Assembly: GCA_017984895.1 (NCBI GenBank)
Contig: JAGNYO010000014.1
Location: 1-49,288 of the forward strand
Reading direction: 5' to 3'
Length of the DNA stretch: 49,288 nucleotides
Source of the DNA: Sphingobium sp.
GTDB lineage: Bacteria; Pseudomonadota; Alphaproteobacteria; Sphingomonadales; Sphingomonadaceae
The position numbers were made by a program, and so were the translations under genes. Below the pieces are notes generated by a model. The model was given only the letters and a program-made list of their open reading frames with translations. It ran no database searches and was not told the origin of the DNA. This document shows positions 1 through 49,288 of the stretch, piece after piece (within the stretch, counting starts at the first letter, position 1; every line of letters starts with the position of its first letter).

Positions 1-122
1 GCCAACAAGCTTGGCCAACGTCGGATCCAGCCCGCTTACATCATCGCATGGTCATGTTGGCGACGCGCCCATCAAGCCGCCGCCAGACGGGCTCATGTCA
101 AAATAAAATCGTAACTGTAATG

Positions 123-515
123 CTAGTCATCGCAAGATCCTTTGGAAAGAGTGGCGACCAGCCGCGCGATCACACGCGCGGCAATCTCACGGTCAGTCAC
201 GGTCATGGCGGGCGCGCGGATAGCGCGCTCTTCCGCACGCTCTTCGGCTTTGCGCGCCTGGTCGAGTACCATTTTAGCGGCACGCAGATCGCCACTGGCA
301 CTCTTGTTGGCGATCTGCGCGGCGGTAATATCCAGCTTCGACTTGCACTTGCGCTTGCCCTGTTCAGTAACGGGGACTTTCTCCGAAAGGGCGCCGAGCA
401 CTGCGGCGTCGACGCCGCGCTCCTTCTTCGGGCGCCCCCTAGGGTTAGGGCTAGGCACACCCGATTGGAAACGTCCTGCCCGATCCCGATGGATCGGTGG
501 ATTGTCGGTACTCAT
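123..515 (-). CDS. DUF5681 domain protein
   Basis: This is a 130-residue protein of unknown function. Its N-terminus (residues 9-35) has the pattern seen in DUF5681 proteins: DRAGRFQSG, then NPRGRPKK, a basic Gly/Pro-Arg-rich stretch that could contact nucleic acid. The rest is charged and helical (KAEERAEERAIRAP), with no membrane segment or signal peptide. Its ATG overlaps the stop of the upstream methyltransferase by four bases (ATGA), so the two are translationally coupled. DUF5681 genes are often found in prophages and integrative elements, which fits the truncated integrase nearby. The biochemical role is unknown. Family assignment is by motif only. Confidence 0.8.
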   Translation of the reverse strand: MSTDNPPIHRDRAGRFQSGVPSPNPRGRPKKERGVDAAVLGALSEKVPVTEQGKRKCKSKLDITAAQIANKSASGDLRAAKMVLDQARKAEERAEERAIRAPAMTVTDREIAARVIARLVATLSKGSCDD

Positions 516-1864
516 GCCAAGTCTCCCCCGGAATTCGCGCAGGTTTCAGCTTCGATCTCGAGTGCAGCGAAACTCAGGCCATCCGCGCGCAGGGCGGTTT
601 CGCCGGTCCAGCGTTGCCAGCGACGAATAATGGTGTCGCAATAGAGAGGATCCATCTCGATCACCCGCGCCACCCGTCCGAGCTTCTCGGCAGCGATGAG
701 GGTGGTGCCGGAGCCTCCAAATGGGTCCGCCACCACATCACCCCTGACGCTGGAATCGAGCAGGATATCGGCGATAAGAGCCAAGGGCTTGACGGTCGGA
801 TGCATGGAAAGCGGATTGCCTTCTTCGGCGGTGCGTGCGACGCTCGCGGCCGAAGGGTAATTCCAGATGTTCGAGCGCGAGCGTCCGAACCGGCCGAGCT
901 GGATATTGTTGCGCGAAGGCGCGCCTCCTTTGGCGAATATGAAGAACAGTTCATGCTGCGAGCGATAGAAGCTCCCCATGCCCGGCTGGTTTTTTGACCA
1001 GACGGCCATGTTGAGAAAGCGATCGTAGACCGACTTTCCCGCGCTGCAGATCTCGCCCACATGGCGCCAGTCCATGGCCCAACTGTGCACCGAACCGGCC
1101 CGCGACCAATCATAGGCATGACCCATGGCTGTCCGCAGGAAGGCGGTAAACTCCTGTTCGGTCATTTCGCCAACAGCACAAGCGAACTCACGGTGCTTGA
1201 ACCTGCCCAGCCCTGAAACGTGGCCGTCGATCGGGACATTATAGGGTGGGTCGGTCACTACTATCGCAGCCTGATCCGCGCCCATCAAGCCTGCCCAGAC
1301 CATCTCATCGAGCGCATCACCGCAGATAAGGCGGTGTAACCCGAGTTGCCATATATCACCGGGCATGGTGACAGCCGGGCCATCTCCAACAAGAACGACA
1401 CAGTCATCCCCAAGGCCGCCGACGTCGATGTCTTGTATCCTCAGTTCGATCTCGATCTCGGTGAAACCAGTCGCCTCTATGTCGAAATCGAGGTCCAACG
1501 CCGAGAGGTCAAAGAGGATAGTGCGCAGCGCCGAATCGTTCCACTTCGAGAGGTCGGCGAGGCGGTTCAATGCCACCATCAGCGCCTTGATTTGAGGTTC
1601 GCTCAAATGCTCGATCCGGATCACCATGACTTCGTTCATTGCCAGGCGCTGGGCAACTTCCCATTGGGCATGGCCAGAAATGATCTGATTGTCCCGAGTC
1701 GCCAGGATCGGCAAAACCTGACCGAAAGCCTCGAAGGATTTGGTGAGCGCCCGGATCTGCGATTTGGGATGGCTACGCGGCGACCCAGGCATAGGCCGCA
1801 ACGCGGCGGTAGTAAGGTATTCGGTAAAGAGTGGCGCGTTACGCCGCAACGGTGGATGTGTCAT
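512..1864 (-). CDS. ParB-domain DNA methyltransferase (N4/N6 type)
   Basis: A 450-residue site-specific amino-methyltransferase. Residues about 18-110 form a ParB-like N-terminal domain (IISGHAQWEVAQRL). The catalytic part follows, with motif IV TDPPYNV at about 204-210 and the AdoMet-binding DPFGGSGTT near 380-388. The order DPPY before FGGSG is that of the beta class of DNA amino-methyltransferases. It would transfer a methyl group from S-adenosylmethionine to adenine N6 or cytosine N4. The start is well supported: GAGGAG lies seven bases before the ATG. It is the middle gene of a three-gene minus-strand set and overlaps the DUF5681 start by ATGA. No restriction endonuclease is adjacent, so it is probably an orphan mobile-element methyltransferase. 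The recognition site cannot be read from sequence. Confidence 0.9.
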   Translation of the reverse strand: MTHPPLRRNAPLFTEYLTTAALRPMPGSPRSHPKSQIRALTKSFEAFGQVLPILATRDNQIISGHAQWEVAQRLAMNEVMVIRIEHLSEPQIKALMVALNRLADLSKWNDSALRTILFDLSALDLDFDIEATGFTEIEIELRIQDIDVGGLGDDCVVLVGDGPAVTMPGDIWQLGLHRLICGDALDEMVWAGLMGADQAAIVVTDPPYNVPIDGHVSGLGRFKHREFACAVGEMTEQEFTAFLRTAMGHAYDWSRAGSVHSWAMDWRHVGEICSAGKSVYDRFLNMAVWSKNQPGMGSFYRSQHELFFIFAKGGAPSRNNIQLGRFGRSRSNIWNYPSAASVARTAEEGNPLSMHPTVKPLALIADILLDSSVRGDVVADPFGGSGTTLIAAEKLGRVARVIEMDPLYCDTIIRRWQRWTGETALRADGLSFAALEIEAETCANSGGDLA

Positions 1865-1867
1865 GAT

Positions 1868-1889
1868 GTGCTCCTCAAAAATGGAGCAC
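1868..1889 (-). promoter_or_regulatory. Hairpin sequestering the methyltransferase Shine-Dalgarno
   Basis: On the minus strand GTGCTCC and GGAGCAC form a perfect 7-bp stem with an 8-base loop. The right arm contains the GGAG ribosome-binding site of the methyltransferase, whose ATG begins four bases further on. The structure could hide the ribosome-binding site in the mRNA. Equally, the palindrome could be a DNA operator for autoregulation. Both readings are inference; the inverted repeat itself is directly visible. Confidence 0.55.
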
Positions 1890-1941
1890 CCAATTATTCA
1901 CATATGGAGGGGCAGAATAGGGTCAGAAAAACGAATTCTAC

Positions 1942-2610
1942 TTAGCTCACCCATTCCAGATGCAAAAGATCATCGGCGGTAACACCAAAGCGCCGGTCGA
2001 GAACGATCAGGTTCGCAACGTGTCGCGCACGATCCACAAGCCCACCTATCGCGCGCAACGCTGTAAGGTCCAGACCCAAGCATGGCTCCTGGTAGCCAGT
2101 CGAGCCCAACCAAAAATCACAGGTTATAGCCAGATGAATCACCGGCCGACCCGGCCGCCAAACTCTTTTTTGAAAATTGCGTGCGCGTTCGTCAAAGTCT
2201 CCTGGCAGACCACTTTCTGCGGCCAAATAGAGCGCGATCTGTCGCTGCGTGAATTTTTCGATATCCGGCAATGGCCGGTGCTGTTGCCCTAAATGATCCC
2301 AGACCCAAGGCCGGACGGCCCGGGCAAGCAAGGAGCGGTCTTTTATCCGTCTCATGGCCGTTCGCAATTTGGCGCGGCACCATTTGGGTGACAACGCAGC
2401 GTATGCGTTCAATCGATCATCCGCGAATGGTTGGTCGCTATCATCAATACGATTGGCCTCGTGAAGATAGCTGCCTACCCAGGCGGCGACGGCATCCTGA
2501 CGCTGCAGATCCTCGACCACAGTAGGAAAGGCCAGCGCCGCGAAGAATCGGGCCCCTGTCTCTATGTCAGAGCATTCCCCCGGTCCAAGCCTGATTATAC
2601 GCATCGACAT
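1942..2610 (-). CDS. Hypothetical protein of integrative element
   Basis: A 222-residue soluble protein that I do not recognise. It is rich in Arg, Trp and Asp, with no signal peptide or membrane segment and no clear nuclease or helix-turn-helix motif. The ATG at 2610 is chosen because GGGGAG lies seven bases upstream; a TTG six bases earlier is possible but weaker. It is the first of three minus-strand genes, 77 bases before the methyltransferase, and is likely co-transcribed with it. A perfect 11-bp inverted repeat lies 17 bases upstream of the start and could control it. By position it is element cargo or an element regulator. Confidence 0.6.
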   Translation of the reverse strand: MSMRIIRLGPGECSDIETGARFFAALAFPTVVEDLQRQDAVAAWVGSYLHEANRIDDSDQPFADDRLNAYAALSPKWCRAKLRTAMRRIKDRSLLARAVRPWVWDHLGQQHRPLPDIEKFTQRQIALYLAAESGLPGDFDERARNFQKRVWRPGRPVIHLAITCDFWLGSTGYQEPCLGLDLTALRAIGGLVDRARHVANLIVLDRRFGVTADDLLHLEWVS

Positions 2611-2616
2611 TAACAA

Positions 2617-2962
2617 GCTCCCCGCCCGATGAAAGCAGGCTTATATATGTCTGCTTTCATCCTGATATGGACCTGTTTTTACAGATTTCGAGCCTGCTTT
2701 TAGGATTTTGCGTCACTTAGATAAGGCACTGAAATTGAGCTACATTTGACGTGGAATAGAAAGCAGTCACCAGCTTTCCGCCTGTTTCTAAGCGAAATCA
2801 CGCAAAAACAGGCTATCTCACGCAAGTATCGTACAGAGACCCTTTCCCTCAGGACTGCGCCACGCACCAGTTTTCTGCGGTTTTTGAAGAAATCGCTTCC
2901 CTCAAAATCGGAAAAATACCATATTCGGATCGTGTTCGGATTTTGGCGGGGATATTCCGATC
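2617..2962. repeat. Gene-free region with iterated AAARCAGGC-like sites
   Basis: This AT-richer gap separates the minus-strand element genes from the plus-strand integrase. It holds at least seven copies of a 10-bp motif close to RAAARCAGGC, in both orientations. Plus-strand copies are at 2631, 2759 and 2804; minus-strand copies at 2649-2658, 2671-2680, 2692-2701 and 2780-2789. An eighth imperfect copy is at 2967. The first two form a perfect inverted repeat, GATGAAAGCAG at 2628-2638 and its complement at 2651-2661, with a 12-base spacer. Iterated sites beside an integrase gene could be arm-type integrase or excisionase sites, or operators for a divergent promoter. A short open frame at 2746-2982 has no support as a gene. 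Confidence 0.6.
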
Positions 2963-3470
2963 TTGGAAAAACAGGGGCTTAACGATTCTGCGTCAGTGGC
3001 AATGATCGCTAAAAAGGACGATTCTCCTGCCAAGGGGTCGGTCATAGAGAGCAAGACTTTCCGCGACGGACTGATCTATCTCTACAAACGGGCGGACTTC
3101 AAAAAGCCCACATGGCTCTGCCGGATCAAGGTTCCGGGTACCAAGGGCTATATCAACCGCAGCACCAAGACAGGCGATGAGCATCAGGCGTTCAAATTCG
3201 CCGATGATCTCTATAATCAGCTCCACATCAAATATCTGAAAGGCGAAGCGCCTGTCGGCAAACGGATCGGTCCGGCGATCGATGCCTATATCAAACGGTT
3301 CGAACCCCAGCGGGACCGCAGCTACTTCCATTACAAGATATTGCTGATGGAGCTGGTGAAGCCGTTCCTTGAACGCCTCACATTCGAGGAGCTATCAACG
3401 GCTGCCGTCTCTCAGCTTATCGATCATCTAACGACGATCACGAAGAAAGGGCAGCTAACGGCCACGGTGA
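2963..3470 (+). pseudogene. Truncated site-specific tyrosine recombinase/integrase
   Basis: The first about 165 residues look like the N-terminal part of a phage or island tyrosine integrase. There is an arm-binding-like region (WLCRIKVPGTKGYINRSTKT, roughly residues 50-70) and then a SAM-like core-binding segment up to about ITKKGQL. The catalytic domain with its R-H-R-Y residues is absent, because the homology stops near 3470 where IS3-derived sequence begins. The frame continues to a stop at 3760 through meaningless sequence. The native start is either TTG at 2963 or ATG at 3002; neither has a strong ribosome-binding site. The gene cannot encode an active recombinase, so the element is probably fixed in place. 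Confidence 0.75.
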
Positions 3471-3474
3471 AGTC

Positions 3475-3747
3475 GATGGAGGCGCTTCACGTCGCCCAGC
3501 AGCTTCTTGTTGGCAAGCTTGCCCAGGCTTTCCGGTCGCTTGCGCCACGCGTAATAGCCATTAGTCGACACTTCCAAAGCGGCCCACTGCGTATCGACCG
3601 CCTCCATGCCCGCAGCATCCATGGCATAATGCCAACTTCCGCCGCAATATGGGCCAACGGTCGACCACTGCTTTCAAATAGCGCAACCGTCTCGCGTTTG
3701 AACTCGGGCGCGAACACCCGCTTAATTATTGACCTTCCTTGCCCCAA
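3475..3747 (-). pseudogene. IS3-family transposase remnant (orfA fused to orfB piece)
   Basis: Reading the minus strand from 3747, the frame gives an IS3-type OrfA N-terminus: EFKRETVALFESSGRPLAHI, then AAEVGI and MLRAW, which is the helix-turn-helix region. Just after this, a shifted frame encodes an OrfB N-terminal piece, EVSTNGYYAWRKRPES, followed by LANKKLLGDVKRLH. The end of orfA and most of orfB are missing, so an internal deletion has joined the two, and the copy ends abruptly at about 3475 inside the integrase. No second end of the insertion sequence is visible. It is a dead fragment that accounts for the integrase truncation. Confidence 0.75.
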
Positions 3748-3823
3748 AGGGCTTAGCTAAGGTGCCCACCGAATTAGAGGAATATCAACATGTGCGTGGC
3801 ACAGCGACAGGTCGGCTGAGGGG

Positions 3824-4690
3824 CTATGATACGGCCTCCTTCAGCGCTCGAGCGGGTGAGACACTGGTCTTCGTAGTGCGAACGGGTTGTGCGACGAGCG
3901 CAAGGCAATCGGAAGCGAGGGATATATCTTCAAGGCGCCGCACACGCGCACACGCGCCCGGTTCGATATACCCTCCCGCACCGGTCACTTGGCCGACTAC
4001 GGGCATGATATAGAACGGATTATCAGACAAGACGCGGGCGACCCTATTTGACGGTGGGCCAGCTAGCCGGATCAGGCGAAAATGCGGGCCATCCGCTAAT
4101 ATCCTCTCGTCAGCAGCACCTCGCTGGGTATAGCGCGCGAAATCATATGGCGTGCGGCTGGCAACGGCGAGTGCGGCATCGATATGCAGCTGGCGTGGTC
4201 GGCCATAGTCATAGAGGCGGTATGTGGTATCGCTGTTTTGCTGAATCTCGATCAGGCTGATGCCCGCGCCGATAGCGTGCACGGTATTGGCGGGGATATA
4301 GAAGAAATCGCCTGGCTTCACTGGCTGCCACCGCAACCTATGTTCGATTTGTCCATCCAGCGCAGCAGCGCGGAGTGTGGCTTCGTCATACTCCCGCTCG
4401 AATCCGATGCCGAGGCACGCTCCCGGCTCGGCGTCGAGGACCAACCAGCATTCCTCTTTCCCCTGACGCCCCATTCCCATAGCTTCGGTCTGGGTGTCTG
4501 AGGGGTGGACTTGAACCGACAGCCGCTCGCTTGTAAAGATATATTTGATCAGAAGGCGGTCCAACGCGGGTGGTGGGGTAAACCATATCTCGCCGATACG
4601 CTGGCCGCTCGGCGCGACAAAGGGCGCAGGCAGATTGGTGCGGCCCCATGGTTTTTCTACCATATGTATCGGCAAGCTGAGGTGCGTCAT
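3824..4690 (-). CDS. manA: Class I mannose-6-phosphate isomerase
   Basis: A 288-residue cupin enzyme that interconverts mannose-6-phosphate and fructose-6-phosphate, supplying mannose precursors for polysaccharide. The zinc-ligand motifs of type I isomerases are present: QVHPSD (about residues 60-65), KEECW (78-82) and NTVHAIGAG (about 136-144). It is shorter than the E. coli enzyme (about 390 residues) and matches the compact class I form. ATG 4690 is chosen because the family N-terminus begins at about this point; ATG 4705 and TTG 4726 are possible and none has a strong ribosome-binding site. It stands alone, 63 bases from the IS3 remnant, with a divergent gap upstream. Its place beside polysaccharide genes suggests a role in making sugar nucleotides. 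Confidence 0.85.
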   Translation of the reverse strand: MTHLSLPIHMVEKPWGRTNLPAPFVAPSGQRIGEIWFTPPPALDRLLIKYIFTSERLSVQVHPSDTQTEAMGMGRQGKEECWLVLDAEPGACLGIGFEREYDEATLRAAALDGQIEHRLRWQPVKPGDFFYIPANTVHAIGAGISLIEIQQNSDTTYRLYDYGRPRQLHIDAALAVASRTPYDFARYTQRGAADERILADGPHFRLIRLAGPPSNRVARVLSDNPFYIMPVVGQVTGAGGYIEPGACARVRRLEDISLASDCLALVAQPVRTTKTSVSPARALKEAVS

Positions 4691-5043
4691 ATCAGCGTCT
4701 TTCATGTCATCACGTACGCAGCACAATTGCTGGAGGCAGCGTGAAGCGGTCGCTAACGGAGCATTGCTACAGCATGATTGCCCCTATCTGACGGTTCTGG
4801 GTCAGGCACGTTTGAGGCGAAATTTCGGCGACATCCGTTCGTCTTGAATTCCGGGCAAATGACGCAAAAGAGTCATATTCTATGGATATTGCACGGTCTG
4901 TTGAACAATGCCGATCGCCATGTATCGGGATATATAATCGGGTTGTGATTTTGAATTTGGCGTTGGTGCGAACATGATGCCTTGAGGTGGAATGCGCTTG
5001 GCAATGCCGCGAAAATTGGCCCGTATTTCTGAAGAGACCGGAC
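4691..5043. other. Divergent intergenic region upstream of manA and the small peptide gene
   Basis: No convincing gene is seen in this gap. It should hold promoters for manA (minus) and for the PqqD/HprK set (plus). A TATAAT hexamer occurs on the plus strand at 4933-4938 but has no good -35 at 16-18 bases. An alternative upstream start for the small peptide at 4987 also has a fair ribosome-binding site (TTGAGGTGG). Confidence 0.4.
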
Positions 5044-5214
5044 ATGATCGACTTTAACGTTCAGGATCAGATCGACTATGTGCCACCCGCGCTGGTGCGC
5101 GTAGCCGCAATAGCCGATATCGTCACCGAACTCGAAAAGCATGGACTGACTCTCGCTCCCAAGGCTTATCAGCCGGGTGATCCCGTAGACTGGTCCAACG
5201 GCCGGGTTTCCTGA
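5044..5214 (+). CDS. Small protein preceding PqqD-like and HprK-like genes
   Basis: A 56-residue acidic peptide starting MIDFNVQDQIDYVPP and ending PGDPVDWSNGRVS. It has no signal peptide, membrane segment or cysteines. The ATG at 5044 follows GAAGAG at a plausible distance; an in-frame ATG at 4987 would add 19 residues. Its stop lies 11 bases before the PqqD-like gene, so the three genes likely form one transcript. Because PqqD-like proteins usually bind a peptide for a modifying enzyme, this peptide could be the substrate or a partner, but that is inference. It lacks the Gly1 and Asp/Glu7-9 pattern of a lasso core. Function unknown. Confidence 0.55.
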   Translation: MIDFNVQDQIDYVPPALVRVAAIADIVTELEKHGLTLAPKAYQPGDPVDWSNGRVS

Positions 5215-5225
5215 TCGGACACTCA

Positions 5226-5609
5226 ATGATGACCAATGGTGGTTCGCCACGAGGCCATGTTGCAAGTGACGTGGAGCCATGCGCCGCTGGACATGCGGGT
5301 GACCCTGAGGCAATTTTCATAATTAGCCAGAACGCGGTCGATTGCCCTCTGGGAGATGGACTTGCACTGTTCGATGCACGATGCGGCGCGTCCTTCACTC
5401 TTAATCGCACCGGTGCAATAATCTGGAACAGCGCCCGCCAGCGGGTGAGCTTCCGGGAAATGCGCGCGATTCTGGCCACTGCATGCAAGGGTGCGCCTGA
5501 CGATATTGACGCGGATCTGCATGGCATTGTGGATGCGCTGGTGGAAAGCGGGATGTTTGTGATCGTGACAGATGCGAGGGCGGAGGCTGACTCGGCTTAT
5601 GACGTTTGA
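5226..5609 (+). CDS. PqqD-like peptide chaperone (HPr-rel-A type)
   Basis: A 127-residue protein whose residues about 45-117 form a PqqD-like domain: ALFDARCGASFTLNRTGAII, then WNSARQRVSF and the closing helix LHGIVDALVESGMFV. PqqD-like domains are winged-helix peptide-recognition modules that present a peptide to a modifying enzyme. The N-terminal 40 residues are unlike PqqD and may be linker. The stop overlaps the start of the HPr-kinase-like gene by 11 bases. This pairing matches what I remember as the HPr-rel-A system, often near polysaccharide or exosortase loci. The true client is unknown. ATG 5229 is an equally possible start. Confidence 0.75.
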   Translation: MMTNGGSPRGHVASDVEPCAAGHAGDPEAIFIISQNAVDCPLGDGLALFDARCGASFTLNRTGAIIWNSARQRVSFREMRAILATACKGAPDDIDADLHGIVDALVESGMFVIVTDARAEADSAYDV

Positions 5610-6519
5610 ACGGGGGGTGCGCCGCGCGTTCGATCTCACCATCGCCTCGGCGATCGCTCTGCCTGAGCTAGACATTCTATCCGCCGCGTCGGCTGGCATT
5701 GCCACCGATGTGGTTATCCGCCTGGCCGCCGTTGATGGCCCGATGCCACCGCCAACGGAGTGGCGGCTGACCCGGTTCGCACCAGGCGAGGCCTATTTCG
5801 CGTGGCAGGGCATAGGCAAATTCTCCGTTGCCGAAGGACGAACGATCAAGATCGATCTTCTTCCCGGCGTCGATCCTGATAGTTTGGGCCTGTTCTTGCT
5901 GGGTCCCGTGATGGCGGCGCTGCTGCATCAACGGGGCGACCTGGTGATGCATGGTAGCGCGGTGGAGATTGTGTCCGGGCGAGCAGCACTGTTTGTAGGA
6001 GATAATGGCGCGGGCAAATCCACGCTGGCCGCCGCATTTCTCAAGGCGGGCTACCGGGTGTTGAGCGATGATGTGATTGCGCTGGATGTCGCGGAGACTA
6101 TACGGACGCGAGCGGCATTCCCGGCGATGAAACTTTCGCACGCTGCGCTGGTTGCGCTGGCACCACTGCCGGGCGATATCCTCCCACAAGCCTTTCCCGA
6201 GGCGGCCAAGCTGCGCTTCCGCTTTGCAGACGCAGGGTGCGGAAATGCGACCCCCTTATCACATATCTATGTGGTGCAGCGCGGGGCGGATGTCAGCATG
6301 AACGAACTCAATCCGGCAGAGCGGCTGGCAGCGTTGATGCGCTATTCCTATATGCCGAAGTTCGGGGCGGACCTGCTGTCTGGCCCTCACTCGGCGCCCT
6401 ATTTTCGTCAGTGCGCGGCCGTCGCCAACACTATCCCCGTCAGTCTGCTTTGTGTGCCCGAAGGGTTCGGCGCGCTGTCGCAGGTGGTGGAGGCGGTGCT
6501 GGCAGACGTTCAGAAATAA
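5599..6519 (+). CDS. HPr kinase-like protein (HprK-related kinase A)
   Basis: A 306-residue P-loop protein. The Walker A motif GDNGAGKS is at about 134-141, preceded by the HprK-like segment GDLVMHGSAV and followed by VLSDDVIALD, whose acidic pair probably acts in metal binding and catalysis. This is the kinase fold of HPr kinase/phosphorylase with a diverged N-terminal half; no HPr gene is nearby. The ATG at 5599 is preferred over 5572 because GGAGG lies upstream of it and nothing comparable precedes 5572. It overlaps the PqqD-like gene and ends 10 bases inside the converging polysaccharide-export gene. The likely role is to phosphorylate a peptide or protein selected by the PqqD-like partner (inference). 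Confidence 0.8.
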   Translation: MTFERGVRRAFDLTIASAIALPELDILSAASAGIATDVVIRLAAVDGPMPPPTEWRLTRFAPGEAYFAWQGIGKFSVAEGRTIKIDLLPGVDPDSLGLFLLGPVMAALLHQRGDLVMHGSAVEIVSGRAALFVGDNGAGKSTLAAAFLKAGYRVLSDDVIALDVAETIRTRAAFPAMKLSHAALVALAPLPGDILPQAFPEAAKLRFRFADAGCGNATPLSHIYVVQRGADVSMNELNPAERLAALMRYSYMPKFGADLLSGPHSAPYFRQCAAVANTIPVSLLCVPEGFGALSQVVEAVLADVQK

Positions 6520-7187
6520 CGCTGACGCACGATCACGGTATCGCCCGGCTGCACGAGCGCATCATCGCTGATATGACGGGGCTGGCTATCCGGGGCGTTG
6601 TCAGGCCTCACGTCCATCTTCTTGCGATTGGCGCGATAGCTATAGCCCCCCGCCTGCGCGACAAGGCGGTAAACAGTCATCCCCTCGGCGTAAGGATATT
6701 GGCCGGGCTTCTGCACCTCGCCCAAGATATAGACCGGGCGATATTCCGCCATATCGATCGTGACATTGGGGTTGAGGAAATATCCGTCGGCCAGGCGCCC
6801 GACGAGTAATATCGTCACCTCGTCGAGCGTCAGGCCACCCACGTCCACGCGGCCGAGCATCGGCAGGCCGATCTTGCCATCGCCGCCAACCGGATAGTCG
6901 CCGGAGAGCTTCTCGTTATTATAGATCGTAACCTTCAGCTTGTCGCCAGTGCTGATGCGATAGGCCTGTTGCGCCGGGGTGGCAGGAGAAGGCGTCGTTT
7001 CTTCGCGTGCCGAAGCTGGAAGCGTCTGCTGCTTTTCCTGCTTTACTGGCTTTCGCTTGCCCGCCGGACCGGGCGCGCGCCATTCGCTAGGGTCCTGCGC
7101 ATAGGCCGCGTTAGAGCCATGCACCAGAGGAGACACCAGCGACGCCATCATCAGCACTGAGGCAATGGGCAATGAGACGAATTTCAT
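6510..7187 (-). CDS. Polysaccharide export protein (Wza/BexD type, SLBB domain)
   Basis: A 225-residue exported protein with a signal peptide (MKFVSLPIASVLMMASLVSP, then an AYAQ cleavage site). A polysaccharide-export domain follows a low-complexity linker, from YRISTGDKLKVTIYNNEKLS to NPNVTIDMAEYRP, then an SLBB segment, VYILGEVQKPGQYPYAEGM. Such proteins form or line the outer-membrane pore for capsule or exopolysaccharide. There is no lipobox cysteine, so it may be a periplasmic or soluble variant, as in short sphingomonad homologues. The start at 7187 is chosen for the signal peptide; a longer GTG form from 7289 lacks a ribosome-binding site. No polymerase or Wzc gene is adjacent. Confidence 0.85.
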   Translation of the reverse strand: MKFVSLPIASVLMMASLVSPLVHGSNAAYAQDPSEWRAPGPAGKRKPVKQEKQQTLPASAREETTPSPATPAQQAYRISTGDKLKVTIYNNEKLSGDYPVGGDGKIGLPMLGRVDVGGLTLDEVTILLVGRLADGYFLNPNVTIDMAEYRPVYILGEVQKPGQYPYAEGMTVYRLVAQAGGYSYRANRKKMDVRPDNAPDSQPRHISDDALVQPGDTVIVRQRYF

Positions 7188-7363
7188 GAGGAGGGCCGCG
7201 CTCGCTAGCAGGTGTCCGTTGTGCGCTCCCTTAGCAAGTGCAACGGGAATGGGAAAGGGGCAAGGCGCAGTCTTGGCTGATCCGTGCACTTTTGGAGCAT
7301 AAGAAAAAAGGAGTGTGAATCGTCAGATTACTGTCACAATAGGGAACGATAGCCCTCATATTT

Positions 7364-8026
7364 ATGAGCGGGCCTGTTTCATCCTATATACGGTGTGTCG
7401 CAGCTACTGCGCTTGTCTCGCTCGCATCACCCGATGCCCGCGCGCAAGGCCTCTATGCGCCCTCGATACAGCAGGCCGCGCAGGCAGAGCATGAGCGGGA
7501 ATTGGGCTGTATGGCGCAGGCGATCATCTATGAAGCGGGGCTGGAGCCACTGGCCGGGCAGCAGGCGGTGGCGCAGGTTATCCTGAACCGGACTCGCTCC
7601 GGGGTATATCCCAAGACGGTATGCGGCGTCGTCTATCAGGGGTCGACCCGGCGGACGGGGTGCCAGTTCACCTTCACCTGCGATGGATCGCTGGCGAAAC
7701 GGATGCCAGACCGGATCACCCTCGCCGCGCGCGCAGTGGCTGAAGATGCGCTGCAAGGCAGGCTGCCGGACAGGGTGGGCGCGGCAACGCATTATCACGC
7801 CAGCTATGTCTCGCCCTATTGGGCGCCCAGCCTGATGCGCGTCGGGCGGATCGGCGCGCATATTTTCTATAGCTCAGGGGCGCTCAATCGTGCGCCTGGA
7901 GCCAGCTATGCGTCAAACGCAGGTATTCCCGTCCGCATGACTCCCGCACCTTCAGCGGATACCCGACCGTTTTCGCCGTGGGGATTGTCGCTAGTACCGA
8001 ACGTGGGCGAAAGCAGCCTGAATTAA
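7364..8026 (+). CDS. SleB-like cell wall hydrolase (Hydrolase_2)
   Basis: A 220-residue exported hydrolase. Residues 1-28 look like a signal peptide ending in ARAQ. The core motif follows: AIIYEAGLEPLAGQQAVAQV, then ILNR and CQFTFTCDG, the hallmark of the SleB/CwlJ hydrolase domain with its catalytic Glu in YEAG. Two conserved cysteines (about 86 and 104) may form a disulfide. The enzyme would cleave glycan strands of peptidoglycan in the periplasm. It is transcribed divergently from the polysaccharide-export gene across a 176-base gap. No strong ribosome-binding site precedes the ATG. The C-terminal 40 residues are Pro/Ser-rich and not conserved. Confidence 0.85.
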   Translation: MSGPVSSYIRCVAATALVSLASPDARAQGLYAPSIQQAAQAEHERELGCMAQAIIYEAGLEPLAGQQAVAQVILNRTRSGVYPKTVCGVVYQGSTRRTGCQFTFTCDGSLAKRMPDRITLAARAVAEDALQGRLPDRVGAATHYHASYVSPYWAPSLMRVGRIGAHIFYSSGALNRAPGASYASNAGIPVRMTPAPSADTRPFSPWGLSLVPNVGESSLN

Positions 8027-8207
8027 CTCTGTTGTAGACGGGCTATGCTTTTCATCTGTGCGTTTTATTTGATAATCGCGCCGTATTCGCCCCGATTTCA
8101 TACGGATTACACTGGCGCGTAACAGCCCCGTCACATTGATTCACCATCTTATGCCGCGTGAATTCTGACGTGCTGCATCGTGCGGCGCATAGCGGGGACT
8201 ATCCATC

Positions 8208-10199
8208 ATGCCGACTTATACCGGGACTTCGGGCGCGGACACATTTGCCGCCACAGACAATCAGGATTGGATCATCGCGGGCCTCGGTGGCGCAGACGTG
8301 CTGTCTGGTTCGGGCGGCAACGACAGCCTCTCGGGCGATGCGGGCAATGATATGCTCTCCGGCGGCGACGGTGACGATAGCTTCCTGATCGGCGCAGGCC
8401 ATGGCTTTGACAGCATTGACGGCGGCATCGGATATGACGCGATCAAGGCGCTGACAGACAATGTGACGATCGGCGTAAAGACGCTGTCTGACATCGAGGA
8501 AATTTCGGCCAACGGCTATGCCGGCGTCACTGTCTCAGGCGATTCGAGCGACAATGTCTTCGATTTTTCCAATGTCCTGCTGACCGGTATCGGGCAGATT
8601 CTAGGTGGCGGCGGTAACGACACCATCATCGGCAATGCGCTTGCTGCCAATGTCATCGATGGCGGCACCGGCAACGACATCATGGTCGGCGGCGCGGCGG
8701 ACGATATCTTCTACGTCAGCAAGAATGCCGGCTTCGACAGCTTTGATGGCAGCCTCGGCAACGACATGATCGTCGCCGCGGAGGAAGGGGCCAAGATCAG
8801 CTTCGGCGCGATCACTCATGTCGAGACGATTTCTGGCGCGGCGTTCTTCAGCACGCAAATTATCGGCACCACCGCCGACGACCTGATGGATTTCAGCACG
8901 ATAACGCTTCAGAATATCGCCAATGTCGACGCCGGTGACGGTAATGACACCATGATCGGAACCGCGACCGACAATACGCTGTCGGGCGGCGATGGTGATG
9001 ATATCATCGACGGCGGGGCTGGCAATGATACGCTCTCCGGCGGCAAGGGCCACGATGTTCTCAATGGCGGGTCTGGCGACGACAGTTTCACGATCAGCGG
9101 CGGCGCAGACGTCTACAAGGGCGGATCAGGCTATGACGCGCTCTATGCCGCGCAAAACGGAGCCAATCTTCAGCTCGATACGGGTGTGTTGAACGGTATC
9201 GAGGAAATCTCGGCGAATGGCTTTGTCGGTATGACGATCAGCGCTGCCAATGCAGCAGGCAGCACGATCGACCTGCGCCGCATTTTCATCACCGATGACG
9301 ATATTGCCTCGATCAATGGCGGTAACGGAGCGGACACCATTTTCGGTTCCAAGACCTACGACTATATCTTTGCCGGGCTGGGCGACGACACGGTCAACGG
9401 TTTTCTGGGCGATGATGAAATACACGGCGGTGGGGGTCATGACACGATCATGGGCGGGAACGGCTATGACGTGATCTTCGGCGATGCGGGCAACGACATA
9501 CTGAACGGCGGCGCGCAGGACGACATTATCTGGGGTGGCTCAGGCGATGACATGTTTATCGCGGGCGCTAACAGCGGCTATGACGAATATCATGGCGAGA
9601 ACGGCATCGACACACTGGTTGCCGAAGCTGGGCAAAAGATTATCCGCGCGACCAAGATCGACGGTATCGAGACTATCTCCTGGGACGGCTCCAAACTGGT
9701 TACCATTCAGGGTGGGTTTGGCGATGAGATATTCGATTTCAACACCGTGTCTCTGGTCGGCGTGAGCGGAATCAAGGGCGGCACTGGCAACGACATCATT
9801 CATGGTTCGTCGCTGGGTGATGTCATCAATGGCGAGGTCGGCGTGGATACGCTCTCGGGTGGGCTGGGCGATGACATCATCACCGGCGACGTCGATTTCG
9901 ATTTCCTGACCGGCGGTCTGGGTAACGACATCTTCCGCGATACCGCTGCGAGCCTTAGTGGCGACATGATCACCGATTTCACGGCGGGCGATGCGATCCA
10001 GATCATCAACGCCAAGGATTTCACCAAGGTGGTGCTGAGCTACACCGACGACGGCAGCGGCCTTGCCGGCACGCTGCATGTGGATGGCGTGGGCGGCCTT
10101 GCTGGCGGCGGCATCGACATTCACCTGATCGGCGCTTATTCCAACACCACCTTCCAGGTGACGAGTGATGGCGCCAACGGCGCGCTGATCCTGATCTAA
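8208..10199 (+). CDS. RTX-repeat calcium-binding exported protein
   Basis: A 663-residue acidic protein full of haemolysin-type GGxGxDxLx nonapeptides, for example GGNDSLSGDAGNDMLSGGDG near residue 37. These bind calcium and fold into parallel beta-rolls outside the cell. Four larger modules of about 85 residues alternate with them (57-140, 166-250, 291-378, 447-531). The C-terminus has the ITDFTAGDAIQI segment common before type I secretion signals and ends in hydrophobic ALILI. There is no N-terminal signal peptide, so a type I exporter elsewhere is the best guess, though the gene converges on the T2SS operon. A ribosome-binding site (GGGGA) precedes the ATG. Adhesin or surface-layer function is possible but unproved. 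Confidence 0.85.
   Translation: MPTYTGTSGADTFAATDNQDWIIAGLGGADVLSGSGGNDSLSGDAGNDMLSGGDGDDSFLIGAGHGFDSIDGGIGYDAIKALTDNVTIGVKTLSDIEEISANGYAGVTVSGDSSDNVFDFSNVLLTGIGQILGGGGNDTIIGNALAANVIDGGTGNDIMVGGAADDIFYVSKNAGFDSFDGSLGNDMIVAAEEGAKISFGAITHVETISGAAFFSTQIIGTTADDLMDFSTITLQNIANVDAGDGNDTMIGTATDNTLSGGDGDDIIDGGAGNDTLSGGKGHDVLNGGSGDDSFTISGGADVYKGGSGYDALYAAQNGANLQLDTGVLNGIEEISANGFVGMTISAANAAGSTIDLRRIFITDDDIASINGGNGADTIFGSKTYDYIFAGLGDDTVNGFLGDDEIHGGGGHDTIMGGNGYDVIFGDAGNDILNGGAQDDIIWGGSGDDMFIAGANSGYDEYHGENGIDTLVAEAGQKIIRATKIDGIETISWDGSKLVTIQGGFGDEIFDFNTVSLVGVSGIKGGTGNDIIHGSSLGDVINGEVGVDTLSGGLGDDIITGDVDFDFLTGGLGNDIFRDTAASLSGDMITDFTAGDAIQIINAKDFTKVVLSYTDDGSGLAGTLHVDGVGGLAGGGIDIHLIGAYSNTTFQVTSDGANGALILI
8376..9800 (+). 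repeat. Four ~85-residue modules inside the RTX protein
   Basis: Four diverged modules lie at about 8376-8627, 8703-8957, 9078-9341 and 9546-9800. Each begins DxF followed by a Gly-Tyr/Phe-Asp turn, passes through an IExIS segment, and ends in a (D)FSxxxL-type strand before a GGxGxDTI nonapeptide. They show a history of internal duplication beyond the simple nonapeptides. Confidence 0.6.
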
Positions 10200-10233
10200 T
10201 CCGATACCCGCATTGGGGGACGCTTTGCCTCCC

Positions 10234-11088
10234 TCAGTAGCGCTCTTTCAGCGCGTAGGGGCTGGCCGCCCTGCCTGTGAGGATCACGATCTGGCGCAGC
10301 CTTGTGCGCGTTGTTTGCCCGAGCCGCGCCTCAACCTCTATCGTCAGCGGACGCCCGATCAGCGCGCCCTTCTGCGTGATTTCCAGCGCCGTGCGCTGTC
10401 CGGCCAGTTCGCGCTGCCGGTTGAGCAGGTCAATCGCGCCGCCTTCCTCCCCCTCGATCACACGGATCGCCATCAGCGAGGCATGGGCAGGTTCGAAGCT
10501 GCCTACTCCATAATGCACGGTCGCCACGCTCTCCAGCCTGTCGGCCAGCGCCTTGCCGACGCCCCGGATTAGCGCGACCTCAGCCACGGAGCGCAGCGCG
10601 CCATCGCGGGGATGGATGCGCAAAGGCGCGTAAAAGGTGCGCTCGGCTCCATTGGTGCGTGCTTCCTCATCCTCATCCAACCAGTCGAGGAAGGAATCCG
10701 TGGCGATGTCGAGTGGCTCGCCGGACAAGCCCAGCTCCGCAAACATGCGTCGCGCCTGCTGGTCCTCCAACGCGTTGAGGGGGATCTTGCCGCGCTCGTC
10801 CTGTATCGCAATGGCTAGCGTCGCGCCGTCAAAATTCAACCGTCGCACCCGCCCGTCGATCGGCACTGCGCCGCCCGGCCCGCTGTTCACCAGATCCCGC
10901 AGGGCAATTGATACCCCAGCATCAGCCGCCGCCTGCACCCGCGCCCGATCCGCCTCGGCCGAAGCAGCAACGATTGTGCCGCGGCTCGCCTCTATCACCA
11001 TCAGCGCGATCAGCGCAAAGACGAGGATACTCGCCACCGCCGCGACGAGCGCATAGCCCGCCTCGCTACCTCGCGCTTGTCCGCTCAG
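10234..11088 (-). CDS. gspK: Type II secretion minor pseudopilin GspK
   Basis: A 284-residue minor pseudopilin of the T2SS pseudopilus tip. The N-terminus reads MSGQARGSEAGYALVAAVAS, with a prepilin-peptidase site after Gly11 and a hydrophobic helix to about residue 30. The globular part has the GspK helix-hairpin features (QDERGKIPLNAL and a late VALIRGVGKALADRLESV). The true start seems to be CTG at 11088, overlapping the gspD stop as CTGA in the same way its operon mates use ATGA. The first conventional start, GTG 11037, would lie inside the membrane helix and remove the cleavage site. It is the last gene of the operon, whereas gspK usually lies between gspJ and gspL. Confidence 0.85.
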   Translation of the reverse strand: MSGQARGSEAGYALVAAVASILVFALIALMVIEASRGTIVAASAEADRARVQAAADAGVSIALRDLVNSGPGGAVPIDGRVRRLNFDGATLAIAIQDERGKIPLNALEDQQARRMFAELGLSGEPLDIATDSFLDWLDEDEEARTNGAERTFYAPLRIHPRDGALRSVAEVALIRGVGKALADRLESVATVHYGVGSFEPAHASLMAIRVIEGEEGGAIDLLNRQRELAGQRTALEITQKGALIGRPLTIEVEARLGQTTRTRLRQIVILTGRAASPYALKERY

Positions 11089-13121
11089 GGGATTTTGCCC
11101 TTGGTTCGAAATGGCTCTAGCGTGCGTAGCTTGGCGCGCAGTTCCTCGGTCACAGCCCGGCCATCATCCAGCGTGCGCAGCACATGCGGCTTCAAGATGA
11201 TGAGCAATTCGGTGCGGTTCTCGATATTGTTATGACTGCCGAACAACGCGCCCAGCACGGGAATGCGCGACACGACAGGGAGTCCGTTCTTGCCCGCCGT
11301 CTTGGAGTTTCTGAACAGCCCGCCCAGCGCGATCACCTGACCATCCTGCACCGCGATGGATGTAGATATGCGGCGAGTGGAAATCGTGGGTGAGTCGATG
11401 CCCGATGTCTGGTTGGTGGCGACGTCGCTCACCTCTTGCGAAATATCGAGCAGCACCAGCCCGCTGCTGTTGACGCGCGGCGTGACCTTCAGGATCACGC
11501 CGGTATCCTTGTATTCCACCGAGTTGACGACCGAGCCGTTATTCGAATTGAGATTGGTGGCGGACTGGGTGGTGATAGGCACCTGATCGCCTACCTGAAG
11601 CGCGGCAGTCTGGTTGTTCAGCACCAAGAGCTTGGGTGCGGAGATTACCTTGATATTTGTGCGTTTTTCGAGTGCGTTAAGGGTCGCGCTGATATCGTTG
11701 TTGTTGGAATAGAAATAGGAGAAGCCAGGAAAAGTGCGGGTAAGCGCAGAGGTCGCCCCTTCGCTCAAGGTGGCGTCACTGTTGCCGGACTGGAAATTCC
11801 ACTGCACCCCATATTTGAGGTTGTCCGTGAGGCTCACCTCGGTAATCGCGGCTTCGATCATCACCTGAAACGGCAGGATGTCGAGCTTACGCAGTGCTTC
11901 CTCGACCACTGCGTAATCGCGTGGAGTGCCATAGACGAGGATGGCGTTGTTGGTTTCGTCGGCGGAGATCGAGATGGCGACGCCGTTGGCGCTCGCCGGT
12001 GTCTGTGAGGCGGGCGTTTTTGCCGGGGTACCTGCAGGTTGTGCCGGGCCTGTCGCCGTGGCGGCCTGATCGGGTGCAAAGGGATCAACGGCGGGGGCAC
12101 TGTTCGCACCGCCTGATCCGCCGCCAAAGGCGGTATTCAGCGTCTTCGCTAGATCGCGTGCGCGGCCGTTCTGCACCGGATAGACGAACAGGCGGCGCTC
12201 GTTGTTCTCGCCCTCGCGGTCGAGGATTTCCACCCAGCGCTTCACGTCATCGAGATATTGCGGCTGGGCGCTGATGGCGAGGATGCCGTTCAGCTTCTCC
12301 ATGCCGATGAGGCGGACGAGTCCACGTGTCGGAGCGCTGGGGTCGTTGATCAGCTTGTCCAGCTCCGGCGCGATCAGGCGGCTGTCGGTCCGCTGCGGCA
12401 CATAGAGCGCGAAGCTCATGTTGCGCAGCCAGTTTACATCGAACTGCGCGAATATATCGCGCACCGCGGTGCGCTGGCCCGTGGTCCCCGCGATTACCAG
12501 CATGTTGCGCGTGGGGTCTATCGAGGCGACCGTGCCGGGCAGCAGCGAATCGAGCAGGCGCTTCAGTTCCTCGGCGTTGACGAATTTGAGCGTGATGATT
12601 TCCGTGCCATAGCCGGTGGCGCCGGGCGCAATCGTGCCGACAGCGCCTGGCGATGTGGCAGCAGTGATCTGGAACCCGCGCCCCTGCGGCACCAGCGCGA
12701 GGTTGCTGGCCCGCAGCGCCCGCTCGAACACCTCCAGCACCGAGGACCGGGCGACCGGCGAGGCGGTAACGACCGAGACGGTGCCAGTTACAGAAGGATC
12801 GACCGAATATTCGAGCCGCAGCATGTCGCCGAGAATGGCTTTCGCCGCCACCCGCACATCTGCATTGGGGAAGTTGAGCGTGATATCACCGCTGCGGGGC
12901 GCGATCTGGGCCGAGCGCGGCACGATGGGCGCGGCCTGTTGGCCGGGCAGTATGGTCGCGCTTGCGTTGGGGCCGTTGAGCAGGCCATCGGCCTCGTCCT
13001 GGGACAGCGGCTTGCCCTCGACCGGCGGCAGCGGCTCGATCCGCTTCTCCTGACAGGCGGAGAGCAGCAGAGGCGCACAGAGGCCTGCCAGCAGGAGATT
13101 TTTATGGGTTACGGGATGCAT
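11085..13121 (-). CDS. gspD: Type II secretion secretin GspD
   Basis: A 678-residue outer-membrane secretin. The N-terminus carries a lipoprotein-type signal with LLLSAC and Cys23. An N0 domain (about 60-130) with FPNADVRVAAKAI follows, then N1-N3 repeats broken by a Pro/Ala/Thr-rich linker. The C-terminal secretin domain has GVILKVTPRV and VQDGQVIALGGLF. It forms the multimeric gate through which folded exoproteins leave. ATG 13121 is chosen because GAGG lies just upstream and the signal peptide begins there; an upstream in-frame extension is unlikely. It starts seven bases after the gspN stop and its own stop overlaps the gspK start. The Cys suggests self-piloting to the outer membrane. Confidence 0.95.
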   Translation of the reverse strand: MHPVTHKNLLLAGLCAPLLLSACQEKRIEPLPPVEGKPLSQDEADGLLNGPNASATILPGQQAAPIVPRSAQIAPRSGDITLNFPNADVRVAAKAILGDMLRLEYSVDPSVTGTVSVVTASPVARSSVLEVFERALRASNLALVPQGRGFQITAATSPGAVGTIAPGATGYGTEIITLKFVNAEELKRLLDSLLPGTVASIDPTRNMLVIAGTTGQRTAVRDIFAQFDVNWLRNMSFALYVPQRTDSRLIAPELDKLINDPSAPTRGLVRLIGMEKLNGILAISAQPQYLDDVKRWVEILDREGENNERRLFVYPVQNGRARDLAKTLNTAFGGGSGGANSAPAVDPFAPDQAATATGPAQPAGTPAKTPASQTPASANGVAISISADETNNAILVYGTPRDYAVVEEALRKLDILPFQVMIEAAITEVSLTDNLKYGVQWNFQSGNSDATLSEGATSALTRTFPGFSYFYSNNNDISATLNALEKRTNIKVISAPKLLVLNNQTAALQVGDQVPITTQSATNLNSNNGSVVNSVEYKDTGVILKVTPRVNSSGLVLLDISQEVSDVATNQTSGIDSPTISTRRISTSIAVQDGQVIALGGLFRNSKTAGKNGLPVVSRIPVLGALFGSHNNIENRTELLIILKPHVLRTLDDGRAVTEELRAKLRTLEPFRTKGKIP

Positions 13122-13128
13122 GGCGACC

Positions 13129-13668
13129 TCATTCTTCTTCGGTTTCTTCGTCGTCGGTGTTTTCGCCGCCGCTCGCAGGGGCGGGCGCGGCGCTTCCATA
13201 GTCGATCACGCGCTTTTCGCCGCCGCGCACAAAGGTGGCGCCCGTGGCCGAAAGCCCCGCCAGCCGCCAGCCCATATAGCTTCCCCCCATGCTCAGCACG
13301 CGGATGGACCCATCGGGCAGCCGGAGGAACAGGCGCGCCGTGCGCCCACGCGCAATCATGCCTACCGGCACCGCCCCTTCCAGCGGGCCTACGGCAGCCT
13401 CGTCTCCCACGACAATCGGGCGCGCCTCCATCGAGCGGGTAGGAGAAAAGAGAGGTCGTGCAAGGATAACGGGCGGCGCATCCCGGTGGCGGATTGCCGC
13501 TTCGGCAAGTGCGGGTGCGACGCGGCCCACACCTTCTTGCGGCAGGCTGGCATCGCGCGCCAGCACCAGTTGGAGCACAGCCGCGCCCACCAGCAGCGTC
13601 AGCAGCGCCGCGGGCAGCAATGTGCCGTCCTCAGCGCGCGGCGGGGAGAGTGGGAACCGAAGCTTCAA
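13129..13668 (-). CDS. gspN: T2SS inner-membrane protein GspN/GspC-like
   Basis: A 179-residue protein with one membrane helix (about 18-38) and a periplasmic domain resembling the homology region of GspC/XpsN (RPLFSPTR, then VPVGMIARGRTARLFLRL). It should link the inner-membrane platform to the GspD secretin. Its position between gspM and gspD is that of xpsN in Xanthomonas. The tail is very acidic (DDEETEEE). The likely start is TTG at 13668, overlapping gspM by 38 bases; no ribosome-binding site is obvious. GspC and GspN names are used unevenly in these lineages. No separate gspC is present in the window, so this probably performs the GspC role. Confidence 0.75.
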   Translation of the reverse strand: MKLRFPLSPPRAEDGTLLPAALLTLLVGAAVLQLVLARDASLPQEGVGRVAPALAEAAIRHRDAPPVILARPLFSPTRSMEARPIVVGDEAAVGPLEGAVPVGMIARGRTARLFLRLPDGSIRVLSMGGSYMGWRLAGLSATGATFVRGGEKRVIDYGSAAPAPASGGENTDDEETEEE

Positions 13669-14179
13669 GGCGTATGTCCAATATGTCGAGCCGGCCCGTT
13701 TCCAGTGCCTTGTCGGCAGAGACGCGGAGCGATTCGGTGATGAGATAGGGTGGGCTGTTGTCGAGTGTGCTTAGCATGGCCTGAAGTTGGGGCAGGGTCA
13801 TCCGCCCCTGCACCCAAGCGCGCGCCGATCCGGCGGGTGAGGGTACATCTTGTATCGCGCTGACCACACCGCCAGTCTGCGCGAACTCGGTGCGCAGTCG
13901 TTCGCGCAGCCTGTCTCGCGCCAGATTGGCGTTGGGCGCGGCGAGGAAAAAACTGTCCTTCAGCGCGCCTTGCTTTTCCGCGCGGCGACGCTGGGCGGGA
14001 ATGGCATTGATGAGGCGGCTGTTGCGCTGATAGGCGGCGCTCAGCGTCTCCCGCTCGGCTGCGCGCTCGGCAAAGCCATTGAGGAACGGCGCGATGGCGA
14101 GCAGCCACACCAGCGCCACCGCCAACACGGCAAGGGCAATCGCGATGAACCTGCGCTCACGCAGAGACAGCGCCCTCAT
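13631..14179 (-). CDS. gspM: T2SS assembly-platform protein GspM
   Basis: A 182-residue bitopic protein: a short basic cytoplasmic N-terminus (LSLRERRFIAIA), one membrane helix (about 11-32), a coiled-coil stretch and a small periplasmic ferredoxin-like domain. GspM partners GspL in the inner-membrane platform. The ATG overlaps the gspL stop by four bases (ATGA). Sequence identity within the family is low, so the call relies on length, topology and position in the operon. Confidence 0.85.
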   Translation of the reverse strand: MRALSLRERRFIAIALAVLAVALVWLLAIAPFLNGFAERAAERETLSAAYQRNSRLINAIPAQRRRAEKQGALKDSFFLAAPNANLARDRLRERLRTEFAQTGGVVSAIQDVPSPAGSARAWVQGRMTLPQLQAMLSTLDNSPPYLITESLRVSADKALETGRLDILDIRLEASVPTLPAAR

Positions 14180-15201
14180 GGCCTGCTCTCCATGATGTTG
14201 GCGCTGATGTCGAACGGCTGGCCGATGGGTATATCCGCCTGCACATCCGCCGCCGACGGGCGCACGTTCCTGAAACGTCTGTTTTTGCCGAGCGCGGCAA
14301 CGACATCGGTGGGTGGGCGCAGATAGCCCGCGATGCGCAGCGCCCGGCCATCCCAGTCATAGCGCTGCACCCATGCGCTGTCAGGCAGGACGGAGGTCGT
14401 TGTGGCGAGATCTCCCAGTGCATCCTGCTGAGCGCGCCGCGACATGGTCGTGCGCGCCACTTGCTCGATGCGTGCGCTACGCCCGGCGATGGCGCGATAG
14501 ACCGCAACAGCGGGTGCCTGCGCATCCACTGCCGCCTGCAACCGCGCGACGCTCTGCTGATCCCGCCACACGAGCAGGCCGATGTTGAGCAGGAAGGCGA
14601 AACCGACGAGGCTCGACCACAGCAAGGGCTGCTGGCTCAGTGGCGGCAACACGCCCTCGGCGCGGAGCTGAGGGGCGAAATCGAATGCCAGTCGCTCCGG
14701 CACCGCCGCGTCGACGAGCGCGATCCGCCGGGGTGACAGACCGGCGGCGTGTGCGGCGGCGAGGGCTTGCAGGATCGTCTCGCGATGCAGCGCGGCCACG
14801 CGCATGGCCGGCACGCTCGCGCCCGCCGCGCGCCTGCCCGCCTCCGCGTCAACGATCAGGCTCGCGTCAGAAAGGGGAAACAGCCGCCCGGCTTCCAGCG
14901 CCAGATACTGCCGCATGTCGGCCTTGCTCATCGCGGGCAGATCGACCTCTCGCATCAGCGCAAGCGAGGCGGGCACGGCAAGGTTCGTGCAGCATGGCTG
15001 GTCCGCGCTGCCCTGCTTGCCGCGCAGAATCTCGATTGTTCCGTCGGCCTGATAGCAGGCGAGCTGCCCGGCCCCGCGCCGATCTCCGCGCCACGCAGGC
15101 GGGACCATGGCCGAGAGTTCGTCCAGCCACCAGCGCCAGCCTTCGCGCAGCCAGCCCGCCAGCGTCGCCATATCAGCATTGAGGATAGATGCGGGCTTCA
15201 T
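14176..15201 (-). CDS. gspL: T2SS assembly-platform protein GspL
   Basis: A 341-residue protein whose N-terminal half is an actin-like cytoplasmic domain that docks GspE (MREVDLPAMSKADMRQYLAL). A membrane helix near 190-210 (LLWSSLVGFAFLLNIGLLVW) and a periplasmic domain with a PilN-like profile follow. The ATG at 15201 overlaps the gspJ stop as ATGA; the longer frame from 15243 would run back into gspJ and is rejected. It lies directly after gspJ, where gspK normally separates them. Confidence 0.88.
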   Translation of the reverse strand: MKPASILNADMATLAGWLREGWRWWLDELSAMVPPAWRGDRRGAGQLACYQADGTIEILRGKQGSADQPCCTNLAVPASLALMREVDLPAMSKADMRQYLALEAGRLFPLSDASLIVDAEAGRRAAGASVPAMRVAALHRETILQALAAAHAAGLSPRRIALVDAAVPERLAFDFAPQLRAEGVLPPLSQQPLLWSSLVGFAFLLNIGLLVWRDQQSVARLQAAVDAQAPAVAVYRAIAGRSARIEQVARTTMSRRAQQDALGDLATTTSVLPDSAWVQRYDWDGRALRIAGYLRPPTDVVAALGKNRRFRNVRPSAADVQADIPIGQPFDISANIMESRP

Positions 15202-15890
15202 GCGCGGTTGCCGCAGTTCCGCGCCTGGGTTTCCGGGTCGCACGCCAGATCAACCGAGACGGCGGGGCGGATGACGAGGTCTGGCCACACGCGCGGATCG
15301 CCGGGCGCGAAGCCGACGCGGATGCGCACCAGCTCCGGCGCCGTGGCGTTGTCGTCCCAGAAGCTGCGCCAGCTGCGCAGCGGGCCTGCCTTGCCCGCGC
15401 CATAATAGCTGATCGAGAGCGAGGTCGCGCCGCCGATCAGGCGGCTCGCCTTCCATCCTGTCACGCCATAGGATCGGAGGTCAAAGCTGTGGGTCAGCTC
15501 CGGCGCGCGGAACAGGATGAGATCGCCTGTCGCGCTCAGCACAAGCCGGTATTTCTGCACGCCGCTGGTCGGGTCTCCCGCGGGCGGCACGGCAAAGAAA
15601 TCGAACCGGCCCTCTGTTCCGCCCACGTCCATCATCGGATCGCTGCTGTCCAGCCGAATCACCGGGCGCAAGCCCTCGATACGCTGGCGCAGGATCGTCT
15701 GCGCGGCGCTGATCTCGCTGGCGGTTCTATCTGCCCGCTCCGCGCGGCGCGTGAGTGCCCCGGCGCTTACCACTCCGCCTAACAGCATGGTGGCGACCAT
15801 CGAGAGGATCGCCAGCGACACCAGCAGCTCAATGAGGGTAAAGCCTTGCTGCCTGCTGGGGCACGGAAACGCATGATATGGGCGGGTCAT
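15198..15890 (-). CDS. gspJ: T2SS minor pseudopilin GspJ
   Basis: A 230-residue minor pseudopilin. The prepilin site is QQG|FTLIELLVSLAILSM, with the conserved Glu at +5 followed by a membrane helix. GspJ joins GspI and GspK in the pseudopilus tip complex. ATG 15890 overlaps the gspI stop as ATGA. The cysteine pair at the C-terminus (CDPETQARNC) may be a disulfide. Confidence 0.92.
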   Translation of the reverse strand: MTRPYHAFPCPSRQQGFTLIELLVSLAILSMVATMLLGGVVSAGALTRRAERADRTASEISAAQTILRQRIEGLRPVIRLDSSDPMMDVGGTEGRFDFFAVPPAGDPTSGVQKYRLVLSATGDLILFRAPELTHSFDLRSYGVTGWKASRLIGGATSLSISYYGAGKAGPLRSWRSFWDDNATAPELVRIRVGFAPGDPRVWPDLVIRPAVSVDLACDPETQARNCGNRA

Positions 15891-16279
15891 GACGCCAGCC
15901 TCAGCGTTGCGAGGGTGAAGCCGCCGGTGCTGTCAACCTTCGCGCCGACGATGACCTTTACCTGCATCAAGACAGGGTCGTCGTTTGGCCCGGCGCCATC
16001 GCCTCGATAGCGGTCGATTTCAATCCGCCAGTGCAGGCCGCGCTCGCCGCCATCGGTCACACCCGGCGCAAGCGCGATGTCTGCGCCCACCCGCGCCAGC
16101 ACGGATTGCGCAACGAGCACCGCCTCGCGCTGGTCATCCAGCCGATGTGCTGCGCGCGCATGCGTCTGCATCGCCTGATAGGTGACGCCCAGCATCGCCA
16201 TGATGATCGCGCAAGCGATCAGCACCTCGAGCAGCGCCACGCCGCGTTCGCCAACAGGAGGTAGGGTCGGGCGACTCAT
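15887..16279 (-). CDS. gspI: T2SS minor pseudopilin GspI
   Basis: A 130-residue minor pseudopilin with prepilin site RG|VALLEVLIACAIIMAML, Glu at +5. GspI nucleates the tip complex with GspJ and GspK. Its ATG overlaps the gspH stop by four bases and its stop overlaps gspJ in the same way. Length fits the family. Confidence 0.9.
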   Translation of the reverse strand: MSRPTLPPVGERGVALLEVLIACAIIMAMLGVTYQAMQTHARAAHRLDDQREAVLVAQSVLARVGADIALAPGVTDGGERGLHWRIEIDRYRGDGAGPNDDPVLMQVKVIVGAKVDSTGGFTLATLRLAS

Positions 16280-16737
16280 CGGATCAGCCCGGTGTCGGTA
16301 GATACGCTGATGATCGTACGCCGCCCTGATTCCGCTTCCAGCAGGATGCGCCCGCCGCGGGAGCTGCCATCGCCGAAGAAGAGGATCTGATCGCTGCCTG
16401 CGCCGAACCGGACTGATGGCTGCAATCTTCCCGCCGGAGCGCCGGGCCGGGCATAATCGCCGGTGTCGCGCATAACGGAGACGCGCGCTGGCGCGCCGGT
16501 GCGCAGCGCCTGCGCCCGCGCGTCCTCCAGCGCGGCTTGCACCGCGACGGCGGAGGATTGCATGCGCCAGGCCGATAGGGATTGTTCGATCCTAGGAAAA
16601 CCGATCCCCGCGACCAGAGCCGCTACGGCTACCACGACCAGCGCTTCGATCAGCGTGAAGCCGTACTCGGCGGAACGCCTCGCAAACCTGAAGCCGTGTT
16701 CCTGGTGCGGATGCGCGGCATTACCAATTGCCGACAT
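16276..16737 (-). CDS. gspH: T2SS minor pseudopilin GspH
   Basis: A 153-residue minor pseudopilin with prepilin site YG|FTLIEALVVVAVAALVA. The leader of about 25 residues (MSAIGNAAHPHQEHGFRFA) is unusually long. GspH caps the major pseudopilus beneath the I/J/K tip. ATG 16737 lies inside the end of gspG (17-base overlap) with GAGG and AAGG just upstream; a further in-frame start at 16791 would overlap gspG much more. Confidence 0.88.
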   Translation of the reverse strand: MSAIGNAAHPHQEHGFRFARRSAEYGFTLIEALVVVAVAALVAGIGFPRIEQSLSAWRMQSSAVAVQAALEDARAQALRTGAPARVSVMRDTGDYARPGAPAGRLQPSVRFGAGSDQILFFGDGSSRGGRILLEAESGRRTIISVSTDTGLIR

Positions 16738-17155
16738 CCTTGGCCTCTCCGGTTCCACCTTCCGCACTATCTGACCCCAGCGTATAGACATCTACCTCAC
16801 CATGCTTGCCCGGAGTAAGGAAGCGATAGGGCTTGCCCCACGGATCGGTGATGGCGGTGGCGTCGGGCAGATAGGGGCCATTCCAGTTGGGCACAGTGGC
16901 GGGTTGCTTCACCAGCCCCTCCAGCCCTTCCTGCGCGGTCGGATAGCGCCCGGCATCTAGGCGGAAAAGCTGAAGCGATGCAGCGATGTTCTTCACCTGC
17001 ACCTGCGCGGTCCCGCTGCGCGAGGAACCGAGATATTTGATGACCTGCGGCCCGACGATGGCCGCCAGTAGCCCCATGATGGACAGCACGACCAGAAGCT
17101 CCAGCAGAGTGAACCCGTTTTTCGTCCGTTTTTTAATATTTTTTGATGTTTTCAT
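16721..17155 (-). CDS. gspG: T2SS major pseudopilin GspG
   Basis: A 144-residue major pseudopilin. The prepilin site is NG|FTLLELLVVLSIMGLLA, and the C-terminal GspG signature is complete: GRYPTAQEGLEGLVKQP, WNGPYL, DPWGKPYRF and the late LGSDSAEGGTGEAKDV. These residues bind calcium and stabilise the fibre in known GspG proteins. The ATG overlaps the gspF stop as ATGA. Confidence 0.96.
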   Translation of the reverse strand: MKTSKNIKKRTKNGFTLLELLVVLSIMGLLAAIVGPQVIKYLGSSRSGTAQVQVKNIAASLQLFRLDAGRYPTAQEGLEGLVKQPATVPNWNGPYLPDATAITDPWGKPYRFLTPGKHGEVDVYTLGSDSAEGGTGEAKDVGNW

Positions 17156-18372
17156 TGCCCAACCGCCAAATCGTTAAAGCCCAGGATAGCTGTCATAATT
17201 GACGCAATTATTGCAGCTACCGCGCCGCCCAGCCCAATCGTGATCGCTGGCGTGAGGATCGCGACCAGACGCTCGATACGCCGTGTCACGTCCCGCTCCA
17301 GCACATCCGCCAGCCGCTCCAACATCATGCCGAGCTGAGACGTCTCCTCGCCGGTGCGGAAGAAGCCGATGGCCATGCGTGGCAACGCGCCGGTCGCGGC
17401 GATCAGCGGCGTCAGCGCGCCACCCTCGCGCACTTGCGTGGCGACATTGGTGATAGCGTTGGAAATGCTGCGGTTGGAGACAGAGCGGCAGGCCATAGCT
17501 AGCGCGTCAGGCAGCGGCACTCCGCCTTCGATCAACCCGCCTAGCGTGCGCGCAAGGCGCGACGCCTCGATGGTGCGGACCAGCGGCCCGACCTGTGGCA
17601 GACGCAGCACAATCCTGTCGCGGGCTTCGCGTGCGGCGGGCTGACGCAGCATCTGGCGGATGCCGAATGCGGATGCAATCACAAGCACCGCCAGTATAAT
17701 GCCATGTTCGCGCAAGGCCCGGCTCGCCGCCATCAATGCGCGCGATGAAGCGGGCAGCTTATCCTGCGCGGAGGCAAACAGGCTTTCGAACTGCGGCACG
17801 ACATAAAGCAGCATCACGAGGATCACCGCGCCAGCGAGCATCAGCAAGGCGGCGGGATAGATCATCGCGCCGCCGATCAGCCGCCGCATCTCCTCCTCCT
17901 GCGCGAAGATGCGCGCCACGCGGGCCAGGGCATCGCCAAGCCTGCCATTCGCCTCGCCCGCCTCGATCACTGCCTGCGCGCTCGTTGGAAACAGCGCGGG
18001 TTGTTCTGACATCGCTTGCGACAAGGGGGTGCCCTCGCGCACTTGCGCCAGCAGGCGGCGGAAGGCTTCGGTGACGGCTGGTCGATCGATCGTATCGAGG
18101 CAGAGCGCCAGAGCACGATCAAGCGGGATGCCCGCATTCAGCAAGACGCCCAGCTCGCCCAAGGATCTCGCAATCTCGGCGCGGGTGCGCGCATCGCCCT
18201 TCGCTTTGGGTGTCCGCGCGCCGGACTCTAGTCTCTCCCTGATCTCGACTGGAACGATGCCCAAGCTGCGGACGCGTTGCACCGCCTCCGCGAGGTTCCT
18301 TGCTTGCAGCTCTCCAGTATTGGTCTGCCCTTGCCGCGTGATGCCCCTGTAGGCGAAGCTCGCCATGCGCAT
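17152..18372 (-). CDS. gspF: T2SS inner-membrane platform protein GspF
   Basis: A 406-residue polytopic protein with two tandem T2SSF domains (about 70-195 and 270-395) and membrane helices near 170-190, 220-240 and 375-400. Characteristic motifs are FRRLLAQVREGTPLSQAMSE and the second-copy equivalent NVATQVREGGALTPLIAATG. It is the core of the platform that couples GspE to pseudopilus growth. TGATG joins it to the gspE stop; ATG 18366 is an alternative start. Confidence 0.95.
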   Translation of the reverse strand: MRMASFAYRGITRQGQTNTGELQARNLAEAVQRVRSLGIVPVEIRERLESGARTPKAKGDARTRAEIARSLGELGVLLNAGIPLDRALALCLDTIDRPAVTEAFRRLLAQVREGTPLSQAMSEQPALFPTSAQAVIEAGEANGRLGDALARVARIFAQEEEMRRLIGGAMIYPAALLMLAGAVILVMLLYVVPQFESLFASAQDKLPASSRALMAASRALREHGIILAVLVIASAFGIRQMLRQPAAREARDRIVLRLPQVGPLVRTIEASRLARTLGGLIEGGVPLPDALAMACRSVSNRSISNAITNVATQVREGGALTPLIAATGALPRMAIGFFRTGEETSQLGMMLERLADVLERDVTRRIERLVAILTPAITIGLGGAVAAIIASIMTAILGFNDLAVGQ

Positions 18373-20093
18373 CAGCTCTCGTTCGCCACGCGCAGCACCT
18401 CTGCGAGGCTGGTGTGGCCCGCTGCGGCCTTGGCGATGCCGTCCGTCATAAGGGATCGCATACCGGATTGCGTTGCCTCTTGAATAATATCGCGACCATC
18501 CGCGCGGTGAAGGATCATTCGGCCAATCGAATCCGTCACAATCAGCAACTCATGCAGAGCAACCCGCCCTTTATAGCCGCTACCACTGCACGCATCGCAG
18601 CCAGCCCCGCGATAAAGCTGGGCAGGCGCATGTATCCCATGTTGTCGAGTGAGGTCGGCTGATGCCTCGGTGTCGATTGCAGATGGCTCTTTGCATATTA
18701 CGCATAGCTGCCGCACCAGCCGCTGCGCCAGCACGCCGTTCAGCACCGAGCTGAGCAGAAAGGGCTCTACCCCCATATCGAGCAGGCGGCCTACCGCGCC
18801 CACCGCCGTATTGGTGTGGAGTGTGGAGAGGATTACATGCCCGGTCAGTGCCGCCTGCACCGCGATCTGCGCTGTTTCGCCATCGCGGATTTCGCCCACC
18901 ATCATTACGTCAGGGTCTTGCCTCAGAAAGGAGCGTAACGCGCTGCTGAAGCTGAAACCAATGCCGGGGTTCACTTGAGTCTGGATCACGCCGGGCAGTC
19001 GATATTCGATCGGGTCTTCCACGGTAAGCAGCTTGCGTCCGCTTTCATTCAGTTCCGCCAGCGCGGCGTAAAGCGTCGTCGTCTTGCCGCTGCCTGTAGG
19101 GCCGGAAACGAGCACGATGCCATGTGGACGGTGCAGCGCGCGCCGAAAATCATCCGCCAGCTTCGGATCGAAACCGAGCGTGCCGAAATCCAGCGCGAGG
19201 TTGGACTGATCGAGTACACGCAGCACTACGCTCTCACCATGAATGGAAGGGGCGGTGGCGACACGCAGATCGATCTCATGCCCACGCACGGCGAGGCGTA
19301 GGCGTCCGTCCTGTGGCAACCGGCGCTCGGCGATGTTCAGGCCGGCCATAACCTTGATGCGCGAGACGAGCGGAGCGCGCATGGCAGGGGGAAGGGCGGG
19401 CCGGTCTTGCAGAACGCCATCCAGACGAAAGCGGATGGAAAGGCGATCATCGGTCGGTTCTATATGGATGTCGGAGGCGCGGGCGTCCACCGCGTCCGCG
19501 ATCAGGCGATTGACGGCACGGATCACCGGCGCATCACTCACCAGATCTTTCATGCGTTCGAGGTCGTCCTCGTCGATACTGCTGCCGTCGCTATCGATCG
19601 CCGGCGTAGCTTCGCCATAGAGCCGCTCTATAGCAGCATCAATGTCGCTGGGCAGGGCGATGACCGCGCGGATGGGCTTCCCGAAAACAAAGCGCATCGC
19701 TTCACCCGCAAAGCGATCAAGCGGGTTGGCCTGCGCGATCGTTACTGCCTGCTCATCAAGTGCGATCGGGATCATACGCATATCTCGCAGAAAATCGGGC
19801 GAGAGTGGGCGTCCGCCTATAGGTGCGGCGGGAAAACCGTCGGCAGATAGCCTCTCCAGACTTGTCGCGCGGAGGAACATCTGCGCCAGTGCGCTTTCAG
19901 AGGCCAGGCCCAGCCGTGTGATAACTGCCTCCAGCCGCTCGCCACTTTCCTGCCTCACCAGCCGTGCGCGAGACAGCGCTTCTTCGCTTAACACGCGCTC
20001 GGCGATCATCAGGCTTTCAAGCGCGCTATCTTCTGAGTGCGCCGGTGTAGACCGGATTGAAACGGGCGCCGTTTCCTTTTTGAATAAGGCCAT
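18372..20093 (-). CDS. gspE: T2SS traffic ATPase GspE
   Basis: A 573-residue cytoplasmic ATPase that powers pseudopilus assembly. N-terminal regulatory domains (about 1-165) precede the catalytic core. It has Walker A GPTGSGKT (331-338), an Asp box around DPIEYRLPG (360-368), Walker B MMVGEIRDGE (about 397-406) and a His box LSTLHTNTA (422-430). A tetracysteine zinc module with CVIC (464-467) and CDAC (499-502) is typical of GspE/PilB. It is the first gene of the operon, so the promoter should lie in the gap upstream of 20093. Confidence 0.96.
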   Translation of the reverse strand: MALFKKETAPVSIRSTPAHSEDSALESLMIAERVLSEEALSRARLVRQESGERLEAVITRLGLASESALAQMFLRATSLERLSADGFPAAPIGGRPLSPDFLRDMRMIPIALDEQAVTIAQANPLDRFAGEAMRFVFGKPIRAVIALPSDIDAAIERLYGEATPAIDSDGSSIDEDDLERMKDLVSDAPVIRAVNRLIADAVDARASDIHIEPTDDRLSIRFRLDGVLQDRPALPPAMRAPLVSRIKVMAGLNIAERRLPQDGRLRLAVRGHEIDLRVATAPSIHGESVVLRVLDQSNLALDFGTLGFDPKLADDFRRALHRPHGIVLVSGPTGSGKTTTLYAALAELNESGRKLLTVEDPIEYRLPGVIQTQVNPGIGFSFSSALRSFLRQDPDVMMVGEIRDGETAQIAVQAALTGHVILSTLHTNTAVGAVGRLLDMGVEPFLLSSVLNGVLAQRLVRQLCVICKEPSAIDTEASADLTRQHGIHAPAQLYRGAGCDACSGSGYKGRVALHELLIVTDSIGRMILHRADGRDIIQEATQSGMRSLMTDGIAKAAAGHTSLAEVLRVANES

Positions 20094-20535
20094 AACCCAC
20101 TATCCGCCGTGACCAGAGAATCATCGCTCTATCCCCGTCGAGAGCCATGAACAAATCTGCTATTGACGTATATTGTGTCACTTTTGTGAAATACTTGTTT
20201 CATCTTTGCGTCATAAATATTCAACGCGTCATTCCGATTATAGAATGCCATGATTACATCAAACTTTCTTCATCGCATCATCAATCCGTCATGTTTGCTG
20301 AGTAGGACTTCGCTCGCCAAAGGTTAACAGGCTGAATTCGGTAAGGCGGCCTAAACGCCGGAGCTGCTGGGTTTTACTGTTTTCCGACTGGTTAAAACGT
20401 CAAAAATTACGGCATTTCTCTAAGGGCGCTGGTTCACAGGTTTGTTCAATTTCGGTTTGGTATGCCTTTGTGGTTTGCCGAAGCGGCTTTGTGCGCCTGT
20501 CTTTCCAGGCCCGCAACCGGAAGGAACGGGTTATC
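20094..20535. promoter_or_regulatory. Divergent regulatory gap between gspE and the pstS-like gene
   Basis: No gene is seen in this 442-base AT-rich gap, which must hold promoters for the T2SS operon (minus) and the PstS-like gene (plus). Three similar 7-mers lie in the same orientation: GCGTCAT at 20208 and 20226, and CCGTCAT at 20286. A small palindrome TCACttttGTGA is at 20178-20189. A ribosome-binding site (GGAAGGAACGG) precedes the plus-strand ATG. The 7-mers resemble pho-box half-sites, but their 18- and 60-base spacing does not match the usual 11-base period. Confidence 0.4.
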
Positions 20536-22275
20536 ATGTTCAAGAATATCGTCACGCTCGCGGGTTCGACCGCGATTGCGCTGGTCGGTTCGGCCAATGC
20601 TTTCGCTGCCGACAACATCATCCCTGCGGCCGAGCTGCGCGGCAATGGCGCTTCGGGCGTCGCTGTCGTCGTCGCCGAGTCGCTCAATTGCTTCGGCAAC
20701 GCCACCAACAATCCGATCGGTTTCGGCACCGGCACCACGGGTGCGGTTGGCGATCACCTCTATCAGCCGGTTTCGCCCACCACCGGTAATCCAGTCTACG
20801 ACTGCGCCGTCAAGTCGGTTCAGGACAATGTCGAGGGTTACTATATCTCCACCGGCTCCGGCAATGGCAAGGCCAACTGGCGCAACAAGAACGCCATCGC
20901 AGGTATCACCACCAATCCGTTCGGCACCTGGTCGAACATCCATTATGCCTGGTCCGAGTCGCCGATCAGCTCCTCCGACCTGACCACCTACAACACGTCT
21001 GCCGCTCCGGCCGGCGGTGCAGGCATCCAGCTGCCGATGATGGTGTTCTCAGTCGGATTCAGCTATTTGCCGCTCTATGGCAAGGTTATGACGGGCACGG
21101 GCCTCAAGGATCTGACGCTCAACATCAAGGTTCCGCGCACCACCACCAACCTCGGTGGCCTGCGCATGAAGAAGGCGACCTATTGCGGCATTGTCAACGG
21201 CACAATCACCAACTGGAACGACCCGGCGCTCAAGGCTGACAATGGCGGCCAGTCGCTGATGGATGCCGATGACGATCTGACCCGTTGGAACACCAACGGT
21301 GTTGCCATCAAGCTCGTGGGCCGTTCGGACAATTCCGGCACGACCAACGTCCTGACCCGCGCGCTGACAGCGCAGTGCAGCGGCAAATTCACTGCCGGCG
21401 GCACGGATCAGCTTCCCGCTGCTGCCAAGGGCACCGCAGTATACAACAAGGCCACTGGCCTTCTCACCAGCGGCACAGAGACAGCTGGGCTGTTCGGCCT
21501 GGCTGACGGCAATGACGGCGTTGCCAACGCTGTTTCGCAGTCGATCCCCGATCCGGTTGGCGTAGGCAACTACACCTTCGCCGGCTATCTGGGCTATAAC
21601 GGCGCCGACTGGCTGGCTCCGACGGTTCTGCCCAACGGCAAGCAGCTTCATTCGGCTGCTCTCCAGCAGGGCACAACCACCGCGTTCAAGTCGCCGACCG
21701 CGACCGACGCTATTGCCTCGTTCAAGGGCATTCTGCCGCCGCAGTCTGACAGCAAGGGCAAGTATCTGCCTTCCAACCTCACCAACGGCCTGCGCAACGA
21801 TCCGCTCGCATGGGTGGTCCCCGCCACTACGGTTTCGGCTGGCAGCCTCGCCAACCCGACCGCTGGCTACCCGATCGTCGGCACCGGCAACGTGCTGATC
21901 TACACCTGCTATGCCGATCAGAATGTGCGTAATGCTCTGCAGAACCACCTGTCCATGTATCTCGGCAAGGTCACCATCTCCGATGACCTGACCAAGGTTC
22001 CGGCCAAACTGCTGACCAGCACGTCCAAGAATAGCGGCGGAGTGGCGATTGGCCTGCTGCCGAACAACGGCTTTGCACCAATGCCGGCTCAGTGGGCGAC
22101 CGCGATCAACGAAACCTTCCTCACCAAGGTTACGACGCTCAACAACCCGGCCAGCCTGAACCTGTGGATCCAGGACAAGCTGCAGAAGAAGTCGACCGAC
22201 GTTCTTGCTGCCAACCCGACCTGCGATACCACCATTGGTGGCGCGACCACGGGTGGTCATCTCGGCGTCAACTAA
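20536..22275 (+). CDS. PstS-like exported substrate-binding protein
   Basis: A 579-residue exported protein with a signal peptide (MFKNIVTLAGSTAIALVGSA, cleavage near AFAAD). It shares PstS/DING-type phosphate-binding motifs: YCGIVNGTITNWNDPALKA and VGRSDNSGTTNVLTRAL. Several Gly-Asn/Thr-rich insertions make it much longer than E. coli PstS (about 346). No pstC, pstA or pstB lies nearby, so it is unlikely to be an ordinary ABC partner. Its place beside the T2SS operon, divergent from gspE, suggests a secreted protein, in line with what I recall of the DING phosphatase LapA beside the hxc T2SS in Pseudomonas aeruginosa. Whether it binds or hydrolyses phosphate cannot be told here. ATG 20536 is chosen for the signal peptide and ribosome-binding site. 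Confidence 0.85.
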   Translation: MFKNIVTLAGSTAIALVGSANAFAADNIIPAAELRGNGASGVAVVVAESLNCFGNATNNPIGFGTGTTGAVGDHLYQPVSPTTGNPVYDCAVKSVQDNVEGYYISTGSGNGKANWRNKNAIAGITTNPFGTWSNIHYAWSESPISSSDLTTYNTSAAPAGGAGIQLPMMVFSVGFSYLPLYGKVMTGTGLKDLTLNIKVPRTTTNLGGLRMKKATYCGIVNGTITNWNDPALKADNGGQSLMDADDDLTRWNTNGVAIKLVGRSDNSGTTNVLTRALTAQCSGKFTAGGTDQLPAAAKGTAVYNKATGLLTSGTETAGLFGLADGNDGVANAVSQSIPDPVGVGNYTFAGYLGYNGADWLAPTVLPNGKQLHSAALQQGTTTAFKSPTATDAIASFKGILPPQSDSKGKYLPSNLTNGLRNDPLAWVVPATTVSAGSLANPTAGYPIVGTGNVLIYTCYADQNVRNALQNHLSMYLGKVTISDDLTKVPAKLLTSTSKNSGGVAIGLLPNNGFAPMPAQWATAINETFLTKVTTLNNPASLNLWIQDKLQKKSTDVLAANPTCDTTIGGATTGGHLGVN

Positions 22276-22301
22276 TAAACATTCGGTAAGCGACCAACTT
22301 G

Positions 22302-22329
22302 CGGCCCCGGAGCGATCCGGGGCCGTTTT
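22302..22329 (+). terminator. Rho-independent terminator after the pstS-like gene
   Basis: A perfect 9-bp GC-rich stem, CGGCCCCGG and CCGGGGCCG, with a six-base loop is followed by TTTT. It lies 27 bases after the PstS-like stop and just before the converging protease gene, so it closes the plus-strand transcript. On the other strand it has no U-tract. Confidence 0.88.
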
Positions 22330-22333
22330 GTAT

Positions 22334-22891
22334 TCAGTTGAAATGCAGTTTGTCGCCGGAAATAGTGATGCTGTTAAGCTGGGCGAGCCAGTTTTGTCCC
22401 AATAGCGATACGGGCAGATTGCCTTGCACTACCGCAGCGTCGATCGCCTCAGTACGCTTGCTGCCGACGATCATCTCGTTGAGCGTCACGCGTGCCATTG
22501 CGGTGCGGCCATTTGCCGTTTCAGCACTGCTGTTGTAGAGCGTCCCATCAGGAGAAACGCCCACGCGGCGCGCGTCATCCGGGGTGAGTACCACCATGGT
22601 GGCCCCGGTATCGACCAGAAACTTGACCGGCGTGCCATTGACGATCGCCATCACATAGAACAGCCCGTCCGCCGCGCGGCGCACTTCGCTGCCCTGCGGC
22701 GTGAGGGGCGGCCCCAACAGCACAAGCCGTTGTGGAGTGGCCGACGCGCCAGCGTCGAGAGCCATTGCCGCTGCTGCCACGGCACCCTGCTTCGGTGCCT
22801 TGGGTGCTGCGACCGGAGTGGGGACGGAATCTGGCGGGGCAAGGGCGGCAATCTGCAACAGGATCGGTAACAGCATCTGCCAAGTCTCCAT
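22334..22891 (-). CDS. Retropepsin-like aspartic protease
   Basis: A 185-residue protein with a hydrophobic N-terminus (signal peptide or anchor) and a Pro/Ala linker. A retropepsin-type domain follows with the catalytic FLVDTGATMVVLTPDDARRV (Asp94) and a late LLGQNWLAQLN flap-like motif. Members act as dimers of one DTG motif each, in the periplasm. It is the last gene of the minus-strand set, 93 bases after tpsA, with a strong hairpin between. A role in maturing the giant TpsA is an attractive guess but unsupported by direct evidence. Confidence 0.85.
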   Translation of the reverse strand: METWQMLLPILLQIAALAPPDSVPTPVAAPKAPKQGAVAAAAMALDAGASATPQRLVLLGPPLTPQGSEVRRAADGLFYVMAIVNGTPVKFLVDTGATMVVLTPDDARRVGVSPDGTLYNSSAETANGRTAMARVTLNEMIVGSKRTEAIDAAVVQGNLPVSLLGQNWLAQLNSITISGDKLHFN

Positions 22892-22939
22892 AAACTAATG
22901 GAGTATGGTCATGACGCAAGCCGATCACCGTTCGGTCAA

Positions 22940-22972
22940 GCGACATGGTGAAGCGCGAGTTCACCATGTCGC
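22940..22972 (-). terminator. Strong hairpin between tpsA and the protease gene
   Basis: A perfect 13-bp inverted repeat, GCGACATGGTGAA and its complement, with a seven-base loop lies 13 bases after the tpsA stop. It lacks a U-tract, so it may be a factor-assisted terminator, an RNA-end stabiliser or a processing point that sets lower expression of the downstream protease. Confidence 0.6.
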
Positions 22973-22984
22973 GAGCAGCTATGC

Positions 22985-25900
22985 CTATTGTGTTACTTCG
23001 CAATTCTCGATCGGGTTGCCCTGATCGTCGACGCAGGTGTTGTTGAAATTATAGACGCCCAGAACGTCGACCGTGATGCGCGACCGCTGATCGGCGTTGT
23101 CGTTCTGGCTGGCGCGGAAAACATTGGCTGTCGCAGACGCTGCGCTGGCGGGGGTTACTGGCGGAGGTGTGGAGGTGAGCGCCGGAACGCCTATCGTCGA
23201 GCCGCCCACCTTGAAGTTGTCGGCATTGGCCACCTTAGCCGCCGCGACGAAAATATCGCCTGATGCGCGGACGCCTGCATCACCCGCATCGATAGTGCCA
23301 ACGGGCGCGATGAGGGTGATAGTGGGAATATCGCGGCTATAGGTCTTGCCGTTGATCGTCACCTGCGCGCCCTTGGGAAGGGCTGCAAGCTGAACCGAGG
23401 CCACAGCAACATCCGCATCGTTCAGCACATCGACCAGCATAAACTGGCCAGTCGCTGGGTCCAGCCTGCGGGTGCCCGCAAAGCCAGCGATGCCCGCCCC
23501 GACCACGCCTGATGCCGTGTCGACCTCGGACCCACCATTGGGATTGAAGCGTAGCACGATGGGCGGCACATTGGCGGCGCTCTTCGGCCCCTGTCCCGCG
23601 TTCAAATCTCCGTTGGAGGACCAGAGCACGATATCGCCGCTCTGCTGCGCAAACAGCCGGCTTTGATTCAGGCGTAGATCGCCATCGGTAAAGCCGTGGA
23701 TAGCTCCGCCGCGCAAGCTCAACACGCCCTCATAGCCGACCGGGATGGAGCGGACCTGGAAGTTTAGATCGTTAGGCCCACGCCGTCCGCTGATGAAATC
23801 ATCGCCGAACACCTGCGGCTGATAGGCGCGGCCGGCCGCCTGTGTGGAGGTGCGCACGACAGAACCCAGCACCGCGCTACCGCCGGGTCCGAGGATGGTG
23901 ATGGTGCTGTCGCGCACCGTCTCGATGGCCGCGAGGCGCAAGTCGAGATTGCCGGTCGTCACCTTCGCGCCGCCGTTGCTGGCGCCGGAGAGATCGTTGG
24001 CGGTATAGCCGAGCGCCGCCGAGAACAATGTCTCCACCGCGCGATAGCCGCGCACATATTGCAGATAGCTGTTGCCATCCGGGCGCGACGGGGCGGCCAG
24101 CTCATTGAAATAGACCTTGTCGAGCAGGAAGCGCCGCTGCACGAGATTTGGCAGGGCGGCGAATACCGTATAGGCCTGCGCCGCTGTCACATCGGTCGTG
24201 CCCAAAGCAGCAATCAGCGCGCTAGCCTGATTGGTCTGCATCCACTCGATCAGGATCGGAACATAGATGGGCCGGGTGCGGTCCGGTGTCTTGTTGCCGA
24301 ATACATCGACATTCTGCTCGAACAGATCGCCATCCAGCGCGGCGGAATTGGCCGGATTCACATAGGCTTCGCGCAGGGCCGCAAAGTTCATGCCCGGTCC
24401 CACACCAAAAAAGGCATAAATATCGGCACTTTTGGGTGTAAGCCATGGGTTATAATCATTGCCGACCGCGAAGATGCCGCCGCCATAGCTGGACGTGCCA
24501 TTGCCAATTACCGGCTGGCCATTTTCAAAGCGCACATCGTCGATCGTCGCAGAGTTCAGGAATGGCCCCATGTTGCGCCCTGCCTCCAGGAAGAGAGCGC
24601 CCGGCCCACCGAGCGTATAGATATTGCCCTGCACGAGGCCGCGATCTGGCGCGAAGGACGAGGTCGTGCCAGTGCGCGTCGTCGTAGCGGTGATATCGCG
24701 CCCGGCAGTGATACGGGTGACATCTTCGGCAGAGAGATTCTGGCCACTGAAGACCATATTGATGATGTCGCGGCCCGCGCTGATCCGCCCCTGCTTGGAA
24801 AGGAAAAGGGTGAGGTCCGTCAAATCCCCGCCCACCGCGATGCGCGCCGGTGTCTTGTCGTTTGCGTGCGTAATCGCAAGATTATGATAGGTCCGGCGCT
24901 CGGCATCGCTGGTGTTGGGCAATGTCACGGGCAGGCCGAAGCGGCGACCGAATACGATATTACCTGCCGCATCATAGCGGTTGGCCGAGAATATGCCGGG
25001 CAGCAGCGACGCATCGCCGTCATCCAGATTGATCGCGCCCGCGCGCAGCGTCCCTGCGGCGAGCAGCGAGAGATTGCCGGTAGTGCTGGGATAAAGGAAG
25101 CTATTCAGCCGGCCGAGGTCAATATTGCCAGAGAAGCTCGTTATCTCGAGGCTCGAGGGTAGAACCTTCAGCGCATTGCCCGGTGTTTGCGCGATGACTG
25201 GCCCGCCTCTAATGCTGAAATCGCCTGCCGATTGCGCGAGGACCGCACTGTTACCAGTGTAATAGCCCAAAGCGTTCTCGTCCACAGCGCTGACAGTTTC
25301 AACATCGTTGACTCCCAGTGCCGTGATCTTGCCTAGAGCAATGCTGCCGCCCGCCTTCAACTGAACGACCGTGCCAGTCAGCCGAATTTCCGGCAGATTC
25401 GCCTCCTGCACATCGGCGAGCCTGCCACTGCGCGGCAGCAAGGTCATCAGGCCGGACGAGCCGATGTCTCCGCCCGCACTGATGCTAGCCGTGCCAGTGG
25501 ACACATCGAAGCGGCCCCCGGCTACATCATGCCCGGCGACGATATCAAGATTGCCGCCGCCAAAGATCATGGAGCCAAAGCTGTTACCGACATCGCCAGT
25601 TGCGACAGTGGTATCGAGCGCGACCGTCAGCTCGCGTGCGTCGCCGCCCGCGTCAATGCTGATGTCGCCGCCCCCCAATGTGCCCAGGCCGGACGAGAAC
25701 TGCTGCGCGTTGACGCGGATCGTGGTGGCAAGGCCAGTGCTGCCCATGTCGCCCGTCCGCCACCTCTGGTCGCCAGTGCCGACCATATCGAGGTCTGTCA
25801 GCGTGCGGTCCAGCCCGCCGATAGTCACGGTGCCGCCTGCCGGATTGAACGCCTCGCTCCACACATCGCGCCTGCCGAGCACGTCGTTGAGCGCCCGGAC

Positions 25901-28900
25901 GCTGATTGCGCCGCCCCCACTCGCGAAAACAGGATTCGCTTGTAGCCGGCCCGAATTGTCCGGTGCCCACAGGTTCGTGCGCAGGTCCGCCTGTGGCAGA
26001 TAGGCGGTGGGGTCTATGGTGAGGAACTGGCTGGTGCCCGCCACACGCGCCGACACGGCAGCGGGGTTTACAACATGGCCCGCCGTATAGATCGCCGTGC
26101 CGCCGACCTGGGCGACCTGCCCGCCCGTCGCCGCACCCTTGCCGCCATTCTGATTGCGCGTGATTGGGCTTGCGCCATTGCGCAGGTCGACATCCGCCGC
26201 CGCCGCAACGTGTATGCTGCCGGTGCCTGTCCGCACCAGCGACCGGACATGCACGGTGTTGGCGAGTGGATTGATGCCGTTGCCGCGCGGCTGCGGCGTC
26301 TTGTAGCCGAAGCTGCCGTCGGCGACGAGCGCGCCAAACCGCTGGAGGATCGTCTGCCCGCTGCCGTCGCTGGCTGGTGATTGCAAGAACTGTGTAAACC
26401 GCTCGAAAGTGGCGGCAAATCCGGTCGGTTGTCCACCCCTGCGCGGATAGACGAACTGCACATCGCTTGGGAAAGCGGCGAAGAAGTTGAGCGCCTCTTG
26501 CTGGAGGAACGAGACTGCCGCTGAAGATGCCGCCCCAAACTGCACATGGGCAACCCGGCTCCTGAGCGTTACCGGGTCGACGCCCGACAGGTCAGCAAAG
26601 GATTGATACAGGTCGTTCCCGAGAAACTGACTGTTGTTACCAAAGTCGAGTTTTACATCGCCGTTATAGGCGGCGGTCGCCTTCACCGAGTTGAGCGTAT
26701 AGCTGCTCTCGCCTTCGAGGATCATGCTGCCGCCCGAGGCCGCATCGACATGGAGAGGGTTGGCGGTGGGGCTGGTTCCCGCCCCGCCAACCAGACGAAT
26801 GCCAAAGGAGTCCGCTGCGCTGCCATCAGCGAGCAACGGGAAGAGCTGTGCGCTGCCCAATGGATCGCCTGCGCCACCCGCTTGCAGGCCTGTGGGTGCC
26901 ACCGCGTTCGCCGCTGCGCTGTATGGCGCACTGGACACTGCGAGAATTTCCTGGCCAGGTGAAATCTGGGACAGCGTGATGTTGATCGAGGTCGATCTCG
27001 GCGGCAGCGTCGGTGTGCCAGTCGTGTCTGGCACGAAATCGGTCAGATTATCGCAGCCGTTATTGCCGCAAGAGATGTTGATCGAGGGGTGATAGCTGCG
27101 CTGGCCGCCGCCGAGCTGATAGCTTATATAATCCGGGTCAGTCTGGTCGCTGAAGGCGAAGAACCCGTCGGTGATGCTGTTCTGGAGGTCAAGATCGTGG
27201 CCCGCACGCAGCGTTAGCATCCCCGCCACGCCATCCACACGCCCGCCGACACGATAGAGCATGTCGACATGGTTCTGGAACAGATGCGCCTCTCGCCCAG
27301 CCACCACGTCATAGCGTGGTTGGCCGTTGGCATAGGCGCCGAGGGCAGAAAGCTGCATATCACCATCGTTCAGCGCGGCGGCGACATTGACGGTACCCGC
27401 GCCCAGATTCCAGTTGGAGGCTAGTACGATGTTGCCGCTGTAGGTCAGCTCGACACCCGGTTTTTCACGATAATTGGCGAGGGAGGAGAGTGTGCCGAGG
27501 CTGGGTCGGGATGCGGAAATATCGAAATTGCGTATGAAATCGACCAAAGTTCCCGCACTGTTGTCGGCGAGGAAATTAGCCTTGCCCGCTGCGGTCGCGC
27601 CGACATCCAGCGTGACGACGTTGTTCACCACCGTCACGCCGGTGAAGGCGTTGTTAGCCGCGATGCTCGCCAGATCGTAGCTGCGATAGCCCTCGACTGT
27701 CACCGAACGGGCGCCTGTAACTGCACCCGCGAAGCTGATGTTGACCGTGTCACCAGCAGGCTGGCTGATAACCGGCGCGCGCAGCACCAGCGCGCCGCCC
27801 TTGTCCGCCTCAATATAGGTGTATGCGGTGATCCGGTTCTGGGTTCGCGGATCGATCTGTTGATGGCTAACAAGCCGGTCATTCAGGCGTCGTGCGCCCA
27901 TATCGATCCGTGCGCCGTTTGCTACCGAGATCGTGCCCGATCCGCTTACCCCCACTGTGATGTCGCCCGCGCTGGCCTGCCGCGTATCGGTGTCGGCATA
28001 GCCGTTGGCATGGGTGTCAACCACGGCCGTCTGGCCGAGGATCACGCCATCTCGCGCATATAGTGCTATGTCACCGCCGTTGATGCCGGATGTGTCGATT
28101 GTGCCGTTGATCGATGCCGCGCCGCCATCCGCCGTGAGCCGGAGGCTCGCGAGCTTGAGCGACTGGCCTGCGTTGAGGATAAGGTCGCCCGCGCCGGTGC
28201 GGATGGCGACATCGCCGGTGAAGGCACTGCTGGAACTGGCGGCGAAGCTCGCAAAGTCAAAGCTGCCGAGGCCATTGTCCAGCGTAAAGCTGGCCCCGGC
28301 ATCGGGAGCGGTCGCATCAATCGTGCCATCGAGCGCCACAGTGCCCTGCGCGGCTATCAGCTTGAGAGTTCCCGCTTTGCCGGTCATGCCGCCAATGGCG
28401 ATACGCGAGGCCGCACCGAGATCGATGCCGCCGGTCTTGCTGAGCAGCGCAACCGTTCCGCCACCCGCCGATACCGTGACCTGATCCGCCGCTTCGCCGA
28501 ACTTCTGCGAATAGCCGGGCGTGGCAAGGACCGTCGTGCCGGTGAGGGCGATGTTGCCTTGCGCCTTGATGTCGATGGTTCCTGCTGTTGCGCGCAGCAG
28601 CACATTGTCGATCGAAACGGATTGTATCGGACTGGAGAGCGCGCCGAAGGCCAGCCGCGCGCCCGGCGCCAGCGGGGTGGTGGGCGCTATTGGTGGAGTG
28701 CCCGAGGGGGCGCTGATCGTCAGCGTATTGGAAGTGAGCAGCGTCAGATCTGCCTGCACGCTCTTGTCTGTCGGCATTGCGCCAGTGCCGCGATCCACTA
28801 GGAACGGCGTGGTGAAGTTGAGCGCCGCTCCGCCGACATCGAGCGCGCCCTTGCCCTCATAAGTGGCACCGGAGCGCGCCGTGATCGAGACTGCGCTGTC

Positions 28901-31900
28901 ATAGCCATAAGTGCGGAAGGTGCCGGAGCCAAAGCGCACGGTGTTGGCAGCCATCGCGAGGTTGTTGCCAGTGCCGAGGCAGGCGAGCAGGCCGCTCTGG
29001 GTGCAGGCACCGAGATCGGTGAAGCTGTTGCCGAGTTTCAGTTCGCCCGCGATATTGAGGGCCACCGACAACGGCTGGCTGGGCTGGCCCGCTACCGGGT
29101 TGAGCACGCGCACGCCTGGCGCGTCTATCGCCATGTTGTTGAAGCTGTGCGCGCCCGGCGTGAAACCGATGACCTTGGGGGATCGCAGCGTGATACGGTC
29201 GATGCTGCTGAAGGATTGCTCCAGCTCCGGCGTGACAACGAGGCCGCTGATGCCGAATGTGCGCGATGAAAAGACGATATTGTCGCCGCTTAGCCCCAGA
29301 TTCTGGACCTGGATGCGCGATGCTGCGTCAATAGTGAGGTTGCGGCTCGAATCCAGTGCCAGCGATGTGCCGGAAAGAGTTGCGGTGCCGATCGAGAAGT
29401 TCACCGGCTGGGAAGTAGCCGCAGCCGCCAGCGCGCCCGAGCGGTTGATGAGCCGCTCCGGCCCGTTGGCGAGGCGCAGCACAGCGCCTGCGCCACTGTT
29501 GTCGGAAACGATATTGCCGCCACTGTCGAGCTTAAAACTGGCGACAGTATAGTCGGTTGTGCGCGTATCGGTCAGCGCGCTGGTGGCGACGAGGCTGGCC
29601 CCATCCGCCACCACGAGGTTGGACCGCGCGCCATCGACAGCCAGCAAGATTTCCGGGGCCGCAAGCGGGTTGGCGTCGTCGTTGGCAATGGTGATGCTCT
29701 TGGCCGTTATGCGGATATCCGTCGAGCCATCCGCCAGATCGGTTCGGGTGCCGCCGATCAGCAAGCTGTCGGCATTCAGCTTGGCGAGGTCGGCAACTGC
29801 GAGTTCCGCTCCGCCAGATGCGGGCGTGCTACCGAGACTTGATACCACGGCGAGAACGTCGCCCAATATATCGACTTGGCTGCCTCTGCCGCCGCTCTGC
29901 CCAGCGGTGTTGAACGCGCTGCCGATGTTGAGGATGGTGAGCGGATCGAGGACGATGCGCGCGGCGTCCCGCGCCATGCGGGCGAACGGGTTGCTCTTGC
30001 CGAAGCTCGTGTTGCCCGATGTCGTTTCGATCCGGGAGTAGGACTTCACAACACCCTGTGGCTGCACCGTGAACGAGCGCCGCTGGGACTCGGCGTAGCT
30101 GGTGCCAGACACGCCATAGACGCCACCAACAACGATCGACCCATCAAGCAACTGGCCAGACGCACCGGGAACAGAAGCCGTTGCGCCCACATTCTCGACC
30201 AGCCGCATTGCGCCGGGCAGCAGCGCATATTTGGCGGGCAGCAGCACATAGTCGCCAGCGGCAATGCCGGGCGCTGCATCCAGCTTCACTGTCTTGCCGA
30301 CATCCGTGCCGTAAAGCGCACCATAATCGCCGGAGTAAAGTGGGTCATAGAGCGCGACTGACGCCGCTGTCGCAGCAGGAACGATGGCATAGACGTGCCT
30401 GCCATCGGCATACTGAAAGCCGTCATTGCTGCTGAAGGCGTCGGAGTTAAACCGGCTCAGAACATCGCGTGAGCCGCCCGTGCCGGAGACGAACTCATAG
30501 GCATAAGTATCTCCGCCGCCGCTGACATCGACGGTAGCGCCTGTCCCCGTGATGATATTGGCGCCTGAAAGCGAAAGCTGTGCAGCCGGTTGCCGCGTGA
30601 TAGGCGAGAGGACATTAGGCGAGAAATAATATTCGGTGAGGTCGGTCGTGATGCCATAGGGGATGGAGAGGCCGTTGGCGGAGACGGAGGTGATGCTGCC
30701 GTCCTCCAGCGTCAGGTTGCTGGTGGTGACGGTGGCGAACGTGCCACCCGCGACAACGAGTGCGCCAGAGCGCGAACCAAGGTCAAGCCGCCCCAGTGGC
30801 ACGCGGAGCACGCCCGCCTGCTCGATGTTGGGCGCGAGGATCGAGAGATAACTGCCCGCCGATAGCGGCGCATTGGGCGTGATCGTGCCATTGCCCTCAA
30901 TGCGAATAGTGGCGTTGGGCTTGCCGCGCACCGCCCCACCAAGGTTCAGGCCACCTAAGGAGGCGATGACGAACGGCGTGGCCTTGGCGCCGGGATTTTC
31001 GATAATCTGTTGCAGGTTCCCGGTGCCGGTTGTCGCATAGACCTGTGCCGCCCGAAGGGTAAGATCTCCCGCTACTACCAGTCCGCCCGTCAGTGAGGGT
31101 GCAATGGTCGCATCGGGATTGAAGGTGCGATCGATTGGCTGAACCCCGATCAGGCGAATATCGCCTGCGGCATCCAGTGTTGCCCTGTCGAATGACGCAC
31201 CGAAAGTTACCCCGCCGGCAATGTCGATGCTGTCGCCCCTGAGGAGCAGGCTGTCAGAACCTGCGCTGCTGGTCAGTAAATCTGGCACGGAGCCGACATT
31301 GGAATCGCTGCTCAGCAGGCCGATATGCGGCGCGATAATGGCAAGATCGCCGTGAGAGGCGATCGAGATGGTGTAATATGTGCTGCCCGGTGTGCTGACA
31401 CCCAGATAGTCTGGTGACATCAGCAGGAAGGAGCGGCCAAGGTTGAGGCTAACATCGCCAGCGGTGTCGAGATTGCCGCGCGCGATGAAGCTGGAGAAGC
31501 CCGCCGCCATGATCTGATCGGCGGAAAGCGTGTCTGTTAAGCCTGCGATGTCGGCTTGGGTCAGTGTGGGGCTCAGCCATTCGATCGTGCCGCCGAGCGC
31601 CTGCGCTGCGCCGCCTCGGGCGTCTATAATCGCGCCGGAAATCGCGCCGCCGCCGAGCGCAGACAGCGTGCCCGCCTTGCTCCACTGCGCAGTGGGCGTG
31701 AAGCTGTTGGAGCCTGTCCGTAAATCGTAAGTATCGCTCGCGCCGGAGAGGTCTATCGTAGCGCCGGCCAGGGCGTCGAGGCGCAAGGCGTTGCGGCTGC
31801 CGGACGGTACATAGCTGCCTTGTGTCTGCGCGACATTATACGAAATTCCGTCAAAGAAGGGCTTTTCGAAGATTTTCGATTCGCTGGTCTGCAGTCCCAG

Positions 31901-34900
31901 CGTGCGAATGCTGCCGCCGTCGATCATGCGTCCGGTCGCGATCTGCGCACCGCCAAGCCGAGAAGGCGCACGAGGGTTGCGGACGCTGGTGCCTGAGAGA
32001 TCAGTAATGCTGGAGCCGGTTAGCAAGATGCCCTGATCCGCTTCAAGCGTGCCAAGATAGTAAATCTGCCGGTCGGAGCCGGACTTCGCGATCAGCTCCC
32101 GGTTGCTGAGGAGAGGGCCGCCATTGCCATTGGTCAGGCCGAGCGCGTTGGTGGCAAGTTCGTTGAATTTGCCATTGGCATCAGCGGCGCCGAACACCAC
32201 CGAAAGGCCTGCCCCGCGATCCACCCCATCCGCATCGCTAGCCGCATGCACACCGATGGCCGGGCGGATTTTGGTATAGCTTGCTGGCATTATCTGGCGT
32301 TGGGTGATGCTGCCGCCCGCAATGCGGATGATGCCGTCGTTATAGAGCTTGGGCGCGGTGATGCTGGCCTTCGGCCCGCCGATGATGCTGCCACCGCTCA
32401 GAACCTGAAGTTCGGTAAGACCACCGAGAACGAGATGCGCGGCACGATTGTCATAATCGCCCAGTGCGCTGGTCGGCGCGAGCGCGGCAATACGGCTGAC
32501 ATCGGTGCCGCTCGCCAGACCGCGTACTATATCTGTCTGGCTTTGGGTGAGAATGGAGGGCAAAATGGCCTGCGTGAGGTTCAGCGTCTCGCCTGCGTTG
32601 ATCTTCAGCACTTCGGTCGAGGCGATGGCAGTCTTGCCGGTGCGGCCATTGCTGAACACGTTGTCGATGATGCTGGTATTCCACGCGCTGAGATCCAGCG
32701 TGGCAAACCCGGTCTTTTGCAGGAAATCGAGCGGGATGGCGGTGCCGGTTCCGCCGCTGCTGCCGAAGCTAAGGTCTGGCGTCACCAGCTTGAAGGTGCC
32801 GCCGCCTTCGAATCCGAAACCCCGGATCGTGCCATCGGCAATATCCACACGCGCATTGATGACATCCGGTATGATGGCCGAGCTGTAGCCCGAGCCATCC
32901 GTGCTGCCGGGAACGGGTGTAACGTCGAATGTGGCAATATCGCTGCGGAAGAGATTCCGGTCGGTCAGATTGCCGGTGTTGGTAGCGTCTGTGCCCTGAA
33001 GCTGGAAATAGACTGTCTCGTCGATCAGGCTGACATGGCCGCCCTTGCCGTTGAGCGCCAACGCGCCAGTCGATGAGACGTAGCCACCGCCCGATACATC
33101 GAGAAGGCTGCCGGAATTGATGAGGATGCTGCCGCTGAGATCAATGGCGCGCGTCTGGCTGGCATCTGTAAAGGCTGTGACATGTGGCGCGGCAACGAGC
33201 GTGATGGAGCCGCCCGAGGTATAACCGCCGCCCTGAAAATTGCCGTCCGTCGCCAACAGGTCATTCACCCAGCGCCCGCGGGTCGACAGTTCCGCACTGC
33301 TATTGACGGTGACATCAAACATGCCCGGTGCGTTGAATGTGCTGATGACGCCATTCAACGAAAGGTCGTCCTGCGTTTCGAATAGTGAACCAAGCTGGCT
33401 GCCGAAGGTGCGCGCGGTGATCGAGCCGCCCGCCGCCGTCAGCTTACCGTTGAAGGTAATGGCGCGTCCGGCGTCGATGGTGACCGCTCCGCCATCGGCC
33501 AGTCTTACCGCACTGCCGCTCGCGAAATCGACCTTGCCGCTGGTCTGCAAATTGAGGCCTGATAGGCCTGCGGTGTTGAGGGTCGTTTCGCTGAGATAGG
33601 TGATGCTGATGGGAAGGGCGGTTCCGGCCCCGCCGACGACAATGTCGCCGCCGAGTGTCGACTGGATATGCAGCAAACCGCCCGAGGCGAGCTGGCGCCC
33701 GTTAGCCTGAAGTTTGCGCACATCGCCAGTAAGTTTCGAGGCCGCGCTGGCCGCTATCCCATCGTTGATCTGCCGGGCACCCGCTATGGCCTCGCCATAA
33801 ATCTGGCCGTTCATGCTGATTGTAGGCGCCTTGATCGTCAGCGATCCGGCATTGCGCCCTTCGGCGTAGCCTGCCTCAAACCGGGAGTCGTTGGAGAACG
33901 CGTTGGCGAAAACCCGGGGGTTAGAAAGCTGCGGCAGATTTTCCACGAAGCCGCCCGCCACCGCGACATAGCGGTCATTCGGGTCGGCCTCGGCGATATC
34001 GACTACGCGCCCGTCCTGTGTCACGAGCTTGCTGGTGCGGATGACGCCATCCTGATAGCGCACCCAGCCGCCCGCAAAGTCGATCACAGCGTTGCTGGCG
34101 ACCGCTACGCCGGGAATCGAACCCGCCGATGCAGGCTGCGTGGTGTGAGACAGGGTCGAGAGCGTGACATTACCGCCCTTGGTCATCAGCTCAGAGGCGG
34201 TGCCGCCAATCTGCTCGGCGAGGCTGCCCGCCTCAAGCAGAGGCGAGCCGATCCATGCCACGCCGTCGTCACGCACTCCGCTGACACGCGGGTCGACATA
34301 GAGCGTCTGGCCATTCAGTGTGAAGCTGCCGTCGGTAGTCGGCTCGCGATAGGTGGGCGTATCGCGCAGCTCGTTGCGTTTGGCGGGAGCGATGACAAGC
34401 TGGTTGCGGCTGGCATCCAGCAAAACATCGGCCATGCCGCTGACGTCGATCACCGCGCCGGAGGCAATATCTACCTTCGAGGAGGCAATCAAACCTTCCT
34501 CAACGCTATAGCTGCGGCCTTTGGATGTGCCGCCGATGTTCACGTCGGCGCTCGGCGCCTGAATGGTCGCGTTCTGCCCGATGCTGATGAGCGCGGGAAG
34601 CAGGTCTGTCACCACGCCGCCGGATCCACTGGTGATCCGCCCCTGATTGATCAGATAATGATGGCTGCCGATGTCGATCTGCGAGGTCTTGAAATTCTTT
34701 ATCGAGTCGGTGCTCAGCGGGATCGTGTCCGGGCCGCTGTCTGGCAGGATCGAAATGGCGGCGCTTGCCGCAATATTCACTGTGCCGCCTATCAGGCTGA
34801 CCTTGCCGTTGCGCGAGACACTGGTGGTGGACGAGAGGATGCCGCTGAAATCGACCGTGCCGGTCTGGTCGGTGCCCAGCGAGATATAACCCGTCGGCGC

Positions 34901-36055
34901 CTCGATCGAGCCGCTGACATCGACAGAGCCGCCCCCAACTGAAGTAAGCACAAGCCCGCGCACATAGGGGTCTGCGCTGCCTGCCGCGCCGGTCGAGCTG
35001 AAGGCATCGACCTGGGTGCCCGCCTCAAGGCTGATCTGACCACCCGCCGTCGCCTTAAGCTCGCCCGCGCTCGTCACCTTCGGCGCGGCAAGGATAACGA
35101 AGCCGCCGGTAGAGGTGATCCGCCCGCCCGCCGTGATGTCGACGGAGCCATATGTCTCGCCCGCGATTCCCGCGACTATGCCGCTCACACTGCCAGTCAG
35201 GAGGCCGTTCTGCAGATAGGCGTTGTTGCGCTCCGCCAGGCTGAGGGTGCGTGTGGTTGTGGAGCTGGTCTGAATCGTCGCCGCGCCAAGCTCCAGCGAA
35301 CTGGCGACTAGCGAGTTGAGGTTGACCTGCGATGTCGCGCCGAACAAAACGCCGGAGCGGTTGAGGATATAGACGGTGCCGTCTGCCTTGATCGAGCCGA
35401 GAATCTGGCTGGGCGTCGGCCCTTTGGTGGGGTCGAGCAGCCCGGTCGCAGGGTTGATGCCGCCCACCACCCGGTTGACCGCCACCCAGTCCTTGTTGCC
35501 CTGCTGGTTGAAGGTTAGCGTCGTGTCGCGGCCCACGTTAAAACTGTTCCACGAGAGCAGTGCGCGCGATTGAGTCTGGTTGATGGTCACATCGACGAGT
35601 GCGCCATTGGTCGTCTGGGTCGGGAGGCTCGCGCCTTCCCAGACATTGAGACCGCTGGCATCGAGCGATGAAGTGACGCCATTCGCTACCGGATCAAGCC
35701 CGCCCGCGCCAAGGCCGTTGCGCACTGTCTGCGCGGCGGCGAGGGCCGCAGCGCGTGCGGCGGCGTTGGCATTGGCGACGACATTCCCCTGCGCGGTGAT
35801 ACGGGCGCGATAGGCGGCCTGGCGCTGTTGGATCTGCGCCATGGAGGGAGATATGACCGACCTGGATGCAGCACTTTGGGCGTTGGGCACCACAACGTTG
35901 ACCGTGTGGCCCAGAGCCGCCGCCATATTGCGGAGTTGCGCGTGTGCCGGAGCGAACGACAACATGGAGGCAAGCGCCGCCCCGCTCGCGCCGCCGAGCA
36001 GGATGGAGCGAAGCAGTGGCCGTGCGCTGTTTCCGGTTCCGGCTGCAACCCGCAT
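22985..36055 (-). CDS. Giant two-partner secretion exoprotein (filamentous-haemagglutinin type TpsA)
   Basis: A 4356-residue surface or secreted protein, over a quarter of the window. A signal peptide (residues 1-39, ending AHAQ) is followed by an Ala-rich spacer and a TPS secretion domain (about 136-256). That domain has NVWEGASLPTQTTNGALVDV, LLSWNSFNVGRDTT and the NRSGVLFGATSQVN motif that the TpsB partner recognises. The remainder is a long beta-helix of Gly/Asn/Asp-rich repeats. Few cysteines occur, including SCGNNGC mid-protein and a C-terminal pair at 4341 and 4352 like the anchoring hairpin of HMW1. ATG 36055 is chosen because GGAGG lies four bases upstream; a GTG at 36142 would add 29 residues and has no site. 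It ends the TPS operon. Likely an adhesin or cell-surface filament; the ligand is unknown. Confidence 0.93.
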   Translation of the reverse strand: MRVAAGTGNSARPLLRSILLGGASGAALASMLSFAPAHAQLRNMAAALGHTVNVVVPNAQSAASRSVISPSMAQIQQRQAAYRARITAQGNVVANANAAARAAALAAAQTVRNGLGAGGLDPVANGVTSSLDASGLNVWEGASLPTQTTNGALVDVTINQTQSRALLSWNSFNVGRDTTLTFNQQGNKDWVAVNRVVGGINPATGLLDPTKGPTPSQILGSIKADGTVYILNRSGVLFGATSQVNLNSLVASSLELGAATIQTSSTTTRTLSLAERNNAYLQNGLLTGSVSGIVAGIAGETYGSVDITAGGRITSTGGFVILAAPKVTSAGELKATAGGQISLEAGTQVDAFSSTGAAGSADPYVRGLVLTSVGGGSVDVSGSIEAPTGYISLGTDQTGTVDFSGILSSTTSVSRNGKVSLIGGTVNIAASAAISILPDSGPDTIPLSTDSIKNFKTSQIDIGSHHYLINQGRITSGSGGVVTDLLPALISIGQNATIQAPSADVNIGGTSKGRSYSVEEGLIASSKVDIASGAVIDVSGMADVLLDASRNQLVIAPAKRNELRDTPTYREPTTDGSFTLNGQTLYVDPRVSGVRDDGVAWIGSPLLEAGSLAEQIGGTASELMTKGGNVTLSTLSHTTQPASAGSIPGVAVASNAVIDFAGGWVRYQDGVIRTSKLVTQDGRVVDIAEADPNDRYVAVAGGFVENLPQLSNPRVFANAFSNDSRFEAGYAEGRNAGSLTIKAPTISMNGQIYGEAIAGARQINDGIAASAASKLTGDVRKLQANGRQLASGGLLHIQSTLGGDIVVGGAGTALPISITYLSETTLNTAGLSGLNLQTSGKVDFASGSAVRLADGGAVTIDAGRAITFNGKLTAAGGSITARTFGSQLGSLFETQDDLSLNGVISTFNAPGMFDVTVNSSAELSTRGRWVNDLLATDGNFQGGGYTSGGSITLVAAPHVTAFTDASQTRAIDLSGSILINSGSLLDVSGGGYVSSTGALALNGKGGHVSLIDETVYFQLQGTDATNTGNLTDRNLFRSDIATFDVTPVPGSTDGSGYSSAIIPDVINARVDIADGTIRGFGFEGGGTFKLVTPDLSFGSSGGTGTAIPLDFLQKTGFATLDLSAWNTSIIDNVFSNGRTGKTAIASTEVLKINAGETLNLTQAILPSILTQSQTDIVRGLASGTDVSRIAALAPTSALGDYDNRAAHLVLGGLTELQVLSGGSIIGGPKASITAPKLYNDGIIRIAGGSITQRQIMPASYTKIRPAIGVHAASDADGVDRGAGLSVVFGAADANGKFNELATNALGLTNGNGGPLLSNRELIAKSGSDRQIYYLGTLEADQGILLTGSSITDLSGTSVRNPRAPSRLGGAQIATGRMIDGGSIRTLGLQTSESKIFEKPFFDGISYNVAQTQGSYVPSGSRNALRLDALAGATIDLSGASDTYDLRTGSNSFTPTAQWSKAGTLSALGGGAISGAIIDARGGAAQALGGTIEWLSPTLTQADIAGLTDTLSADQIMAAGFSSFIARGNLDTAGDVSLNLGRSFLLMSPDYLGVSTPGSTYYTISIASHGDLAIIAPHIGLLSSDSNVGSVPDLLTSSAGSDSLLLRGDSIDIAGGVTFGASFDRATLDAAGDIRLIGVQPIDRTFNPDATIAPSLTGGLVVAGDLTLRAAQVYATTGTGNLQQIIENPGAKATPFVIASLGGLNLGGAVRGKPNATIRIEGNGTITPNAPLSAGSYLSILAPNIEQAGVLRVPLGRLDLGSRSGALVVAGGTFATVTTSNLTLEDGSITSVSANGLSIPYGITTDLTEYYFSPNVLSPITRQPAAQLSLSGANIITGTGATVDVSGGGDTYAYEFVSGTGGSRDVLSRFNSDAFSSNDGFQYADGRHVYAIVPAATAASVALYDPLYSGDYGALYGTDVGKTVKLDAAPGIAAGDYVLLPAKYALLPGAMRLVENVGATASVPGASGQLLDGSIVVGGVYGVSGTSYAESQRRSFTVQPQGVVKSYSRIETTSGNTSFGKSNPFARMARDAARIVLDPLTILNIGSAFNTAGQSGGRGSQVDILGDVLAVVSSLGSTPASGGAELAVADLAKLNADSLLIGGTRTDLADGSTDIRITAKSITIANDDANPLAAPEILLAVDGARSNLVVADGASLVATSALTDTRTTDYTVASFKLDSGGNIVSDNSGAGAVLRLANGPERLINRSGALAAAATSQPVNFSIGTATLSGTSLALDSSRNLTIDAASRIQVQNLGLSGDNIVFSSRTFGISGLVVTPELEQSFSSIDRITLRSPKVIGFTPGAHSFNNMAIDAPGVRVLNPVAGQPSQPLSVALNIAGELKLGNSFTDLGACTQSGLLACLGTGNNLAMAANTVRFGSGTFRTYGYDSAVSITARSGATYEGKGALDVGGAALNFTTPFLVDRGTGAMPTDKSVQADLTLLTSNTLTISAPSGTPPIAPTTPLAPGARLAFGALSSPIQSVSIDNVLLRATAGTIDIKAQGNIALTGTTVLATPGYSQKFGEAADQVTVSAGGGTVALLSKTGGIDLGAASRIAIGGMTGKAGTLKLIAAQGTVALDGTIDATAPDAGASFTLDNGLGSFDFASFAASSSSAFTGDVAIRTGAGDLILNAGQSLKLASLRLTADGGAASINGTIDTSGINGGDIALYARDGVILGQTAVVDTHANGYADTDTRQASAGDITVGVSGSGTISVANGARIDMGARRLNDRLVSHQQIDPRTQNRITAYTYIEADKGGALVLRAPVISQPAGDTVNISFAGAVTGARSVTVEGYRSYDLASIAANNAFTGVTVVNNVVTLDVGATAAGKANFLADNSAGTLVDFIRNFDISASRPSLGTLSSLANYREKPGVELTYSGNIVLASNWNLGAGTVNVAAALNDGDMQLSALGAYANGQPRYDVVAGREAHLFQNHVDMLYRVGGRVDGVAGMLTLRAGHDLDLQNSITDGFFAFSDQTDPDYISYQLGGGQRSYHPSINISCGNNGCDNLTDFVPDTTGTPTLPPRSTSINITLSQISPGQEILAVSSAPYSAAANAVAPTGLQAGGAGDPLGSAQLFPLLADGSAADSFGIRLVGGAGTSPTANPLHVDAASGGSMILEGESSYTLNSVKATAAYNGDVKLDFGNNSQFLGNDLYQSFADLSGVDPVTLRSRVAHVQFGAASSAAVSFLQQEALNFFAAFPSDVQFVYPRRGGQPTGFAATFERFTQFLQSPASDGSGQTILQRFGALVADGSFGYKTPQPRGNGINPLANTVHVRSLVRTGTGSIHVAAAADVDLRNGASPITRNQNGGKGAATGGQVAQVGGTAIYTAGHVVNPAAVSARVAGTSQFLTIDPTAYLPQADLRTNLWAPDNSGRLQANPVFASGGGAISVRALNDVLGRRDVWSEAFNPAGGTVTIGGLDRTLTDLDMVGTGDQRWRTGDMGSTGLATTIRVNAQQFSSGLGTLGGGDISIDAGGDARELTVALDTTVATGDVGNSFGSMIFGGGNLDIVAGHDVAGGRFDVSTGTASISAGGDIGSSGLMTLLPRSGRLADVQEANLPEIRLTGTVVQLKAGGSIALGKITALGVNDVETVSAVDENALGYYTGNSAVLAQSAGDFSIRGGPVIAQTPGNALKVLPSSLEITSFSGNIDLGRLNSFLYPSTTGNLSLLAAGTLRAGAINLDDGDASLLPGIFSANRYDAAGNIVFGRRFGLPVTLPNTSDAERRTYHNLAITHANDKTPARIAVGGDLTDLTLFLSKQGRISAGRDIINMVFSGQNLSAEDVTRITAGRDITATTTRTGTTSSFAPDRGLVQGNIYTLGGPGALFLEAGRNMGPFLNSATIDDVRFENGQPVIGNGTSSYGGGIFAVGNDYNPWLTPKSADIYAFFGVGPGMNFAALREAYVNPANSAALDGDLFEQNVDVFGNKTPDRTRPIYVPILIEWMQTNQASALIAALGTTDVTAAQAYTVFAALPNLVQRRFLLDKVYFNELAAPSRPDGNSYLQYVRGYRAVETLFSAALGYTANDLSGASNGGAKVTTGNLDLRLAAIETVRDSTITILGPGGSAVLGSVVRTSTQAAGRAYQPQVFGDDFISGRRGPNDLNFQVRSIPVGYEGVLSLRGGAIHGFTDGDLRLNQSRLFAQQSGDIVLWSSNGDLNAGQGPKSAANVPPIVLRFNPNGGSEVDTASGVVGAGIAGFAGTRRLDPATGQFMLVDVLNDADVAVASVQLAALPKGAQVTINGKTYSRDIPTITLIAPVGTIDAGDAGVRASGDIFVAAAKVANADNFKVGGSTIGVPALTSTPPPVTPASAASATANVFRASQNDNADQRSRITVDVLGVYNFNNTCVDDQGNPIENCEVTQ

Positions 36056-36091
36056 ATTTCCTCCACTCGCCTTTGAAATAGCCAAAGAATT

Positions 36092-36114
36092 CCGCCCGCC
36101 GATTCGGCAGGCGG
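36092..36114 (-). promoter_or_regulatory. Hairpin in the tpsA leader
   Basis: A near-perfect GC-rich inverted repeat (CCGCCCGCC with GGCAGGCGG, one mismatch, loop GATTC) lies 37 bases before the tpsA ATG in the 181-base gap after the porin gene. It could attenuate or protect the transcript for the 13-kb gene. No U-tract follows in the tpsA direction. Confidence 0.45.
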
Positions 36115-36235
36115 TTAAGTCTTTATTGACCTTATGTTTCACTTTTGCGCCGCGCTTACCTCAAAAGAGTGTTACAAAGCCGGGTTTTCCGCGGAATAAG
36201 GGTTAATGACGGCCGGGATCAGCCATTCATTTTTG

Positions 36236-38125
36236 TCAAAATTCCGCACTGATATCGACTTGCAGCACATCTATGGAGAGTGGCGAGCCGCTCACCTCAT
36301 TGGCGCTCATCCAGCGGGTGCCGAGCGCCACGCCGTCCATCACGCCAAAAGTCGCGCCGATGGTGTAGCCCTTGGTGTTGGTGCCGCCCAAATGGAAGTC
36401 GCTGTCCGGGAAGGCATCGGGCACGGCGTCCGTTTCGAGATAGCGATAGCCCGCCATCGCGCGCCACTCGCCCCATTTGCGCGGCTTGGTATGGCCGACC
36501 ACGAGCGAGCCGAGCCAGCCGGTGTTGCCGGAATGCAGCGTACCGCCGCCAGCGCAGGGATTGCCGAAGTCGGCAGAAGCCGGATCGCCGCTCGCTTCAA
36601 CATTGGTCAGTGCGCCACGGAAATTTATGCCATCGCTGCGCAGCAGGCACTCGTCACTGCGCTTGAAGGCGAGGTTATGAAGATAGTTTCCGGATATGGT
36701 GGCTCTGATCGCATCGCTAATCGGAACCGTGACAGAGGCGTTGAGATCGAGCACGCGATACTTATAGGTCATGCCCAGGTACTGGCGCTGGGCGTCGACC
36801 TCGTCGCCAGGAGTGCCCACGGTTAGGTCGCGTATATAAAAGAGCGTGTTGCCTTTGCGTGGGAATAGCGCGCGCGTGGCATCAGTAGAACATTCGGCAG
36901 GATCGGCGCCTACCAAGGGGAAAAGAATTCCGCTGAACTCACATGCGGACGACAACCTGCCCTGCAGATTGTGGAAATCATGATAGCCAACGCCGCCGCT
37001 GATCTCCACGCCGTTGTCCATTGTGTATCCCGCCTCGATCTGGCCGGAAAACAGCCATTTGGATGGCGATATACGCTTTTCAGCGGCTAGGTTGAAAACC
37101 GGACTGTCCGTGAACTTGTTCAATGTGCTGCTTGAGCTTGATTCGAGCGGGAAGGCGCCGCCGCGCACCGCCAGCGTAAGGCCCTTGGGCAAGAACTTGT
37201 CTGCCTTCACCTCTGCGGCCACACCATCGAAGCGCAGATCGTCGTCGAACAAGATTTCGGTGGAGCGGAACGGGTTCTGGAAGCGGCCAAAGCTCGCCTT
37301 GATCCAGTCGGTCGGCTTCAGCTCTAGATAGGCCTTGTCCAGCCACAGGTCGCGCTTGGCAAAGCCGCCTGCAAGTCTGGCATTGGTCGAAATCGGGCTG
37401 TTGTCGTCACCCGTGGCGATTTGAAGGCCCACCTTCACCGCTGGAGTGATGTCCGCCGTCAGGCCGATCCGCGCGCGCAGGCGCAGGCGATTGATGCGGT
37501 CGCTCGTGGTGTCGAGCAGCGGCAGGTTGTTGAGGTCGGTGACGTTGATCGGGCTGGAAGAAGCGCCAAGCCGCGCGATATCGGCGATTGTCGGGTCATT
37601 CAGCCTCGACTGCAGCTCGGACTGCGAGCGAACCCTGATGTCGCCCGAAAGGGTGATGCGACGGGTCCAGTCTGGGGCGGCGTTGGAGGGGGCGGCCCAG
37701 CCTTCGGACTTCGCCTGGCCCATCACTTCGGCCTTCACCTGCTCGGCGATCTGACGGCGCACGCTTTCCGGCACATAGGGCACGCGGATCACGCCAGCCG
37801 GGGCGGGCGGTGCGGGCGGCAGAGGGTTGTCCGCGCTCGCCGTCTGCGCGGTGAGCGGCGGCGGGTTGAGCGCGGCGGCGCGCGCGGCTTCGCTCTGCGC
37901 CTGCTCCAGCAACGCCTGCCCGTTTTGCGGCGTGATCGTGCCCTGTTTCACCAGCAGACGGATGAGGTTTTCCATCGCGTTGGTCGAGGGCTGGCTCGCA
38001 GCTGCCGGGGCGGCATCCTGCGCGAACGCTGCGCTGAAAGGAACGGCGCAGAGCAGCGCGATGGCAGACACGCCCTGCGCGCTCCGCTTTACCCGCCAGT
38101 TGAATTGCCGAACCATGATGTCCAT
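36236..38125 (-). CDS. Putative outer-membrane porin with coiled N-terminal region
   Basis: A 629-residue outer-membrane protein. A signal peptide (ending AFAQ) precedes a Pro/Ala-rich and helical segment (about 45-140, with MENLIRLLVKQGTI). A beta-barrel follows, starting near LSGDIRVRSQSELQSR and rich in alternating aromatic strands. It ends in Phe, the usual BamA-recognition residue. Two cysteine-rich loops (about 385-400 and 490-540) may be disulfide-linked. It is fifth of six genes in the TPS operon, 27 bases after tonB and 180 before tpsA. It may be a specific nutrient channel opened by the adjacent TonB-like protein, or a partner of TpsA display; neither is shown. ATG 38116 is an alternative start. 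Confidence 0.8.
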   Translation of the reverse strand: MDIMVRQFNWRVKRSAQGVSAIALLCAVPFSAAFAQDAAPAAASQPSTNAMENLIRLLVKQGTITPQNGQALLEQAQSEAARAAALNPPPLTAQTASADNPLPPAPPAPAGVIRVPYVPESVRRQIAEQVKAEVMGQAKSEGWAAPSNAAPDWTRRITLSGDIRVRSQSELQSRLNDPTIADIARLGASSSPINVTDLNNLPLLDTTSDRINRLRLRARIGLTADITPAVKVGLQIATGDDNSPISTNARLAGGFAKRDLWLDKAYLELKPTDWIKASFGRFQNPFRSTEILFDDDLRFDGVAAEVKADKFLPKGLTLAVRGGAFPLESSSSSTLNKFTDSPVFNLAAEKRISPSKWLFSGQIEAGYTMDNGVEISGGVGYHDFHNLQGRLSSACEFSGILFPLVGADPAECSTDATRALFPRKGNTLFYIRDLTVGTPGDEVDAQRQYLGMTYKYRVLDLNASVTVPISDAIRATISGNYLHNLAFKRSDECLLRSDGINFRGALTNVEASGDPASADFGNPCAGGGTLHSGNTGWLGSLVVGHTKPRKWGEWRAMAGYRYLETDAVPDAFPDSDFHLGGTNTKGYTIGATFGVMDGVALGTRWMSANEVSGSPLSIDVLQVDISAEF

Positions 38126-38152
38126 TCCTTCCTGAGATATGCGATAGGGGTG

Positions 38153-38857
38153 TTAGAGCGACCGTCGGCCTTTGACTGTGATACGCCGGGGAAATTTGAA
38201 GCTGGCGGGCGGAGCATCCAGCCCGCTCGCGCCCTCGATCAGGGTTTTGAGCATGGCGTCGCGCTTGGAATCGCCGCTGCTGCTGACCAGCTCCGCGCGC
38301 GTTACCGCGCCACTGCTGCTGACCCAGATGGCGAAGTCCGCCGAGAATACCATGCGCGAGAGCTTGCTGTCCCGCTGCACCCGTGCCTGAAGCGCACTGC
38401 TGAGTGCGCGGGCGTAAAAGCCGTCGGTGATCCCGCCCTTGCCGATACCACAATTGGGACCGACGCAGGTGCCGGTGCTGCTTGGCGATCCTATGCCACC
38501 GCCAGATCCCGCCGCAATGCCACCCGCCGCGCCAGCCTGAGCTTCGGCGTTCATTTGCATCGGTGCGGGCGCCTGTGGTTTGGGTTCGGGCGTAGACGTA
38601 ACCTTATCGGGGCTTGGCTCGGGTGGCTTTTCCTCTGCCTTGGGTGGCGGCGGAGGGGGGGGAGGCGGCGGTGGGAGCAAAGGCGAGATCACCGGAGTCT
38701 CATTCTTCACCGCTACGCTGTGCACGCCAGTGAGCGCGGAGTAGAGATACCACATGAGCCACAGCGCAAGCAGGCTGCCCACCACTATCAACCCGATCTG
38801 GATGATCCGGTTGCCGTGTGGCTCCTGAAATCCGTTCTGATCCGCGACGGTGCTCAT
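38153..38857 (-). CDS. TonB-like energy transducer
   Basis: A 234-residue protein with one N-terminal membrane helix (about 19-40) and a run of 11 prolines (62-72). A Pro/Lys/Glu periplasmic linker and a TonB-type C-terminal domain (about 145-234, ending FPRRITVKGRRSL) follow. TonB proteins carry energy from ExbB/ExbD across the periplasm to outer-membrane proteins. The linker contains a CVGPNC motif (131-136), unusual for TonB. It follows exbD by 18 bases. No TonB-dependent receptor with a plug domain is in the window, so its target is open. Confidence 0.85.
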   Translation of the reverse strand: MSTVADQNGFQEPHGNRIIQIGLIVVGSLLALWLMWYLYSALTGVHSVAVKNETPVISPLLPPPPPPPPPPPKAEEKPPEPSPDKVTSTPEPKPQAPAPMQMNAEAQAGAAGGIAAGSGGGIGSPSSTGTCVGPNCGIGKGGITDGFYARALSSALQARVQRDSKLSRMVFSADFAIWVSSSGAVTRAELVSSSGDSKRDAMLKTLIEGASGLDAPPASFKFPRRITVKGRRSL

Positions 38858-38875
38858 GGCTCAGCTTCGGTCTGC

Positions 38876-39283
38876 TCAGCTTGCCGTGGGCTTGCCGGTG
38901 ACGAGGCCGACCTTGTCCAGGTCCAGCCTGCGGCACAGATCGAGCACTTCTGTCACCTTGCCATATTGCGCGGTGGCGTCGCCCTTCAGCACGATCGGCA
39001 CATCGGGGTTGGAGGCCTTGGCGCTGCGCAGGCGGGTTTCCAGATCCTGGATCGTTACCGGGTAGGCATCCATGAATATCTGGCCCTGATTGTTGACGGT
39101 GAGCGCGATCGTCTTGGGCTGCACAAGGCTTTCCGCGCTGGACGCCTTGGGCAGATTGACCTTGATGCCCTGCACCGATGCCGTCGCCATCAGGATGAAG
39201 ATGACGAGCAGCACGTAAGCGAGATCGAGCATTGGGGTGATATTGATGTCGTCATAAGCCTTGCGGCCACCACCTACTTGCAT
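38876..39283 (-). CDS. exbD: Proton-channel protein ExbD
   Basis: A 135-residue ExbD/TolR protein. The membrane helix is preceded by ITPMLDLAYVLLVIFILM, with Asp20 the predicted proton-carrying residue. A periplasmic domain with the ALTVNNQGQIFMD strand follows. It works with ExbB to harvest the proton-motive force for TonB. Spacing of 12 bases from exbB and 18 from tonB shows a single operon. Confidence 0.93.
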   Translation of the reverse strand: MQVGGGRKAYDDINITPMLDLAYVLLVIFILMATASVQGIKVNLPKASSAESLVQPKTIALTVNNQGQIFMDAYPVTIQDLETRLRSAKASNPDVPIVLKGDATAQYGKVTEVLDLCRRLDLDKVGLVTGKPTAS

Positions 39284-39295
39284 GATCCTGGCTCC

Positions 39296-41107
39296 TTATT
39301 CCGCAGCGACGGGAAGATGGGGGTGGGGAGGATTGGCCAGCTCGGCCTGCATTTCTGCCAGTCGGGTAATGAGCCGGTCCACGAACACGCGCATCTCGTC
39401 TGACAGGGCGGAGAGGCGCGAGTTGATATAATTGTAGCCGAACAGCGAGGGGATCGCTGCCGCCAGGCCCGCGATCGTCGCGAGCAGAGCCGCCGCGATA
39501 CCGGGCGCAATCGCGTTGACGTTCACCTCGCCCGCCATCGCCACGCCGCCAAAGGTGCTCATCACACCGATGACCGTGCCCAGCAAGCCGATGAACGGCC
39601 CGCCCGAAATGGCGATGGTGAGCACCACCATCCACTTGTCGAGCTTCTGGTTTTCCATCACCACTTCCGCGTCCACCGCCGCACGCATGGCTTCCACCGC
39701 CTCGCCGGACAGGCCGCGATTCGGGTTTTTCAGGCGCCGCACCTCCAGCTCGTCGATGCCGGTTTCATAGAGATGGCCGAGCGGAGACTTTTCGATATAG
39801 GCAACCTCCAGCTTGCTGATGCCCCGGATGTCCGTGACCGGCACCAGCTCCTCATGCATCTCGCGGAAGCGGCGGAGGAAGGCCTTGTTGCCGCGGTCGC
39901 AGGCATTCAAGTAGCGGATTTTCGTGACCATCACGCCGATGGCCACCGCGAGCAGGATCATACAGATTCCGACGATGAACGCATCCAGGGTGTGAAGTTT
40001 GCCGATGATGAAACCGATAACATTGGCCCCGCCTTCTGCCTTTTCCGCGCTTTCAGAGACGCTGATGGTCTTGTTGGACGGTCCTTCGGCATTTGCCATC
40101 GCCATAAGCATGGCGGCAGGGCGCGCGGTTTTGGACAAGCGCAGCTCATCGATCTCGCCGGTGAAGGGCCGCCCTTCCGCGCCACCGATGGAGAGCGGGC
40201 CATCGAGGGCAGGCAGTGCGCCGGAAGCAGCGCCTGCCTCTACTCCGTTTACATAGAGCTTGATCGTCTGCCCGTCGGCCACAAGGCCGAGGTGCGCCCA
40301 TTCGCCTTGCTTGATGGGGGCGGTAGCCTGAGCGGTCGCACCACCGACAGTGGCAAACGGCACGCCCTTATTGATGCCAAACACCAGCGCGCCACGCGCG
40401 AACACGGCCTGCGCCCCGCCAAGCTGCTCGGGCTTTACCCATGCGGTAACGCTCATTGGCGCACCGGCGGGCATGGCGAGTGAGGGCGAGGCCGCAACCT
40501 GAATGGCACCCTGGCCGGAGAAGCGCGCCGCGCGGCCGATAATCGCGCCATCATCTATGCCAGGAGGTGGGTTTTGGGCGATGTTTGCATTGGCAGTGGC
40601 GTCTGCGCTGGGCTGGCCGGGGTTCTCGCCAAAATGATAGACGGCGAGATAATCCGGGTCGAAAGTGCCCTTGGCATCAGAGCCGACCGGCGCGTTCTCA
40701 TTGCCGAAATAGAGCCATAGCGCCTTCTTCTCACCGCCATTGAGCGCGGGAACGGATACCCACAGATAGGCAATGCCGGTCGTCGCGTCATAGCGCTCGA
40801 TATGGAAGGCGAGCGGCGTCTTGTCGTCCGCATCGACAATGCGAATGTCCGCGCCGTTCTGCATCGCCTCCGTGAAGGTGAAATTGCCGCTGGTGAGCTT
40901 GACGAGCAGGACAGTCCGCCCGATCTGGCCGGAGACATTCAGCCCGCTGGGGCTGGTATCCACCGTGATCGCCTTGCGGTATTTCCAGTCCTTGTTCCAC
41001 CAGGCATAGGCTGGCGTGGAAAGGCAGGCCATAGCGAGCAGCAAGGCCAGAACGGTGCGTAGCGTGCGCATGCTTTTTCTCCCAAAGCCGGAAAACAACT
41101 GGCTCAT
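39296..41107 (-). CDS. exbB: DUF2341-LamG-ExbB fusion proton channel
   Basis: A 603-residue fusion. After a signal-like N-terminus (MRTLRTVLALLLAMACLSTP at 13-32) comes a DUF2341 domain (about 38-150: WWNKDWKYRKAITVDTS, WLYFGNENAPVG). Then comes a LamG/concanavalin-like domain (about 195-330: WVKPEQLGGAQAVFARGALV, LYVNGVEAG, GEIDELRLS). The C-terminal part is a full ExbB/TolQ channel with its first membrane helix at 375-395 and the GPFIGLLGTVIGVM signature at 503-516. Ordinary ExbB is about 240 residues with no periplasmic N-terminal domain. The lectin-like part should sit in the periplasm. ATG 41107 overlaps the tpsB stop as TGATG; ATG 41071, with GGGAG before it, is a good alternative. Confidence 0.9.
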   Translation of the reverse strand: MSQLFSGFGRKSMRTLRTVLALLLAMACLSTPAYAWWNKDWKYRKAITVDTSPSGLNVSGQIGRTVLLVKLTSGNFTFTEAMQNGADIRIVDADDKTPLAFHIERYDATTGIAYLWVSVPALNGGEKKALWLYFGNENAPVGSDAKGTFDPDYLAVYHFGENPGQPSADATANANIAQNPPPGIDDGAIIGRAARFSGQGAIQVAASPSLAMPAGAPMSVTAWVKPEQLGGAQAVFARGALVFGINKGVPFATVGGATAQATAPIKQGEWAHLGLVADGQTIKLYVNGVEAGAASGALPALDGPLSIGGAEGRPFTGEIDELRLSKTARPAAMLMAMANAEGPSNKTISVSESAEKAEGGANVIGFIIGKLHTLDAFIVGICMILLAVAIGVMVTKIRYLNACDRGNKAFLRRFREMHEELVPVTDIRGISKLEVAYIEKSPLGHLYETGIDELEVRRLKNPNRGLSGEAVEAMRAAVDAEVVMENQKLDKWMVVLTIAISGGPFIGLLGTVIGVMSTFGGVAMAGEVNVNAIAPGIAAALLATIAGLAAAIPSLFGYNYINSRLSALSDEMRVFVDRLITRLAEMQAELANPPHPHLPVAAE

Positions 41108-42798
41108 CAGAACTCACCCTTCGCGGTAAATGTGGTGCGGACGTCGTTCTTGCGGGTAGCGGAGCCGTTCCACAGCGGAAGGCCAACCGAGACTTCGCCC
41201 GATATGCGGTTGAACAGCCTGAGGCGCGCGCCACCGCCCACTGAGAGCAGGGCTTCATGGCGCGTAACGTCTGGCAGGGGGTCTATCAGGCGGATCTGCC
41301 CATTCTCGGCAAAGCCGAACAGGCGCAGTTCATCGATGAACTTGGGCAGATAGGGCGCGAGCGAAGGCGAGTTTAGCTCCAGCGAGAGCGCATAGCCCAT
41401 GTCGCCCACGCTTTCGGCCGAGTAATAGCCGCGCACCGTACCGAGGCCACCAATCGCGAATTGTTCGTTGGTAACGAGGTGGGAATCCGCGATCTGGCCG
41501 TAGAATTTCAGCGCGGCGACGAAGTCCTTGGGCAGCGTGCGCCGATAATCGACCTCGATATTGCCGCGCACGAAATTCTCGCTGCTGTCGAAGTCCTTGT
41601 TCTTGAACTGATCCGTGGGGATGCAGGTGGTGGTGCCCACATCAAAGCAGCGGATATTCTTGAACACGCGGAAGCCCGCCGTTGCGGACACCGTGATATC
41701 GAGCGTACTCTTGTCGCCGCCGGTCGAGAGGCCATAAGCGGCGTAGAGCGGCAGATATTCGATCGGCGTCTTGGCCGCGATCTGGCCCGCTACGCGCGTA
41801 TCCTGATCGAAATGCTTGTAGTCAAAGCCCAGCGTCACACTCTGGATCAGCTTGTCTCCGGGCAGGCGATAGATGGCGCGCGTGCCGATCTGATAGCCAT
41901 TGCCCAGCACACTCACGCCGCCCTGCGCCGCGACATTGCTGTTCGATTTGTAGCCATAGAGCAGCATGGTCCACCGCGAGCCGAGCAGCGGCGCGGTGTA
42001 GGAGCCGGAAAAGACCTCGGACTGTTTGCGGTCCTGCGGCGCGGTGATGTAGGAGCCACTGATCGTGTGGCCCAACCCCCACATGTTGGTATAGCGCAGG
42101 CTGGCGTTGAGGCGCAGCGGCTTGGTGGAGGGGCTGTTGTCGTTGTTCAGCTCCAGGCTGCCATGCAGCGGGAGCGAATCCTCCACATCAAGATCCACGT
42201 CGATCGTGCCCGGCGTCGCGCCTGCCTTGAAAGACGGGTTGATCGTGCGATCCGGGAACTGGTTGGCGCTCGCCAGTTCGGTCTGAAGCTGCTTCACATT
42301 GAGCGGCTTTCCCTCCGCCAGCGAGGGGATCTGCTTGCGCACCAGTGTCATCGAATGATGCTTTGCGCCTGTCACGGCAACCGTGCCGACCGGCGCTTCG
42401 GTCACCTGAATGGCGATGATGCCCTGCGTAAACTGCTCCTCCGGCTGGGGCAGCACATCGACCTGAACCGATTCAAAGCCCCGCACGGCATAGGCATCCT
42501 GAATGGCTTTGCGCGCGGCCTCAACATCGGCGGTGGTGCGGTCCGGTCCCAGATGATCATAGATCACCTGCTCGATAACCGACTGGTCAAGCGACTTGGC
42601 GCCGAGCACATCGAAGGCGGCGATGAAAAAACTGTTTGGCGCGGCGCGCACCTGCGGTTGCGTTCCCGCGTTGTCCTGCGCGGAAGCCGATGGAATGCAG
42701 GACAGCAGCGCGCCTGCGGCCCATGCCGCACCTGCATGAAAAATTCTGGCACGGCCTTGATGCATTGGCATGCTGCGCTGAACCCGCTCGGAACCCAT
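41107..42798 (-). CDS. Two-partner secretion outer-membrane transporter (TpsB/FhaC/ShlB family)
   Basis: A 563-residue Omp85-superfamily transporter. A signal peptide (ending SASA, about residue 40) and a short linker precede POTRA1 (about 57-134, FFIAAFDVLGAKSLD onward) and POTRA2 (about 135-208). A 16-strand barrel follows with the conserved VRGY motif at 455-458 (LGTVRGYYSAESVGDMGYAL) and a terminal Phe. It should recognise the TPS domain of the downstream exoprotein and translocate it. Several in-frame starts are possible (42855, 42816, 42798, 42771); 42798 is favoured for a fair GGAG upstream and a sensible signal peptide. It heads the operon. Confidence 0.9.
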   Translation of the reverse strand: MGSERVQRSMPMHQGRARIFHAGAAWAAGALLSCIPSASAQDNAGTQPQVRAAPNSFFIAAFDVLGAKSLDQSVIEQVIYDHLGPDRTTADVEAARKAIQDAYAVRGFESVQVDVLPQPEEQFTQGIIAIQVTEAPVGTVAVTGAKHHSMTLVRKQIPSLAEGKPLNVKQLQTELASANQFPDRTINPSFKAGATPGTIDVDLDVEDSLPLHGSLELNNDNSPSTKPLRLNASLRYTNMWGLGHTISGSYITAPQDRKQSEVFSGSYTAPLLGSRWTMLLYGYKSNSNVAAQGGVSVLGNGYQIGTRAIYRLPGDKLIQSVTLGFDYKHFDQDTRVAGQIAAKTPIEYLPLYAAYGLSTGGDKSTLDITVSATAGFRVFKNIRCFDVGTTTCIPTDQFKNKDFDSSENFVRGNIEVDYRRTLPKDFVAALKFYGQIADSHLVTNEQFAIGGLGTVRGYYSAESVGDMGYALSLELNSPSLAPYLPKFIDELRLFGFAENGQIRLIDPLPDVTRHEALLSVGGGARLRLFNRISGEVSVGLPLWNGSATRKNDVRTTFTAKGEF

Positions 42799-42927
42799 AT
42801 GATAAGACGACTCCATGGCGACAGGACGCGAGTCACGTCCGCCGCAGGGCTGCAATCGTGAATTTTTGTTTAAGTTTTGCGACGGTGCGTTGCTGCAAAC
42901 GCTGCATTACGAAATTGAAGGGAGAAT

Positions 42928-44079
42928 CTAACGCATTATGGTCGATTTATTATTCACACCAAACTGCCAAGGCAGCATCTCCTGCCCGATCTCCTGGCCA
43001 TTGTTGCCGTGCAGGATCTCCAGTTGCGCGGTCAGGTAGAGTCGACCGTCGATACTGTTCGCGGCGCATGTTTCCAGGATCGTGTAGATCGTCGCTGACC
43101 AGAGGTGTGCATTGGGGTGCCAGGAAAAAATCCAGCGGTCCCGCCATGAAAGCCGCTCCAGAATCTGCTCAACTGCGCCGTTCTCCGGCAGGAGGGCGCC
43201 ATTATCCAGAAAGAGCGTCAGCGCAGGCCATTGATCGAGCGTGTCAGACAGGAACCGGCCCAGCGCAGAACGGGAGTGGACTGTCTCCTGCGCCGCGACA
43301 AAAGCGCTTTTCAAATCCATAACCGCAGGTGCTGACCGCGTCTGTCTTAGGTGGACCCGTTCGGCATTGCTGGCCTTTGCGGCATCACGCTCGGTCAGAC
43401 GCAGCGTCTCTATCGTCCTCAACAGCCTCTCGATTACGGGATGCGGAGCGATCAGTTCCAGCTCCCTCGCCTGCGTGGCGATATGGTGCCAGCAGCCCGC
43501 ACAGATGCATGGCCCGGCGCGGCATATCGTTTCATACCCTATGCCGGGCGGCGCCATCAGCGCACCCTGAAACCCGAAAAGTTCCTTGCGTGCATACCCG
43601 CCTATACGGTCCGGCGTAACCTGAAACCAGATGGCGCGCGGGGTGATGACCTGGCCGCCTAGCATCATATCATCGCCGGTGGCTGCATAGGCCCACAGCC
43701 TTCGCCCGCCGCCGACCTTGGCGGTGATGGAAATGTTGGAGGCGGCGATGACCTTTAGGTTAAGACCAAAGGCGCGGATCATCTGCGCCAGCGGAAACAG
43801 CAGTTCCGCCGCCTTCCTGATCTGTAGTGATATTTCCTGCCGCCGTGCGCTCTGGCCGGTTGCACTCGCGCTGCGGGCCAGATCATGCAGTGACCGGCCA
43901 GCCCCATAGCGCGCAATAATCATGTCCGCTACGCTGGCGGCAGATTTGCCTGCACCAGCGACGCGCGGCGAAACAGCACGATCGGCGGGCGCTGCGACGG
44001 CATTGCCTCCGTCGCGACTAACAGCGCCGGCGGACCCTATAATCTCTCTCCTGTTGTTCGTATGTTCGATAGGGTTCAT
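42928..44079 (-). CDS. IS66 TnpC-derived protein lacking catalytic residues
   Basis: An intact 383-residue frame that aligns by eye along its length with the central and C-terminal parts of IS66 TnpC. It keeps ASVADMIIARYGAGRSL, RRLWAYAATG, WFQVTPDRIGGYARKELFGF, CWHHIATQARELE, the LFLDNGALLPENGAVEQIL region and a final EMLPWQF. The N-terminal zinc/leucine-zipper part of TnpC is missing. The DDE triad is broken: the usual HxDxTPV is replaced by IAASNISI (about 111-118) and QADxYAG by MAPPGIG (about 175-181); only the last Glu (304) remains. No IS66 inverted repeats or tnpA/tnpB are seen. An open frame without a working active site suggests a domesticated DNA-binding protein. It lies 129 bases upstream of tpsB on the same strand. 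Confidence 0.75.
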   Translation of the reverse strand: MNPIEHTNNRREIIGSAGAVSRDGGNAVAAPADRAVSPRVAGAGKSAASVADMIIARYGAGRSLHDLARSASATGQSARRQEISLQIRKAAELLFPLAQMIRAFGLNLKVIAASNISITAKVGGGRRLWAYAATGDDMMLGGQVITPRAIWFQVTPDRIGGYARKELFGFQGALMAPPGIGYETICRAGPCICAGCWHHIATQARELELIAPHPVIERLLRTIETLRLTERDAAKASNAERVHLRQTRSAPAVMDLKSAFVAAQETVHSRSALGRFLSDTLDQWPALTLFLDNGALLPENGAVEQILERLSWRDRWIFSWHPNAHLWSATIYTILETCAANSIDGRLYLTAQLEILHGNNGQEIGQEMLPWQFGVNNKSTIMR

Positions 44080-44503
44080 GCGTCCAGATATTGCCGGAGA
44101 AGGTGGATGGGATTGGGTGCCCCTTCGGCCTCCGCCGCGTGTTTCCTGTCTGACGCTTCTCGGAAAACCGGATCGGCAGCATGCCGTCCCGGATCGTTGC
44201 GAAGTCCCCCGTCAGCGCACCGCAAGCCAGCCCTTTTTGTCGAGGGCCGGAGGCGATTCGCCGTTGCACATAATTTTCATAATCTATGCGTTTTTATGAC
44301 GGTGGCGCGGAACAGGTCGAATATAATGACCGGAATGGCTAAAATTCGTGCCATTTCGTTTCGGCGCTTGGCTGGCTGGCGCCTTTTATGCCTGCTGCAA
44401 TATTAGTGTAGCCAAAGGGTGCTGTGCAGGCGCGACCGTTGCGCCGCAGGAGGCCCCTATCATTTCGCTCTCGCATAACTTGCCCGATCAGCCGAAAGGA
44501 GCG
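44080..44503. other. Divergent intergenic region
   Basis: No supported gene lies in these 424 bases between the IS66-derived gene (minus) and the acyltransferase (plus). A TATAAT hexamer on the plus strand at 44322-44327 could be a -10 element, with only a weak -35. The acyltransferase frame stays open from 44348 but its upstream part does not look like coding sequence. Confidence 0.35.
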
Positions 44504-45583
44504 ATGCCAGCGTCGCGCTCTGCCGTGCATGCCGGAGCGGGCAAGGCGCGCATCCTCTGGCTCGATGTGGCGAAAGGGCTGGGCATCCTGCTCGTGGTGC
44601 TCGGCCATGCGCTCGGCGGCATCATAGACATGCCGGGAAGGACCGTTCCTTCCGTATTCCGCGAGATATTTGTTGGCATATATGTGTTTCACATGCCGGT
44701 GTTTTTCATGCTGTCTGGCCTTACGGTTCGTCCCCGGCTCGCGCGCAGCCGCAAGGGCTTTCTGATCGACCTCATCATCACGATCGCCTATCCCTATTTT
44801 CTCTGGTCGATCATTCAGTATAGCGCAATCTATGCGGCTGGATCGCTCGTTAACCGGCCTGTAGCGCTGTTCTGGTCCGCCATCCTCAACCTGCCATGGG
44901 CGACGATCTCGCAGTTCTGGTATCTCTATGTGCTGTTTTTCATGCACTTTGTGGCGCTGGTGCTGGTGCCACGCATCGGTGCGCGCAATTTCTTCCTGGC
45001 GGCGGCGGTGGCAAAGCTGCTGATTGCGGCGCTGGCCCAGCCTTATGTGCCGCCAGCGGCGATCCGGCTGCTGATGGTGCACGGGATCTTTTATGCCGCA
45101 GGGGTGTGGGCAGGGGTGGAGGGGGTAGAGCGGATGCGCCAATGGTTGTCGGAGCGGAGATGGCTCGTTGCGCCGGTGCTGGTTGGCGCGATCGCTGCTG
45201 TCGCGGTGGCAGTGCATTTCAGCATTTCCGCGCGAGGGCCGGAGTTCTACCAACTCAAATCCTACGAAATCAGCGTGTTGGCCTGGCGGCTGCCGCTGCT
45301 GCCCATCGCCTGCGCGGTAACGCTCGCCTTCCTGACATGCTCGTTCCTTCCCGCCGGGGGCATGGCGAAGATGTTGTCCTTCCTGGGGCGCAGGACGATG
45401 ACGATCTTCGTGCTGCATGTGTTGTTCATTGCGGGTACGCGCATCATGCTCAGTCGTGCTGTGCCGGGTGCTGACCCGCTGCTGATCCTGATTATATGCG
45501 GCCTCTCCGGGCTATTGGTTCCGCTTCTCGTCCATGCGGTGGTCCGCCGGTTCAGTAGCTCGCGCGCGTTTGGGCTGGGGTGA
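44504..45583 (+). CDS. Acyltransferase 3 family membrane protein (O-acetyltransferase)
   Basis: A 359-residue polytopic protein with about ten membrane helices. The opening motif ILWLDVAKGLGILLVVLGHA carries the conserved acyltransferase-3 His, and a FYKxR-type segment follows, FREIFVGIYVFHMPVFFML. It resembles fucose/sugar O-acetylases that decorate exopolysaccharide or lipid-linked glycans. ATG 44504 is chosen because AAAGGAG lies immediately before it (short spacing) and the family N-terminus begins here. Its stop overlaps the next gene as TGATG, so it is coupled to the glycosyltransferase. Substrate unknown. Confidence 0.85.
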   Translation: MPASRSAVHAGAGKARILWLDVAKGLGILLVVLGHALGGIIDMPGRTVPSVFREIFVGIYVFHMPVFFMLSGLTVRPRLARSRKGFLIDLIITIAYPYFLWSIIQYSAIYAAGSLVNRPVALFWSAILNLPWATISQFWYLYVLFFMHFVALVLVPRIGARNFFLAAAVAKLLIAALAQPYVPPAAIRLLMVHGIFYAAGVWAGVEGVERMRQWLSERRWLVAPVLVGAIAAVAVAVHFSISARGPEFYQLKSYEISVLAWRLPLLPIACAVTLAFLTCSFLPAGGMAKMLSFLGRRTMTIFVLHVLFIAGTRIMLSRAVPGADPLLILIICGLSGLLVPLLVHAVVRRFSSSRAFGLG

Positions 45584-46677
45584 TGCCAAAAGCGCTGCCC
45601 CCGCTGGCGATCAACGGCAAATTCCTCGCCGCCCAGCCGACTGGCGTGCACCGTGTCGCGGCAGAGTTGACCCATGCCCTTTGCGCAATCGCCCAGAAGC
45701 GGCCTGGCGCGCTCGATATCCAGCTGTGGGTGCCACCTGATGCGGCGGAGGCGGCGCGCGCGTTCGATCTGCCGGTGCGGGTCATCACGCCGTTGCGCCA
45801 TATTGCATGGGAGCAGCTTTCAATCCCGCTCCGCGATCCCGAGCGCCTGCTGCTCAACTTCTGCAATATCGGCCCGGTGCTGCGCGCCAACGCAATCACG
45901 ATGATCCACGATGCGCAGGTCTACGCGACGCCGGAGTCCTACTCGCGCCTCTTTCGCATGTGGTACAAGGGCATCCAGCCCATATTGGGGCGGCGCAACC
46001 GGGCTATCCTCACCGTTTCAGAACATTCGCGCACCGAGATCGCGCATCATGGTGTGTGTGATGCGGGGAAGATCGACGTGGTGCACAACGGGGTGGATCA
46101 TATCCTACGAGTGGAGGCCGAACCGGGTATCGTCGCGCGGCTGGGGCTGGAGCCGGGGCGCTATGTCGTCGCGCTCGCCGCCACGCAGGCGCACAAGAAT
46201 ATCGCACTGCTCGCCCGCGCCTTCGCCCACCAGCGGCTGGCGGGGCTGAAACTGGTGCTGGTCGGCGGAACAAAGCGCGAGGCCTTTGCGGCGAGCGGTA
46301 TCATGCTGCCCGCCAACACGGTGCTGAGCGGCCGCATCAGCGACGGAGAGCTGCGCGCGCTCTATGAAGCCGCGCTGTGCATCGCCTTTCCCTCACGCAC
46401 AGAGGGCTTTGGCTTGCCGCCGCTGGAGGCGATGCTGCTTGGCTGCCCGGCTGTGGTCGCGCCCTGTGGCGCGCTGCCGGAAGTATGCGGCGCGGCGGCG
46501 CTTTATGCGGATGCCGATGACGAGGAGGCGTGGGTAGCACAACTGTGCGCGCTGGCGGATAATCCGGCCCTCTGGGCGCGCACCTCGGCGCTGGGGATGG
46601 AGCAGGCGCGGCAATTCACCTGGGCGCGCGCGGCGGAGCGTCTGCTGGAGATTGTGGCGGAACGGGCGCATGGCTGA
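45583..46677 (+). CDS. Family 1/4 glycosyltransferase
   Basis: A 364-residue GT-B-fold glycosyltransferase. The N-terminal domain starts LAINGKFLAAQPTGVHRVA. The C-terminal nucleotide-sugar domain has ALAATQAHKNIALLARAF, GRISDGELRALYEAALC and the signature PSRTEGFGLPPLEAMLLGCP, where the EGFGLPPLE Glu residues hold the donor sugar. It acts on the cytoplasmic face of the membrane. ATG 45583 shares a base with the acyltransferase stop, and the gene stop overlaps the next gene start by eight bases. Likely part of exopolysaccharide synthesis. Confidence 0.9.
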   Translation: MPKALPPLAINGKFLAAQPTGVHRVAAELTHALCAIAQKRPGALDIQLWVPPDAAEAARAFDLPVRVITPLRHIAWEQLSIPLRDPERLLLNFCNIGPVLRANAITMIHDAQVYATPESYSRLFRMWYKGIQPILGRRNRAILTVSEHSRTEIAHHGVCDAGKIDVVHNGVDHILRVEAEPGIVARLGLEPGRYVVALAATQAHKNIALLARAFAHQRLAGLKLVLVGGTKREAFAASGIMLPANTVLSGRISDGELRALYEAALCIAFPSRTEGFGLPPLEAMLLGCPAVVAPCGALPEVCGAAALYADADDEEAWVAQLCALADNPALWARTSALGMEQARQFTWARAAERLLEIVAERAHG

Positions 46678-47656
46678 CCAAGCTATGCCAGTGTTGTTTG
46701 CCAATGCGTTGTTTGCCGATGCGATGTGGCGATCGGGCAGCACCTATCTCGCCAGCCGCTTCGCGCAGTCTGGCCGATACATGCTGTTTTACGAGCCATG
46801 CCACGAGGGTGTGGGCCGCAAGCCGACGGCAGCGCGGGATCGGGACCGGAGCCGGGAGCGCGACCTGCGCCACCCCGAGATGGAGGGCGGTTATTTCGGC
46901 ACTTATGAGCGGCTGGACCCACAGAACGGCATGCCGCTGCGCGCGCTGCATGCGCCCGATATGGCGGTGCGCAATGTCTATAACGAAGGATCTGACAATG
47001 CAGCCAATTTTCTGATGGCGCTGGTCCGCGTGGCGCGGGCGGAAGGGAAGGTCGCCTTTCTAGGTTTTTGCCGATCCGGCACGCAGACCGCGCGGCTGCG
47101 CTCTATGCTCGGCAAGCAGGGATTGCACCTCTGGCGTGATCCGCGCGCGCAGTTCGCGTCTTATGGCTGGCCGGGTAATGATTATTTTATGGCCGGAACC
47201 TTACTCCAGCTCAGCTTTTCCGACCGCTATGCGGGGCTCGCGGCAGATTTGGCACCAGAGGGGTTGCGCGCGCTCCGTCTGCGCCTCGCGCGCCTGCTGC
47301 CGGACTGGCGCACGCGCGATCGCTACAGGCTGGTCCGCCCGGTTGCAGCACAGATGACCGCCGAACAGAGCTATGCGCTGTTCTACCTGAGCTGGCTGCT
47401 GAGCTATCGCGCGGGGGCGGCGGGCCATGCGCTATCCTTCTCGCTCACCCAGCTCTGCGAGGACGTGACGATGCGTCACAGGGTCATGGATGCATTTGGC
47501 ATATCCTTCCCTGACCTTCGGCCCACGCCAGACCGCGTGACCGAGGGAATAGACTATGACGCGGTGGAGGCCGAAGTGATGCGCAGGCTGGATGCGCTCA
47601 GTGGTGCGCCGTCGAGCGCATCCGAATATCCGCCCCGCGCCTTCAGCGCCGCATAA
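46670..47656 (+). CDS. Sulfotransferase-like protein
   Basis: A 328-residue protein. A PAPS-binding-like loop lies near the N-terminus (FADAMWRSGSTYLASRF, with RSGST matching the 5'-phosphosulfate loop), and a second motif LGFCRSGTQTARLRSMLG occurs near 130-150. It may transfer sulfate to a sugar or lipid. The match to the sulfotransferase superfamily is limited to these motifs, so the call is moderate. It is the third gene of the acyltransferase-glycosyltransferase operon, overlapping the previous stop. Its last 103 bases overlap the converging gene on the other strand. Confidence 0.6.
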   Translation: MADQAMPVLFANALFADAMWRSGSTYLASRFAQSGRYMLFYEPCHEGVGRKPTAARDRDRSRERDLRHPEMEGGYFGTYERLDPQNGMPLRALHAPDMAVRNVYNEGSDNAANFLMALVRVARAEGKVAFLGFCRSGTQTARLRSMLGKQGLHLWRDPRAQFASYGWPGNDYFMAGTLLQLSFSDRYAGLAADLAPEGLRALRLRLARLLPDWRTRDRYRLVRPVAAQMTAEQSYALFYLSWLLSYRAGAAGHALSFSLTQLCEDVTMRHRVMDAFGISFPDLRPTPDRVTEGIDYDAVEAEVMRRLDALSGAPSSASEYPPRAFSAA

Positions 47657-48450
47657 AGGAGGAAATCCTCGGCATAGAGGCGTGCCAGCCGCCCCCGCTG
47701 GCCGGCTGTCAGCGCGCGCTGCTCCCGCTGGGTGCGGTTGGCATGGGGCAGGCCGGGCACGCCGTGGTCAGCGAGAAAGGCGGGCAGGCGCTCGCCCGCT
47801 TCCTCCAGCAGCCACAGATGCCGCACGCGGACAACTCCCGCTCGATCCGTGACATACCAGTGTTGCGGGCGGGCGAAGGTATCCACTTTCAGCCAGTTGC
47901 CATGTGCGGCTTCAAGGAAATCGAGAAAGTCGTCGATGGTGCGGACATGGCGCATCCGCCGCATCAGTCCCGGCTGTATCCGCACATCGCGCCCGCCGCC
48001 GTTCATCAGAAAATCATAGCCGGAGAGGAAACGCTCGGTCGGCTCGCGTATTATCGCAAATGTCTCGGCCCGCGCCAGATAACTGGGAAAGAACAGCCGA
48101 TAATAGCGCAAACTCGCATGGCCGGGGTCGCTCTTATAGAGCGCGCGCTTGACGGATGTGCCGCCGTTTTTGGGGACATGGATAAACAACAGCGGCGCGG
48201 CGGCGATTTCCAGCGCGAGACGACGGCGGGCAAGCAGCCGCCATAGCCACGCTGGTCCATGAGCCAGGGCAAGCCGCTCGAAAATGTCAGCATATTGATC
48301 GACGCCAAACAGCCCTGCACCCACTCGCTCGATGAGCGGATTAAGTCGTGCCTTGAGTGTGCCTGCCGTCCCCATGAGCAGCGCGCCTAAACCGCTTTCG
48401 TTGCGTTTATGCGAAACGGGAGCCGCGAAAAATCGTGCTGCTGCCATCAA
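47554..48450 (-). CDS. Sulfotransferase family 2 protein
   Basis: A 298-residue Golgi-type sulfotransferase-like protein. The PAPS-binding motif LFIHVPKNGGTSVKRALY is near residues 87-104, and the 3'-phosphate motif AIIREPTERFLSGYDFLM near 133-150. These are the two hallmarks of the Sulfotransfer_2 family, which sulfates glycans. It is transcribed against the preceding operon, overlapping it tail to tail by 103 bases. The start is uncertain (48450, or an internal Met at 48375); no strong ribosome-binding site is seen. Likely adds sulfate to surface polysaccharide. Confidence 0.82.
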   Translation of the reverse strand: MMAAARFFAAPVSHKRNESGLGALLMGTAGTLKARLNPLIERVGAGLFGVDQYADIFERLALAHGPAWLWRLLARRRLALEIAAAPLLFIHVPKNGGTSVKRALYKSDPGHASLRYYRLFFPSYLARAETFAIIREPTERFLSGYDFLMNGGGRDVRIQPGLMRRMRHVRTIDDFLDFLEAAHGNWLKVDTFARPQHWYVTDRAGVVRVRHLWLLEEAGERLPAFLADHGVPGLPHANRTQREQRALTAGQRGRLARLYAEDFLLYAALKARGGYSDALDGAPLSASSLRITSASTAS

Positions 48451-48481
48451 TCTGCAATCCGATGGTCATATCGCTGTGCGG

Positions 48482-49288
48482 ATGGCACCGGCAAACGCGA
48501 CCCTTACACCGCTCAGCTCCCATAACCCCGGACGATCCTCCGAGGTTGATGCGTTGCGCTGTTTCGCGATGCTCAGCGTGATTGCGTTGCATAGCCACAT
48601 CCTGCCGATGGGGTGGATCGGCGTATGGCTGTTTTACGTCATTTCCGGTTATGTCGTGACTCTATCTGTGTTGGCGAGCAGCAAGCCGGACCAAAGCGGA
48701 TTGGCCGGATTTGCTGCCTTCATGCGCCGTCGTGCGGCGCGTATACTGCCGGTTTATTATGGCTATTGCCTGATTGGGCTGGCAGTTGGCGCAGGGCTAG
48801 GCGCGTGGCAGGACTTGTTCAGCCTCGCCAGCCTCGCGCTGTTTTTCAATAATGTCGCGCTGATCGGCGGCGACGGCCGGATTGCGGGCTGGCCGAGCGG
48901 GCATCTCTGGACGCTCTCTGTAGAGATGCAGTTTTACATGCTCTATGGGCTGGCCTTGAGCCTGCTGCCGAGGCGCCTGACGCGTGCACTACTTGTCGCG
49001 CTGCTGCTGCTATGCCCAGCCGGGAGGTTTGTCGTGGCTGAGGTGCTTTCAACGAGCGGCTGGTCCCTGCTCGACGCTGCCTTCGGGGTATATGCGGCGC
49101 CGCTGCTGCATTTCGATAGCTTTGCGTTCGGTGGGCTGCTGGCGTTTGCGCGATTGGAGGGAGCGGGGCGGCTGGAGCGGCTCGCGCGGCCGCTATTCTT
49201 GTGCGGCATGGGCGCGCTGGCGCTGTATATGGCTGTCTATTTCTCGGTGAACCATGTAGCGCGCGATGAGAGCGGGCTGGATATCACC
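48482..49288 (+). CDS. Acyltransferase 3 family protein, partial (runs off window)
   Basis: An open frame of 269 codons with no stop before the window end. It has the OafA-type acyltransferase-3 motifs: EVDALRCFAMLSVIALHSH, GVWLFYVISGYVV, RRRAARILPVYYGY and LWTLSVEMQFYMLYG (usually WSLSVEEQFY). About six membrane helices are already present. It is divergent from the sulfotransferase across 31 bases. The ATG at 48482 is the best start, with a GTG at 48476 possible; no clear ribosome-binding site. It probably acetylates a surface glycan, and is distinct from the first acyltransferase. Confidence 0.85.
   Translation, partial: MAPANATLTPLSSHNPGRSSEVDALRCFAMLSVIALHSHILPMGWIGVWLFYVISGYVVTLSVLASSKPDQSGLAGFAAFMRRRAARILPVYYGYCLIGLAVGAGLGAWQDLFSLASLALFFNNVALIGGDGRIAGWPSGHLWTLSVEMQFYMLYGLALSLLPRRLTRALLVALLLLCPAGRFVVAEVLSTSGWSLLDAAFGVYAAPLLHFDSFAFGGLLAFARLEGAGRLERLARPLFLCGMGALALYMAVYFSVNHVARDESGLDIT

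Follow-up and report, generated by a model that had tools for sequence, protein, structure and literature searches.

A fused ExbB motor and a Porin_5 porin accompany giant two-partner secretion proteins, here beside a type II secretion operon in Sphingobium

Why do the genes for two secretion routes, a phosphate-binding-like protein and a TonB-type motor share a single locus? The window analysed here, the whole stretch of 49,288 nucleotides from a Sphingobium sp. contig, contains an island (10234–42855) encoding an Xps-like type II secretion system (T2SS), a DING/PstS-like protein, the giant two-partner secretion (TPS) exoprotein TpsA, its transporter TpsB, a Porin_5 porin and an ExbB-ExbD-TonB motor (Table 1). 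Profile, structure and sequence evidence located every part that a first-pass annotation of this DNA had named, each where it had been placed. The accompanying remark that the block holds almost no other genes overlooked a TIGR02281-type protease. A core role for this protease is not supported: a profile built from two sequences found it next to no copies of the module other than those of the window, G079 and S. fluviale.

Table 1. Features of the Sphingobium island, in window coordinates.
Feature	Position	Strand	Evidence
GspK-like minor pseudopilin	10234–11037	-	PF21687 2.9e-11, over cut-off; NF037980 below cut-off
GspD secretin	11085–13199	-	TIGR02517 426 bits, over cut-off; PF00263
Protein in XpsN/GspC position	13129–13668	-	position and tblastn synteny; relatives in G079 and G093 occupy the same position
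GspM (XpsM type)	13631–14179	-	NF040576 89.9 bits, cut-off 60
GspL-position protein	14176–15243	-	position and synteny; weak PilN match, E 0.086
GspJ-like pseudopilin	15198–15890	-	N_methyl; PRK08808-type J protein below cut-off
GspI-like (XpsI) pseudopilin	15887–16279	-	NF047828 2.2e-12, below cut-off
GspH-like (XpsH) pseudopilin	16276–16791	-	NF047827 9.6e-12, below cut-off; PF12019
GspG major pseudopilin	16721–17155	-	PF08334 4.9e-35
GspF	17152–18372	-	PF00482 1.8e-49
GspE ATPase with MshEN N-terminal domain	18372–20093	-	PF00437 1.2e-136; PF05157; TIGR02533 600 bits, slightly below cut-off 630
Pho-box-like array, four TGTCA-like units at 11-bp spacing, gspE/PstS-like intergenic	20176–20213	+	post hoc choice
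Exported DING/PstS-like protein, divergent from T2SS	20470–22275 (likely ATG 20536)	+	PF12849 6.1e-12
Retropepsin-like aspartic protease, DTGA motif	22334–22891	-	TIGR02281 98.9 bits, over cut-off; PF13975
Giant TpsA exoprotein, 4385 aa	22985–36142	-	DUF3739 78 bits; TPS domain PF05860; TIGR01901
TpsA C-terminal tail motif ITVDVLGVYN, then Cys...Cys pair	23048–23077	-	sequence; loose family-motif match
Porin_5 outer-membrane porin; N-terminal helices, IRVPYVPE motif before barrel	36236–38125	-	PF16930 1.9e-145
TonB-like protein: hydrophobic N-terminal segment, proline-rich linker, TonB_2-like C-terminus	38153–38857	-	PF13103, TIGR01352
ExbD, conserved aspartate in N-terminal hydrophobic segment	38876–39283	-	PF02472 5.4e-31
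ExbB fusion: signal peptide, DUF2341, LamG, ExbB/TolQ core	39296–41107	-	profile matches and structure model
TpsB transporter, POTRA and barrel	41107–42855	-	PF03865 5e-20; PF08479; CdiB structure 3.1e-08

GspD, E, F and G, the pseudopilins H–K and the L/M platform are encoded in a single operon. Its earlier description as a full T2SS operon is borne out by profile for most components; the L and C/N proteins are assigned by position and synteny only, the C/N-position product having no match in the profile libraries scanned, and prepilin peptidase is encoded outside the window, where a profile search found two PF01478 genes. The divergent PstS-like protein resembles phosphate-binding and DING structures (best E 1.1e-11 in structure comparison) and, to guess from its position, may be a T2SS substrate. 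It is not the sole gene of its kind in the genome, a stronger PF12849 gene being present on contig C69. The Pho-box-like array upstream, chosen after inspection, matches at 16 of 20 positions, and none of 300 shuffles was as good; single Pho-box scans were not significant. The same array occurs in S. fluviale and weaker forms in G079 and G093, and it is missing in two of the six loci. In P. aeruginosa, low phosphate raises pdtA, PA0696, three hxc genes and the lapA/lapB products, according to excerpts of the published work (PMC9769906), and we infer that the island may likewise respond to phosphate. Phosphate as a universal theme was rejected because, in 19.5-kb stretches around linked GspG genes, a PstS profile had no match in the beta, methanotroph, Bradyrhizobium and Verrucomicrobia genomes, Trinickia excepted.

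Association of the TPS, motor and porin genes extends far beyond the sphingomonad and P. aeruginosa pair. Among 398 Pseudomonadota genomes, window included, a DUF3739 TpsA was found in 14 and full-length Porin_5 in the identical 14; 13 of these also carry the DUF2341-fused ExbB, and the remaining one has an ExbB cut by the contig start (hypergeometric 4e-26, kinship ignored). DUF3739 was likewise present in 40/40 genomes sampled for their fused ExbB. Gene order was compared at 80 named loci of Alpha-, Beta- and Gammaproteobacteria and Verrucomicrobiota. ExbD, TonB and Porin_5 follow ExbB in 63 of the 66 loci with enough flank, and TpsB or TpsA precedes it in 60 of 68. A few arrangements count against coupling of motor and TpsA: in Pseudomonas G537 the ExbB set lies 155 kb from the TpsA gene and T2SS, and in G538, G541 and G542 the TpsA gene shares a contig with the T2SS and not with the ExbB set. 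The module is also patchy, occurring in 10 of 149 genomes of the window's family and being absent from the two congeners searched. In a sample of 119 genomes from the family to which G275 belongs, DUF2341 was found in 5; the T2SS of G275 clusters with that of Pseudomonas.

This patchiness, an IS66 element that adjoins tpsB in both the window and S. fluviale, and T2SS genes at only three of the 11 other loci of the window's family (within the stretches fetched) would suit independent operons that lie side by side by chance or through shared transfer alone. Such an explanation is very improbable, as co-occurrence and linkage greatly exceed chance in several classes and in a second phylum, where gene orders and T2SS lineages differ; for the TPS-motor-porin part, chance neighbourhood is already contradicted. 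Recent transfer between the window and S. fluviale is not supported, the two being collinear at 83–86% DNA identity over 4050–49288 except for 38216–38566. The proposal of the first-pass annotation that a conserved module, not chance, underlies the locus is thus supported by the near-perfect co-occurrence of DUF3739 TpsA, ExbB fusion and Porin_5, and by a strong T2SS link: a T2SS gene was found within 45 kb in 27/40 chosen genomes, where about 1.7 were expected.

The T2SS/PstS half of the module is optional. In a quick GspE+GspF tree of 63 rows (36 linked and 27 unlinked, six of the 33 unlinked stretches having no usable pair), the linked T2SSs are not monophyletic (AU p 2e-6), and at least 13 changes are needed. 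A single ancient T2SS-TPS unit inherited whole was therefore rejected, and the link must have arisen, or its T2SS been swapped, several times. That T2SSs of different lineages have repeatedly come to lie beside DUF3739 TpsA genes suggests one surface structure built by two secretion routes. The conserved-module proposal survives the refuting conditions that the first-pass annotation had set for it, with three amendments: the linked T2SSs are not one clade, the T2SS/PstS half is optional and phosphate is not universal. The G167 locus adjoins PEP-CTERM and polysaccharide-export genes; its T2SS clusters with the Hydrogenophaga one. Polysaccharide export as a general neighbour is not supported (4/27 linked versus 1/33 unlinked T2SS stretches).

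What, then, does the motor do? The reading that we favour, and to which we give an even chance, couples two-partner secretion to the motor in one module, which in this island stands next to a phosphate-linked T2SS. Both halves of the secretion pair are present: TpsA has an N-terminal TPS domain (PF05860 50.4 bits, cut-off 33.5) and TpsB has POTRA domains and a ShlB-type barrel. A short VEVLGFG-like motif is conserved in TpsA tails, occurring in 45 of 64 tails versus 6 of 1060 internal windows and, in a later set, in 13 of 20 versus 2 of 1000 (one of the 20 was in the first set, leaving 12 of 19 new). Nine TpsAs accompany one fused ExbB in a Rhodoblastus genome, with a motif identity of 0.92 versus 0.47 and 0.26 in the flanking regions. 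Six of six Pandoraea tails failed the strict motif and showed no conservation peak at its place, and the window's own tail is only a loose match, which counts against a motor that acts on the tail. The C-terminal cysteine pair was rejected as a general TpsA feature, being present in 14 of 48 tails only.

The motor identity given earlier to ExbB holds, but its fusion had been overlooked: DUF2341 and a LamG lectin-like domain lie ahead of the core, and in the structure model a beta domain precedes a TolQ-like helix bundle. ExbB T511 and T544 occur in 36/36 alignment rows and the ExbD aspartate is conserved in a 112-row alignment; we take these residues to serve the proton path. The TonB-like protein matches PF13103 (0.0027) and TIGR01352 (0.00079) below cut-off, and its L226 relative scores over cut-off. 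The best NCBIfam scores of the ExbB core and ExbD are to TolQ/TolR, below cut-off, and TolQ leads the fold matches, as would be expected of a Tol-like envelope helper whose motor and LamG collar remodel peptidoglycan or secure the outer membrane during passage of the 4000-residue chain and T2SS activity, without acting directly on any exported protein. The modelled ConA-like periplasmic domains could also bind glycans. We consider such a helper quite unlikely, given that the genome has other ExbB/TolQ homologues (three matches, island copy included) and that no Pal/TolB-like gene was seen among the window frames scanned.

A second alternative assigns the motor to Porin_5 only, as an energised uptake channel for, e.g., phosphate compounds that TpsA and the PstS-like protein collect; the TPS and T2SS would be scavenging partners whose export is motor-free. 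ExbB-ExbD-TonB-Porin_5 is indeed the tightest gene run, the porin barrel resembles general porins, and PA0696 is among the proteins raised at low phosphate in the P. aeruginosa excerpts cited above. A periplasmic VRVxYVPE-like motif is conserved before the barrel, with V115, Y117 and P119 at ≥90% in 40 rows. The porin model, of middling confidence (pLDDT 76), has 16 strands, with neither an apparent plug nor the 22-strand barrel of a TonB-dependent receptor. Full-length Porin_5 was never found without a DUF3739 TpsA among the 398 genomes, a partnership needless for an ordinary uptake channel, and the TpsA tail motif is left unexplained. A TonB-driven porin therefore appears somewhat unlikely.

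In the motor-coupled secretion module, TpsB would thread the giant TpsA across the outer membrane while its C-terminal tail remains periplasmic. The proton gradient would power the dedicated ExbB-ExbD ring, which in turn would drive the TonB-like rod; the DUF2341-LamG regions, one per ExbB subunit, may form a periplasmic collar docking on an outer-membrane part or peptidoglycan. The tail motif and the porin's VRVxYVPE-like motif are candidate handles for the motor. We infer its client accordingly to be one or both of their bearers: the rod could strand-pair with the Porin_5 segment, the TpsA tail, or both, so that a gate is opened or the surface filament is pulled, retained or released. The adjacent T2SS would export the DING/PstS-like protein under Pho-type promoter control, and phosphate shortage would yield a cell surface with a giant scaffold and phosphate-binding exoproteins. 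In a bolder version, which we regard as unlikely, the DUF3739-type TpsA class, wherever sampled, is not passive: a private lectin-collared motor grips the TonB-box-like tail and pulls, tensions or releases the filament, one motor serving up to nine filaments through a shared tail code. Since these parts recur together in many groups of bacteria, the function of the motor can be tested directly.

Several known systems share parts of this architecture. The Caulobacter elpS locus, as described in excerpts of PMC2996285, also has a phosphate-linked T2SS adjoining an exported-protein gene, but ElpS is a lipoprotein, the locus adjoins a gene for a TonB-dependent receptor, and those excerpts describe no TPS or ExbB genes. 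ExbB/ExbD/TonB and TolQ/TolR/TolA motors have the core helices, the ExbD aspartate and a TonB-like rod in common with the island, whose ExbB differs in the ∼350-residue DUF2341-LamG region ahead of the core; the module has no TonB-dependent receptor among its frames. CdrA-LapG type adhesin release resembles the island in joining a surface adhesin, whose tail bears two cysteines, with a periplasmic protease; the protease predicted beside the window's TpsA is retropepsin-like. With type Vb systems (FhaB/FhaC, HMW1, CdrA, CdiA/CdiB) the module shares the TPS domain and a ShlB-type TpsB with POTRA, the sole solved transporter matched by TpsB being CdiB; the dedicated motor, Porin_5, DUF3739 and the conserved tail motif set it apart. 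In the cited parts of a review, type V translocation is powered by no energy source, and TPS has been reconstituted without outside energy (PMC5422565), which speaks against the motor-coupled reading. A near-obligate partnership of one TpsA type with an unusual ExbB motor and a porin would mean that TPS, in this class at least, is not energy-free, or else that there is a novel type of energised porin.

The closest counterpart is that of P. aeruginosa, where the placing of hxc, pdt and exbB2-exbD2 genes in one region by the first-pass annotation agrees with excerpted gene lists (PMC7035377, PMC2729926). There, hxc-lapA/B-pdtA-phdA-pdtB-exbB2-exbD2-tonB4-PA0696 has the TPS-motor-porin content and order with an adjacent T2SS (also PMC9769906), and the Sphingobium island has the same TpsB-ExbB-ExbD-TonB-porin order beside its T2SS (PMC7035377). 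Pseudomonas canadensis (L141) keeps this order, with TpsB-ExbB-ExbD-TonB-Porin_5-(208 aa)-YbjN-PpiC-LysR. As far as those excerpts go, the P. aeruginosa T2SS is of Hxc and not Xps-like type, phosphatases take the place of the DING/PstS-like protein, and PA0697-PA0699 and sigma-VreI regulators are extra, as the retropepsin-like protease is in Sphingobium. Mutants of the P. aeruginosa tpsA, tpsB and tonB homologue were assayed in zebrafish embryos (PMC2729926, in part). The exbB2-exbD2-tonB4 genes and PA0696, described in the excerpts of PMC7035377 as uncharacterised or of unknown function, are given a context by the module, as are DUF2341 and DUF3739.

The first-pass annotation had read a T2SS, a PstS-like protein, TpsA/TpsB, a porin and a TonB motor in the window as one block that might be a conserved module. 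Profile matches to the window frames bore out this gene list and the joint T2SS/TPS/motor block (see table). The PstS-like frame has phosphate-binding and DING proteins as its solved relatives, and TpsA (4385 residues) contains a TPS domain and DUF3739. The retropepsin-like protease, which also adjoins the island copies of G079 (a genome of the window's family) and S. fluviale, could process or release TpsA. Since GspE has an MshEN domain, a c-di-GMP binder in other proteins, the T2SS may respond to c-di-GMP. The block stands in a surface-glycan neighbourhood. The IS66 transposase also lies beside tpsB in S. fluviale and is therefore probably an old insertion common to both.

Positions of island genes and their neighbours in the window and in related loci
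Feature	Position	Strand	Remark
Polysaccharide export protein, acyltransferase, glycosyltransferase and sulfotransferase genes	6510-7289; 44348-48450	- (6510-7289)	flank the block
Cell-wall hydrolase	7364-8026		upstream of RTX repeat protein
RTX repeat protein, 663 aa	8208-10199	+	adjoins gspK
Xps-like T2SS: E, F, G, H, I, J, L, M, unnamed C/N-place protein, D, K	20093 down to 10234	-	
GspE	18372-20093		MshEN domain
PstS/PBP-like frame, 601 aa	20470-22275		divergent from T2SS
Retropepsin-like aspartic protease, TIGR02281-type	22334-22891	-	between TpsA and PstS-like gene
TpsA, Porin_5, TonB-like protein, ExbD, ExbB, TpsB			in this order after the protease
IS66 transposase	42928-44079	-	adjoins tpsB
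IS66 transposase, S. fluviale (L134)	6972-8171		adjoins tpsB
Polysaccharide export, SurA-like isomerase, PEP-CTERM protein (L111, genome G167)	438-2272; 14402-15448		adjoin island
208-aa protein, YbjN, PpiC-type isomerase, LysR regulator, Pseudomonas canadensis (L141)	14700-17766		after Porin_5

The window ExbB is a fusion in which signal peptide, DUF2341 and LamG make up the first ~350 residues and only the remainder is ExbB/TolQ. Its predicted model (mean pLDDT 87.7, pTM 0.58) is beta-rich over residues 43-325, followed by helices. Among solved structures the helices resemble TolQ/ExbB and the beta part arabinanase AbnA, whose domain 4 on its own also matches. In ion-transporter A subunits, DUF2341 has been counted as one of several N-terminal additions whose function is unknown (PMC12505986).

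Among the matches listed, the fused ExbB (a match extending into the N-terminal domains) occurs in at least 10 of 149 genomes of the window's family; the remaining 139 match by the ExbB/TolQ core only, and the fusion was not found in two congeners searched. In a sample of 398 Pseudomonadota genomes, the window's own included, DUF2341 was present in 13, DUF3739 in 14 and Porin_5 in 20, with long matches in 14 (top hit of every genome at E 4e-142 or lower) and partial or weak ones in six (E 7e-4 to 2e-34). The 14 genomes with long Porin_5 matches are the very same 14 that have DUF3739, a coincidence with a chance of 4e-26 if kinship is ignored; at genus level (11 genera within 12 of 213) it is 1.5e-17. 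The sole DUF3739 genome without DUF2341, G424, has an ExbB core (41% identity) that begins at base 10 of a contig also bearing its Porin_5, so the DUF2341 half was most likely lost to the assembly edge. We are very sure of this gene association. The module is also present outside Pseudomonadota, in five verrucomicrobial loci (L147, L149, L166, L175 and L193), all from MAGs. In the G007 copy (L050-L052; genome completeness 86%, contamination 7%) the island genes are split into several frames, probably by sequencing errors.

Gene order was followed at the best 80 of 337 loci from a scan of named-species genomes with an 18-row ExbB alignment; their record titles place these 80 among the Alpha-, Beta- and Gammaproteobacteria and the Verrucomicrobiota. 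The flank profiles were made from the window and its relatives and fed by the same loci, so the following counts are descriptive and no blind test. Where at least 5 kb lay downstream of ExbB (66 loci), ExbD was found at 65, a TonB-like protein at 66, Porin_5 at 64 and all three at 63. TpsB or the end of TpsA lay upstream at 60 of the 68 loci with at least 2.5 kb of upstream flank. Some TPS part was within the flank at 73 of the 80; five of the other seven are short or cut, and two (L205 and L206) have full-length flanks.

Within the stretches fetched, several of which end at contig edges, T2SS genes were found at three of 11 other family loci (G079a, G093, G007a) and in five of the 11 phylum-sample genomes from outside the family (G529, G441, G167, G497, G275), with a lone GspF in G463. 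G240 is T2SS-free in its stretch, yet has the same hit positions as the linked G550. Forty genomes were picked from the 80 loci (29 isolates, 11 MAGs); all have both DUF2341 and DUF3739, and 39 have GspG at E 1e-8 or better. On the same contig and within 45 kb, GspG lay near a DUF3739 gene in 26, near a fused ExbB in 22 and near either in 27, against a rough random expectation of ~1.7 of 40. The 13 others had GspG on other contigs only (10), 100 kb or 1 Mb off (two) or none (one, Pandoraea). Co-occurrence, order and T2SS linkage thus support the proposed conserved module and widen it.

TpsA, not the motor, seems to be the travelling companion of the T2SS, because the ExbB set can be far off: 155 kb from the T2SS beside TpsA in Pseudomonas G537, on another contig in G538, G541 and G542, and ~110 kb (the closest ExbB of that contig) from one linked TpsA copy in G559. 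The linked T2SSs span Xps-like sphingomonads and Caulobacter, Hxc-like Pseudomonas and Stenotrophomonas, Trinickia, Bradyrhizobium, methanotrophs, one verrucomicrobial branch and a beta type with several GspG-like pseudopilins. Linked copies are scattered among unlinked ones, and a single linked clade was rejected. The pattern suggests to us that the association arose repeatedly, or that one T2SS was exchanged for another on the spot.

Behind DUF3739, TpsA ends in a variable linker and a short motif, V-[DEQ]-V-L-G-[FY]-G, often with extra residues after it. This strict pattern, composed after viewing the tails, matched 45 of 64 distinct tails versus 6 of 1060 windows taken from inside those proteins. 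Among tails fetched later it matched 13 of 20 (12 of 19 new ones, L291 being a gene already counted in L142), versus 2 of 1000 internal windows and, after shuffling, 27 of 4000 tails. The seven tails that failed were all six from Pandoraea, which have forms like FTIRMLG, and one from Rhodoblastus that carries Met. The window tail, ITVDVLGVYN, does not fit the strict pattern either. Loosening it to a core pattern made it useless as evidence, since 18 of 20 tails then matched, but so did 112 of 1000 internal windows. Rhodoblastus (L284-L292) and Pandoraea (L278-L283) have nine and six DUF3739 TpsA genes, respectively, with a single fused ExbB each. Identity among the nine Rhodoblastus tails is 0.92 in the motif versus 0.47 before and 0.26 after it, and among the three copies of G516 1.0 versus 0.7 and 0.4 around it; the Pandoraea tails had no such contrast (motif 0.45 versus 0.79).

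Porin_5, modelled with 16 strands (mean pLDDT 76; closest structures OmpM1 and OmpF-type porins), has a short conserved VRVxYVPE-like stretch between its N-terminal helices and the barrel (IRVPYVPE in the window). By our own comparison, this stretch and the TpsA tail motif resemble TonB boxes, and both are candidate handles for the motor. The best model, which we hold with evenly balanced confidence, is a motor-coupled TPS, in which the motor would act on the TpsA tail and/or Porin_5. An energised porin, with the motor serving Porin_5, would draw on the porin stretch and leave the tail motif aside; we think it rather unlikely. No paper treating ExbB-ExbD-TonB as a TPS part was found among the open-access titles and abstract starts listed. 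The open-access papers searched yielded no mention of DUF3739, and DUF2341 came up in six, two of them together with ExbB.

The gap that separates gspE from the PstS-like gene contains a TGTCA-like array with 11-bp spacing in four loci, namely the window, S. fluviale, G079 (on the opposite strand) and G093, scoring 16, 16, 14 and 14 of 20 positions; this four-unit form was looked for only after being seen, and 300 shuffles reached the score in 0, 0, 2% and 1.3%, respectively. No such array was found in two other loci checked, and single Pho-box scans gave no significance. In P. aeruginosa, phosphate limitation raises the levels of PdtA, PA0696, PA0698, LapA/LapB and three of the Hxc proteins (PMC9769906). 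From the array pattern across loci and these data, phosphate control would be likely in the window island and is not a general theme. The P. aeruginosa island has already been published gene by gene, and its PA0697-PA0701 are much like the genes behind Porin_5 in Pseudomonas canadensis.
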